This document shows positions 1-45,774 of a DNA stretch of 45,774 nt, piece after piece. Below the pieces are notes generated by a model, which did no database searches, had not been told where the DNA came from, and saw only the letters and a list, made by a program, of their open reading frames with translations. Location: positions 1 through 45,774 of the forward strand of contig CASEMX010000019.1 of NCBI GenBank assembly GCA_949289155.1, written 5' to 3'. The DNA comes from an uncultured Parabacteroides sp. (GTDB lineage: Bacteria; Bacteroidota; Bacteroidia; Bacteroidales; Tannerellaceae). Within the stretch, counting starts at the first letter, position 1, and each line of letters begins with the position of its first letter. The position numbers and the translations under genes were made by a program.

Positions 1-423
1 TGCCCTGTTCTCTTCGCTGTCCAACACGTTCAGCATACTGCGCACTTCGGCTGTCTCCTTGTGCAGTTCGTGCCGCCCGATGCCCCGATAGGGTGACAAC
101 TCCTGATGCAGTTGCAAGGCTGCGAGGCGTTTCTCCTCAATAACCGAGGTACGCATGACGTTGACCACGCCGTTGATGGAGCCGATGATGCTGTCGCGCC
201 TCTTGTCGCCTGCCCGCATTTGCGGCGTCGTCTGGAAGCTGCGTTTACGGTTTACGATTGATTCCAACACCTTCACCTTCTTCCGATACGCCGCGATTTT
301 GTTCTCAACGTGGAGCACCTCCGGCGTAACCCGCGTGATATGCTTCTCGACAGTGACGTGGAAATCGGCGCATGCCCCTACGGTCATGCGGCTTATGGTG
401 AATTTACGAAGTTGCTGTGCCAT
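1..423 (-). CDS. DUF6261-like protein, N-terminal 141 residues (cut by window edge)
   Basis: The reverse strand is open from an ATG at 423 to the window edge, 141 codons without a stop. The protein begins MAQQLRKFTISRM and is rich in Lys, Arg and Glu, with no signal peptide or membrane segment, so it is probably cytosolic and helical. Residues 70-137 carry the pattern I associate with the Bacteroidales family DUF6261: a charged AGDKRRD segment at 71-77, a KRLAAL stretch at 98-103 and an HKETAEVRSML stretch near 121-131. That assignment is from memory of the family and was not checked by search. DUF6261 has no assigned function. The gene sits about 33 bp downstream of tandem array A, and a promoter at the far end of that array (762-791) points into it. 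The array should therefore be the 5' untranslated leader of this gene. The C-terminus is outside the window. Confidence 0.72.
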   Translation of the reverse strand, partial: MAQQLRKFTISRMTVGACADFHVTVEKHITRVTPEVLHVENKIAAYRKKVKVLESIVNRKRSFQTTPQMRAGDKRRDSIIGSINGVVNVMRTSVIEEKRLAALQLHQELSPYRGIGRHELHKETAEVRSMLNVLDSEENRA

Positions 424-455
424 ATATTAACATTTTTTATTTAGTTCGCGCGCTT

Positions 456-755
456 TGCACCGGTGCAACGTCTCTGAAGTACTACGGCGTCTATGTACCG
501 GTACAACATCGCTGAAGTAGTTCAGAGAGTCCATGTACCGGTGCAACGCATCTCAGAAGTAGTTCAGAGAGTCCATGTACCGGTGCAACACGTCTCTGAA
601 GTAGTTCAGAGGAGTCATGCACCGGTACAACACGTCTCTGAAGTAGTTCAGAGGAGTCATGCACCGGTGCAACGCGTCTCTGAAGTAGTTCAGAGGAGTC
701 ATGCACCGGTGCAACACGTCTCGGAAGTAGTTCCGAGAAGTCATGCACCGGTGCA
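456..755. repeat. Tandem array A: eight units, 42-bp period, two dyads per unit
   Basis: Eight copies of a 12-bp palindrome, TGCACCGGTGCA or one- to two-base variants such as TGTACCGGTACA, start at 456, 494, 534, 576, 618, 660, 702 and 744. The spacing is 38, 40, then 42 five times. Between palindromes lies a second inverted repeat, CTCTGAAGTAGTTCAGAG (7-bp arms, GTAG loop). Its centre is exactly 21.0 bp from the palindrome centres on both sides; for example palindrome centre 665.5, inverted-repeat centre 686.5, next palindrome centre 707.5. The last unit has both arms changed together (CTCGGAA and TTCCGAG), keeping the pairing. The first three units, nearest the DUF6261-like gene, are more degenerate. 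The 42-bp unit keeps frames open on both strands, but the symmetry points to DNA or RNA function rather than a peptide. Confidence 0.95.
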
Positions 756-761
756 CGCTTA

Positions 762-791
762 CAAAGTTAAAGATTTCTTTTAAGATACAAA
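762..791 (-). promoter_or_regulatory. Predicted Bacteroidetes-type promoter firing into array A
   Basis: On the minus strand there is TTTG (788-791), an 18-bp spacer, and TAACTTTG (762-769), matching the -33 TTTG and -7 TAnnTTTG consensus. The expected start is near 755, which is the outer edge of the last array A palindrome. Transcripts would cross all of array A before the DUF6261-like start codon at 423. Confidence 0.62.
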
Positions 792-860
792 TGGATTTCG
801 CCTTTTTCGGAGAAAATTCGGGGGGATGTCGATGGCGTCAGCGAAGACGCCGCGATTTTT

Positions 861-1283
861 TCATTCGAGCCGTTCGAATTCGTTGAAATCGCCGTCGTCG
901 TAGTAGCAAATATGGTTTGTGGCAGATATCCACGCCTCGACGGAGGCTGTGTCGCCCTCCATCGTCAGCCACAACATAGGATGCTCATAGCGGTAGGTCC
1001 CGTGCGTGACGCTGAGCGTATCCCACGCGGTCGTCGTCTCCTCATCGGGCACTAACCGGCACGTCGTCATCGTGAACGTCCCGTCGCCGAAATTCAGCTT
1101 CTCTTCTTCAACATGCATAGTAACCGGAGAATTTGATTCGGTCACATATTTCGGCGTGACATTGAGCCACTCGGAGTCCGGCAGCACTTGCGGCTCGCCG
1201 TACATCCGCATCTCCTCGCTGTCGGAGCAAGCCGTGCAGAGGAGCAGTGCCATGCTTAAAGAAATCGATAGTAAATGTTTCAT
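861..1283 (-). CDS. Small predicted lipoprotein, unknown function
   Basis: A 140-residue protein whose N-terminus, MKHLLSISLSMALLLCTACS, has a basic start, a hydrophobic stretch and a lipobox-like TAC with Cys19, so it is probably exported and lipid-anchored. The mature part is acidic, with short beta-like stretches (for example FGDGTFTMTTCRL and GTYRYEHPMLWLTMEGD), which suggests a small beta-rich fold; I do not recognise the family. The stop lies 106 bp beyond the end of array A, and a promoter is predicted at 1330-1360. The tandem orientation means that read-through could enter array A, but the separate promoter at 762-791 suggests independent expression of the array and DUF6261-like gene. 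Confidence 0.75.
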   Translation of the reverse strand: MKHLLSISLSMALLLCTACSDSEEMRMYGEPQVLPDSEWLNVTPKYVTESNSPVTMHVEEEKLNFGDGTFTMTTCRLVPDEETTTAWDTLSVTHGTYRYEHPMLWLTMEGDTASVEAWISATNHICYYDDGDFNEFERLE

Positions 1284-1329
1284 GATGTGAATTTTAGAGT
1301 AAATATTCAGGTTGCTGTATTGTTGTTCG

Positions 1330-1360
1330 CAAAGTTAAGCGGATTATCCGGAAAGGCAAG
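1330..1360 (-). promoter_or_regulatory. Predicted promoter of the small lipoprotein gene
   Basis: On the minus strand CTTG (1357-1360), a 19-bp spacer and TAACTTTG (1330-1337) match the Bacteroidetes -33/-7 pattern. It lies about 47 bp upstream of the lipoprotein start at 1283. Confidence 0.55.
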
Positions 1361-1405
1361 GGGAGGTAGCCCTGCTTTTTTGCAGAAAAAATAATTGCAG
1401 AAAAG

Positions 1406-1436
1406 TTTGGCTTGGAAAATAGAAGTCGTACCTTTG
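1406..1436 (+). promoter_or_regulatory. Predicted promoter of the NYN gene leader
   Basis: TTTG (1406-1409), a 19-bp spacer and TACCTTTG (1429-1436) fit the Bacteroidetes consensus exactly. The predicted start near 1443 is just before the folded element at 1449-1522. Confidence 0.75.
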
Positions 1437-1448
1437 CACTACGATTAC

Positions 1449-1533
1449 GCTCTTGGCGACGCGTGTCCGATAGCTGCCGTGTCGGTGCTTATTCTTGATA
1501 ATGGACACGCCAACCCCTGAGCATTATTTTTTT
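1449..1533 (+). ncRNA. Folded leader RNA with terminator-like T-tract before the NYN gene
   Basis: The first 90 nucleotides of the predicted transcript can form one long hairpin. GCTC (1449-1452) pairs with GAGC (1519-1522), TTG (1453-1455) with CAA (1511-1513), and GCGTGTCC (1461-1468) with GGACACGC (1503-1510); a smaller hairpin, CCG-TGT-CGG, lies inside. The structure is followed by a T-rich run (1524-1533), and the NYN start codon comes at 1538. This resembles an attenuator, or a small RNA with its own terminator. I recognise no known riboswitch class. The pairing is directly visible; function as an RNA is inferred. Confidence 0.55.
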
Positions 1534-1537
1534 AACT

Positions 1538-2221
1538 ATGAGAAATTCCAATTTACCTCCCATCAAAGTAGCCGTTATGATTGACGGCGGATTCTTTATA
1601 AAAAGATTCAATTCGTTATACAACAAAGATAGGGAAATGAGTGGCGAAGAAGTGGCTGAACACTTATACACGATGGCTCATAAACATGTCGGCTCGCGAA
1701 ATACACTTTATCGTATTTTCTATTATGATTGCCATCCGTTATCGAAGAAAGTCCACAACCCCATAACCGGAAAGCCTATCGATTTCAGCAAGTCTCCGGA
1801 ATATAAATTCAGGGAAGAACTCATAGAAGCATTGAAAAAGAAGCGGAAAGTAGCCCTGAGGATAGGAGAACTGAAAGACAATAACAATTGGCACATTTAT
1901 CCCAAAAGGGTAAAGGAGTTGTTAGCCGGGAAAATCAACATATCAGACCTGAAAGAAAACGATGTCTATCTTGAGGTAAGGCAAAAAGGTATCGATATGA
2001 AGATTGGAGTTGATATAGCCTCGCTTGCCTTGAAGAAGTTTGTCGATACAATCGTGCTTTTTTCCGGCGATTCCGACTTTGTCCCTGCAGCCAAATTAGC
2101 GCGAAGAGAAGGCATCGACTTTGTGTTAGATCCCATGTCTGCGAATGTGGAGCCGCAACTGTTTGAACATGTGGATGGAATGCAAAGCGTAAGACCTACT
2201 CTGAGAAAGAAAAAGAAATAG
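1538..2221 (+). CDS. NYN-domain (PIN-like, DUF88/LabA-type) protein
   Basis: A 227-residue protein with the NYN/PIN-like fold typical of metal-dependent RNases. The acidic residues expected at the active site are present: D16 in VAVMIDGGFF, D153 and D159 in KGIDMKIGVDIASLAL, and D178/D180 in FSGDSDFVP. The domain spans about residues 10-210 and ends in a basic tail, RKKKK. No signal peptide or membrane segment is present, so it should be cytosolic. In this family the enzymes are presumed to cut RNA, but substrates are mostly unknown. It is a single-gene unit: its own promoter at 1406-1436, a folded leader ending only 15 bases before the ATG, and a convergent glycosyltransferase gene 28 bp after the stop. 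The leader-plus-RNase arrangement invites comparison with RNA-antitoxin systems, but nothing here proves it. Confidence 0.88.
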   Translation: MRNSNLPPIKVAVMIDGGFFIKRFNSLYNKDREMSGEEVAEHLYTMAHKHVGSRNTLYRIFYYDCHPLSKKVHNPITGKPIDFSKSPEYKFREELIEALKKKRKVALRIGELKDNNNWHIYPKRVKELLAGKINISDLKENDVYLEVRQKGIDMKIGVDIASLALKKFVDTIVLFSGDSDFVPAAKLARREGIDFVLDPMSANVEPQLFEHVDGMQSVRPTLRKKKK

Positions 2222-2249
2222 CCCGAAGACCGCCACGAGTCCGTCGGGT

Positions 2250-3131
2250 TCATTCAGCCTCAGGCAATGTACATAGGTAGCCTAACTTATAGAAGGCGAA
2301 GAGGTATAACGAGGGGTGGTTGCCGGTCAGGTTGCGGACCAGCAGCGGCTCTGTGGCGCGGAACAGGGCGCGAATGAACGGAACCATGCCCAGCCGCTGA
2401 AGTTTCCGATGCCAGACCAACAGCCGGATATGCGGCGCGAGCCGGTCGATGTGGGGTAATAAATTCCGGATGGAGTGGCGTATTTTCCGCAAATAATCCG
2501 CCGCGTTATCGGTGGTGTGGTGGTAGACCGGGTTGTCGATATGGCAGATAGCGACGTTCGCCTGCTTCAGGCGGATGCCGAATGAGGCATCCTCGTAACC
2601 GAAGTGCATCTGCTCGTCGAACCGGACGGCATTGAACGTCGCCTTGTCCGCGAGGAAGCACATGCTGATGAACCGATCGTAGGGCTGGCGGTTCCGCTCT
2701 TCGGCAGAAGCCTCCTCCACGCGGATGCCGTATTCATACCGCAGCCGGCACATGCGCGGCTGGGCGGTACGCTCGTAGATAAATCCTCCGCACACGACCG
2801 TGTTCGGACGGGCGGCCTCCAGATAGCGGGCCAAGAAGCGGGGGTGCGCAGGGTAGGTGTCCGCGTCCATCAGAAGAAAGAGGTCATACCGCGCCTTATC
2901 GACCAAGCGGTTCCGAATCCGTGCCGGTCCCACGTTCTGTTCCATTTGGAGGTATGCGCAACAGGGGCGTTGGGCGGCAGCCCGGTTCTTCTCCTTTACC
3001 GCTTGAAGGGTAGAGGCATCGTCCGCCACAAGAATCTCGAAAGGGATATCCAACGCGACGGCTTGAGCATACAGCGCTTGCACCAAGTCCGCGCAGCACT
3101 GATTGTAAGTAGGAATCAAAATCGACAGCAT
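2250..3131 (-). CDS. Glycosyltransferase family 2
   Basis: A 293-residue GT-A enzyme that should transfer a sugar from a nucleotide-sugar donor at the inner face of the membrane. The N-terminal MLSILIPTYN strand, the DD pair at residues 37-38 and the metal-binding DAD at 89-91 (LLMDADTY) are standard GT2 signatures, and FGYEDASFGIRL near 190 matches the catalytic ED motif region. The reading frame is open further upstream, but the ATG at 3131 begins exactly at the conserved first strand and lies 4 bp after the preceding gene's stop. It is the last gene of the operon running from 7741. The acceptor and donor cannot be read from the sequence. Confidence 0.88.
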   Translation of the reverse strand: MLSILIPTYNQCCADLVQALYAQAVALDIPFEILVADDASTLQAVKEKNRAAAQRPCCAYLQMEQNVGPARIRNRLVDKARYDLFLLMDADTYPAHPRFLARYLEAARPNTVVCGGFIYERTAQPRMCRLRYEYGIRVEEASAEERNRQPYDRFISMCFLADKATFNAVRFDEQMHFGYEDASFGIRLKQANVAICHIDNPVYHHTTDNAADYLRKIRHSIRNLLPHIDRLAPHIRLLVWHRKLQRLGMVPFIRALFRATEPLLVRNLTGNHPSLYLFAFYKLGYLCTLPEAE

Positions 3132-3135
3132 AATC

Positions 3136-4377
3136 TCACGGGATAATCGAATGGAACAGGGCAGCGAATTGTCCAGCCTGCTCCTTTCGGGAATATTTCT
3201 GTAACACTTCCGGCCGGGTAGCCGCCTCCGTATAGCCTTGCTGCTGCCAAACGGAGAAGTTCTGCATGAGGAAGCCGGAGACCTCCTCCGCGTTGTTCGC
3301 CGCCAATCCCGCATTCGCCTCTTTCAACGCCTCTTCCAACACCCCTTCGTCGTTGCGGACGCAGAGGATAGGCTTCCGTACGGCAAGCGCCTCGAACAGT
3401 TTGGTGGTCATGACGCCTTTCGGTCCAGACGCGCCGGACTTGTTCGTCAGCAGCAGGATGACGGAGCTGCTGTTCAATATGTCGGGGATTTGGGTCGCCG
3501 CGACGAAGCCCTTCATCTCCATAAAGGGCAATACGCCATACCGCAGGGCCTCGGCGCGGATGATTTTCCAAGACACCTCATCGATATACCAATCGACCCG
3601 GCAGTTCTCCGGAGAGAGCTTGCCCAACGAAGACAAATGGCGCAGGCTTTCGAACAATAACGAAGGGTCGCGCATCGCCGTGCTGAGCAACCGCCCCGTA
3701 TAGGTAATGGTAAACCGGGGCGTCCGGACATGCTTCGGATAGAATATCTCCGGGTCGAAGCCATTATAGATTAATTGTACGTGCGGATTGTAGGAGCGCA
3801 ATACATTCACGTGCCAGCGGGACACGGTGGTGACGGCATCGGCTGCGGATAATGCCAGATTCCTTTTCTGCAGGCTCCTCTGCCGGAACAGATGCACGAC
3901 AAGCGGCTGCAACAGCGGGAGCTTAGGCATCTTCCGCGAGATGAATTCATCGCCCGAATACTGCTCTATGATATCGCGCAGGTCGATTACGAAAGGAATA
4001 CGGTACTTTTCCGCCAACTGCTTAGCCGCCGGCAACGGAAACGTACGGTACGTGCTGCACAACAGGACATCGAAATGCTCCTTACGGATAAGCCGTTCAG
4101 CCGCACGACGCATCTTCCAGTTCTTATAGTCGAACAGGGAAGAACACAGGAAACTTAGCCCCCACTGCACTTTCCGGATGAACGGATGCTTGTTGGTATA
4201 AAAGCTCACCTCATGCACTTCGCACAATCCTGCCAAGAATTGGAAATTCCCCGCAGGCAATTGTTCCGTGACGACGGTCGGTTGCCATCCCAACGCACGG
4301 ATATATTTGCATAAATAGCCCATGCGCGGACCGAAAGCCGGAGGGAAAATATCACAAAGAATCAGTATCCGTTTCAT
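3136..4377 (-). CDS. Glycosyltransferase family 4-like
   Basis: A 413-residue GT-B type enzyme. The start, MKRILILCDIFPPAFGPRMG, is the usual first strand and glycine-rich loop of GT4 enzymes; NGFDPEIF near residue 206 and the following TYTGRLLS segment mark the linker and second Rossmann domain. The C-terminal domain carries a KLFEALAVRKPILCV segment, the usual position of the donor-phosphate-binding E-x7-E-type motif. It overlaps the epimerase stop by four bases (ATGA), so the two genes are probably translationally coupled. Together with the epimerase and GT2 gene it likely builds a surface glycan or secondary cell-wall polymer. Confidence 0.85.
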   Translation of the reverse strand: MKRILILCDIFPPAFGPRMGYLCKYIRALGWQPTVVTEQLPAGNFQFLAGLCEVHEVSFYTNKHPFIRKVQWGLSFLCSSLFDYKNWKMRRAAERLIRKEHFDVLLCSTYRTFPLPAAKQLAEKYRIPFVIDLRDIIEQYSGDEFISRKMPKLPLLQPLVVHLFRQRSLQKRNLALSAADAVTTVSRWHVNVLRSYNPHVQLIYNGFDPEIFYPKHVRTPRFTITYTGRLLSTAMRDPSLLFESLRHLSSLGKLSPENCRVDWYIDEVSWKIIRAEALRYGVLPFMEMKGFVAATQIPDILNSSSVILLLTNKSGASGPKGVMTTKLFEALAVRKPILCVRNDEGVLEEALKEANAGLAANNAEEVSGFLMQNFSVWQQQGYTEAATRPEVLQKYSRKEQAGQFAALFHSIIP

Positions 4378-5474
4378 AAGAGCTGCAGGATTTTATACGC
4401 TGTTGAACCTTCGCCATAATCCGTGATGGCATCCCGTCGCTCAGGCTGATTGCGGAGGCAATCCAGTATGCGCTGAGGAGAAGCCCCCGCCAATTGGTTC
4501 CAGCCCGCCGTTACCGTTTCCACCCATTCCGTCTCTTCCCGCAAAGTGATGCAGGGCGTTTTATGGAAGTACGCCTCTTTCTGAATGCCGCCGGAATCGG
4601 TCAAGATACACCGTGCATTCTTCTCTAACATGACCATGTCTAAAAAGCCCAGAGGCTTGATAAGATGGATGTAGGGATTGGATAGCAAGTCCTCTTTTAA
4701 TTGGTATTTCTCCAGACAGATATGCGTGCGGGGATGCAAAGGCAGGACAATAGGGCACGAAGCTGCCGCGATTCCCTTTAATGCTTCGCATATAGACGAA
4801 AGCCGCTCGACGCTGTCTGTATTTTCTGCCCGATGGATGGTACACAGATAGAAAGATTTTGCCCGAAGATGCAATGTATCCAAGATGGAAGAGCCCTGTT
4901 CCGCCAAATCTCCGAACAGGAGCGCCGCATCATACATGATATCCCCCACATGGTGCACCCCTTCTTTAATGTTTTCAGCCGCCAAATTCTGAACAGCAGT
5001 ATGTGTCGGACAACAAAGCAAATCGGACAGGTGGTCGGTCAGAATGCGATTCAACTCTTCCGGCATCGCCTTGTTGAAGCTCCGTAATCCTGCCTCTATA
5101 TGTACGATGGGAATATGAAGTTTGCCTGCGGCTAATGCGCCTGCCAAGGTAGAATCGGTGTCCCCATAGACAACTACATAATCCGGACGGTTATTTAGTA
5201 AAATCTGTTCGATTTCAATCAGCATCTGCCCGGTCATCGCTCCATGCGAACTGTTTCCGCAGTGGAGTTGCCACGTCGGTTGGAGGATACCCATTTCAGA
5301 GAAAAAGATTTTACTCATATTCTCATCATAATGTTGCCCGGTATGGATAAGTCGCTCTTCGATAATTTGATGAGGATTCATTTTATTTTGTTCTGCGATG
5401 GCCCGGCTCAGCATAGCCGCTTTGATAAACTGAGGCCGCGCTCCGACAATCGTAATTATTTTCTTCTTTTTCAT
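4374..5474 (-). CDS. wecB: UDP-N-acetylglucosamine 2-epimerase (non-hydrolysing)
   Basis: A 366-residue protein of normal family length. It interconverts UDP-GlcNAc and UDP-ManNAc, supplying ManNAc units for surface polysaccharides. Diagnostic stretches are GARPQFIKAA (11-20), HTGQHYD (44-50), YGDTDSTLAGALAA near 130, HIEAGLRSFNKAMPEELNR near 145 and TDSGGIQKEA near 293, which binds UDP. The start at 5474 overlaps the upstream gene's stop by four bases, so the operon is tightly coupled. The presence of a ManNAc-forming enzyme suggests that the polymer contains ManNAc or ManNAcA. Confidence 0.95.
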   Translation of the reverse strand: MKKKKIITIVGARPQFIKAAMLSRAIAEQNKMNPHQIIEERLIHTGQHYDENMSKIFFSEMGILQPTWQLHCGNSSHGAMTGQMLIEIEQILLNNRPDYVVVYGDTDSTLAGALAAGKLHIPIVHIEAGLRSFNKAMPEELNRILTDHLSDLLCCPTHTAVQNLAAENIKEGVHHVGDIMYDAALLFGDLAEQGSSILDTLHLRAKSFYLCTIHRAENTDSVERLSSICEALKGIAAASCPIVLPLHPRTHICLEKYQLKEDLLSNPYIHLIKPLGFLDMVMLEKNARCILTDSGGIQKEAYFHKTPCITLREETEWVETVTAGWNQLAGASPQRILDCLRNQPERRDAITDYGEGSTAYKILQLL

Positions 5475-6760
5475 GAAATCAGTTCATTTATTAGCTGAGC
5501 ATAGAGTTGTTTGTGGTATCCTTTGTCAGCAAAAGAGGTATTGTGCCATAAAAGGACCGCTTCTCCTCCATATTGGCGAATCTTACGGAGTAACAATTGA
5601 CAATAAGCCAACGCCTCTTCATAATCCAACCCCATATACTGCGAATCACTCAACGTACAATCCATAATAGCCAACGGATGTAGAATCAGCGGAGTTAATT
5701 GTCGCGTAATCGGGTTAATCCATTGCACAGGACGGCATGTTCCCAAGCGGAATCCGCTGATATCCGCATAGCCCATCGTGAAATCTTCTGTGATTCCAGC
5801 TTTGATTAGTTTGTCAAAGTCTTCCGGTTCGCGTGACCTTAGGTAGTGATTCCGGTTTTTAGTGATGTTTTCCAGATTCCATACGTGGTCCAATATCTCT
5901 TTTTCCATGGAAATCAAAGAAGGATGCTCGCTTACGTCGTAACTGCTGTGCAATCCGAATTTGGCATCTCTGTCTTTTAATAGAGTCAGCAGCTGCTTTA
6001 TGCTGTTTTGATGGATAGAATAATAGGGTTTGTCGTACTTATGCTTCCCCCCCGCTTTTAGAAAAAACAGAGTGTCGCACTTTTGGTTGTAAATATCCTT
6101 TACTTGCTGATTTTGCTCCAATATCCATGGGAAAGTATAATAGGGGTCCTGTTCTATCGCCCCATTGAATAACTTCCACGCTTTCCAAAATCCGCCTCCT
6201 TTTAGGGTCTCTCGGATAACGCTACGGATGCTTCTGCAGAAAAACGGGGCATCTATATCGTGCGTTAACCATATTTTCCGAATTTGGGCTGTTGGTTCTT
6301 TGATTCTTATTTCTGTTTGCCGGAGCCAATTCCTTAATAGCTTCCCATATTCTTCGATAATCGGCCGATGTATGAATCCTGCCTTTACAGGAAGCGACTC
6401 TTTTCCGGGGAAACGCCCGTGTATGTCCCTTATATTCCTTTTCTGAATCTCTTCATAGCGAGTTAGCAGGAAATAACTGCTTGCAATGATATCCGCATAC
6501 ACTATTAATGTATCTTCTTGCCATTCTATTCGCGGGGAACCGAAAAGAAAGGGAACATTATCTATTTCCATTAAAGGCAGCTTCGGCAGAGATTCCGGCG
6601 TCCCATAGATATCCGGATCAAAAAAGCGCGAAGGTATGATGACGACCTTGTATTTGTGGAATAAGTTCGGATTGGAGGTATAACCAATCAGACTGCTGTA
6701 AGCCCCAGCCCGGTTAACTCCTAATAGAAAACGGAGAATGTAATTAATAATCAGATTCAT
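5471..6760 (-). CDS. Polysaccharide deacetylase-like protein with DUF7033-type N-terminus
   Basis: A 429-residue protein. The C-terminal half is a carbohydrate-esterase-4/polysaccharide-deacetylase-like barrel beginning at WLTHDIDAPFF (D168 and D170 are candidates for the catalytic and metal residues), with FGLHSSYDVSEH near 290 and a final VLLWHNTSFAD motif. The N-terminal 150 residues resemble the DUF7033 domain that precedes such barrels in Bacteroidetes. No clear signal peptide was found, so it may act in the cytoplasm or on lipid-linked glycans. It sits between the FemAB-like gene and the epimerase in a tight operon. The exact substrate is unknown. Confidence 0.8.
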   Translation of the reverse strand: MNLIINYILRFLLGVNRAGAYSSLIGYTSNPNLFHKYKVVIIPSRFFDPDIYGTPESLPKLPLMEIDNVPFLFGSPRIEWQEDTLIVYADIIASSYFLLTRYEEIQKRNIRDIHGRFPGKESLPVKAGFIHRPIIEEYGKLLRNWLRQTEIRIKEPTAQIRKIWLTHDIDAPFFCRSIRSVIRETLKGGGFWKAWKLFNGAIEQDPYYTFPWILEQNQQVKDIYNQKCDTLFFLKAGGKHKYDKPYYSIHQNSIKQLLTLLKDRDAKFGLHSSYDVSEHPSLISMEKEILDHVWNLENITKNRNHYLRSREPEDFDKLIKAGITEDFTMGYADISGFRLGTCRPVQWINPITRQLTPLILHPLAIMDCTLSDSQYMGLDYEEALAYCQLLLRKIRQYGGEAVLLWHNTSFADKGYHKQLYAQLINELIS

Positions 6761-6772
6761 GCTTTTTGAATA

Positions 6773-7741
6773 TTAAAGGATGTCTCTTAAGAGTCTATTT
6801 AATTTGATACATGCTCTATGATATAAACTCAATTTCCCTTTATTTATTGCGAAGTATGGTATTTGTTTTGCCCCGAATTCACGGAAAAAGCGTTCCACAC
6901 CGGGCAGCATGGAGCCTTCGAAATCGAACGTTTGGGTATAAGCTGCGACATCTTGAATGGCTTTCCATAGTACAAGGCTATGCGCACCGGATGTTCTAAG
7001 TTCAGGGTCACCTCCCCCGGCTAAATAATAGGCGGATGAAGATTGCCAGACAATAAAAACAGCCGCATGCAGTTGTCCTTTTGAATCAAATCCTCCCCAA
7101 ATATCTCCTTGTCCCCGTTGGCGGGATACATCAATCAATTGTTTTAGTTCTGTGTTGCGCGGAGCTTGTTTGCCTTGTCTTTTGAAAGATAAAGCTTGTA
7201 CTCTTAAAAATTCATCTGTTGGGATTCCTCGTCGGACGGAAATATTATATTTTGTCTCTGCCTTTTGAATATTGCGGCGAATATTCGTTTGCATATTATT
7301 CCAAAGCCGTTGTGTGTCGCAGATATTTTCTAAAATATAAGTATAACGGGTTGTTTGCGTATAATTGTTCCAATAAAAAGGAAGCCAATCGGTTATTTGG
7401 TAGGAAAAGTTTTGATGAAAATGAGAAAATATCCTTAATTTTTCGACAAAGAACCGCAATATTTCCTGCTTTGTCAGTAGTTGGTGCGCATATTTCGTTT
7501 CTTTTGGTAAAGGAGCAAGCCATGGTCCCATTGTTTGGGTATAAATCGGCATAGTTATTACCCCCTGTTTGGGAATATATAGAGGCATGCTTGCCTCTAT
7601 TTTATCGGATTCATAAAGAATGACGTCCCAATTTTCTTCTCCGCAGACAATATCCAGCCACCAATCCCGTGAGAAAATGGGGATTGTAGGTTCTGTTTGG
7701 CAGAGTTTACGATATTTTTCTTTCGGAGTCATATCTTTCAT
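6773..7741 (-). CDS. FemAB/GNAT-like acyl- or aminoacyl-transferase
   Basis: A 322-residue protein from the ATG at 7741; the frame is open to an ATG at 7807, and another candidate start lies at 7732. The MTPKEKYRKLC and IPIFSRDWWLD stretches resemble the N-terminus of FemAB/BioF2-like acetyltransferase proteins encoded in polysaccharide loci. Later parts (RRNIQKAETKYNI, AYYLAGGGDPELR, FDFEGSMLPGVERFFREFGA) match the second GNAT fold with its substrate-binding loops. Such enzymes add amino acids or acyl groups to amino sugars or peptidoglycan. It is the first gene of the polysaccharide operon, 12 bp from the deacetylase-like gene. Which group it transfers is unknown. Confidence 0.8.
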   Translation of the reverse strand: MKDMTPKEKYRKLCQTEPTIPIFSRDWWLDIVCGEENWDVILYESDKIEASMPLYIPKQGVITMPIYTQTMGPWLAPLPKETKYAHQLLTKQEILRFFVEKLRIFSHFHQNFSYQITDWLPFYWNNYTQTTRYTYILENICDTQRLWNNMQTNIRRNIQKAETKYNISVRRGIPTDEFLRVQALSFKRQGKQAPRNTELKQLIDVSRQRGQGDIWGGFDSKGQLHAAVFIVWQSSSAYYLAGGGDPELRTSGAHSLVLWKAIQDVAAYTQTFDFEGSMLPGVERFFREFGAKQIPYFAINKGKLSLYHRACIKLNRLLRDIL

Positions 7742-7845
7742 TCCAAATCTCCCATTATTGGGCATTAAATAGAGTTTGGGGTGGCGATAAAACAGATTCA
7801 GTGGCATCAGTAAATAGCCTTTCTGATGCCACTGTCACTATACTC

Positions 7846-8892
7846 TTATTTTTTGTCTTTTAAAGCAGAAAAAATGGCCTCGGCTAATTCATCCGCTAAT
7901 TCGGGATTGTCAACAATGCACTGTTTTGCTGCATCGCGTCCTTGTCCTAATTTGGAATCATTATAGCTATACCACGACCCGCTTTTCTTTATAATATTCA
8001 ATTCTGTCCCTAAATCGATGATTTCGCCGGAACGTGATATGCCTTCTCCGAACATAATATCAAATTCTGCTTTGCGGAAAGGAGGAGCAACCTTATTCTT
8101 CACCACTTTTACACGGACTTGATTGCCTTTAACCTCATCGCCATCTTTTAATTGTCCGATACGGCGGATATCCAAACGGACAGATGAATAAAATTTCAGC
8201 GCATTTCCTCCCGTCGTTGTCTCAGGATTTCCAAACATCACACCGATTTTGTCGCGTAATTGGTTAATGAAGATGCAAGTTGTGTTTGTTTTGTTGATAG
8301 CAGCGGTTAATTTGCGCAATGCTTGGGACATCAAGCGAGCTTGTAATCCCATTTTGCTGTCTCCCATATCACCTTCTAATTCTGCTTTCGGTGTCAAGGC
8401 CGCAACAGAATCGATAACAATAATATCTACGGCAGACGAACGAATTAATTGTTCAGCAATTTCCAATGCCTGCTCTCCGCTATCGGGTTGAGAAATCCAT
8501 AGGTTTTCTATATCGACTCCTAACTTTTCCGCATAGAACCGATCGAATGCATGTTCCGCATCAATAAATGCTGCAATTCCTCCTTGTTTTTGTGCTTCTG
8601 CAATAGCATGAATTGCCAAAGTCGTTTTTCCGGAAGACTCCGGTCCATAGATTTCGATAATTCGTCCTTTCGGATAGCCACCTACTCCTAAGGCTGCATC
8701 CAAAGCGATAGACCCAGTTGGGATAACTTCGATATTTTCTACCAAATCATCCCCTAACTTCATAATAGAACCCTTTCCATAGTTCTTTTCGATTTTTTCC
8801 ATAGCTGCGCGTAATGCTTTCAGCTTGTCCACATTCACAGCCGGTTTTGTACCTTCTGCTTTTTCTTCAAATAGATTTTCTTCTTTTGCCAT
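7846..8892 (-). CDS. recA: Recombinase A
   Basis: A 348-residue protein covering the full family length. RecA polymerises on single-stranded DNA, drives strand exchange and activates LexA-type self-cleavage. The Walker A motif GPESSGKT is at 83-90, [15 protein letters not shown] carries Walker B, and the MMSQ-type loop L1 and [22 protein letters not shown] (loop L2) are complete. The start overlaps the bcp stop by one base (TAATG), so the two are cotranscribed from the promoter at 9378-9409. Confidence 0.98.
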
Positions 8893-9350
8893 TACTTGTT
8901 TAATATTTGGTTTGCGTGTTCCTTTGTTTTTATCTCTTTAGGGCCGATAATTCGCTCGATAACGCCATTTTCATCAATAATGAACGTTGTACGAAGAGTT
9001 CCCATGTAACTTTTTCCGTAAAGTTTCTTTTCTGCCCAGACGCCAAACTCTTGCTGTAACGTTGTATCTGTATCCGCTATCAAGTTGAACGGAAGATTTT
9101 GTTTGGCAATGAAATTTTGATGAGATTTGGCACTATCTTTGCTTACACCAACTACTTCAAAACCAGCAGCTTTTAGTTCTTCGTATCCATCTCTCAAACT
9201 ACATGCTTCAGCTGTACAGCCGGAAGTGTTATCTTTGGGATAAAAATATAAAGCTAATTTTTTCCCAGCAAAATGGCTCAGCTTTATTTCTTTTCCATTC
9301 TGGTCTGTGCCTAATATTTCAGGAGCTTTATCTCCAACTTGTAATGCCAT
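8892..9350 (-). CDS. bcp: Thiol peroxidase, BCP/PrxQ family
   Basis: A 152-residue peroxiredoxin that reduces hydrogen peroxide and organic hydroperoxides in the cytoplasm. The peroxidatic cysteine is C45 in [11 protein letters not shown], and C50 five residues later is the resolving cysteine of the atypical two-Cys BCP type. The ATG at 9350 ([11 protein letters not shown]) matches the family start; an upstream in-frame ATG at 9398 would add an unusual 16 residues and lies upstream of the predicted transcription start. The gene leads a two-gene unit with recA. Confidence 0.95.
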
Positions 9351-9377
9351 AATTTTTTGTTTATAAAAAGTGATTGA

Positions 9378-9409
9378 CAAATCTACAAATAATAACAATA
9401 TTAATCAAG
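9378..9409 (-). promoter_or_regulatory. Predicted bcp-recA promoter
   Basis: On the minus strand CTTG (9406-9409), a 20-bp spacer and TAGATTTG (9378-9385) fit the Bacteroidetes pattern and lie 28 bp upstream of the bcp start codon. This also supports the start at 9350 rather than 9398. Confidence 0.55.
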
Positions 9410-9439
9410 CTAATGTTGAAAATTAGCTGAAGTTTTTCT

Positions 9440-11839
9440 TCATAAAGCAGGAGAAACAGTAATGTCCAAATGGCCAATTCCGTTGAAATAGGCTTTCCCC
9501 GCCACCTGTTTGATGTTGTTTTGTCTTTTTCCGTTGACAGTATAAATGGCTGTCGGATCAAAAGGAATGATTAGTTGGATATTCCAGGACGCATCATCCC
9601 ATGCTGCTTTATATACGCTTACATTTTCTTCCCGAGAAACAGACATGTCTAATTTATTTTCTCCAATGCGTTGGTCTGTTAATGAATATGTATTCCAACC
9701 TGTCGGAATTTGAGGCTCAAGTGTTACGGAATGTTCCGGAGCATTCGGTTTAATACCATATATATATTGAATAATTGGAACGGCAACCGAATAAATGGTC
9801 CATTCTTGGCAAAAACAACCGTAATCCGGCATCATTTCTGCGATGGAACCTGGCATTAAAAGTCCGAAAGTCGCCGCTATTTGGTTGACATGCATGAGAG
9901 AATGGTCAATATTGCCGTATCGCGCTTGAGAAACAGCTTGCACTCCAGTTGAAATAGTCATATTATGCAATTTGTCCACTGCGGAAAGATAGGGACCCCA
10001 TTGGCTTGTCATATCATTTTCCTCCATTCGTTCCAAAGCCGCTTGTGCTTTTTCCTCTGGAGCAATCCCAGTTTCGATAGGAGTATTGATTACCCAGTTC
10101 CGATTAGTTGACCAACCGTGTTTATAATCTGTAGCAAAAGATTGGAAATATTTTTTCGTCTCATTATAAAACTTGATAACATCCGGAATATCTTTGTATT
10201 GCTCTAGCGAACCATCCACTACAGAAATAGCTTGCTCGGCTGTTCCATAAAAATCGCAGTAAAGCGAGTTGTGTTCATCCCAGAACAAATCGTTTATTTT
10301 GTCTTTTAATGTTTGGGCGAGCTGGGCATATTTCTCATGCGATTCGTTTTCTCCTATCACTTTTGCCATATTTGAAAAAGAAAGAAGCGCTTGCTGCGTA
10401 TAAACAGCTACGTCTATGAGTTCGGCATTCAGCCCTTTGACCTCCATGATTCCATATCCTTCCGGGAAAAGATTATGATTTTTATCTTGTGTCGTTAAAA
10501 GCCATTCTATTCCTTGTTTAACGAAGGGATAGAATTCGTTTAAGAAGTTTTTGTCGCCAGTCCATAAATAGGTATTCCAAACTGCCATGATGAAATGTGC
10601 TGTTTCTTGGGTATTTCCCGGATTAACAATTGCTCCGGATGGGACTACTTCGTGGATAACTCTACCATTGCCATTGCATTTTATCGAATGTTCTTTTAGC
10701 AAACGCAGGGTAGATTTGGCATTTTCAAAGTCACCTGTAGCTAAAATCCCTTGCAAAGCGTATGAATTGTCTGTTCCGAACCACCAAATATAGTGGGGAT
10801 AACCTGCACAAAAGCCACGTCCGATTTCGGGAACCTCCTGAATCAGCCAGTCGGTATTGAATTTTACCCAATTATATACGTTCTGTAGTTTCTTATCCGG
10901 AATCTGGATGTGAGAACGTTGGATAATTTCCTGAAAATGTCCCTTCTTTTCAGCAAAAAGTTCGGCATAATTATTCCGGAGACGGTTATTTTCTGCAACG
11001 GCTTCTTCTTCGGAATCGGTAGAACCGGAGATATAGAAGGAAAGAGTGGCATTGCTTCCGGAAGCGATTTCCCGATTATCAGTAAAAGAAAATATTTTAT
11101 TTCGGAAAAGACCGGCGGGCAATGCCGTCTTTTCGACATTCATGACTTCTTGTTGGTTTGGATGAAGCGCTTCGGCTTCGGTTGCTGTCGTAGTTTCTAT
11201 TTTTGCATTTTCTGAATCCGACGAAACTGCCAAATACCAATTATTCTTCAGGTCTTTTGCCTTAACTAATTTCTTAGCTGAGTCAATCCACATGGAATCT
11301 GGGGCATTTGTCCATCCTGCCTTGTCAGAAAAAAATCCGGAGCGCAAGTCTGTTTTCCCAATAAAAGAGATTTGGAGGTTTGCTTCTTGAACGTTTTGAT
11401 TAAGCAGCGCATATTCTACCCGTAATGCTTTACCTTTAAGCGGAGCAAACAGTGTGCATTTGATTTGTAATCCTATATCTTCGATATGGTAATACCATTC
11501 ACATTGGTAAGGACGGGTTACAAATTTGATTGCTTTGAGGTGGTCATATATTTTTCCTTTATTGTTATCTTTAAGACATAGGCTGAATCCGTCTAATAAT
11601 TTGATGGGCTGAGCCCAAATACCGCCCATTTCACCTTTTACATGGTCTCCCATCGGAGGGAATGTTCCATCTTGGTATCCGACACAGTATATTTGATTTC
11701 CGGAAACGACGTAGGGTGCATCTAAATGGGCACTTTTCGTTTCAATAAAAGATGTTTTTTCAGCAACACAAAGTAAGGTAGAAGAAAGGAGAGTTGTACT
11801 TATTAAAATGCCTTTTTTTACGCTGTTTATGTTTATCAT
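9440..11839 (-). CDS. Secreted glycoside hydrolase-like protein with six-hairpin barrel
   Basis: A 799-residue protein with an N-terminal export signal (MININSVKKGILISTTLLSSTLLC). The first ~320 residues look like a beta-sandwich domain. From about 330 to 720 there is the pattern of an (alpha/alpha)6 barrel of the glycogen-debranching/GH78-like kind: YNWVKFNTDWLIQEVPEIGRGFCAGYPHYIWWFGTD, then HEVVPSGAIVNPGNTQETAHF, then WDEHNSLYCDF. Acidic residues in the WWFGTD and NTQETAHF segments are catalytic candidates, but I cannot assign them. The C-terminal ~90 residues form a small beta domain. It likely trims oligosaccharides in the periplasm. It has its own upstream terminator boundary (yebC terminator) and is not obviously part of a utilization locus. 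Confidence 0.75.
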   Translation of the reverse strand: MININSVKKGILISTTLLSSTLLCVAEKTSFIETKSAHLDAPYVVSGNQIYCVGYQDGTFPPMGDHVKGEMGGIWAQPIKLLDGFSLCLKDNNKGKIYDHLKAIKFVTRPYQCEWYYHIEDIGLQIKCTLFAPLKGKALRVEYALLNQNVQEANLQISFIGKTDLRSGFFSDKAGWTNAPDSMWIDSAKKLVKAKDLKNNWYLAVSSDSENAKIETTTATEAEALHPNQQEVMNVEKTALPAGLFRNKIFSFTDNREIASGSNATLSFYISGSTDSEEEAVAENNRLRNNYAELFAEKKGHFQEIIQRSHIQIPDKKLQNVYNWVKFNTDWLIQEVPEIGRGFCAGYPHYIWWFGTDNSYALQGILATGDFENAKSTLRLLKEHSIKCNGNGRVIHEVVPSGAIVNPGNTQETAHFIMAVWNTYLWTGDKNFLNEFYPFVKQGIEWLLTTQDKNHNLFPEGYGIMEVKGLNAELIDVAVYTQQALLSFSNMAKVIGENESHEKYAQLAQTLKDKINDLFWDEHNSLYCDFYGTAEQAISVVDGSLEQYKDIPDVIKFYNETKKYFQSFATDYKHGWSTNRNWVINTPIETGIAPEEKAQAALERMEENDMTSQWGPYLSAVDKLHNMTISTGVQAVSQARYGNIDHSLMHVNQIAATFGLLMPGSIAEMMPDYGCFCQEWTIYSVAVPIIQYIYGIKPNAPEHSVTLEPQIPTGWNTYSLTDQRIGENKLDMSVSREENVSVYKAAWDDASWNIQLIIPFDPTAIYTVNGKRQNNIKQVAGKAYFNGIGHLDITVSPAL

Positions 11840-11871
11840 CTTGGATGTAGATTTAGATTATGAATAAATAT

Positions 11872-11928
11872 AAAAGGATTCTCAGAGAGAGTCCGCAAAT
11901 CTTTGTTCGCTTCTCTTCCTGAGAATCC
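11872..11928 (-). terminator. Terminator after yebC
   Basis: GGATTCTCAG (11876-11885) pairs with CTGAGAATCC (11919-11928), and the inner flanks also pair (AGAGA with TCTCT). On the minus strand the stem is followed by TTTTA. It lies directly after the yebC stop, so it ends the pheT-yebC transcript. Confidence 0.7.
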
Positions 11929-11944
11929 GGAAAAGAAAGAAGGT

Positions 11945-12673
11945 TTACTCTTCTTCTTCCTTCATGTTATGGAAGACGTTTTGTACATCATCGTCTTCTT
12001 CTAATTTTTCAATCAACTTTTCGATTGTTTCGCGTTGTTCGGGAGTTACTTCCTTTAAATCGTTCGGGATACGAACAAATTCACTACTTGTGATTTCATA
12101 GCCATTCTCTTCTAAATATTTCTGAATGGCTGCATTTTGAGCAAACTCGCCATAAATGATGATTTCATTGGCTTCGTCATCTACGTCTAATTCGTCCACA
12201 CCAAAATCAATCAATTCCAATTCTAAATCATCCAAAGAAACATTTTCCGGCTTCGTGATATGAAATACACATTTATGGGTGAATAAGAATTCCAGACTAC
12301 CGCTTGTTCCTAACGAACCGCCACATTTGTTGAAATAGCTGCGGACATTTGCCACTGTACGGGTTGTATTGTCGGTCGCTGTCTCGACAAAAATAGCAAT
12401 GCCGAATGGTCCATATCCTTCATAGTTCATTTCTTTATAATCCGTGAAGTCTTTTGAAACAGCGCGCTTAATTGCTCGTTCAACATTCTCTTTTGGCATG
12501 TTTTCTTTCTTCGCTGTCTGCATTAAAACGCGTAAACGCGGATTATTCTCGGGTTCTGGACCACCTTGCTTTGCGCAAATTGTGATTTCTTTCCCTAATT
12601 TCGTAAATACACGGGCCATATTGCCCCAACGCTTAAACTTTCTTGCTTTGCGAAACTCAAACGCTCTTCCCAT
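11945..12673 (-). CDS. YebC/PmpR family protein
   Basis: A 242-residue protein of the widespread YebC family, described as DNA-binding regulators and, more recently, as factors easing ribosome stalling. MGRAFEFRKARKFKRWGNMAR is the usual Bacteroidetes N-terminus, and CAKQGGPEPENNPRLR, MPKENVERAIKRA and YEGYGPFGIAIFVETATDN are family hallmarks. It follows pheT by 32 bp on the same strand and ends at a strong terminator. It is cytosolic, with no export signal. Confidence 0.95.
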   Translation of the reverse strand: MGRAFEFRKARKFKRWGNMARVFTKLGKEITICAKQGGPEPENNPRLRVLMQTAKKENMPKENVERAIKRAVSKDFTDYKEMNYEGYGPFGIAIFVETATDNTTRTVANVRSYFNKCGGSLGTSGSLEFLFTHKCVFHITKPENVSLDDLELELIDFGVDELDVDDEANEIIIYGEFAQNAAIQKYLEENGYEITSSEFVRIPNDLKEVTPEQRETIEKLIEKLEEDDDVQNVFHNMKEEEE

Positions 12674-12705
12674 ATTCTTTATTTGATTATTTTTATATGA
12701 ATATA

Positions 12706-15168
12706 TTATCTCAATTGTGCACCTAATTTTTGTTCCAAATTCTGCTGAATCTTCTTCATGATGGCATCAATTTGTTTATCATTCAATGTTTTTGTTTCAT
12801 CCTCCAAGAAGAAGCTGACAGCATATGACTTTTTCCCTTCAGGAAGGTTCTTCCCTTCATAAACGTCGAAGAGAGTCACCTCTTTCAGTAGCTTGCGTTC
12901 GCTTTCTGTAGCTATTTTCTGAATCTCAACAAACTGAATATTTTTATCAATAAGCAATGCCAAATCACGTTTCACGCCCGGGAATTTAGACAAATCAGTA
13001 TAAGTAATTTTATTCTTCTTTGTCTCTTTCATTAATGCGTTCCAATCTAATTCAGCATAGTAAACTTCTATATCGATATCCATCATTTTGCAGAGTTTAC
13101 GGCTCACAATGCCCAACGAACCTAATGTTTTTCCGGCTTGTGTCGTAATGCTTAATCCTGCATCGTAGATATCATTGGACAAATTGCCAAAGAGTACTTT
13201 CTTTAATTGGATACCTAAACGGATTAAAATGTTTTCCACATATGCTTTCAGCTCATAAATGGAAGAATTCTCGTCGGCATGTGCCCAATTATTCTCGACG
13301 CGATTGCCGCAAAGCCAGAGTCCTAAACGATAATCCTCCTTGAATTGTGCTAATGTTTGATCTTCCTTCTTGTTCTCTTGAGTATAATCATAACAATTGC
13401 CAAATTCATAGAAACGGATATTGCCATTTTTGCGTTTAATATTATGTTCTACGCTTTCTAAACCGCCAAATAGCAATGTCTGACGCATACAATTCAAATC
13501 TGCGCTCAAAGGATTAAGCAACATAACCGCATGGCTCACGGGATAAGTTGTCAGTGTGTCATAATAAGCCGAACGTGTCAGTGAATTATTTAATATTTCA
13601 TTGAATCCGCAACCGGTCAATTGTTCTGAAATAAGGTTCTGCAATTTATAACTACGGTCGGTTGGAGTCTGATAACTCAGATTCGACTTCACATGTTCGC
13701 TGAATTCTATATTATTATATCCGTAAATACGTAAAATATCTTCGATTACATCGACATCACGCTGTACATCGATACGATAAACCGGCACTTCTAAGCTTAA
13801 ACCCTCTGCTGTTTCCGACGTAATGTTCATTTCCAGACTGCGAACGATATTTTTTACCGTTTCTGCCGAGATTTCTTTTCCGATTAAGGAATTTATTTTC
13901 TCGTAAGTCACATTTACTTTATAAGGTTCGAATACTTTTGGATAGATATCTTGAATAGCTCCGGTAATCTGGCCGCCAGCCAGTTCTTTTACTAGCATAG
14001 CCGCATACTTTAATATATATATGGTAACGTTCGGATCCAATCCGCGTTCATAGCGGAACGATGAATCTGTATTTAAACCGAATCGGCGGGCAGTTTTTCG
14101 AATCCAAGTCGGATGGAAGTTGGCTGATTCCAAAAATACATCGGTCGTTTGCTCTGTAACTCCTGAGTCTAATCCGCCGAAAACGCCTCCGATACACATT
14201 GGCTCCTCTGCATTGCAAATCATAAGGTCACGTTCTGTCAACGTACGCTCTACTCCATCCAATGTAACGAACTTATCGCCTTCATGAGCTGGACGGACAA
14301 CGATTTTATTTCCTTTTATCTTACCCGCGTCGAATGCGTGCATCGGTTGACCTAAGCCATGCAGGATATAATTGGTGATATCTACTACATTATTGATTGG
14401 TCGCAGCCCGATAGTCCGTAATCTGTTTTGTAACCATTCAGGACTTTCCTTTACTGTTACGCCTTTTATCGCAATTCCGGAATAACGAGGGCAAGCCTCT
14501 GTATTTTCTACTTCAATATGAATGAGCGGTGTTTCATTATCTATATGGAAATTTTCCACTGACGGGCGTTTCAGTTCAGCAGGCTTTCCATTTTGTTTCA
14601 AATATGCCGCCAAATCACGTGCAACTCCGTAATGTGAAGTGGCATCTACGCGGTTAGGAGTAATATCTACCTCCAAAACGTAATCGCTCTTTACATTATA
14701 ATATTCTTTCGCCGGCATACCGACAGGCGTATCGGATGGCAGGACAATAATGCCTGCATGGTCTGTTCCTATACCAATTTCATCTTCTGCACAAATCATT
14801 CCGTTCGATTCCACGCCACGCAATTTAGAACGTTTGATGACGAACTCTTTGTCGCCATCATATAATTTAGTCCCATTGACGGCTACGATTACCTTTTGAC
14901 CTGCTGCTACATTAGGTGCGCCACATACGATTTGTAAAGGGTCTCCGTTCCCGACGTTGACTGTTGTAACATGCAAATGATCTGAATTCGGATGCATTTC
15001 GCAGGTAAGGACTTCGCCTACAAATAAGCCTTCGAGTCCACCTTTGATAGTCTGCACTTCTTCCACACTTCCTGTTTCCAAGCCGATAGAAGTCAATGCT
15101 GCTGCCACTTCTTCAGGCTGTAAGTCAAAATCAAGATATTCCTTTAGCCAGTTGTAAGATATATTCAT
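12706..15168 (-). CDS. pheT: Phenylalanyl-tRNA synthetase beta subunit
   Basis: An 820-residue protein, the normal length. With PheS it charges tRNA-Phe and edits misacylated Tyr. Domains in order are the N-terminal B1 core, the EMAP-like tRNA-binding domain (about 40-150, with HPNSDHLHVTTVNVG), the B3/B4 editing domain (about 215-390), the B5 domain (about 410-480), the catalytic-like domain and the C-terminal FDX-ACB anticodon-binding domain (FPGVKRDLALLIDKN onward). pheS is not adjacent. The start at 15168 is 206 bp from the divergent ssb start. Confidence 0.97.
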   Translation of the reverse strand: MNISYNWLKEYLDFDLQPEEVAAALTSIGLETGSVEEVQTIKGGLEGLFVGEVLTCEMHPNSDHLHVTTVNVGNGDPLQIVCGAPNVAAGQKVIVAVNGTKLYDGDKEFVIKRSKLRGVESNGMICAEDEIGIGTDHAGIIVLPSDTPVGMPAKEYYNVKSDYVLEVDITPNRVDATSHYGVARDLAAYLKQNGKPAELKRPSVENFHIDNETPLIHIEVENTEACPRYSGIAIKGVTVKESPEWLQNRLRTIGLRPINNVVDITNYILHGLGQPMHAFDAGKIKGNKIVVRPAHEGDKFVTLDGVERTLTERDLMICNAEEPMCIGGVFGGLDSGVTEQTTDVFLESANFHPTWIRKTARRFGLNTDSSFRYERGLDPNVTIYILKYAAMLVKELAGGQITGAIQDIYPKVFEPYKVNVTYEKINSLIGKEISAETVKNIVRSLEMNITSETAEGLSLEVPVYRIDVQRDVDVIEDILRIYGYNNIEFSEHVKSNLSYQTPTDRSYKLQNLISEQLTGCGFNEILNNSLTRSAYYDTLTTYPVSHAVMLLNPLSADLNCMRQTLLFGGLESVEHNIKRKNGNIRFYEFGNCYDYTQENKKEDQTLAQFKEDYRLGLWLCGNRVENNWAHADENSSIYELKAYVENILIRLGIQLKKVLFGNLSNDIYDAGLSITTQAGKTLGSLGIVSRKLCKMMDIDIEVYYAELDWNALMKETKKNKITYTDLSKFPGVKRDLALLIDKNIQFVEIQKIATESERKLLKEVTLFDVYEGKNLPEGKKSYAVSFFLEDETKTLNDKQIDAIMKKIQQNLEQKLGAQLR

Positions 15169-15205
15169 TGCTATATATAAAATTTTTTACTGTCTTAATG
15201 ATTCG

Positions 15206-15213
15206 CAAAAGTA
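15206..15213 (-). promoter_or_regulatory. Possible pheT -7 element
   Basis: TACTTTTG on the minus strand, 38 bp upstream of the pheT start, matches TAnnTTTG. I see no clear -33 TTTG at the right distance, so the call is tentative. Confidence 0.35.
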
Positions 15214-15321
15214 GAAATAATAATCGAGAGTTTAAAAAGATTGGTTTAAAAAATGAAATGATGTGGATATTCCTTCGCTTTTATGCCGTCGGTTTTCATG
15301 GAGACTTATTTGCGGGTAGTT

Positions 15322-15352
15322 TTTGCCAATTAAAAAAAAATGCGTTTCTTTG
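15322..15352 (+). promoter_or_regulatory. Predicted ssb promoter
   Basis: TTTG (15322-15325), a 19-bp spacer and TTTCTTTG (15345-15352) resemble the Bacteroidetes promoter, with one mismatch in the -7 box. It lies 22 bp upstream of the ssb ATG and therefore supports the start at 15375. Confidence 0.5.
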
Positions 15353-15374
15353 TGACAATAAAAATAAATATGTC

Positions 15375-15845
15375 ATGTCTTTAAACAAAGTTATTTTGAT
15401 TGGGAATGTTGGCCGGGATCCGGAGGTCCGTTACTTTGATAATGGGCGAGGAATAGCCAACTTTCCGTTGGCTACCTCCGAGAGAGGATATACCTTAGCT
15501 AATGGAACAGTCGTTCCGGAACGTACGGAATGGCATAATATCGTAGTGCGGAGCGATTTGGTCCCGTTCGTGGAAAAATGGGTAAAGAAAGGCTCCGGAT
15601 TGTATGTGGAAGGGAAAATACGCACCCGTTCATATGATGACCAAGCGGGAAATAAGCGTTACATTACTGAAATTTATGCGGACCGTGTTGCATTTTATAA
15701 TAATGGTACACGTCCGGCGGAGCAGCAAAGCTCAGTTTCTTCGGATACGGCAGCGCAACAGACGCAGCCTTATACGGCCGTCTCGCCAATGCCTAATACC
15801 ACTTCATTCGCAGAACCAGGAGAGATAGACGATTTGCCTTTCTAA
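15375..15845 (+). CDS. ssb: Single-stranded DNA-binding protein
   Basis: A 156-residue protein with the OB fold in residues 1-110: MSLNKVILIGNVGRDPEVRY, then a WHNIVV strand and a GSGLYVEGKIRTRSYDD strand. The tail is flexible and Gln/Pro-rich, ending in the acidic tip EIDDLPF that recruits repair proteins. The frame is open upstream to 15096, but the ATG at 15375 is the family start and lies just after the predicted promoter. It begins the plus-strand run ssb-gldE-gldD-PPTase, an order I know from other Bacteroidales. Confidence 0.96.
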   Translation: MSLNKVILIGNVGRDPEVRYFDNGRGIANFPLATSERGYTLANGTVVPERTEWHNIVVRSDLVPFVEKWVKKGSGLYVEGKIRTRSYDDQAGNKRYITEIYADRVAFYNNGTRPAEQQSSVSSDTAAQQTQPYTAVSPMPNTTSFAEPGEIDDLPF

Positions 15846-15885
15846 AGTAGTGTTCTGTGATTATTTGTAATTAAAACACGGGATA

Positions 15886-17244
15886 TTGGACTCAGATTAT
15901 TTATCGAATATATTTTATCAGGGGGGCGTTCAGTACTTTGATTATAGTACTGTCGCCTTCTTTGTAGCGGCATTGGTGCTGCTGTGGGTATCCAGTTTTA
16001 TTTCCGCTGCCGAGGTGGCTTTCTTTTCGTTGACGGCGGCAGAGAAATCGGGGTTACATGAAGAGGAGCGTCCTAAAGACGAAGTGATATTACAGTTATT
16101 GGAACATCCGGACGAATTAAGAGCCTCTTTCTTGATTGCCGATACATGGATAAATCTGACAATTGTTTTGTTGGTGGTCTGCGGAATGGGATGTTTGCCG
16201 GATTTTGCGCCCGTTTCCGGCTTGGGTCTTGCGTTGGAGTTAGGCGCATTGATTCTGATGATTCTTCTTTTCGGAGAAATAATGCCGAAAGCATACGCCC
16301 AGAAGGACCGTTTGCGGATGGTGCGTCGCTCCGCTTCTTTAGTCTGGTGGATAGATTTGTTGTGTAGTCCGCTGAGCCGTTTATCTGTTGCGGCTTTCCG
16401 GTCGGTTTCCCGCATGATGGGAAGAAAGAAACGGGATATCTCGGTGGATGAACTGAGCAAAGCTTTAGAGTTGACGTCGAAAGCCATTCCGGAAGAGAAG
16501 GCGATGCTGGCTGAAATCATTAAATTCTACAATAAAACGGCAGACGGCATCATGACTTCGCGGTTGGATATGGAGGATATTGACATCGACTCCTCTTTCC
16601 ATGTCGTTGTCCAGAAAATTATCCAGTGCGGATATTCGCGTATTCCCGTATATAAAGATTCGGAAGATAATATTAAAGGTATATTGTACATCAAAGATTT
16701 GCTCCCTTACTTGGAGAAACCGGATACCTTCCGGTGGCAAAGTTTGATACGCCCGGCTTATTTCGTTCCGGAAACGAAGAAAATCGATGACCTGTTGGAA
16801 GAATTCCGGACAAATAAGATTCATATGGCAATTGTGGTGGATGAATTCGGCGGGACATCGGGCATCGTCACGATGGAAGACATTTTGGAAGAAATCGTAG
16901 GTGATATTTCGGATGAATATGACGAAGACGAGAAGCCTTTTATCCGTCTTTCGGATGGCAGCTATATCTTCGAAGCGAAAATACCGCTGACCGATTTTTT
17001 CCGGATAACGGGGGTGAAGAGCGGGATGTTTGCCGAATTTGCCGAGGATGTCGAGACGCTGGGAGGATTGCTGTTGGAAATCAAAGGTGATTTTCCGAAG
17101 CGGCGCGAGATTATCGAGCAGTCCGGCTGCCGTTTCCAAGTCCTTGAAGTGGACAATCGCCGTATTTTGAAAATAAAGTTCAATCTGATTGCAAAAATAC
17201 CCAATGAAAACAGGAAAATATCCGAAGAAAAACCGGCAGAGTAG
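15886..17244 (+). CDS. gldE: Gliding motility-associated protein GldE (CNNM/CorC-like)
   Basis: A 452-residue membrane protein. Residues 20-190 form the DUF21/CNNM membrane domain with several hydrophobic segments (VAFFVAALVLLWVSSFISAAEVAFFSL, LTIVLLVVCGMG, ALILMILLFGEIMPKAYA). Residues ~195-345 hold a pair of CBS domains (YSRIPVYKDSEDNIKGILYIKDLL; HMAIVVDEFGGTSGIVTMEDILEEIVGDI), and the C-terminus is a CorC/HlyC transporter-associated domain. The family is related to Mg/Co transporters, while GldE is known from gliding bacteria. The start appears to be TTG (MDSDYLSN), because no ATG or GTG lies near. It overlaps gldD by 41 bp. Confidence 0.88.
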   Translation: MDSDYLSNIFYQGGVQYFDYSTVAFFVAALVLLWVSSFISAAEVAFFSLTAAEKSGLHEEERPKDEVILQLLEHPDELRASFLIADTWINLTIVLLVVCGMGCLPDFAPVSGLGLALELGALILMILLFGEIMPKAYAQKDRLRMVRRSASLVWWIDLLCSPLSRLSVAAFRSVSRMMGRKKRDISVDELSKALELTSKAIPEEKAMLAEIIKFYNKTADGIMTSRLDMEDIDIDSSFHVVVQKIIQCGYSRIPVYKDSEDNIKGILYIKDLLPYLEKPDTFRWQSLIRPAYFVPETKKIDDLLEEFRTNKIHMAIVVDEFGGTSGIVTMEDILEEIVGDISDEYDEDEKPFIRLSDGSYIFEAKIPLTDFFRITGVKSGMFAEFAEDVETLGGLLLEIKGDFPKRREIIEQSGCRFQVLEVDNRRILKIKFNLIAKIPNENRKISEEKPAE

Positions 17245-17812
17245 GCGCGTTTGGATAGGACCGCTGGTGTTGTTGCTGTTTGCTGCCTGTTCCGAAGATT
17301 ATACGCCGAAGCCAAGGGGCTATTTCCGGATAGATTTGCCTGAAGTCAAGTATCAAATGGTGGGCGATTCGGCGCTTCCTTATGTTTTCGAGATATCTAC
17401 CGCCGCCCGGCGCGATTCCGTTTCCTCTTCCGGGCAACCGCGGGGCTGGTTGACGTTGCATTATCCGGAATGGCGGGCGACGTTATATTGCAGCTATTTG
17501 GAAATCCATCGGGAGGAGGAATTGGCAAAAGCCTTTTCCGATGTCCGCCGATTGGTCGGTAGGCAGCAATCCGTTGAGGCGATTCGGGAGAAAGCCTATC
17601 AAAATCCACAGGAACGGGTGTACGGGTCGCTTTATTTTTTGGCGGGCGATTGCGTTTCGCCGGTTCAATTTGCATTGACCGACAGTATGTCCCACTTCTT
17701 TCGCGGGGCACTCTATTATGATTTCACGCCGAAAGCCGATTCTATCGCGCCAGTCACCGACTATTTGCAAAACGATATCATTCATCTGATAGAAACCTTT
17801 TCTTGGAAATAA
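17204..17812 (+). CDS. gldD: Gliding motility lipoprotein GldD
   Basis: A 202-residue protein with a basic N-terminus, a hydrophobic stretch (IGPLVLLLFAAC) and lipobox Cys29. After it, YTPKPRGYFRIDLP is the GldD hallmark, followed by a beta-rich domain up to FYYDFTPKADS-like residues near the end. In Flavobacterium GldD is needed for gliding and secretion; non-gliding Bacteroidales keep it with gldE, so its role here is probably envelope-related. The ATG at 17204 lies inside gldE, giving an overlap of about 41 bp and probable translational coupling. An ATG at 17189 would add five residues. Confidence 0.88.
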   Translation: MKTGKYPKKNRQSRRVWIGPLVLLLFAACSEDYTPKPRGYFRIDLPEVKYQMVGDSALPYVFEISTAARRDSVSSSGQPRGWLTLHYPEWRATLYCSYLEIHREEELAKAFSDVRRLVGRQQSVEAIREKAYQNPQERVYGSLYFLAGDCVSPVQFALTDSMSHFFRGALYYDFTPKADSIAPVTDYLQNDIIHLIETFSWK

Positions 17813-17814
17813 TT

Positions 17815-18471
17815 ATGCCGCTACTTTATAAGACAACGCATCCTTTGTTGGGAATCTGGAAACTGGACGAATCGGCAGACGAACTCCGTGCCCTTTTGCC
17901 TGAATCCGAGTGGGCGGAGCTTCTTGCTGTTGACGGTACGCCCCGGCTGCAGTTGGAGGCGCGCCGGAAGGAATGGATGTCCTCCCGTCTTTTGGTGAAG
18001 GAGCTTTTGGGGCGGACGTGCGGGATTAAACATGCGGCGTCCGGTGCGCCTTTGTTGGAAGATGGTTCGTATCATATCAGCATTTCCCATACGCGCGGCT
18101 ATGTGGCTGTCCTTTTGTCGGCGCAAGGCCGGACCGGCATCGATATCGAATATTATTCCGAGCGGGTAAAGAAAATCCGGTCGCGATTCCTTTCGCCCGA
18201 AGAGGAGGCGTTTATCCTGCCGCAGTTTGAGACGGAGCAGCTGCTGCTTTGCTGGTGCGCGAAGGAGACGCTTTACAAAATCGCGGGGCTTGAGGATATC
18301 GATTTCAGTTGCCATCTGCACGTCCGTCCGTTCCGTTTTTCGTCGCCGGAAGGCTTCCTGACGGTGTACGAGACGAAAACCGCGCAGCAAAACCGTTACA
18401 TTTTGCGCTACGAAGTCCGTCCGGAATACATTTTGACCTATTTCGCACCGGAAGCATCCAATTTCAAATAA
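17815..18471 (+). CDS. 4'-phosphopantetheinyl transferase superfamily protein
   Basis: A 218-residue Sfp/AcpT-type enzyme that moves the phosphopantetheine arm of CoA onto acyl carrier proteins. GIDIEYY (108-114) and WCAKETLYK (147-155) are the two metal- and CoA-binding motifs; SYHISISHTRGYVAV (85-99) is also typical. The ATG at 17815 lies 2 bp after gldD and begins at the conserved part; an in-frame ATG at 17803 would overlap gldD. The last residues, FAPEASNFK and the stop, are encoded by bases that match array D, so the gene's 3' end and stop codon come from the repeat. Confidence 0.92.
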   Translation: MPLLYKTTHPLLGIWKLDESADELRALLPESEWAELLAVDGTPRLQLEARRKEWMSSRLLVKELLGRTCGIKHAASGAPLLEDGSYHISISHTRGYVAVLLSAQGRTGIDIEYYSERVKKIRSRFLSPEEEAFILPQFETEQLLLCWCAKETLYKIAGLEDIDFSCHLHVRPFRFSSPEGFLTVYETKTAQQNRYILRYEVRPEYILTYFAPEASNFK

Positions 18472-18793
18472 AAAAGGATGCCGACGTACGCGAGCATCTG
18501 ATTTCAACCGAAAAAAGGATGCTGGCGTACGCGGGCATCCGATTTCAACCAAAAAAAGGATGCTGACGTACGCGAGCATCTGATTTCAACCGAAAAAAGG
18601 ATGCTGGCGTACGCAGGCATCCGATTTCAACTGAAAAAAGGATGCTGACGTACGCGGGCATCCGATTTCAACCGAAAAAAGGATGCTGGCATACGCGGGC
18701 ATCCAATTTCAGCCGTAAAAAGGATGCTGGCATACGCGGGCATCCGATTTTCAACCGAAAAAAGGGTGCTGATTTTCGTCAGCACCCCATTTC
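18451..18793. repeat. Tandem array D: eight hairpin units with 41-bp period
   Basis: Units with a GGATGC...GCATCC arm pair around a GACGTACGC or GGCGTACGC core start at 18476, 18517, 18558, 18599, 18640, 18681, 18722 and 18764, with spacings of 41 (six times) and 42. Each hairpin is preceded by an A-tract and followed by ATTTCAACCG, so each looks like a bidirectional terminator. A weaker dyad, TTTCAACCGAAA, lies midway (centre 507.5 between hairpin centres 487.5 and 528.5). A partial unit, GCATCCAATTTCAA, lies inside the end of the PPTase gene (from about 18453). The last unit is divergent and is the best terminator. The array separates the convergent PPTase and aroE genes. Confidence 0.93.
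18758..18793 (-). terminator. Rho-independent terminator of aroE
   Basis: GGGTGCTGA (18764-18772) pairs perfectly with TCAGCACCC (18779-18787) around a six-base loop. On the minus strand the stem is followed by TTTTTT (18758-18763). It is the last unit of array D and lies 26 bp after the aroE stop. Confidence 0.88.
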
Positions 18794-18818
18794 CTGTAAG
18801 AAATAAGTTGGCGGTATG

Positions 18819-19562
18819 TTATTTTTGCCAAATTTCCCACGCAGCGAATGCCTGCAGGAGAAGCATTTCCAATCCGTTCTTCACAACGGCATGTTGCGCT
18901 TTTCCTTTAGCCATAAACAGCGTCTCATCCGGATTGTACAGCAAATCGTAGAGCAAATGCGCCGGCGTAAGCTGGTCGTACGGGATATTCGGACATTCAT
19001 CCACGTTCGGAAACATTCCCAACGGCGTGGTGTTGACGATGACTGTATATTTTGCCATCACTTCGGGTGTCAGTTCGTCGTACGTCAGGCAATTCTCCTT
19101 CTTGGTGCGGGAAACGAAGGTCGATTCGATGCCCAACTGCTCCAATCCGCGGCGTACGGCTTTCGACGCGCCGCCGGTCCCCAGAATCAGGGCGTATTTA
19201 TGCGAATCGTTCAGCAATGGCTCGATGGATTGCTTGAATCCAATCACGTCGGAATTGTACCCGATAAGTTTTGTTTTTCCGAACCTGCCTTTGGCGAACT
19301 TAATGACATTGACCGCCCCGATTTGACGTGCATCGTCGTCCAAGTCGTCCAAGTAGGAGATGACCTGTTCCTTGTAAGGGATGGTTACGTTCATTCCGTG
19401 CAGTTCCGGGTTTTCCTTCAGCACACTTTTGAAATCCTTGATGGTCGGGATTTCGAAATTAAGATATTGCGCATCGATATTTTCCGCTTCAAACTTTTGG
19501 TTGAAGAAATTGCGGGAAAACGAATGCCCCAGCGGGTAGCCTATCAAACCATATTTTTGCAT
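18819..19562 (-). CDS. aroE: Shikimate dehydrogenase
   Basis: A 247-residue protein that reduces 3-dehydroshikimate to shikimate with NADPH in aromatic amino acid and chorismate synthesis. GYPLGHSFSRNFFN near residue 8 is the shikimate-binding segment, NVTIPYKEQV carries the catalytic Lys, and ILGTGGASKAVRRGLEQLG near 126 binds NADPH. The length is slightly short of the E. coli enzyme but typical of Bacteroidetes. It is 38 bp after menG and ends at the terminator formed by array D. Confidence 0.96.
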   Translation of the reverse strand: MQKYGLIGYPLGHSFSRNFFNQKFEAENIDAQYLNFEIPTIKDFKSVLKENPELHGMNVTIPYKEQVISYLDDLDDDARQIGAVNVIKFAKGRFGKTKLIGYNSDVIGFKQSIEPLLNDSHKYALILGTGGASKAVRRGLEQLGIESTFVSRTKKENCLTYDELTPEVMAKYTVIVNTTPLGMFPNVDECPNIPYDQLTPAHLLYDLLYNPDETLFMAKGKAQHAVVKNGLEMLLLQAFAAWEIWQK

Positions 19563-19599
19563 ACTTGTTTTTTATTGCATAATGAAGGCAGGAGCCTCA

Positions 19600-20337
19600 T
19601 TATTTTGTTCCTGTATAAAGCGAGCAGATTCCGAAAGTGAGCGTACGGGCTTTCGCCTCCTTGTATCCGATGCGGGCGAGCAAATCCGTCATTACTTTTC
19701 CTTGCGGAACCACCTTAATCGAGGCGGGCAGATAACTGTAAGCCGCCTTTTCCTTCGAGATAAACCGCCCGACATTAGGGATGACGACCTTCGAATAGAG
19801 TTCGTACAATTGTTTCATCGGGAAGTGTTCCGGAGTTGACAGTTCGAGAATCATCAAATGTCCACCCGGTTTTGTCACACGATACATTTCCGACAATCCG
19901 CGTTCGATGTCTTCGAAATTCCGTACGCCAAAGGCAGCGGTTACGGCGTCGAACGTATTGTCGGAATAGGTCAGAGCCGTGCAATCCTGATATTCGAAAG
20001 TAATGAAAGCCTCCAATCCGGCTTCGTTTACTTTCTTTCTGCCGACTTCCATCATGCCTTCGGAGATATCTGCGCCGACAATCCGCTCGGCATTCAGTTG
20101 TTTCTGCATGGCGATGACAAGGTCGCCGGTTCCGGTTGCGATATCCAAAATCTGCTTTGGGGCAAAAGGCCGCAGGAAGTCGATTCCCTTCTTCCGCCAA
20201 CCTTTATCGAAGCCAAACGAGAGCGTATGGTTCAGCAAATCATATTTGCCGGCGATGGCATCAAACATACGTCTGACTTGAATTCCTTTGTGCTCTTCTT
20301 TATTATAAGGAAGAATTTTTTCTGAACCGTAGCTCAT
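19600..20337 (-). CDS. menG: Demethylmenaquinone methyltransferase (UbiE/MenG)
   Basis: A 245-residue SAM-dependent methyltransferase. It catalyses the last step of menaquinone synthesis, fitting an anaerobe with menaquinone-based respiration. Motif I is ILDIATGTGDLV (63-74), RIVGADISEGMMEVGR holds motif II, and the VTKPGGHLMILELSTP stretch is diagnostic of UbiE/MenG. It is probably cytosolic or membrane-associated. Since Bacteroidetes generally make menaquinone and not ubiquinone, menG is the more apt name. Confidence 0.94.
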   Translation of the reverse strand: MSYGSEKILPYNKEEHKGIQVRRMFDAIAGKYDLLNHTLSFGFDKGWRKKGIDFLRPFAPKQILDIATGTGDLVIAMQKQLNAERIVGADISEGMMEVGRKKVNEAGLEAFITFEYQDCTALTYSDNTFDAVTAAFGVRNFEDIERGLSEMYRVTKPGGHLMILELSTPEHFPMKQLYELYSKVVIPNVGRFISKEKAAYSYLPASIKVVPQGKVMTDLLARIGYKEAKARTLTFGICSLYTGTK

Positions 20338-20367
20338 ATACGTTTTTTGAGGTTATATCAGAGCAAA

Positions 20368-20394
20368 GACCGTACCCTTTGTGAGGATACGGTC
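20368..20394 (-). terminator. Hairpin after purC, probable terminator
   Basis: GACCGTA (20368-20374) pairs with TACGGTC (20388-20394), with an inner CCT:AGG pair. It lies in the 67-bp gap between purC and menG; the minus-strand T-run after it is weak, so termination may be partial. Confidence 0.5.
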
Positions 20395-20404
20395 CGTTCT
20401 CTTT

Positions 20405-21355
20405 TTATTTTGAATTAAGATATGCAGTTACATTCTGCTCGATACGCTGAGCGATGTCGGTAGTCTCTTCCTTCACGAAAGTTTCGCCCGTAATATGTTC
20501 GTACAATTCGATGTAACGGTTGCTGATGCTTTCTACGATTTCCGGAGTCATTTCAGGAACCTGCTGGCCGGCTTTTCCTTGAAAGCCATTATCCATTAAC
20601 CATTCACGAACGAATTCCTTCGACAATTGCTTCTGCGGTTCACCCTTTTCGAAGCGTTCTTCGTAGCCTTCCAAATAAAAATAGCGGGAAGAATCCGGCG
20701 TATGGATTTCGTCCATTAAATAGATTTGTCCGTTATGTTTTCCGAATTCATATTTCGTATCAACCAGAATCAAACCGCGCTTTTCTGCGATTTCCGTTCC
20801 GCGTTTAAATAATGCCATGGTATATTTCTCCAATAAAGCATATTCTTCAGGAGTAGCCAATCCGCGCGCCAGAATTTCTTCTTTAGAAATATCTTGGTCA
20901 TGTTCGCCGATTTCCGCTTTTGTCGTAGGAGTAATAATCGGTTCCGGGAATCGTTGGTTCTCGCGCATACCTTCGGGCAGTTTGACTCCGCAGATTTCGC
21001 GAACGCCGCTCTTGTATGCTCGCCAAGCGCTACCGCATAAGTATCCGCGAACAATCATTTCTACCGGAAAACCTTCGCAACGGACTCCGACAGTAACCAT
21101 TGGGTCGGGAGTTGCAAGCTTCCAGTTCGGACAAATATCGGTTGTTGCGTCCAAGAACTTGGCAGCGATTTGGTTCAGCATTTGTCCTTTATAAGGAATA
21201 CCTTCCGGCAATATGACATCGAATGCCGAGATACGGTCGGTTGCAACCATTATCAATAAATCATTGTTTACGCTGTACACATCACGAACCTTTCCGTGAT
21301 ATACATTTTTTTGACCAGGAAAATGAAAATCTGTTTTTACTAAAGCTGTTTTCAT
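20405..21355 (-). CDS. purC: Phosphoribosylaminoimidazole-succinocarboxamide synthase
   Basis: A 316-residue protein. It joins aspartate to CAIR with ATP, a step of de novo purine synthesis. Family landmarks include [11 protein letters not shown] (19-29), [20 protein letters not shown] (39-58), [29 protein letters not shown] and [14 protein letters not shown]. The length matches the long SAICAR synthase form seen in Bacteroidetes and yeast. The gene is 9 bp after phoH, so the two are cotranscribed. Confidence 0.97.
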
Positions 21356-21364
21356 ATTATTCTT

Positions 21365-22345
21365 TTATTTTGTAGTATTATTTGCTTCTTTCTTTGCTGT
21401 CCGTTGCTTGTTGCGGTCGAATTTATCGTAGGCTTCGACGATACGTTGTACTAACTTATGGCGGACGATATCTTTTTTAGTGAATTCTACCCGTCCGATG
21501 CCCTCTATTCCTTTTAAAATATTCATGGCTTCTTTCAGTCCGGAGATTGTAGAAGCAGGAAGGTCTATTTGTGTCATATCTCCTGTGACAATCATTTTGG
21601 CATTCATGCCCAGACGTGTAAGGAACATTTTAATCTGATGGGTAGTGGTATTCTGTGCTTCGTCTAAGATAATTACTGCGTCATTCAGCGTACGCCCACG
21701 CATAAAAGCTAACGGTGCAATCTGTATGACGTTATTTTCCATATATTCTTTTAACTTGATAGCAGGAATCATATCTTGTAAAGCATCGTAGAGCGGTTGC
21801 AGGTAAGGGTCTAATTTATCTTTCATTTCTCCCGGAAGGAAACCTAATTTTTCGCCGGCTTCAACAGCGGGGCGGCTTAAAATAATTTTCCTTACCTCTT
21901 TATTCTTCAATGCTTTTACCGCAAGAGCAATTGCTACGAAAGTTTTACCTGACCCTGCCGGACCGGTGGCGAATACCAAATCATTTTCTTCAAAGGCTTT
22001 TACCAACAGACGTTGATTTTCCGTTCGGGCAGTGATAGGTTTCCCGTTCATGCCATGGATAATTAAATTTTCCTGTTTGATTACTGTTGGTCCTTTTCCT
22101 TTGATAATATCAATAATAACCTCTTCGCTGAGTGTATTATACTCTTCACAATATTTTTCTATCTCACGAATTTTTTTTAGAAACAGTTCGGATTCCTCTT
22201 CGTCCCCGATAACTTTCATGACATTGCCGCGTGCTACGATACGGAGTTTGGGAAACAGCGTTTTAATAAGCTGCATATTGCTGTTGTTTACGCCGTAAAA
22301 GATAACAGGGTCAACCGTTTCAAGAATATATATTCGTTCAATCAT
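21365..22345 (-). CDS. PhoH family ATPase
   Basis: A 326-residue protein of the PhoH-like P-loop family. An N-terminal KH-like segment (1-95) is followed by the ATPase domain with Walker A GPAGSGKT (128-135), RPAVEAGEKLGFLPG and Walker B IILDEAQNTT. Proteins of this kind are thought to act on RNA, possibly with helicase or remodelling activity; the cellular role is not settled. The C-terminus is basic (KQRTAKKEANNTTK). It opens the phoH-purC unit and faces the tsaC-like gene across a 282-bp divergent region. Confidence 0.93.
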   Translation of the reverse strand: MIERIYILETVDPVIFYGVNNSNMQLIKTLFPKLRIVARGNVMKVIGDEEESELFLKKIREIEKYCEEYNTLSEEVIIDIIKGKGPTVIKQENLIIHGMNGKPITARTENQRLLVKAFEENDLVFATGPAGSGKTFVAIALAVKALKNKEVRKIILSRPAVEAGEKLGFLPGEMKDKLDPYLQPLYDALQDMIPAIKLKEYMENNVIQIAPLAFMRGRTLNDAVIILDEAQNTTTHQIKMFLTRLGMNAKMIVTGDMTQIDLPASTISGLKEAMNILKGIEGIGRVEFTKKDIVRHKLVQRIVEAYDKFDRNKQRTAKKEANNTTK

Positions 22346-22482
22346 TCAACTTCTTTTTATCTTTTATTTGTTTGTCTTGCAAAAATAATAATAAAATAGG
22401 AATGCGGAATAAGGTTTGCCCTTATTTTCTTTTTTACGCGGGAGTTGAATTTGTATCATCCGGATGAATGGAAAAAGGATAG

Positions 22483-22545
22483 GTTATTTGTGATAAAAGA
22501 ACCGTTATTTAAGGTAAAAGGTCTGTTATTTCTATAAAAGAACTG
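22483..22545. repeat. Three 21-bp direct repeats upstream of the tsaC-like gene
   Basis: GTTATTT followed four (or three) bases later by TAAAAG occurs three times, with GTTATTT at 22483, 22504 and 22525, so the period is exactly 21 bp. The block lies between divergent phoH and the tsaC-like gene, just upstream of the promoter at 22574-22604, and could be a set of operator sites on one face of the DNA. Confidence 0.65.
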
Positions 22546-22573
22546 ATGAAATGGCGATTGCTCTTTTTAAATT

Positions 22574-22604
22574 TTTGAAGTTTTTCAATTTCTTTCTACT
22601 TTTG
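22574..22604 (+). promoter_or_regulatory. Predicted promoter of the tsaC-like gene
   Basis: TTTG (22574-22577), a 19-bp spacer and TACTTTTG (22597-22604) match the Bacteroidetes consensus fully, 23 bp upstream of the ATG. Confidence 0.75.
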
Positions 22605-22627
22605 TCATAGAATAAAGAATAGAAACT

Positions 22628-23194
22628 ATGACATTACAAGAAGATATAAAGAATGCCTGTGAGGTTTTAAAGAATGGCGGTTTGATTTTGTACCCGACGG
22701 ATACGATTTGGGGCATAGGTTGTGACGCAACAAACGAACAGGCGGTGCAAAAGGTCTATGATTTGAAACGGCGTGCCGATAATAAAGCCATGTTGGTTCT
22801 GATAGATAATGCCAATAAATTGGAGACTTATGTCGAAGATGTACCCGCTATGGCATGGGACTTGATAGAAGTGGCGGATAAACCGCTTACCATTATTTAT
22901 TCTCAGGGACGGAATTTGGCATCAAACCTTTTGGGCGAGGACGGAAGCATTGGCATTCGGGTTTCTCGGGAGGAATTTTCACAGAAACTTTGTTTTCAAT
23001 TCCGCAAGCCAGTTGTTTCTACTTCAGCAAACGTCAGTGGTAAGCCTTCTCCGGCGAATTTCAGCGAAATATCGGAAGAAATAAGACAGGGCGTGGATTA
23101 TATCGTAAAATATCGGCAAGAAGATAGAAGTAAAGCAGCTCCATCGAACATAATTAAGTTGGGGAGCGGGGGCTTATTTCAGATAATCCGGTAA
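22628..23194 (+). CDS. L-threonylcarbamoyladenylate synthase (Sua5/YciO/YrdC family)
   Basis: A 188-residue YrdC-domain protein that makes threonylcarbamoyl-AMP for the t6A modification of ANN-decoding tRNAs. LYPTDTIWGIGCDAT (near 20-34) and KRRADNKAMLVLID (48-61) form the nucleotide and substrate pocket; PVVSTSANVSGKPSP near 130-145 is a further hallmark. The size corresponds to the short TsaC-like form without the C-terminal Sua5 domain. YciO paralogues cannot be excluded by sequence alone. It is followed after 8 bp by the sugar transferase. Confidence 0.93.
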   Translation: MTLQEDIKNACEVLKNGGLILYPTDTIWGIGCDATNEQAVQKVYDLKRRADNKAMLVLIDNANKLETYVEDVPAMAWDLIEVADKPLTIIYSQGRNLASNLLGEDGSIGIRVSREEFSQKLCFQFRKPVVSTSANVSGKPSPANFSEISEEIRQGVDYIVKYRQEDRSKAAPSNIIKLGSGGLFQIIR

Positions 23195-23202
23195 AAAGAA
23201 GC

Positions 23203-24606
23203 ATGAATAAGTACAGGCAAATAGGAAAGTATGTCGTTTCAGACTTTCTGACGGCAGCAATAGCTTGGCTTGTTTTCAATGTTTTCAGGTATCATGATTT
23301 GGTTATCTATGAAAGCACAAGCTCTTTAGGAGAATTTTTGACATATCCGAAAGTCTTGCTGGGACAGATAGTGATTCCTTTCTTTTGGTTAATCATTTAT
23401 TATTTCTCAGGATACTATAATTGGCCGCTGGAGCGGAATAGGATAGGGGAGTTATGGCAAACATTGGTGGCTTCAGTCATTGGCGTGATTGCGATATTCC
23501 TTATTTTGGTTTTAGATGAGATTCCCCGCTCTTATGAAATCTATTACCATTTTCTTTTTGAAATGTTCGGATTACATTTTGGCCTGACTTATCTTTGCCG
23601 TTTAGGATTAACTTCGCGTTATTTAAAGCAACTTAAAGGCGGAAAATATGCCCGGAAGGTCCTGTTATTGGGAATAGGCGATAGGGTGATGCAGATTGCC
23701 CGGCAATTGGAACATATCGGCTATCGTGTGCAAGGCTTTATTCGCGTGGATGCTTCGGAAAAGAAAGCAGAGGCACTGCATTCGGTAGGAGGTGATGTGG
23801 CCGATTTGCCTCGTCTGCTTCAGACCTTTTCTGTTGATGAACTGATTGTGGCAACGGAAATCTTGGACGGTGCAGAGATGTCGCGGTTTCTTTATTCTTT
23901 GTATCGGTATAAGATGCCAATAAAAGTTTGGATTGATAAGAAATCGATTCCTTTCTCGAAGGTAAGATTCCGGACGGTGAGCGGAGTTCCGTTAGCCGAT
24001 ATCACCGAAAATAATTTCTCTCCGGCGGGAAAGAATTTAAAGTGGCTCGCAGATAAATTGATTTCTGTCTGTGTGCTTTTATTTCTTTCTCCGGTCTATT
24101 TGTATATTGCTTGGCGGGTGAAAAAAGATTCTCCGGGTCCGGTTATTTATAAGCAAGAACGGATAGGTTACCGAGGATGTCCCTTTTTTATCTATAAATT
24201 CCGGACGATGTATGTCGATTCGGAGGAAAACGGACCGATGTTGGCGCATGAAGACGACAAGCGGATTACTCCGTTTGGCGCTATACTTCGGAAATATCGT
24301 TTAGATGAGCTTCCGCAGTTTTGGAATGTCCTGAAAGGGGATATGTCGCTGGTCGGTCCGCGTCCGGAAAGAAGGTATTTTATTGAACAAATCGTACAAA
24401 AAGCTCCATATTACTATTTGCTGCATAATGTAAAGCCGGGTATTACCTCATTAGGTATGGTAAAATATGGATATGCCGGAAACGTGGAGCAAATGCTGGA
24501 GCGTTTGGAATATGATATTATATATTATGAAAATATGTCGCTGGCTTTAGATTTAGCTATTTTGGCTTATACGGTAAAGACGGTGATTACTGGAAAAGGA
24601 GTCTGA
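23203..24606 (+). CDS. Polyprenyl glycosylphosphotransferase (WbaP/WcaJ-like sugar transferase)
   Basis: A 467-residue membrane enzyme that starts glycan assembly by moving a sugar phosphate from a nucleotide sugar to undecaprenyl phosphate. The N-terminal part holds several membrane segments (FLTAAIAWLVFNVF, VIPFFWLIIYYFSGYY, IGVIAIFLILVLDEI). A Rossmann-like CoA-binding domain lies at about 150-255, and the catalytic domain starts near 275 with LISVCVLLFLSPVYLYIAW. YKQERIGYRGCPFFIYKFRTM and SLVGPRPERR are catalytic-domain hallmarks. It forms a unit with the tsaC-like and ClC genes. It may supply the first sugar for the polymer built by the 2250-7741 operon, although this is only inferred. 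Confidence 0.93.
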   Translation: MNKYRQIGKYVVSDFLTAAIAWLVFNVFRYHDLVIYESTSSLGEFLTYPKVLLGQIVIPFFWLIIYYFSGYYNWPLERNRIGELWQTLVASVIGVIAIFLILVLDEIPRSYEIYYHFLFEMFGLHFGLTYLCRLGLTSRYLKQLKGGKYARKVLLLGIGDRVMQIARQLEHIGYRVQGFIRVDASEKKAEALHSVGGDVADLPRLLQTFSVDELIVATEILDGAEMSRFLYSLYRYKMPIKVWIDKKSIPFSKVRFRTVSGVPLADITENNFSPAGKNLKWLADKLISVCVLLFLSPVYLYIAWRVKKDSPGPVIYKQERIGYRGCPFFIYKFRTMYVDSEENGPMLAHEDDKRITPFGAILRKYRLDELPQFWNVLKGDMSLVGPRPERRYFIEQIVQKAPYYYLLHNVKPGITSLGMVKYGYAGNVEQMLERLEYDIIYYENMSLALDLAILAYTVKTVITGKGV

Positions 24607-24608
24607 TT

Positions 24609-26399
24609 ATGGTAACAATCAAAGAGGCATTTTATAAGTTTCTTCTTTGGCGGAGCAATACCATCAAGGAGAAACATTTTGTATTAATCGTCAGTTTCCT
24701 TGTCGGAATCTGTACCGCTGCTTCGGCAATCATTTTGAAGAATCTTATTCATTGGATTCAGCATCTGCTATCGGTTAATTTCGCTGCCGATCAGGTTAAT
24801 TATCTCTATTTGCTGTATCCGGTCGTGGGAATTCTCTTATCCGGATTATTTGTTAAGTACGTGGTTCGCGATGATATCAGTCATGGCGTTACAAAGATAC
24901 TGTATGCTATTTCCCAACGTAAGAGCAGAATTAAGCCGCATAACATGTGGAGTTCCATAATGGCAAGTTCGGTCACCATCGGATTCGGTGGTTCTGTCGG
25001 AGCAGAGGCTCCTATCGTACTTACAGGTGCGGCTATCGGTTCGAATCTTGGGCGTTTGTTCCGAATGGAGCAGAAAACGCTGATGTTGTTGGTAGGATGT
25101 GGTGCAGCGGGTGCGATTGCCGGAATCTTTAAAGCGCCGATTGCTGGTTTGGTCTTCGTGATTGAGGTGTTGATGCTGGATTTGACAATGACTTCGGTCC
25201 TTCCTTTGCTGATTACTTCGGTTACAGCTGCAACGGTTTCCTATATCTTTACTGGGACAGAGGCGATGTTCAGCTTTTCGCAGACGGAGCAATTTGTAAT
25301 CGAGCGTATTCCTTATGTTATCTTATTGGGTATTTTTTGCGGATTGGTCTCTCTTTATTTTACGCGGGTTATGAATTGGATAGAGGGACAGTACCGCCGG
25401 TTAGGAACCTCTTATTGGAAGAAATTCGCGTTGGGCGGCGTGATGCTGAGTCTGCTTATCTTTATTTTTCCCCCCTTATATGGTGAGGGATATGATACGA
25501 TTGGCTCTCTGCTGAACGGGCAGTTTGTCGGGTTGATGGACAATAGTATGTTCTATTCGTTGAATGATTCCTATTTCGGGATTATTATCTTTTTGGGATT
25601 AATCCTTTTGATGAAGGTTTTTGCCTCCAGTGCGACCAACGGAGGTGGTGGTTGTGGTGGTATCTTTGCTCCGAGCCTCTATTTGGGCTGTATCGCCGGA
25701 TTTATATTTGCTCATGTTTCCAATTATTTTGCTTTTACCATGTATTTATCCGAGAAGAACTTCGCGCTATTAGGTATGGCGGGGGTTATGTCGGGTGTGA
25801 TGCATGCTCCATTGACGGGTGTTTTCTTGATTGCCGAATTGACTGGCGGATATGACCTATTCTTACCGCTGATGATTGTTTCCATCGGTTCCTATATTAC
25901 GATTCTGATGTTCGAGCCTCATAGTATTTATTCCATGCGATTGGCTCAAAAGGGAGAACTGTTGACGCATCATAAGGATAAAGCCGTATTGACGTTGTTA
26001 AGTGCCGATAGTATCATTGAACGGGACTTTCAGCCGGTTTCACCGGACATGACTTTAGGAGATATGGTCAAGGTCATTGCCCGAAGCAGCCGGAATACTT
26101 TCCCCGTAGTTGACCAGCGAGGTGTTCTTTTGGGGATTGTTCTGCTGGATAATATCCGCAATATCATGTTCCGTCCCGAACTTTACAACCGTTTCCGGGT
26201 TTCGAAGTTCATGGTATCCGCTCCGGCGAAAATTGTAGTCAATACGCCGATGGACCAAATCATGAAAGTGTTTGACGATACGAAAGCTTGGAATCTTCCG
26301 GTCGTGGATGAAACAGGAAGATATATGGGCTTTATGTCCAAATCGAAGATATTTAATTCCTATCGAGAGGTGCTGGTCGATAATTTTACGGGAGATTGA
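24609..26399 (+). CDS. ClC-type chloride channel/antiporter with CBS pair
   Basis: A 596-residue membrane protein. Residues 20-430 are the ClC membrane domain: GFGGSVGAEAPIVLTGAAIG holds the gating Glu within the GAEAP version of the GREGP motif, and GGGGCGGIFAPSLYLG is the GxFxP motif. The presence of the gating Glu suggests H+/Cl- exchange rather than a simple channel, but this is inferred. Residues ~450-590 contain two CBS domains (MTLGDMVKVIARSSRNTFPVVDQRG; APAKIVVNTPMDQIMKV). It lies 2 bp after the sugar transferase, and array B begins about 100 bp after its stop. Confidence 0.95.
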   Translation: MVTIKEAFYKFLLWRSNTIKEKHFVLIVSFLVGICTAASAIILKNLIHWIQHLLSVNFAADQVNYLYLLYPVVGILLSGLFVKYVVRDDISHGVTKILYAISQRKSRIKPHNMWSSIMASSVTIGFGGSVGAEAPIVLTGAAIGSNLGRLFRMEQKTLMLLVGCGAAGAIAGIFKAPIAGLVFVIEVLMLDLTMTSVLPLLITSVTAATVSYIFTGTEAMFSFSQTEQFVIERIPYVILLGIFCGLVSLYFTRVMNWIEGQYRRLGTSYWKKFALGGVMLSLLIFIFPPLYGEGYDTIGSLLNGQFVGLMDNSMFYSLNDSYFGIIIFLGLILLMKVFASSATNGGGGCGGIFAPSLYLGCIAGFIFAHVSNYFAFTMYLSEKNFALLGMAGVMSGVMHAPLTGVFLIAELTGGYDLFLPLMIVSIGSYITILMFEPHSIYSMRLAQKGELLTHHKDKAVLTLLSADSIIERDFQPVSPDMTLGDMVKVIARSSRNTFPVVDQRGVLLGIVLLDNIRNIMFRPELYNRFRVSKFMVSAPAKIVVNTPMDQIMKVFDDTKAWNLPVVDETGRYMGFMSKSKIFNSYREVLVDNFTGD

Positions 26400-26498
26400 T
26401 TCCGCGGATCGGCATAAAAAGTTAAAAATGTCAGACATAAGTAGCTGTTTAGAATTAGTTTATCATACGATAACAATGGGCAAAGAGAGGGAAAGCTG

Positions 26499-26680
26499 CC
26501 AACACGTGTTGGGAGGTCGTTGAGGGGCCTCAAAGTGTTGCCAACACGTGTTGGGAGGTCATTGAGGGTCCTCAAAAGCTTGCCAACACGTGTTGGGAGG
26601 TCGTCGAGGGTCCTCAAAAGCTTGCCAACACGTGTTGGGAGGTCATCGAGGGTCCTCAAAGGCTTGCCAACACGTGTTGA
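26499..26680. repeat. Tandem array B: five palindromes, exact 42-bp period
   Basis: CCAACACGTGTTGG, a perfect 14-bp palindrome, starts at 26499, 26541, 26583 and 26625; a fifth copy at 26667 ends in TTGA. The spacing is exactly 42 each time. Between the palindromes sits a second inverted repeat, TTGAGGGTCCTCAA or TCGAGGGTCCTCAA (26562-26575 in the second unit). Its centre at 26568.5 is exactly 21.0 bp from the palindrome centre at 26547.5. The array fills the convergent space between the ClC gene and recN. Its spacer half, GGTCATCGAGG..CCTCAAA, is shared with array C in the same orientation, while the palindrome differs. No promoter directed into it was recognised. Confidence 0.95.
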
Positions 26681-26754
26681 CAGATTTTCTTCGGAAGAAA
26701 ATGGTAAAAACCGGAGCAAAGCGGAGTCAAACATCTCTTACAAACAGAGTAAAA

Positions 26755-26781
26755 GACTCTTCGACTGCACTCAGGGCGACG
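26755..26781 (-). repeat. Dispersed palindrome-like intergenic element next to array B
   Basis: The reverse complement reads TCGTCGCCCTGAGTGCAGTC followed by GAAGAGTC. It closely resembles the element at 38903-38931 beside array C. Both resemble a motif I know from many bacterial genomes, with the general form GTCATTCTGAGCGCAGTCGA. Confidence 0.5.
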
Positions 26782-26890
26782 AAATAATAGCCTGATTCAG
26801 ATTTGACACACCCCACTGATTCCTATCCTTTGTGCTAAATCGGTGTTTTCAGCGTACCCCTGTGGGATAGCGAATGTTAGGGCGAAGGAT

Positions 26891-28567
26891 TTAAAGTTTT
26901 TTTCGGGAGCCATTCGTGAGCAGGTCCTTTGCGTTGGCGAGCGCTGCCGATGTCAGGGATGCTCCGCTCAGCATTCGGGCAACTTCATTGATACGCTCCT
27001 CGTCGGTCAACCGTTTGATGCGTGTAATCGTCCGCTCGTCTGTATCTTCTTTATAGACGAAATAGTGCGCTGAACCTTTCGCTGCGATTTGCGGCAGGTG
27101 TGTAATGGCAAAAACCTGCATCTTCGAGCCCAAATCTTGCATGATATTCCCCATTTTATCAGCAATATCGCCGGAAACGCCCGTATCTACTTCGTCGAAT
27201 ATGATAGCCGGTAACGCGGTGAATCCGGCAATCATAGCTTTTATGCAAAGCATCAAGCGGGAAATTTCGCCTCCTGAAGCAATCTGTGCGACGGGTTGCA
27301 GCTCGCTATTCTTATTGGCGGAGAACATAAAGCATATATCATCCAATCCATCGGCTTCGAGCTCCTTTTTTGGTGTAATGTCGATGCGGAAACGTACGTT
27401 CGGCATCCCTAAAGGAATGACCATCTGCACGAGTTGTTCGGCTATTTTGTCGGCTACTGCCTTACGTTGTGCGCTCAATACGGCGGCTTGTTGCAATAAT
27501 TCTTGATAAGAAGCGGAGACCAACTGGTTCAACTGGGCTATCTGCTCGTCGAAAGAGCCGATTTCATCGAGCTGTTTCCGATAATTCTCTTGCAAGGCGA
27601 GCAATTCTCCGACAGTTGAGACATGATGCTTCTGTTCTAAGGAGTAAATGGTATTCAGCCGCTCATTAACCCATTCCATGCGTTCAGGATTATATTCGAT
27701 ATCCTCTTTCAATATCTCCGTTTCAGAGGCCAAATCATTCAAGTCTATATAAGCTGAGCGCAGCCGTTCGGATATTTCTTTGGCTTTAGGGTAGTAACGT
27801 TCCAGATTGTCAGAAGTTGAAAGCGCCTCTTTGAGCAATTGGACAGTTCCCATCTCTTCGCCATTCAATAGTTGGGATACTTTATACAATGCAAGTTTGA
27901 TTTCCTCGGCATGGGAGAGTGTTTCTTGCTCTTGCTCCAGTTTTTCTTGTTCATCGGCGACCAAAGAAGCCTCTTCCAATTGTTCTAATTGGAAACGAAT
28001 GTAATCTTCTTCCTGTTTTGTTTGTGCTGCTTTCTGCTCCAGTTCTTTCAATTCATGCTTTAACCCTTGGTAACGAAGGAACTCTTTCTTGTAAAGGATA
28101 AGCAGGATGGCATTTTCAGCCATTACATCGACCACTCGAAGCTGGAAACGGTTATCACCCAAGAGTAAATTCTGGTGTTGCGAGTGGATATCAATCAACT
28201 TTGTCCCTAATTCTTTAAGAATAGCAAGTGAAACCGGAGAATCGTTGACAAAAGCGCGCGATTTGCCTGACGAAAATAATTCTCGCCGGAGGATACAGTT
28301 CTTTGCGTCATATTCCAAATCATTTTCCAAGAAGAAAGCTTCTAATTGATATTTGGATATGTCAAACGTTGCTTCTATAACGCATTTATCTGAGCCCTTT
28401 TTAATGCTTTTTCCATCCGCTCGTTGTCCTAATACTAAGGATAGTGCTCCTAAAATAATAGACTTTCCTGCTCCGGTTTCTCCAGTAATTACTGAAAAGC
28501 CTTTGTCAAAATGGATATCCAAACTGTCGATTAAGACAAAGTTCTGAATAAATAAGGAGTTCAACAT
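26891..28567 (-). CDS. recN: DNA repair protein RecN
   Basis: A 558-residue SMC-like ATPase used in double-strand break repair. Walker A GETGAGKS is at residues 29-36, and the ABC signature SGGEISRLMLC and Walker B AIIFDEVDTG lie in the C-terminal part. The middle is a long coiled coil (about 160-360, rich in Glu, Gln and Leu). It is the usual family length. The start at 28567 is 4 bp from the DUF4835 gene stop, so it belongs to the coaBC-DUF4835-recN unit. After its stop lie about 200 bp containing a 9-bp-arm inverted repeat at the end of array B. Confidence 0.96.
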   Translation of the reverse strand: MLNSLFIQNFVLIDSLDIHFDKGFSVITGETGAGKSIILGALSLVLGQRADGKSIKKGSDKCVIEATFDISKYQLEAFFLENDLEYDAKNCILRRELFSSGKSRAFVNDSPVSLAILKELGTKLIDIHSQHQNLLLGDNRFQLRVVDVMAENAILLILYKKEFLRYQGLKHELKELEQKAAQTKQEEDYIRFQLEQLEEASLVADEQEKLEQEQETLSHAEEIKLALYKVSQLLNGEEMGTVQLLKEALSTSDNLERYYPKAKEISERLRSAYIDLNDLASETEILKEDIEYNPERMEWVNERLNTIYSLEQKHHVSTVGELLALQENYRKQLDEIGSFDEQIAQLNQLVSASYQELLQQAAVLSAQRKAVADKIAEQLVQMVIPLGMPNVRFRIDITPKKELEADGLDDICFMFSANKNSELQPVAQIASGGEISRLMLCIKAMIAGFTALPAIIFDEVDTGVSGDIADKMGNIMQDLGSKMQVFAITHLPQIAAKGSAHYFVYKEDTDERTITRIKRLTDEERINEVARMLSGASLTSAALANAKDLLTNGSRKKL

Positions 28568-28571
28568 AGTG

Positions 28572-29483
28572 CTATTTTTGCAATGGTTCTAATCGGGTCG
28601 TTTCTGTAGGATATAAATCGAATAATAGTTTATACCCCTCTTGTTTCTCTTGGGTAGTAGCTTTGGAATATATAGAAACGATTTCATCGAGTTTTGCATC
28701 TGAGAATAAACGTAGGACAACAGAAGTCGGTCGTGCGCTTTTTACCTCTTTTAATGCCGGAAGAGCTTCGATAATCGTCATGCGTCCTCGGTCTGGATTG
28801 CCAGCCATCTCATCCAATCCTTTCCGATGGTAAGTGTACCAAAGATTCCGGAAAATTTCAGAGGTATTATCTGTCAAGGCAGTAATGAGTCCGTGCCGAT
28901 TATCGTCTTTCTCAAACGCCCGCCAGCCGTTCCATGTCCCTTGCGATTGGGCAATATTTACAATCTGTTGGGCTTGGTCGAAATAAGCCTTGCCTCCTAA
29001 GGGCGAGAAACTATCGAAATCCAAACCTAAAATGATATAAACATAATAAGCAACCGTTGCTATGAGATTACTGTTTAATGTGTTCTCTGTATATTCCAAC
29101 GGCTCGAACTGTACATACTCGAAGTCCAGTTCCGTATCTCGATAATTAAGTAGAGTAGTCGTATAAGAAGAGTTATATACCGGGCGACGTGCTTGAACTT
29201 GTATCTCAGCTTTGAAACTATTATCTGTTTGCTCGTTGACAATAATTGTCATAGAACAATCAATACGCTCATTAATGGCAAATGTAGCGTCAGTCCAGCG
29301 GCGATTATTGACGAATTCGGTCAGCGCTGTCTGCAGCGTCGTGAACAATTGCTTGTCGGAACCTTGAATCTTATCACTATTTACTGTGATACGTGCATTC
29401 AATTCTCCTGTTTGAGTCTGTGCTTGGACGAATCCTGGCATAATACTCAACAAAAACAGAACAAACCCTATTTTTAGTTTCAT
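28572..29483 (-). CDS. DUF4835 family secreted protein
   Basis: A 303-residue protein with a signal peptide (MKLKIGFVLFLLSIMPGFVQA) and a mature part starting QTQTGELNARITVNSDKIQGSD, the typical opening of the DUF4835 family. It contains DRGRMTIIEALPALKEV near residue 230 and many short beta stretches. The function is unknown; proteins of this family are found next to recN and coaBC across Bacteroidetes, as here. It is likely periplasmic. It lies 32 bp from coaBC and 4 bp from recN, so it is cotranscribed. Confidence 0.9.
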   Translation of the reverse strand: MKLKIGFVLFLLSIMPGFVQAQTQTGELNARITVNSDKIQGSDKQLFTTLQTALTEFVNNRRWTDATFAINERIDCSMTIIVNEQTDNSFKAEIQVQARRPVYNSSYTTTLLNYRDTELDFEYVQFEPLEYTENTLNSNLIATVAYYVYIILGLDFDSFSPLGGKAYFDQAQQIVNIAQSQGTWNGWRAFEKDDNRHGLITALTDNTSEIFRNLWYTYHRKGLDEMAGNPDRGRMTIIEALPALKEVKSARPTSVVLRLFSDAKLDEIVSIYSKATTQEKQEGYKLLFDLYPTETTRLEPLQK

Positions 29484-29515
29484 TTTACCAATAATATTAA
29501 CTCATTATTTAAAAC

Positions 29516-30727
29516 TTATACTTTGTTCAGAAGATCTGCTAACCGAGTTGCAATGTCAGCGGCCACTTCTTGTTTACTCTTTAATGGATAAGCGGTCAAT
29601 TCTCCCTCTTTGTCTAAGATGGATATCTTATTGGTGTCGCATTGGAATCCGGCTCCTTTGTCGCGCAGTGAGTTCAGTACGATAAAATCGAGATTTTTCC
29701 GTTTCAATTTATCGGAGGCATGGTGCAGTTCGTCATTAGTCTCCAATGCAAATCCCGCTACGATTTGATTGGGTCGCTTTGCTGCTCCCAGCGCCGCTGC
29801 GATGTCTGGATTCGGAACTAAATGCAATGTCATTTCTTTGGTAACTTCTCGTTTGATTTTATCAGTCGCTTCCATCTCCGGACGATAATCTGCGACAGCC
29901 GCGCAGAGTAAAGTTGCATTTGTTGTCGGGAATTCCCGTACAGTTTCCTTATACATTTCATTCGCTGATTCGACCCGAATGCAACGAATTGCCGGATGTT
30001 TTGTGGTAAGAGAGACTGGTCCGCTGATTAATACCACTTCTGCACCCCAATTGGCACAAGCTTCTGCTAAGGCATATCCCATCTTTCCGGAAGAATAATT
30101 GCCTATAAAACGGACAGGATCGATTTTTTCATATGTCGGACCTGCTGTTATTAGAATTTTTTTGCCTTTAAAATAATTCGACTCCGTGAAAAAGTCTTCT
30201 AAAACCTTTACGATTTTATCTGGCTCCTCCATGCGCCCTTTACCGACCAGATGACTTGCCAATTCTCCTTCTGTCGGTTCGATGATTCGATTCCCAAATG
30301 AGCGCAATCGTTCCAGATTCTGTTGCGTTGCCGGATGAGCAAACATATCTAAATCCATTGCAGGAGCAATAAATACCGGTGCTTTGCAAGATAGATAGGT
30401 TGTTACAAGCATATTATCTGCTATTCCATTTGCCATCTTGCCTATAGTCGAAGCAGTTGCCGGTGCAATTAACATAGCGTCTGCCCATAATCCTAAATCA
30501 ACATGGCTATGCCAGGAGCCATCTCGATTCGAAAAAAAATCACTGATGACAGGATGGCTGCTCAGAGTCGAGAGTGTGACCGGAGTAATGAATTCTTTTC
30601 CGGCGGGGGTTATCACAACTTGCACTTCTGCTCCTTTTTTTACCAATGTCCGGATAAGATACGCTGCTTTATATGCCGCAATGCTACCAGTAATTCCCAA
30701 TATGATATGTTTCCCTTTTAATATCAT
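29516..30727 (-). CDS. coaBC: Bifunctional CoaBC (phosphopantothenoylcysteine synthase/decarboxylase)
   Basis: A 403-residue two-domain enzyme of CoA synthesis. The N-terminal flavoprotein domain (CoaC, 1-180) has GITGSIAAYKAAYLIRTL, the His-bearing GSWHSHVDL and PAMDLDMFAHPA. The C-terminal CoaB domain starts near 190 with KKILITAGPTYEKIDPVRFIGNYSSGKMG and includes AAVADYRPE and KIKR. Both halves are complete. It is in a run with DUF4835 and recN and lies 36 bp from the alcohol dehydrogenase gene. Confidence 0.97.
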   Translation of the reverse strand: MILKGKHIILGITGSIAAYKAAYLIRTLVKKGAEVQVVITPAGKEFITPVTLSTLSSHPVISDFFSNRDGSWHSHVDLGLWADAMLIAPATASTIGKMANGIADNMLVTTYLSCKAPVFIAPAMDLDMFAHPATQQNLERLRSFGNRIIEPTEGELASHLVGKGRMEEPDKIVKVLEDFFTESNYFKGKKILITAGPTYEKIDPVRFIGNYSSGKMGYALAEACANWGAEVVLISGPVSLTTKHPAIRCIRVESANEMYKETVREFPTTNATLLCAAVADYRPEMEATDKIKREVTKEMTLHLVPNPDIAAALGAAKRPNQIVAGFALETNDELHHASDKLKRKNLDFIVLNSLRDKGAGFQCDTNKISILDKEGELTAYPLKSKQEVAADIATRLADLLNKV

Positions 30728-30763
30728 AATTTTTAATTTTTCATCTCTTAATTCAATTTGAAT

Positions 30764-31912
30764 TTATAAACACAACATCAGAATATCGTGGGCGACATTA
30801 CTATCTATATTATGATGTTCTCCTAAATGCCATCCCATTTTATCAATAGGAGCTGTTAATGCATCCAGTTCTTTTTCAGTAATGCCACATTCACTCAGTT
30901 GCGTTTTCAAGCCCATTTGTTTGAAAAACGTTTTACATGCCTCAATAGTCTTTCGGGCGCATTCTTCTTTACTGTCTTGTGTGAAACCAAATACTGTTGC
31001 TCCCATCCGGGCCAGCTTATCTTTTTTCGTTTCAAACATATAAGTCATGACAGCAGGAAGGATAATTGCCAAAGTCTGGGCATGATCTAAGCCGAATTGT
31101 GCTGTCAACGCATAACCCATTCGATGAGATGACCAATCTTGTGGAACTCCTTGCCCAATCCAAAGATTCAATGCGTTTGTAGCTGCCCACATTAAATTGG
31201 CACGAATATCATAATCTTGCGGATGCTTCAAGACTTTTAATCCTTCTTCGTAGATGACACGCATTAAACATTCAGCAAAACCATCTTGCACTTTAGCATT
31301 TACCGGATAAGTCAAGTATTGCTCCACGACATGAATGAATGAATCCACAACGCCATTTGCTACTTGCCGTGCAGGAAGGGAATAAGTCACCTCCGGATCC
31401 AATATAGAAAATTTAGGAAAGATTAGCGGCGTCATGAAGTTGAGTTTCTGACGGGTTTCAGCCTTTGAAATTACCGCTCGTTCGTTCATTTCTGATCCGG
31501 TGGCGGGCAAAGTCAGTATGACTCCCAGCGGCAAAGCAGCCTTTATTTCTGCTCCCTTTTCTAGGATGTCCCATGTATCTCCTTTAAAACAAGATGCCGC
31601 TGCCATAAATTTAGTTGCGTCGATTACCGAACCGCCACCAACTGCAAGTAGAAATTGGATTTTTTCTTTTTTAATCAACTCTACTGCCTTCATGCAGGTA
31701 TGATATTGCGGATTTGCTTCGATACCTCCAAATTCATATACGTCAAATCCCTGTAATGCAGCTTTTACTTGCTTATACACTCCATTGCGTTTGATGCTTC
31801 CTCCGCCATATACCATTAATACTTTGTTCGCCGGCACTAAATTACTTAATCGTGCAATCATCCCTTTGCCAAAAACAATCCTAACCGGATTGGCAAATTC
31901 AAAATTATTCAT
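30764..31912 (-). CDS. Iron-containing alcohol dehydrogenase (YqhD/butanol-dehydrogenase type)
   Basis: A 382-residue NAD(P)-dependent enzyme of the group III iron alcohol dehydrogenases. GGGSIKRNGVYKQV near 36 and AVGGGSVIDATKFMAAA near 92 bind the cofactor. The metal-binding Asp and His residues are in VVDSFIHVVEQYL, SHRMGYALTAQFGLDHAQTLAII and GWHLGEHHN. Related enzymes reduce aldehydes such as butanal or methylglyoxal; the physiological substrate here is unknown. It begins 2 bp before the exonuclease gene's stop on the same strand. Confidence 0.93.
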   Translation of the reverse strand: MNNFEFANPVRIVFGKGMIARLSNLVPANKVLMVYGGGSIKRNGVYKQVKAALQGFDVYEFGGIEANPQYHTCMKAVELIKKEKIQFLLAVGGGSVIDATKFMAAASCFKGDTWDILEKGAEIKAALPLGVILTLPATGSEMNERAVISKAETRQKLNFMTPLIFPKFSILDPEVTYSLPARQVANGVVDSFIHVVEQYLTYPVNAKVQDGFAECLMRVIYEEGLKVLKHPQDYDIRANLMWAATNALNLWIGQGVPQDWSSHRMGYALTAQFGLDHAQTLAIILPAVMTYMFETKKDKLARMGATVFGFTQDSKEECARKTIEACKTFFKQMGLKTQLSECGITEKELDALTAPIDKMGWHLGEHHNIDSNVAHDILMLCL

Positions 31913-31914
31913 GA

Positions 31915-32685
31915 TTATTTTGCATTAAAACCTCTTAATTTAATTTCTGTCAACTTCTGTTTTGTGTTTAACGGAAAGTCGCCATTCATCATCCATGCGT
32001 AATAGGATGGATCCGTTTTAAAAACCTCTTCCACCAAACATCCTTTGTGTTTCCCGAAATTAAAGACCTCTTGTCCCTTATCGTTGTACACCATCCGTCC
32101 GGCAAAATCTACATTATTAGTAAAACTGGAGAATTCGGACAAGAATTTAACGTCATTCTTCAGTTCAGGATAACGATCTAATTGAGCTTTTAGTACTTCA
32201 TACGTAGCCATTGTGTCGGCCTTGGCAGTATGTGCATTCTCCAAACTTTTATTACAATAAAATTTATAGGCAGCTGATAAGGTCCGCTGTTCCATTTTAT
32301 AGAAAATAGTCTGTACGTCGATAAACTTCCGGCGAGTTAAATCGATGTCAACTCCAGCACGGAGAAATTCTTCCGCCAGTAACGGTATATCAAAACGGTT
32401 AGAATTGTAACCCGCAAGGTCGCATCCTTCCAGTTGTGCTGCTAAAACTTTTGCAATCTCTTTAAATTTAGGGCATTCTTTCACGTCTTCATCCGTGATA
32501 CCATGGATAGCAGTTGACTCCGGTGGGATCGGAATTTCCGGATTAATTCTCATTGTTTTACTCTCTTCTTTTCCGTTGGGAAAAACCTTTACATAAGAGA
32601 GTTCAATGATTCTATCTTTTACAATATCTATACCTGTTGTTTCTAAGTCAAAAAAGACCAGCGGATTTTTTAATTTGAGTTGCAT
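31915..32685 (-). CDS. 3'-5' exonuclease, DnaQ/epsilon-like
   Basis: A 256-residue DEDDh-type exonuclease. The first catalytic pair is D13 and E15 in FFDLETTGID, then AGYNSNRFDIPLLAEEF and NAHTAKADTMATYEV complete the ExoI, II and III motifs. It may serve as a proofreading subunit or repair nuclease. The C-terminal ~60 residues (KGQEVFNFGKHKGCLVEEV, DPSYYAWMMNGDFP) form an extra domain common in Bacteroidetes homologues. It follows dnaN by 17 bp, which fits a replication role. Confidence 0.93.
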   Translation of the reverse strand: MQLKLKNPLVFFDLETTGIDIVKDRIIELSYVKVFPNGKEESKTMRINPEIPIPPESTAIHGITDEDVKECPKFKEIAKVLAAQLEGCDLAGYNSNRFDIPLLAEEFLRAGVDIDLTRRKFIDVQTIFYKMEQRTLSAAYKFYCNKSLENAHTAKADTMATYEVLKAQLDRYPELKNDVKFLSEFSSFTNNVDFAGRMVYNDKGQEVFNFGKHKGCLVEEVFKTDPSYYAWMMNGDFPLNTKQKLTEIKLRGFNAK

Positions 32686-32702
32686 TTCTTTTTCTTCAGG
32701 CT

Positions 32703-33824
32703 TTATTCGCTTAACATCATAGGCATTAATAGCATGAGCAAATCTTCGTTTTCTTCGTTCTCATCCGGTGTGATTACACCTGCACGAGAAGGGTCTGCCA
32801 ATTCCAAGATAATGTCTTCCGAACTGATATTGCTGAGAATATCTATCAGGTAAGACGAATTAAAACCAATCTTTAAATCCATACCCGTAAATTGGCAAGG
32901 AATACGCTCTTCTGCCGAGATAGAAAAATCGATATCTTGAGCAAAAATAGTCATTTCACTGGCTTTCAATTGTAATTTAACTAAGTTGCTTGCCTGAGAA
33001 AAAACGGAAACTCGCTTTAAAGCGGTCAGAAAAGAGATTCTATCTACCGTTACTTTGTATGGATTTTCTTGAGGAATCACGCTATTGTAATTCGGATAAC
33101 GTCCTTCAATTAGGCGGCAAACCATTTCAAAGTTTTCGCAAATCATATGTGCATTGTTCTCATCGAATTGGATATTAACCACGCCTTCATCTTTTGCTAA
33201 AATTGTTTTTAGCAAGTTAGCGGGTTTTTTCGGTAATACAAAAGATGCTCTTTCTGGTGATTTTACTGAGAAATTGCGCAGGCGTACTAATTTTCTACCG
33301 TCAGAAGCGACGAAAGTCAAGCTATCTGGTTGGATATCGAAATAAACGCCATTCATTACCGGTCGCAATTCATCGTCTGCCGTAGCAAATAATGAGCGAC
33401 TAATGCCACTCAGGAGGGTTTTGCTTTCCATTGTAATCGATATAGCATTCGCATTCAACGGTTTTTGTTGTGGATACATATCGCCTTTAGCACCGATGAA
33501 ATTATATTTGCCATTTTGGAAATAAATGAATGTTTCCAAATTATTGTCGTTAATATCAAAAGTAAGCGGTTGCTCTGGCAATTCTTTCAGTGGGTCTAAG
33601 ATATTCTTTGCAGAAAGAGCGAAAACACCCGATCCTTGCGGATTCATTACTTCAACAGTGGTTACTAAACGGGTTTCGGCATCAGCTCCTGTGATAGTTA
33701 ATGTATTTCCGTCCAAGTTGAATAAGAAATTATCCAAGATAGGTAATGAATTTTTTGTTGCGATTACCTTGCTCACTGCTTGTAAGCGAGAAGATAAAGC
33801 TGTACTTGATACATCGAATCTCAT
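32703..33824 (-). CDS. dnaN: DNA polymerase III beta sliding clamp
   Basis: A 373-residue protein with the usual three repeated clamp domains. MRFDVSSTALSSRLQAVSKVIATKNSLPILDNFLF is the family N-terminus; middle landmarks are ATADDELRPVMNGVYFDI and GRYPNYNSVIP, and the end is the short peptide-binding-pocket tail LLMLLMPMMLSE. The clamp encircles DNA and tethers polymerase III and repair proteins. It starts the dnaN-exonuclease-alcohol dehydrogenase-coaBC-DUF4835-recN run. A -7 box lies about 84 bp upstream. Confidence 0.98.
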   Translation of the reverse strand: MRFDVSSTALSSRLQAVSKVIATKNSLPILDNFLFNLDGNTLTITGADAETRLVTTVEVMNPQGSGVFALSAKNILDPLKELPEQPLTFDINDNNLETFIYFQNGKYNFIGAKGDMYPQQKPLNANAISITMESKTLLSGISRSLFATADDELRPVMNGVYFDIQPDSLTFVASDGRKLVRLRNFSVKSPERASFVLPKKPANLLKTILAKDEGVVNIQFDENNAHMICENFEMVCRLIEGRYPNYNSVIPQENPYKVTVDRISFLTALKRVSVFSQASNLVKLQLKASEMTIFAQDIDFSISAEERIPCQFTGMDLKIGFNSSYLIDILSNISSEDIILELADPSRAGVITPDENEENEDLLMLLMPMMLSE

Positions 33825-33907
33825 AGTAGATATTTTTCAATTTGTTAGTTTTTAATCAACTTAAAATAGGCCGCAGGAATAAGCGAACATAGCCCGTAGC
33901 CGACCTA

Positions 33908-33915
33908 CAAAGTTA
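33908..33915 (-). promoter_or_regulatory. Predicted dnaN -7 element
   Basis: TAACTTTG on the minus strand matches TAnnTTTG, and lies about 84 bp upstream of the dnaN start. Upstream is T-rich, but without an exact TTTG at N19. Confidence 0.5.
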
Positions 33916-33952
33916 GGGATTTATTTCATAGAAAAGGTATAATATGTAAATA

Positions 33953-33987
33953 AAAAAGCCCTTTCCTTAAATGGAAAGAGCTTTTTA
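33953..33987 (-). terminator. Rho-independent terminator of the rpmB-rpmG-DUF4295 unit
   Basis: AAAAAGC..CTTTCC pairs with GGAAAG..GCTTTTT around TTAAAT. The A/T tracts make it effective on either strand. It lies 18 bp after the DUF4295 stop. Confidence 0.85.
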
Positions 33988-34005
33988 TTATGCTTGTCTT
34001 TGAAA

Positions 34006-34158
34006 TTATTTTGCAAAATAATCTTTAACTGCTTCGTTCGGAATCATTTCTTCCTGGAAGATGTAAGCTCCGGTCTTCGGAGATTTTACCATCTTGATTA
34101 CTTTAGAGAAAGTACGTCCATCGCCTTTCTTAAATGTTGCAACTGCCTTTTTTGCCAT
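34006..34158 (-). CDS. DUF4295 family small protein
   Basis: A 50-residue protein read from the ATG at 34158: MAKKAVATFKKGDGRTFSKV, then IKMVKSPKTGAYIFQEEMIP, ending NEAVKDYFAK and TAA at 34006. It is basic and has no export signal. DUF4295 proteins are encoded directly after rpmB and rpmG in Bacteroidetes, which suggests a ribosome-linked role; the function is unknown. The gene lies 15 bp after rpmG and just before a strong terminator. Confidence 0.9.
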   Translation of the reverse strand: MAKKAVATFKKGDGRTFSKVIKMVKSPKTGAYIFQEEMIPNEAVKDYFAK

Positions 34159-34173
34159 CGTTCAATCTCCTAT

Positions 34174-34362
34174 TTATTTAATTTCTTTGTGCAAAGTCAT
34201 CTTTTTTAAGATTGGATTATATTTCATTAATTCCAATCTTTGCGTTGTATTTTTTCTGTTTTTAGTAGTGATATAGCGAGAAGTGCCCGGCATACCACTA
34301 TCTTTATGTTCGGTGCATTCCAAAATAACCTGAACTCTGTTACCTTTTGCTTTCTTTGCCAT
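34174..34362 (-). CDS. rpmG: 50S ribosomal protein L33
   Basis: A 62-residue ribosomal protein with the standard start [20 protein letters not shown] and the [20 protein letters not shown] core. It lacks the zinc-binding CxxC pairs, so it is the zinc-independent (C-minus) form. It lies 19 bp after rpmB and 15 bp before DUF4295, and shares the rpmB promoter. Confidence 0.97.
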
Positions 34363-34381
34363 CGTTCAATCCTCCCAATCA

Positions 34382-34621
34382 TTAAACGTTTAAATAACCC
34401 TTTTCTGCGGCCATCTTGATAGCTGCATCCAAACCTACTTTATTGATTGTGCGCAACCCCGCTGCAGATATTTTCAGGCTCACCCAACAATCTTGTTCTA
34501 CCCAATAGAACTTTTTCTCGAACAGGTTAACATTAAACTTACGTTTCGTTCTTCTCTTAGAATGGGAAACGTTGTTGCCAACCATTGCTTTTTTTCCGGT
34601 AATTTGACAAATTTTAGACAT
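34382..34621 (-). CDS. rpmB: 50S ribosomal protein L28
   Basis: A 79-residue ribosomal protein: [40 protein letters not shown], ending in [19 protein letters not shown]. It is the first gene of the rpmB-rpmG-DUF4295 unit. The start codon is about 160 nucleotides downstream of the predicted transcription start, so the mRNA has a long leader that can fold. Confidence 0.97.
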
Positions 34622-34798
34622 CTCTATCTTCTTTTTATTACATGTAATGATTCGACTTATTTTTGTAAAATGAAGATTTAGTTTTTTATTGGTACTAAAT
34701 ATCTTCTTTTGTTGATACTTCCTTCCTGAACTAGCATCACGGACAGAAAAGAAGCGGAGTAAAGTTGGATACCTTTACTGTTTACGGGGTGCAAAGAT
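34622..34798 (-). promoter_or_regulatory. rpmB promoter -7 box and long folded leader
   Basis: TATCTTTG on the minus strand (34791-34798), followed by CACCCC, is a strong Bacteroidetes -7 box. The leader from about 34785 to 34622 can form two hairpins: AGTAAAG with CTTTACT, and GAAGATATTTAGT with ACTAAATCTTC (two-base bulge). A role in feedback by a ribosomal protein is possible but not shown. Confidence 0.5.
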
Positions 34799-35021
34799 AG
34801 GAATAATTTCAATATAACCATAACAAAATCAAACTTTTTTCTTGTAAATAAGGAAATAAGCTTGAAGTATAGCTTCATATTCCGTATTTTTGTTGTTATC
34901 ATTCAATAAGGTAAGAATTTTAAGAAGTGTATTTTGCATTTTCTTTATTCCTTGGCCTTTTGTTTGCTTTAAAGTGGACGAATACTTTTTTATTGCTGAA
35001 AAAACAGAACTATTGTAGATG

Positions 35022-35064
35022 AAAAAATATCAGGCATTTCCGGAAAAATACCCGATATTTTTTT
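35022..35064 (-). terminator. Terminator after the GH20 gene
   Basis: AAAAATATC pairs with GATATTTTT around a GGC...ACC inner stem, with A and T runs on both sides. It lies 42 bp after the GH20 stop. The stretch 34799-35021 between this terminator and the rpmB promoter holds no gene that I can support. Confidence 0.65.
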
Positions 35065-35105
35065 GTAGATATCCTATATGATTTTCAATTATCTGAACTG
35101 AATTT

Positions 35106-37424
35106 TCAATAGGCGTATATCCCGGTTTCTACCGGCATGAGTTTTCCGGATGGATCGAAGATTCTCAGATGGAGGATTCCGCCATTATAATCGAAATAGC
35201 GGATCTCTATTGGATGCAATCCCTTTTTGAGGGCACGTTGTCCGGTTATCTCTTGCGGGGCATGTGGTCCATCGTTATTTGCTACGATTTCACCGTCTAT
35301 TTTTAGCCAACTTCCATCATCAGATAATAGGGCAAAAGTGTAAACCCCATCGGTCGGAGCATTGAAATATCCGGTAATGATTAGCCCAATATCTCCTTTT
35401 ACGCTGGAAGGAATCATCACGTCGGGAATTTCGTACGTTCCTTTCTTCGGGAAATTCTCAATCTTCGTACATGAATCTGGTCGTCCTTCATACCAAATGG
35501 CTTGCAATCCGTTTTTCCGTGGGTTGACATTTTCTGCAGCTGGCGCATAATCTTGTTTCAGATAACTTGTTTTGAAACTATCGCTCCCTTTTCCGTTCGT
35601 TCGGAAGGATCGGAAGATAAAATCAGTGGATTCGTCGATTTTTATAGCGCCCGAATAACATGGGGATTCCAATGTCGGTTGGGTTCCATCCGTTGTATAA
35701 TGAATTTCAACATTAGGGTCAGGAGAAAAAATCTTGACTTCCGTTTCCCCAACAAAGGCGTTTATTGTATGAAACCCCTCCAAATCCGGCATACGATAGT
35801 TAATATCCATCAGGTTCAGGCGGGGAAATTGTCCAATCATTCGTCTTTGGAAATCTTCCCAGTACATTTGTTCCGGATTGCTCCAACCGATTTCTGCGAT
35901 TGCCAGCATCCGTGGAACCGCCATATACTGCATTCGTTCGCGAGAAGGAATCCATTCGCACCAAATATTGCCTTGTACTCCTAAAATTAATGCTTTTTGC
36001 GCTTCGCTTAGTGAATCCGGAGCCAAAGTATATTCATATATTCCACGCACCGAACTTTTATCTTGCTGATAATCTAAGTAAAAATGGGCATTCGGACAAT
36101 AAATCACTTGGTTTCCATGGGCTGTTGCCGTCGGGACAGCCTCCGGACTCCAACTTCTCCACCATGCAACGGTAGCAGTCTCCGATAATCCGCCATCAAT
36201 AATCTCGTCCCAGCCGATTAATTGCTTGCCATGTTCGTTAAAATAGGCTTCCATCTGGTGAACGAACCACGATTGCAGCTCTTCTTCCGATTTGAGCCTG
36301 TTGTCTTTCATACGTTTTTGGCAATCGGGGCACTTTTTCCAATTGATTTTTTCCACTTCGTCTGCACCTAAATGGACATATTTATAGGGGAATAGGGGAA
36401 ATATCTCGGCATATATGTTTTTACAGAACTCCAATGCGGAATCTTTACCCGGGCATACCGGCGACGAAAACATTTCTCCCCATCCGGTCTGCCGGAAACA
36501 GGAGACTCCGGTATAATTACTTACAGCAGCCAACATATGCCCTGGCATATCTATTTCCGGAATGATGTCTATTCCCCGTTCGGCAGCATATCTTACGACC
36601 TCTTTGATATCTTCTTGCGTATAATATCCGCCATAAAGCGTATCGCCCTGTATGATTTTCAGTTTTTCCTCCGGAATATGGAAATCCGGATTGTTTTCCG
36701 CTTCAGCACGACGCATACATTCGCGGTCTTGTGCGTTGAACGGCCGCCATGCACCCTTTTCTGTCAACAGCGGATAGCGTTTGATTTCTATACGCCAGCC
36801 TTGGTCATCGGTCAAATGCCAATGGAATTTGTTCATCTTGTATAATGCCATCAAATCTAACAACTCTTTTACCTCTTCTTTCGACGAGAAGTGGCGAGAT
36901 ACATCCAGCATTAGTCCGCGCCATTGGAAACGTGGTTCATCGGACACGGAAATTGCCGGGATTGTCCAGACTTTATCCGGAATAACCTCGGTCGATTCTA
37001 TTTCGTCGGGAAGTAATTGGCGGATTGTCTCTATTCCGGCTATAATACCCGGATAATTGCTGGAAGATACTTGTATTTTCTGGTTTTCGACCTGCAGGGA
37101 ATAGCTGCCCTCTTTCGATGGAGAATCCGTCGTTAGGGATAGGTTGATATTTCCATTGGTTCCTTCTTGTGTTTTGAAGAAATATCCTGTTGAGCGACTC
37201 AATAAAGTCGATAAGTAATTAGCAGCTGGTTTTAATGAAGTATCGGAATAGCAGATACTCATGCCATCTTTTAGGATGAACTGTCCGTTCATCATCGTCA
37301 TCGAGCGAGGAAGCGGGATAATATTAACGGCATCCGGTTCGGGGTTCGGCGTATTTGTACAGGCCACTTGCATCAGCATTGCACCGGCAACGGCACACAT
37401 AGTGAATAAATTCTTATACATCAT
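35106..37424 (-). CDS. Beta-N-acetylhexosaminidase, GH20, with PA14-like C-terminus
   Basis: A 772-residue lipoprotein; lipobox MQVAC with Cys22 is near the start. Residues ~30-160 are the GH20b N-terminal domain (PLPRSMTMMNGQFIL). Residues ~165-520 are the catalytic barrel, with FQWRGLMLDVSRHF, HWHLTDDQGWRIEIK and the catalytic D355-E356 pair in HLGADEVEK. A chitobiase-type C-terminal segment (EIHYTTDGTQPTLESPCYSGA) follows at ~600, then a PA14-like beta domain from ~660 (DGVYTFALLSDDGSWLKIDG). It should remove terminal GlcNAc or GalNAc from glycans at the cell surface. It follows DUF5103 after 31 bp and precedes a terminator. Confidence 0.95.
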   Translation of the reverse strand: MMYKNLFTMCAVAGAMLMQVACTNTPNPEPDAVNIIPLPRSMTMMNGQFILKDGMSICYSDTSLKPAANYLSTLLSRSTGYFFKTQEGTNGNINLSLTTDSPSKEGSYSLQVENQKIQVSSSNYPGIIAGIETIRQLLPDEIESTEVIPDKVWTIPAISVSDEPRFQWRGLMLDVSRHFSSKEEVKELLDLMALYKMNKFHWHLTDDQGWRIEIKRYPLLTEKGAWRPFNAQDRECMRRAEAENNPDFHIPEEKLKIIQGDTLYGGYYTQEDIKEVVRYAAERGIDIIPEIDMPGHMLAAVSNYTGVSCFRQTGWGEMFSSPVCPGKDSALEFCKNIYAEIFPLFPYKYVHLGADEVEKINWKKCPDCQKRMKDNRLKSEEELQSWFVHQMEAYFNEHGKQLIGWDEIIDGGLSETATVAWWRSWSPEAVPTATAHGNQVIYCPNAHFYLDYQQDKSSVRGIYEYTLAPDSLSEAQKALILGVQGNIWCEWIPSRERMQYMAVPRMLAIAEIGWSNPEQMYWEDFQRRMIGQFPRLNLMDINYRMPDLEGFHTINAFVGETEVKIFSPDPNVEIHYTTDGTQPTLESPCYSGAIKIDESTDFIFRSFRTNGKGSDSFKTSYLKQDYAPAAENVNPRKNGLQAIWYEGRPDSCTKIENFPKKGTYEIPDVMIPSSVKGDIGLIITGYFNAPTDGVYTFALLSDDGSWLKIDGEIVANNDGPHAPQEITGQRALKKGLHPIEIRYFDYNGGILHLRIFDPSGKLMPVETGIYAY

Positions 37425-37455
37425 TTTTCCTCCTTATTATTTGTGTGTTGAGTTC

Positions 37456-38721
37456 TTATTCGTTATTACGTTGTCTGAATTGTTGGTAGCCGATTAGGCG
37501 GTCGTAGCGTGCGCCCATCGGATGGTAATATATATATATGGTATATTCATTTTCTGTTTCGTGGAAATCCCCTTCGATGCCTCCGGTGTTTCCTACGGTT
37601 TGTCCATCCGGCACATAGAGATATTGGTAATTGTAGTTGCCCTGTTTCATTAGGATAGCCTTTTCATACTGTTGAGTATCCGGATTATAAATCATTTCGC
37701 TCTCTTTATTGAAGAGATTCTGTACGAAGTCGCCATTCAGATATACTTTTCCTTGTTTGGCTTCCGGCATGGCAAGGGTAAAGTGTACGATATAATAATC
37801 CGCTTCGATATCCGGTTCGTCGCATTGGCTGCAGGCCGGATAGAATCGTCCGTTTTGGTCCTGATCATATTCATAAGTCAGGAGACTGCTGGGATGGTCA
37901 ATCATTAAATCGACATGATAATAAGGATTAAAATAGGAGATTTGTTCGACGCGCATACCATTATATCGGTTTGTCAGGAACTCCATCCTGCGATATTCGT
38001 TTCCTGCAGGGAATATCAGGCTGCGATTATTCTCATAAACGATGCGGTCGTTCAGTATCGCTGTCGGATGTACTTCCGTTACAGCATTATCCGGTCGGTT
38101 ATCCTGCATGACCCGAATCTTTAAATCTGTCTGCGGATAGGTTATCTGGAAGTTTTTCTTCAAGACGGTGAAGTTTACCTGCTGGTGCTTTTGGTAAGTA
38201 TCTATTAATGTATTTCCGGTAATCTCTGCAGCAATCTCCACTTGTGGTTCCACAACCGAGAAACATGCCGTCAACACCGTCTCGTCCGGGATATCTTCTT
38301 TGTAAATGCGGACAACATAGTTGCCGGATACCTTGAATTGGATATCGTCGTTCGGCAAGAAGAGGCGATAGTTGGTATATTGAACCGTTGTATTGAACGA
38401 AGAGGCAAAATCGTCGATGGTTAGTCCTTGAAATCCCTGCAAGTATTCCAACTGGCTAAGCGAAGAGGGTTGCCAATTGGCATCACAGTGGATGATGTTG
38501 TACGCATATCGTTCGTAGTTCGGCGTCATGTCGTCGAAATTAATCTCTATCTGTTCATCTGTGCCCAATGTGATGACCGGGACAGTGAATATATTGTCAG
38601 ACTGTTTCACTTGCAGCGTCTTAATACGCTTGGGTTGAAATATTTCGGTGCGGTAGGAGGATTGGGCATTCATGCCATATAGCCATAAACAACCTAAAAG
38701 TAGCCAATAAACTCTTCTCAT
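37456..38721 (-). CDS. DUF5103 protein (type IX secretion system plug-like)
   Basis: A 421-residue secreted protein with signal peptide MRRVYWLLLGCLWLYGMNA followed by QSSYRTEIFQPKRIKTLQ. The EINFDDMTPNYERYAYNIIHCDANWQPSSL stretch near 60 is typical of DUF5103, and the C-terminal half contains LAMPEAKQGKVYLNGDF and a GxRYDRLIGYQQF end. The first domain of this family is known as the Plug of the SprA/Sov type IX translocon in Flavobacterium; its role in non-gliding Bacteroidales is less clear. It precedes the GH20 gene with a 31-bp gap, and array C lies about 225 bp upstream of its start. Confidence 0.88.
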   Translation of the reverse strand: MRRVYWLLLGCLWLYGMNAQSSYRTEIFQPKRIKTLQVKQSDNIFTVPVITLGTDEQIEINFDDMTPNYERYAYNIIHCDANWQPSSLSQLEYLQGFQGLTIDDFASSFNTTVQYTNYRLFLPNDDIQFKVSGNYVVRIYKEDIPDETVLTACFSVVEPQVEIAAEITGNTLIDTYQKHQQVNFTVLKKNFQITYPQTDLKIRVMQDNRPDNAVTEVHPTAILNDRIVYENNRSLIFPAGNEYRRMEFLTNRYNGMRVEQISYFNPYYHVDLMIDHPSSLLTYEYDQDQNGRFYPACSQCDEPDIEADYYIVHFTLAMPEAKQGKVYLNGDFVQNLFNKESEMIYNPDTQQYEKAILMKQGNYNYQYLYVPDGQTVGNTGGIEGDFHETENEYTIYIYYHPMGARYDRLIGYQQFRQRNNE

Positions 38722-38902
38722 ATTATGTATTCTCTTATTGTTCGATGTGCAAAGTAACGAATAATTTTAATCTGTCGCTATATTTTCTTACTTTTACGCG
38801 CCTTTAAATTGAACGCCAACGGAGGGGTTCTTTTTGCCCGGCAGTATGTTGCCTGCAGCGGCAGCGGCGATGTACTATAGATATTGGATGAAATGAGGGG
38901 GG

Positions 38903-38931
38903 GTCATTCCGAGCGCGGTCGAGGAATCTCC
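38903..38931 (+). repeat. Dispersed palindrome-like intergenic element next to array C
   Basis: GTCATTCCGAGCGCGGTCGA followed by GGAATCTC. The same kind of element occurs, diverged and in the opposite orientation, at 26755-26781 beside array B. I know similar motifs from many unrelated bacterial genomes; no function is assigned here. Confidence 0.55.
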
Positions 38932-38945
38932 TATTCAATTTGCCA

Positions 38946-39245
38946 AAACGTTTAGAGAGGTTATCGAGGTCCCTCAAAAGGCTGCAAAACGTTTAGGCGG
39001 TCATTGAGGTCCCTCAAAAGCTTGGCAAAACGTTTAGACAGGTCATTGAGGTCCCTCAAAAGCTTGGCAAAACGTTTAGACAGGTCATCGAGGTCCCTCA
39101 AAGTGCTGCCAAAACGTTTAGGGAGGTCATCGAGGTCCCTCAAAGTGCTGCCGAAACGTTTAGACAGGTCATCGAGGGTCCTCAAAGTGCTGCCAAAACG
39201 TTTAGACAGGTCATCGAGGGTCCTCAAAGGCTCGGCAAAACGTTT
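38946..39245. repeat. Tandem array C: eight units, 42-bp period
   Basis: The palindrome AAACGTTT starts at 38946, 38987, 39028, 39070, 39112, 39154, 39196 and 39238, with spacings of 41, 41, then 42 five times. The other dyad, TTGAGGTCCCTCAA or TCGAGGTCCCTCAA, lies halfway (39046-39059, centre 39052.5, against palindrome centre 39031.5: exactly 21.0 bp). The backbone GGTCATCGAGG..CCTCAAA matches array B in the same orientation, while the palindrome core is different (AACGTT here, CACGTG in B). Units 6 and 7 carry the GT loop typical of B, whereas the other units carry TC. The array lies in the divergent gap between DUF5103 and lipB. Confidence 0.95.
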
Positions 39246-39372
39246 AGACACACCCCCACAAAAGTTGGTTGCGGAGTTGGTTGCAGAGCATGATTTTATC
39301 TGAATTATCACGCACAAGCCAAGGCGCGAAAGTTGCAGGAAGAGGTTTATTGCAAAAATAACAGGGAAAAGT

Positions 39373-40050
39373 ATGAATGCATTTGATTATAAAGACTTAG
39401 GACGAATTGATTATTCGGAAGCTTTGCAGATACAGACTGCTGCTTTCGAGGAATTGTTGCAGGCGAAAGCAAAGGGCATGGAGCGACATAACCGCCTTTT
39501 CTTTTGTGAGCATCAGCCGGTACTGACTATCGGCAAGAGCGGGAAAGACGCGAACCTGTTAATACCTGAGGCCCGACTGCAAGAGATGGGGATAGCCTAT
39601 TACCATATTGGCCGGGGCGGGGATATTACGTATCACGGTCCGGGACAAATCACCGGTTATCCGGTATTCGACCTTGAGTATTGGCATTTAGGTTTGAAGC
39701 AATATATTTATAGGCTGGAAGAGGTCATCATTCGTTTCTTATCTCTCTATGGAATCGAAGGGGAACGCCTTGAAGGGGCGACCGGAGTCTGGATTGAGCC
39801 GCATAGAGTGGGCAGGGCGCGTAAAATATGCGCCATAGGTGTGAAAAGCAGCCGCTTCGTGACAATGCATGGCTTTGCATTGAACATAAATACCGATTTG
39901 AATTACTTTTCCTTGATTAATCCGTGTGGATTCACTGATAAAGGAGTGACTTCGTTGGCACGGGAATTGGGCGATACGCAAGATTTTGAGCTGGCAAAGG
40001 AGCGTCTTGCCATGCTCTTTCGTGAATATTTTCCACCCCTTCGTCCTTGA
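39373..40050 (+). CDS. lipB: Octanoyltransferase LipB
   Basis: A 225-residue enzyme that moves octanoate from acyl carrier protein to the lipoyl domains of 2-oxoacid dehydrogenases or the glycine cleavage H protein. The conserved RGGDITYHGPGQ is at 81-92, K151 in RKICAIG and C185 in NPCGFTDKGVTSL are the catalytic Lys and Cys. It is of family length. It is first on the plus strand after array C, with only a weak promoter signal in the 127 bp between. Confidence 0.97.
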   Translation: MNAFDYKDLGRIDYSEALQIQTAAFEELLQAKAKGMERHNRLFFCEHQPVLTIGKSGKDANLLIPEARLQEMGIAYYHIGRGGDITYHGPGQITGYPVFDLEYWHLGLKQYIYRLEEVIIRFLSLYGIEGERLEGATGVWIEPHRVGRARKICAIGVKSSRFVTMHGFALNINTDLNYFSLINPCGFTDKGVTSLARELGDTQDFELAKERLAMLFREYFPPLRP

Positions 40051-40105
40051 ACCTAAAATTTCAAAGGAAATAGAACGCAGATAGGCCGAGGGAAGATTTT
40101 TTTAC

Positions 40106-40113
40106 TATCTTTG
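40106..40113 (+). promoter_or_regulatory. Predicted -7 element of the GH92 gene
   Basis: TATCTTTG matches TAnnTTTG, 26 bp upstream of the GH92 ATG. No clear -33 TTTG is visible upstream. Confidence 0.5.
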
Positions 40114-40139
40114 TATCCAAACTTAAATCTCCATTGGAT

Positions 40140-42422
40140 ATGCATAAGAATGTAAAATCGACATTGGTCGTATTGGCTTCGGCCTTTCTTCTATCTGCTT
40201 GCGTACCGGCGGCAACAGATGTCAACACAGCGCCAACACTATCTCCTATTGAGTATGTGAATCCTTACGTCGGTAATATTAGCCATTTATTAGTTCCGAC
40301 ATTTCCGACGATACATTTGCCTAATAGCATGTTGCGCGTCTATCCGGAACGAGCAGACTTCACAGGCGATCGCCTGAAAGGGCTTCCTATTATCGTAACG
40401 AACCATCGCGAGACATCAGCGTTCAATTTGACACCTTATCAGGGTGAGGAAAAGGGTTTACAACCGGTAATCCCGTTGAGTTATGATCAGGAAAAATTAC
40501 GCCCTTATCGGTATCAAGTTTATTTGGATGACGCAAATATCGGCGTAGATTTTGCTCCGTGCCATCAAAGTGCCGTATATCGGCTAAAGTTCGAGAAGCC
40601 GGAGCAGGCTTATCTTGTTTTTAATACGCGAAAAGGTGAATTAAAAGTAGAAGGCAATGCCGTTAGCGGATTTCAATATATCGACGGAAAGACAAAAGTA
40701 TATCTTTATGCGGAAGTAGATAAGGCTCCGGATAAAGCCGGGGCTCTGATAAATGGTGCAATAGATGCGACTCAATCGCAAAAGTCGGGTGAAAATGCAG
40801 CAATAGTCTTGGCATTTCCGGAAAATACCGGCGAGATAGGCGTACGTTATGGGGTTTCTTTCATCGATACTGAGCAAGCTAAGAAAAATCTGCAACGAGA
40901 GATTGCTGCTTATGACGTCAATGTGGTGGCAAAGGCGGCACAGGATATTTGGAATCAGACATTGGGAAAAATAACTATCGAGGGAGGAAGCGAAGATGAC
41001 AAGGTCGTTTTCTATACCTCTTTATATCGTTGCTATGAACGCCCGATTTGTTTGAGTGAAGATGGGCGGTATTATAGCGCGACAGACGGGAAAGTACATG
41101 ATGACGAAGGGCAACCTTTCTATACAGACGATTGGATTTGGGATACGTACCGGGGGGCGCATCCATTGCGGGCTTTAATAGAGACAGAAATGGAAGGAAA
41201 TATTATCAATTCCTATTTGCGTATAGCAGAGGAGGGCGGAAAGAATTGGATGCCTACTTTCCCTGAAGTAATTGGTGATACACATCGCATGAACTCTAAC
41301 CATGGCGTGGCAACAGTAATCGACGCTTACCGTAAAGGAGTGCGTGGTTTCGATTTAGATAAAGCTTATGAGGCTTGCCAAAAGGCTATTGAGGAAAAAA
41401 CTTTGATTCCATGGTCAAATGCACCGGCGGGATGGCTGGATGATTTCTATAAAGAGCATGGATATATTCCGGCACTTCGTCCGGGTGAGAAGGAAACTGT
41501 ACCGAATGTGTCGATTTGGGAGAAGCGTCAACCGGTCGCTGTTACGTTGGGAACGGCTTATGACCAGTGGTGCTTGAGCCAGATTGCACAGGAATTGGGA
41601 AAGAAAGAGGAGGCAGAGCATTATCTGAAGTGTTCTTACAATTATCGTAATCTCTTTAATCCGGAAACACATTTCTTCCATCCGAAAGATAAAGATGGCA
41701 AGTTCATCGAGCCGTTGGATTATCGGTATGATGGCGGATTGGGTGCACGTGATTATTACGACGAGAACAATGCATACGTGTATCGTTGGGATGTTCAGCA
41801 TAATGTAGCGGATTTGATTTCGTTAGTAGGTGGAAAAGAAACCTTTACTGCGGCATTGGATTCGATGTTTAATACGCCTCTGGGAATGTCGAAGTGGCAA
41901 TTCTATTCTACTTTGCCAGACCATACAGGAAATGTCGGAATGTTTTCGATGGCAAACGAGCCAAGTATGCACGTCCCTTACCTATATAATTATGCAGGAA
42001 AGCCTTGGATGACGCAAAAACGCGTTCGCGCTTTGTTGAATCAATGGTTTAGAAATGATTTAATGGGTATGCCGGGCGACGAAGATGGCGGAGGATTGGC
42101 ATCGTTTGTTGTTTTCAGTCAAATGGGTTTTTATCCGGTTACTCCGGGTATGCCTTCTTATAATATAGGAAGTCCTGTATTTACAAATGTCAAGATGGTA
42201 CTCAGCAATGGCAAAGTGTTTGAGATACGGGCTCATAATGCTTCGGCAGAGAACAAATATATTCAATCAGCTCGTCTGAATGGAAAAGAATTGAATCAGG
42301 CTTGGTTTAACCATAGCGACATTATAGACGGCGGTTTATTGGAACTGGAGATGGGACCGAAGGCGAATAAGTCATGGGGAATAGCTACTCCTCCGCCTTC
42401 AGCAGGTGTATTAGCTCGATAA
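40140..42422 (+). CDS. GH92 family alpha-mannosidase-like lipoprotein
   Basis: A 760-residue lipoprotein from the ATG at 40140 (MHKNVKSTLVVLASAFLLSAC, lipobox Cys21). The N-terminal beta domain (about 35-240) is followed by the (alpha/alpha)6 barrel from ~265 (DIWNQTLGKITIEGGSEDDKVVFYTSLYR). GH92 landmarks are DDWIWDTYRGAHPL, NWMPTFPEVIGDTHRMNSNHG, SMANEPSMHVPYLYNY (with the likely acid Glu) and LMGMPGDEDGGGLASFVVFSQMGFYPVTPG (with the base Asp region). GH92 enzymes are calcium-dependent exo-alpha-mannosidases. The DEDGGG form in the last motif differs from the more common NDDCGQ, so the specificity may differ. The sulfatase follows after a terminator. Confidence 0.92.
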   Translation: MHKNVKSTLVVLASAFLLSACVPAATDVNTAPTLSPIEYVNPYVGNISHLLVPTFPTIHLPNSMLRVYPERADFTGDRLKGLPIIVTNHRETSAFNLTPYQGEEKGLQPVIPLSYDQEKLRPYRYQVYLDDANIGVDFAPCHQSAVYRLKFEKPEQAYLVFNTRKGELKVEGNAVSGFQYIDGKTKVYLYAEVDKAPDKAGALINGAIDATQSQKSGENAAIVLAFPENTGEIGVRYGVSFIDTEQAKKNLQREIAAYDVNVVAKAAQDIWNQTLGKITIEGGSEDDKVVFYTSLYRCYERPICLSEDGRYYSATDGKVHDDEGQPFYTDDWIWDTYRGAHPLRALIETEMEGNIINSYLRIAEEGGKNWMPTFPEVIGDTHRMNSNHGVATVIDAYRKGVRGFDLDKAYEACQKAIEEKTLIPWSNAPAGWLDDFYKEHGYIPALRPGEKETVPNVSIWEKRQPVAVTLGTAYDQWCLSQIAQELGKKEEAEHYLKCSYNYRNLFNPETHFFHPKDKDGKFIEPLDYRYDGGLGARDYYDENNAYVYRWDVQHNVADLISLVGGKETFTAALDSMFNTPLGMSKWQFYSTLPDHTGNVGMFSMANEPSMHVPYLYNYAGKPWMTQKRVRALLNQWFRNDLMGMPGDEDGGGLASFVVFSQMGFYPVTPGMPSYNIGSPVFTNVKMVLSNGKVFEIRAHNASAENKYIQSARLNGKELNQAWFNHSDIIDGGLLELEMGPKANKSWGIATPPPSAGVLAR

Positions 42423-42444
42423 AAAACGTAAGATAAATTTTAAG

Positions 42445-42510
42445 AAAAACACATTTCGTTCAGAAGATTCTCAATTGAATTGAGAAGAAAGGTTCGAAAT
42501 GTGTTTTTTG
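42445..42510 (+). terminator. Terminator between GH92 and sulfatase genes
   Basis: ACACATTTCG (42449-42458) pairs with CGAAATGTGT (42495-42504), followed by TTTTTTG. An inner hairpin, TTCTCAA with TTGAGAA (42468-42486), stacks inside. It lies about 25 bp after the GH92 stop and only about 24 bp before the sulfatase start. Confidence 0.85.
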
Positions 42511-42533
42511 TTTTAATAAATTAGAAATAGTTG

Positions 42534-44081
42534 ATGGAAACGAATAGATGGATAGGATATACATCAATTGCTTGCTTATTGGGTGTTGGTTTTTCATGTA
42601 CGGATAAACCTGAGAATACTATGGTCGGAATACAAAAGCCGAATATCCTTTTTATTTTGTGTGACGATATGGGATATGGAGATTTGGCATGTTACGGACA
42701 AAAGTATATTAATACGCCTAATATAGATCGGCTAGCCGCAGAAGGTATGTTATTTACTCAAGCTTATGCGGGCAGTCCGGTCAGTGCACCGTCAAGAGCA
42801 GCATTGATGACCGGACAACATACCGGACATTGTAAGATTCGAGGAAACAAAGAGTATTGGAGTGGAGAAATGTGGTATGGTGCGAATAAAGAGTTTACAG
42901 TAACTGGGCAGATGCCTTATGATACAGCACACGTAATTCTTCCTGAGATAATGAAAGCTAATGGCTATACGACAGGAATGTTTGGAAAATGGGCCGGAGG
43001 CTATGAAGGCTCAGAGTCAACACCGGATAAACGTGGCATTGATGAATATTTTGGGTATATTTGTCAATTTCAAGCACATCTTTATTACCCGAATTTTCTA
43101 AATCGTTATAGTAAATCGGAAGGGGATGCAGGAGTTATCCGGATACCCCTTGAACAAAATGTGCAATATGCCATGTATGGTGAGGATTATCGGAATCGCA
43201 CGCAGTATTCGGCTGATTTGATTCATCAAAAGGCGATGGAATGGTTGGATAAACAGGATGAAACCCAACCGTTTTATGGTTTCTTTACTTATACTTTGCC
43301 GCATGCAGAGTTAGTTCAACCGGAAGATTCGATTCTACATTATTATATAGATAAATTTAAGAACGATAAAAGTTATCCCGGCTCGGAAGGTTCGCGTTAT
43401 AATCCGGTGATGCATACACACGCGCAGTTCGCTGCTATGATAACTCGCTTGGATGCATATGTAGGCGAAATCATGCAGCTTTTAGAAGCAAAAGGGTTAG
43501 CAAAACAGACCATCATAATATTTTCCAGTGATAATGGTCCCCATGAAGAAGGGGGAGCTGATCCTGCGTTCTTTGGTAGGGATGGAAAATTGCGTGGTTT
43601 GAAACGGCAATGTTACGAAGGTGGGATTCGGGTTCCTTTTATTGTACGTTGGCCGGAAAAGATAGAGGCGGGGACGGTGAGTGATCATATCTGTGCTTTT
43701 TATGATATAATGCCTACTTTCTGCGATTTGATAGGCGAAACAGATTATGTCCATAAGTATGCAAATCCAAACAAAGATGAGGATTATTTCGATGGTATTT
43801 CGTTTGCTCCGACACTTTTGGGTGATACGGCAAATCAGAAACAGCATGAGTTCTTGTATTGGGAATTTGAGGAAACGGATCAAATAGGTGTCCGGATGGG
43901 AGATTGGAAAATGGTAGTGAAGCAGGGCGAACCGTTGCTTTATAATCTCACAACAGATTTGCATGAAGATAATAACATAGCGGCGTCTCATCCGGAAATT
44001 GTTCGCCAGATGTTGTCCGTTATAGCAACTCAACATGTCGAAAGTCCCGACTTTAAAGTAACATTACCGAAAGGAAAATAA
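42534..44081 (+). CDS. Arylsulfatase-type S1 sulfatase, serine-type
   Basis: A 515-residue lipoprotein (METNRWIGYTSIACLLGVGF, Cys22). It starts with the S1 fold, NILFILCDDMGYGDLACYGQ, with the metal-binding DD pair. The modification motif is S84-A-P-S-R88 followed by AALMTGQHTG: a serine in the formylglycine position, so activation should need a radical-SAM anaerobic sulfatase-maturating enzyme, which is not in the window. FSSDNGPHEEGG near 325 and KLRGLKRQCYEGGIRVPFIVRWP near 350 complete the active site. It should remove sulfate from host glycans. The terminator before it leaves little room for a promoter, so part of its transcription may be read-through. Confidence 0.95.
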   Translation: METNRWIGYTSIACLLGVGFSCTDKPENTMVGIQKPNILFILCDDMGYGDLACYGQKYINTPNIDRLAAEGMLFTQAYAGSPVSAPSRAALMTGQHTGHCKIRGNKEYWSGEMWYGANKEFTVTGQMPYDTAHVILPEIMKANGYTTGMFGKWAGGYEGSESTPDKRGIDEYFGYICQFQAHLYYPNFLNRYSKSEGDAGVIRIPLEQNVQYAMYGEDYRNRTQYSADLIHQKAMEWLDKQDETQPFYGFFTYTLPHAELVQPEDSILHYYIDKFKNDKSYPGSEGSRYNPVMHTHAQFAAMITRLDAYVGEIMQLLEAKGLAKQTIIIFSSDNGPHEEGGADPAFFGRDGKLRGLKRQCYEGGIRVPFIVRWPEKIEAGTVSDHICAFYDIMPTFCDLIGETDYVHKYANPNKDEDYFDGISFAPTLLGDTANQKQHEFLYWEFEETDQIGVRMGDWKMVVKQGEPLLYNLTTDLHEDNNIAASHPEIVRQMLSVIATQHVESPDFKVTLPKGK

Positions 44082-44141
44082 TTTTTTTTGAATTTGTTGC
44101 AGAAAAGTCTAAAAAGAATTAATAAAATCCGAAATAAATAT

Positions 44142-44149
44142 TACCTTTG
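44142..44149 (+). promoter_or_regulatory. Predicted -7 element of the V-ATPase operon
   Basis: TACCTTTG matches TAnnTTTG, 49 bp upstream of the subunit E ATG. The -33 TTTG is not clear. Confidence 0.5.
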
Positions 44150-44197
44150 GGGCAGAAAGCACCATGAAACCATAATAGAACAAAATAGATTGAGAAT

Positions 44198-44788
44198 ATG
44201 GATACAAAAATTCAAGAGCTGACCGACAAAATCTATAAGGAAGGCGTAGAAAAAGGTAACGAAGAAGCTGCTCGCATCATCGCGGACGCGGAATCGCGCC
44301 AAAAGGCACTGCTGGCGGAAGCGGAGGCGAAAGCCCAAGAAATCGTAGCAGCGGCTGAGAAGAAGGCGGCAGAATTGAAGAAAAACACGGAAGCTGAATT
44401 GCGGCTCTTTGCGGCCCAATCGGTGGAAGCGCTCAAGAGCGAAGTGGCGAACCTCATTACGGGAAAGGTCGTTTCTGACAATGTGAAGGCGGTCCTTACC
44501 GATGCGGCGTTCATGCAGAAGGTCGTCTTGGAGCTGGTCAAAGGCTGGCAAGACGGAGGCGGGTTGATTATCCAGACCGCCGATGCCGAAGCGCTCCGCT
44601 CGTATTTCCTCTCGAATGCAAAAAGCTATTTGGACAAAGGATTGAAGATTGAACAGGTGAATGGCAAAAAGACCTCTTTTGCGATCCTCCCGGCCGACGG
44701 CTCGTACAAGGTTTCGTTCGGGGAAGAGGAATTTGTTGAATTCTTCAAAGAGTTCTTGCGCCCGCAATTGGTAGAAGCTCTTTTCTAA
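44198..44788 (+). CDS. V-type ATPase subunit E
   Basis: A 196-residue peripheral-stalk subunit. The first ~80 residues form an Ala/Glu/Lys-rich helix (EKGNEEAARIIADAESRQKALLAEAEAKAQEIVAAAEKK) that should coil with its partner stalk subunit. The C-terminal globular part ends in EFFKEFLRPQLVEALF, the E-subunit hallmark. It is the first gene of the V-ATPase operon, with a promoter element 49 bp upstream and the DUF2764 gene 12 bp downstream. Confidence 0.9.
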   Translation: MDTKIQELTDKIYKEGVEKGNEEAARIIADAESRQKALLAEAEAKAQEIVAAAEKKAAELKKNTEAELRLFAAQSVEALKSEVANLITGKVVSDNVKAVLTDAAFMQKVVLELVKGWQDGGGLIIQTADAEALRSYFLSNAKSYLDKGLKIEQVNGKKTSFAILPADGSYKVSFGEEEFVEFFKEFLRPQLVEALF

Positions 44789-44800
44789 ACGAGATGCGCT

Positions 44801-45679
44801 ATGAGTAAATATTATTGCTTGATAGCAGGACTTCCCAACATCGCCCTCGACGATAGTAAGCTCGCCTATACGGTATCCGGATTCCGGGAAGAGCTGGATG
44901 GCATATTGACCAGCAAGGACAAGCGGCTCATCGACCTCTTTTTCCTCAAGTTCGATAATGCCAACCTGGTCCGATTCCTAAAAGACCCGGACGCGGAACC
45001 CGACGGGCGGGGGACAATCGCCTCAGGAGATTACCGCGCGGCGCTCAGGGCTTTGCGGGATGAGGAGGCGATACCGAAGGCCGTGGGCAAGCGTTTGCCC
45101 GTCTATGTGGTGGATTTCCTGAAAGGCTACCTCCAGAGCGAAGCGAAAGGGGAGGCGATGGAAAGCATCTCGTGGGACGACCGCCTGGCTGCCCTCTATT
45201 ATGCGTATGCGATGAAGTGCGGAAACCGATTCGTGGCCGACTGGTTCGAATTGAACTTGAACATCAATAATATGTTGACGGCCATTACGTGCCGGAAGCA
45301 TGGATTGGACAAGGCCGGCTATATCGTAGGCGAGAACGAGGTGGCCCATGCCTTGCGGACGTCGAACGCGCGTGATTTCGGATTGGGCGATACGGTGGAA
45401 TACCTCCCCGACTTGCAACGCATCGCGGAAGAGACCGACCTGATGGCCCGGGAAAAGAAAATAGACCTCTTGAAATGGGGCTGGCTTGAAGAGAATACCT
45501 TCTTCAAGACGTTCGACATCGAGAGCGTCTTCGCCTATATGCTCAAACTGGAGATGATTGAACGCTGGGTAACCTTGGACAAGACGACCGGCGAAAAGAC
45601 TTTCCGCGAAATAGTAGGCGCCATGAAGAAGGGTAGCGTGAATGCCCTGGATGAGTTTAAAAGAAATAACGAAAGATAA
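44801..45679 (+). CDS. DUF2764 family protein, V-ATPase operon
   Basis: A 292-residue helical protein beginning MSKYYCLIAGLPNIALDDSK, the usual start of the DUF2764 family, with SISWDDRLAALYYAYAMKCGNRFVADWFELNLNINN near 135 and KWGWLEENTFFKTFDIESVFAYMLKLEMIERW near 225. In Bacteroidetes these genes lie between V-ATPase subunits E and A, and they are likely to be the counterpart of subunit C/d. No membrane segment is present. It lies 5 bp before subunit A, so it is cotranscribed. Confidence 0.88.
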   Translation: MSKYYCLIAGLPNIALDDSKLAYTVSGFREELDGILTSKDKRLIDLFFLKFDNANLVRFLKDPDAEPDGRGTIASGDYRAALRALRDEEAIPKAVGKRLPVYVVDFLKGYLQSEAKGEAMESISWDDRLAALYYAYAMKCGNRFVADWFELNLNINNMLTAITCRKHGLDKAGYIVGENEVAHALRTSNARDFGLGDTVEYLPDLQRIAEETDLMAREKKIDLLKWGWLEENTFFKTFDIESVFAYMLKLEMIERWVTLDKTTGEKTFREIVGAMKKGSVNALDEFKRNNER

Positions 45680-45684
45680 ATAAT

Positions 45685-45774
45685 ATGGCTACAAAAGGAA
45701 TTGTAAGAGGAATTGTATCCAATCTGGTAACAGTAGAGGTTGACGGACCGGTTTCCCAGAATGAAATCTGTTAC
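45685..45774 (+). CDS. V-type ATPase catalytic subunit A (first 30 residues)
   Basis: The ATG at 45685 opens MATKGIVRGIVSNLVTVEVD then GPVSQNEICY, the beta-barrel start of V-ATPase catalytic subunit A. It runs off the window edge with no stop. It lies 5 bp after DUF2764. The operon should continue with subunits B, D, I and K outside the window. Confidence 0.88.
   Translation, partial: MATKGIVRGIVSNLVTVEVDGPVSQNEICY

Follow-up and report, generated by a model that had tools for sequence, protein, structure and literature searches.

REP and REPIN elements are palindromic intergenic repeats, some of which stand beside a RAYT (TnpA-REP) gene and others of which are dispersed. CRISPR loci consist of tandem, partly palindromic repeats with unique spacers between them. 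Within the Bacteroidales, the BrickBuilt (23-nt) and PgRS/464 (41-nt) repeats of P. gingivalis are minisatellite MITEs, with 19 copies of BrickBuilt in ATCC 33277. The available part of their description gives each of them one sequence, a leader and tail, and IS5-like terminal inverted repeats (PMC4596501).

The window analysed here is the whole stretch of 45,774 nucleotides of contig CASEMX010000019.1, from the draft genome of an uncultured Parabacteroides sp. The arrays that we describe resemble BrickBuilt and PgRS in being intergenic tandem minisatellite arrays of Bacteroidales with 22/23/41-nt periods and predicted stem-loops (PMC4596501). They differ in comprising dozens of unrelated sequences, in often having two dyads per unit and in their link to protein genes; we found no link to DUF6261 in the available part of the BrickBuilt/PgRS description (PMC4596501). 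Terminal inverted repeats of the BrickBuilt/PgRS type do not mark the arrays of the window, where the end motif GAGACC..TTGCA at up to two mismatches is not enriched (8 matches, 9.9 expected) and adjoins none of arrays A to D. With REP/RAYT the arrays share the occurrence of palindromic repeats both beside a gene and dispersed, since 14 of 75 orphan arrays, which have no adjoining DUF6261 gene, match a gene-linked unit. In contrast to RAYT, DUF6261 has no Y1 (HUH) transposase domain, the dyads are often half a period apart, and the sequence changes between arrays. Compared with CRISPR, the repeat length is similar and the repeats are tandem and partly palindromic, but the units are contiguous, head to tail, without spacers.

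Results

Arrays A to D in the window

Three 42-bp arrays had been described in the original prediction. TRF calls all of them at period 42, array A at 456–755, array B at 26492–26679 and array C at 38940–39250; array D (18454–18771), with 41-bp units, had been missed. None of the four is assigned a strand. The units of array A contain the dyads TGCACCGGTGCA and CTCTGAA-GTAG-TTCAGAG, those of array B CCAACACGTGTTGG and GAGGGTCCTC, and those of array C, two of which are 41 bp long, AAACGTTT and GAGGTCCCTC. Array D contains GCATCC-N17-GGATGC and GCGTACGC, with dyads 20 to 20.5 bp apart. Core-to-core steps are 38, 40 and then five times 42 in array A, four times 42 in array B, and 41, 41 and then five times 42 in array C. 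An exact 21.0-bp spacing of the two dyads had been claimed for every array measured; it is true of most units and not of all. Measured from the core, the best second dyad is at 21.0 bp in 5 of 7 units of array A (the remaining two at 27.0 and 19.0), in 4 of 4 units of array B (2 tied with another axis) and in 6 of 7 units of array C (3 tied, the remaining one at 20.0).

Array A starts 32 bp upstream of the start codon of a DUF6261 gene (PF19775; 1–423, minus strand), which is truncated by the end of the contig so that codons 1–141 are present. On the far side of the array, at its edge, TAACTTTG (762–769, minus strand) matches the Bacteroidales −7 motif TAnnTTTG and points to the DUF6261 gene. 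A tail beside array B (26681–26751, no strand assigned) is common to several CACGTG-family arrays of the genome, on one side, among the matches listed. ClC adjoining RecN, sought for an empty-site comparison at array B, was found in none of the relatives' loci examined. No Rfam model matches the window at gathering score.

Geometry and symmetry across the genome

In 845,564 sampled bases of this Parabacteroides draft genome, we found 83 arrays of period 39–45, belonging to 49 sequence families, which bears out the predicted single geometry of unrelated sequences. The stretches were taken from the two largest contigs seen and from contigs with array hits already known, so that the resulting density, 9.3 arrays per 100 kb, could be an overestimate. 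Array classes were set after the first period histogram, and genes were called as ORFs scored by codon usage. In this sample, 64 of 79 42-class arrays lie between predicted genes, 4 lie inside one and 11 at a stretch edge. Codirectional, convergent and divergent gaps number 35/15/14 for arrays and 103/31/40 for all gaps of at least 250 bp (p 0.56). Given these like orientations, a general role as terminators or promoters was rejected.

A second dyad at half period is enriched, yet not found in every array. The exact half-period spacing is partly a matter of arithmetic, since in any periodic sequence one reflection axis entails a second at a distance of half a period. For this reason each axis was scored on the base pairs up to 10.5 bp away from it, which gave two sets with hardly any overlap. 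Scored this way, the half-period axis ranks in the top 5% (rank p ≤ 0.05) in 21 of 43 sequence families of this genome (binomial 1.7e-16). In 16 of 38 gene-linked arrays its rank p is at least 0.5, with the second dyad absent or off-position, and in the order sample the first dyad reaches significance on the consensus unit of only 6 of 19 arrays. The period is thus better kept than the symmetry.

Arrays upstream of DUF6261 genes

In the genome itself, 25 DUF6261 genes could be evaluated, and 22 of them have a 42-class array in the 300 bp upstream. For relatives, whose DUF6261 and HU loci were the best-scoring ones and no random draw, the genus gave 16 of 22 genes and the order sample 19 of 27, or 18 of 25 once a genus mate among those drawn is set aside. 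Such an array is wanting at 3, 6 and 8 genes, respectively. Over the three samples, 57 of 74 DUF6261 genes have an array upstream versus 0 of 73 downstream (Fisher 1e-25), a consistent upstream position such as an operator array of the gene would have. Within the genome's own sample, an array stands at most 220 bp from the start of 8 of 8 DUF6261 genes versus 40 of 589 other genes. Upstream of DUF6261 the period stays at 40–43 bp in several families of the order, with the symmetry less kept.

Across 21 genomes, the density of arrays in the sampled DNA correlates with the number of DUF6261 copies (rho 0.886, uncorrected for phylogeny); for other repeats, rho is 0.03. No arrays were detected in 353,058 sampled bases of genomes with at most 4 DUF6261 copies, nor in 60,000 bases of two genomes with 5 and 7 copies. 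One genome with 14 copies (G011) yet has only 1 array in the 100,000 bases sampled. Immediately beyond the array, as seen from the gene, the gene strand carries a TAnnTTTG motif at 9 of 39 loci, several of them related copies, versus 1 for the other strand; at 6 of 39 loci the motif is proximal, between array and gene. The place of the array relative to the promoter is therefore not constant. One DUF6261 query had no match in 50,697 phage records and another matched 3 of 72,556 plasmid records, on which grounds phage or plasmid cargo was rejected. For 2 of the 3 plasmid matches, a 41/42-bp array coincides with the annotated start or shortly precedes it.

The scanned DUF6261 proteins match PF19775 alone above Pfam cut-offs, and none has a transposase match. 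They are mostly acidic, predicted all-helical bundles, and the core net charge averages −6. No significant Foldseek match to the DUF6261 structure was obtained, DNA-binding folds do not stand out in the Foldseek and VIA lists, and the PDB sequence profile gave a single match (E 3.2). Direct DNA binding by DUF6261 is doubtful, because the protein is a mostly acidic helical bundle without a significant Foldseek match. No description of the pairing of gene and array was found in the literature searched, and the term 'DUF6261' led to one paper, available in part, on Streptococcus oralis. Loci with more similar proteins do not have correspondingly similar arrays (Mantel rho 0.07, p 0.07, 34 loci), and with this non-significant test strict co-evolution of protein and palindrome was rejected.

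HU-type genes

HU-HIG genes (PF18291/PF14848) belong to the DNA-binding HU/IHF superfamily; PF18291 has 20 matches, 16 of them above cut-off. They resemble the DUF6261 genes in being multi-copy here and in often having arrays upstream, in their case one-dyad arrays of 21–24 bp. In the genome itself, 12 of 19 HU-type genes have such arrays, with a background of 48/267. Among the best-scoring HU loci of relatives, 10 of 25 have arrays of 20–25 or 40–50 bp, which gives p 0.008 when compared with 48/267, the wider background class, and p 1e-4 when compared with the 20–25-bp class alone (28/267). In contrast to this short-period class, DUF6261, predicted to be all-helical, is paired with a different array class.

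Covariation and strand

In the array A family (44 distinct units), with G-U counted as paired, the covariation score is 0.319 versus 0.123 for shuffled units (0/500). Unlike the other four measures, the number of pairs changed on both sides, 8, is close to the shuffled value of 7.1 (142/500). A separate count gave 32 compensated versus 7 uncompensated doubles. Mismatches on the read-through strand of codirectional arrays are GT 34 / AC 56, and in the sense direction of gene-linked arrays GT 40 / AC 44; in neither set is G-U tolerated over A-C in stems. In the first of these two analyses, the mismatches on the arbitrary contig plus strand are GT 99 / AC 67, so that strand asymmetries are noisy. 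Because the dyads covary without an excess of G-U, action at the DNA level is likelier than RNA hairpins, which weakens the earlier suggestion of a hairpin RNA family.

Turnover and orphan arrays

A swappable palindrome in an otherwise kept unit had been proposed, and two comparisons agree with it. Outside the dyads, the unit of array C is much like that of array B, and at the apparently orthologous loci L237 and L242, whose proteins are 89% identical, the arrays have one dyad in common, the other having been replaced. In the genome's own sample, 75 of 83 base-period arrays are orphans. The 14 that match an own gene-linked unit do so at 70% or more, and 61 match none of the 22 units tested; as controls, shuffled units and the units of 15 relatives each matched 0 of 75. 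One composite CACGTG+AACGTT array is present at 4 loci, the outer flanks of which are for the most part unrelated. The CACGTG array-pair pattern was found 0 times in IMG/VR and in 0 of 58 other genomes. A single Y1_Tnp gene was found, on another contig (C32:373-720).

Discussion

In the reading that we propose, which has about an even chance of being correct, the arrays are DNA dyad elements locked to a period, and their home position is in the control region upstream of DUF6261 genes. This reading builds on the position and period of the arrays, the symmetry of many of them, their covariation and the correlation of density with copy number. As to function, we infer that each half-unit would present one two-fold symmetric site, about every two helical turns, so that either a symmetric assembly of protein or small hairpins extruded from the DNA could recur along one of its faces. 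The arrays maintain their spacing and in many cases their mirror symmetry, not one sequence. A cis effect of the array on the DUF6261 promoter is probable. Arrays without the gene, such as B, C and D, would be dispersed copies that may act on, or merely separate, other genes. For the 22-bp one-dyad version, HU-type proteins would be the likeliest kind of binder. More tentatively, gene and array may form a two-part Bacteroidales locus in which the geometry, some four turns per unit with a dyad every two, is inherited and the letters turn over; DNA would be read by symmetry and spacing, and HU-type genes would have a parallel two-turn version.

The orphans that match an own gene-linked unit, with none in shuffled or relatives' controls, the composite array between mostly unrelated flanks, the tail common to several CACGTG arrays among the matches listed and the joint rise of copy number and array density could also reflect a selfish system similar to REP/RAYT. 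DUF6261 or a partner would help the arrays to spread, the gene-linked ones being autonomous and the orphans non-autonomous. We consider this rather improbable, as DUF6261 has no transposase match, the sole Y1 transposase gene is on another contig, the arrays lie upstream and never downstream (0/73) of the gene, and 61 of 75 orphans match none of the 22 own gene-linked units. The same upstream bias (57/74 versus 0/73) is left unexplained by mutation alone, in which hairpin slippage, quasi-palindrome template switching and unequal crossing-over make and homogenise arrays without function. Also unexplained would be the zero arrays in sampled DNA of genomes with at most 7 copies and the 40–43-bp period upstream of DUF6261 across several families. 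Mutation alone does account for sequences that turn over while they stay symmetric by Watson-Crick pairing, without tolerance of G-U, for the missing orientation preference and, as a by-product of reflection symmetry, for half-period dyads; we judge it unlikely.

The predicted protein of variable specificity has gained in that arrays are tied to protein families, DUF6261 and HU-type. The idea that every paralogue of DUF6261 or HU recognises a palindrome of its own is unsupported so far and seems to us no likelier than mutation alone. Gene-specific palindromes, orphans with the same ones and the frequent short arrays of HU-type genes, members of a DNA-binding superfamily, would suit it, but the Mantel test, the acidic core of DUF6261 and the replacement of one dyad between 89%-identical proteins at seemingly the same locus argue against it. 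That DUF6261 messages carry the array as RNA hairpins in their 5' leader is the least probable reading, and a very unlikely one. Covariation would be expected of it, the gene-strand TAnnTTTG motif distal to the array (9/39 versus 1, with several related copies) agrees with it, and the four window arrays have strong predicted plus-strand fold-back (z −3.1 to −9.4, DNA parameters). Against this stand the GT/AC mismatch counts in sense and codirectional arrays, the motif between array and gene at 6 of 39 loci, the arrays in convergent and divergent gaps and the absence of an Rfam match in the window.

With the period-locked dyad elements placed upstream of DUF6261 genes, a puzzling class of Bacteroidales minisatellites is now tied to named gene families, and the uncharacterised DUF6261 family gains a first genomic correlate. 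The arrays may help to explain the repeat load of such genomes, the assembly breaks there and perhaps synteny breaks. They also offer a clean natural system in which to ask whether cells can recognise DNA by symmetry and spacing, not by letters.

Linkage of arrays to DUF6261 genes

The window corresponds to contig C19 in a draft genome of 2.88 Mb, and the closest named relatives of the window's DnaN belong to Parabacteroides (88%, Candidatus P. intestinavium). Left of array A (456-755) lies a gene of the DUF6261 family (PF19775), which is cut at codon 141 by the contig end and has 32 bp between its start codon and the array. The genome holds 26 DUF6261 matches. An initial look at 13 loci found an upstream array in 12. 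Tandem arrays with a base period of about 42 bp (42-class) are found within 300 bp upstream of DUF6261 in 22/25 loci of this genome, 16/22 of the genus and 19/27 of the order (18/25 when G139, a genus mate, is left out). Downstream, over the same distance, they occur in 0/22, 0/25 and 0/26 loci, respectively; loci with less than 300 bp of sequence on the relevant side are omitted. L220, which starts at a contig end, is omitted from the own-genome count; the genes without an upstream 42-class array are L217, L222 and L230 (weak period-21 match only). An array lies at or upstream of the annotated start of P. distasonis UNS60_RS02695 and Prevotella nigrescens K8O81_RS10460, and none does for P. 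distasonis UNS60_RS07185. DUF6261 occurs in 14 of 119 genomes of the order sample, counting G139 and the own genome; excluding the latter, 10 of the 13 positive genomes carry an upstream array at one or more examined loci. In our sample of the own genome, an array is present within 220 bp of all 8 DUF6261 genes, compared to 40 of 589 other genes, which appear varied as judged by their first residues. Conserved cis-linkage between DUF6261 genes and period-locked, often dyad-bearing arrays is the best-supported conclusion. Some DUF6261 proteins of relatives (L233, L260) have an additional C-terminal stretch, which in L260 is similar to DUF4469, at a score slightly short of the cut-off (E 1.4e-4).

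Among 34 genus genomes, of which 27 are positive, the DUF6261 copy number varies between 0 and 52. In the 21 genomes for which the sample is 19 kb or larger, array density follows DUF6261 copy number (rho 0.886, uncorrected for relatedness), while other repeats show no correlation (rho 0.03) and the 20-25-bp array class a weak one (rho 0.37, p 0.10). Genomes with up to 4 copies contain 0 arrays in 353,058 bases, and two genomes with 5 and 7 copies 0 arrays in 60,000 bases; those with at least 9 copies, the own one excluded, contain 30 in 636,882 bases.

Period and dyad geometry

Tandem Repeats Finder bears out the predicted period of 42 bp for array A, array B (26492-26679) and array C (38940-39250), and adds array D (18454-18771), of period 41, whose first 18 bp overlap the 3' end of predicted gene 17803-18471 and whose family occupies at least seven further places in the genome. 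The A and B/C families also have more copies elsewhere in the genome by sequence search. Core-to-core steps are 38, 40 and then five of 42 in A, four of 42 in B, and 41, 41 and then five of 42 in C. The original prediction placed the dyads, the inverted-repeat axes of a unit, 21.0 bp apart in every array measured. The best second dyad is indeed found there in 5/7 A, 4/4 B and 6/7 C units, but not in the others, and it shares top rank with another axis in two B and three C units. In D the separation is 20 to 20.5 bp. A short 21-bp-period repeat of three copies lies in a divergent gap at 22483-22543.

A periodic sequence with one reflection axis has a second one half a period away. Therefore, the half-period axis was scored on base pairs essentially separate from those of the first. 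In 845,564 bases, which include the window and make up 29% of the genome, we find 199 non-redundant arrays, with periods clustering at 21-24 (n=63) and 40-44 (n=60) and 4 between 25 and 39. The 83 arrays of base period 39-45 form 49 sequence families. By offset from the strongest dyad, the mean dyad score over 40 families has its maximum, 3.46, exactly at the half period, compared to 1.2 to 2.1 at other offsets. In raw units the half-period axis is within the top 5% in 21/43 families and at rank 0.5 or worse in 6/43. Mirror symmetry extends about 8 bp either side of the axis and weakens in the linkers. The predicted geometry is thus general across families, but the spacing is half the period (20.5 in 41-bp arrays) and is not universal. 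On a Tannerellaceae contig, the 42-bp array at L140:554-2123 is very long, with some 33 units.

Sequence turnover and dispersal

The sequence of gene-linked arrays varies from gene to gene, and the similarity between units does not follow protein identity (Mantel rho 0.07, p 0.07, 34 loci). At one apparently orthologous locus (flanks similar by eye, proteins 89% identical), one dyad is retained and the other exchanged for a different palindrome, the same relation as that of array B to C. Half-period dyads of gene-linked arrays are in the top 5% in 10/38 and at rank 0.5 or worse in 16/38; in the order sample, 6/19 arrays have a significant first and 4/19 a half-period dyad. Period and position are thus conserved better than symmetry.

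Among 75 orphan arrays, those without an adjoining DUF6261 gene, 14 have a match of at least 70% to a gene-linked unit of the own genome, and none matches shuffled units or units of relatives. The CACGTG/AACGTT type is found in 0/22 own gene-linked units of this draft genome. A composite CACGTG+AACGTT array occurs at four loci, whose outer flanks are for the most part unrelated; several CACGTG arrays have a one-sided tail in common, to which a flank of the composite locus L012 is similar. The distance between RecN and DnaN is 4 to 5.3 kb in 22/25 relative loci, the remaining three being too short to show it. ClC adjoins RecN across array B in the window and at no relative locus within the DNA compared; the array may lie at a synteny break (26400-26890). 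Contigs C8, C38 and C57 end at CACGTG arrays, and C18 and C19 inside DUF6261 copies at codon 141. The draft therefore breaks at such repeats, and arrays are probably undercounted.

Arrays at HU-type genes

HU-type DNA-binding genes (PF18291/PF14848) have their own palindromic arrays just upstream, with a period of 21-24 bp or twice that (42-48), in 12/19 evaluable own loci (L321-L323, L329, L330, L332, L335, L337, L339-L342), ending 28-128 bp from the gene, compared to 48/267 background genes with room (p 1.6e-5). Relatives show such arrays in 10/25 (p 0.008 against the same background, which is of the own genome throughout; p 1e-4 against the 20-25-bp class alone, 28/267).

Action at the DNA or RNA level

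Protein sites and hairpin RNA had both been proposed. In 4,179 consensus-paired cells we count 264 single changes, 32 compensated and 7 uncompensated double changes. The A family was assessed on 44 distinct units of 11 loci, solely units with a length of exactly 42 bp between ACCGGT cores. In these, 87.4% of cells are paired, double-change cells number 76 versus 36 in shuffles, and covariation is 0.319 versus 0.123 (0/500 shuffles), falling to 0.088 or less after sliding by 1-3 columns; the 8 pairs with a double change are no excess over shuffles (7.1). The dyad symmetry is maintained. Mismatches show no G-U preference on the read-through strand of codirectional arrays (GT 34, AC 56) nor in DUF6261-linked arrays (GT 40, AC 44); on the arbitrary contig plus strand they are GT 99, AC 67. 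Since the read-through strand lacks this preference, the data favour a dyad constraint, or a mutational process, at the DNA level rather than RNA hairpins. A purely mutational reading of the arrays is a possible rival, as is a selfish, REP-like one. A regulatory role of the arrays, their recognition by structure and the choice of any one binder are matters of inference. Most likely, the arrays cis-linked to DUF6261 genes act at the DNA level.
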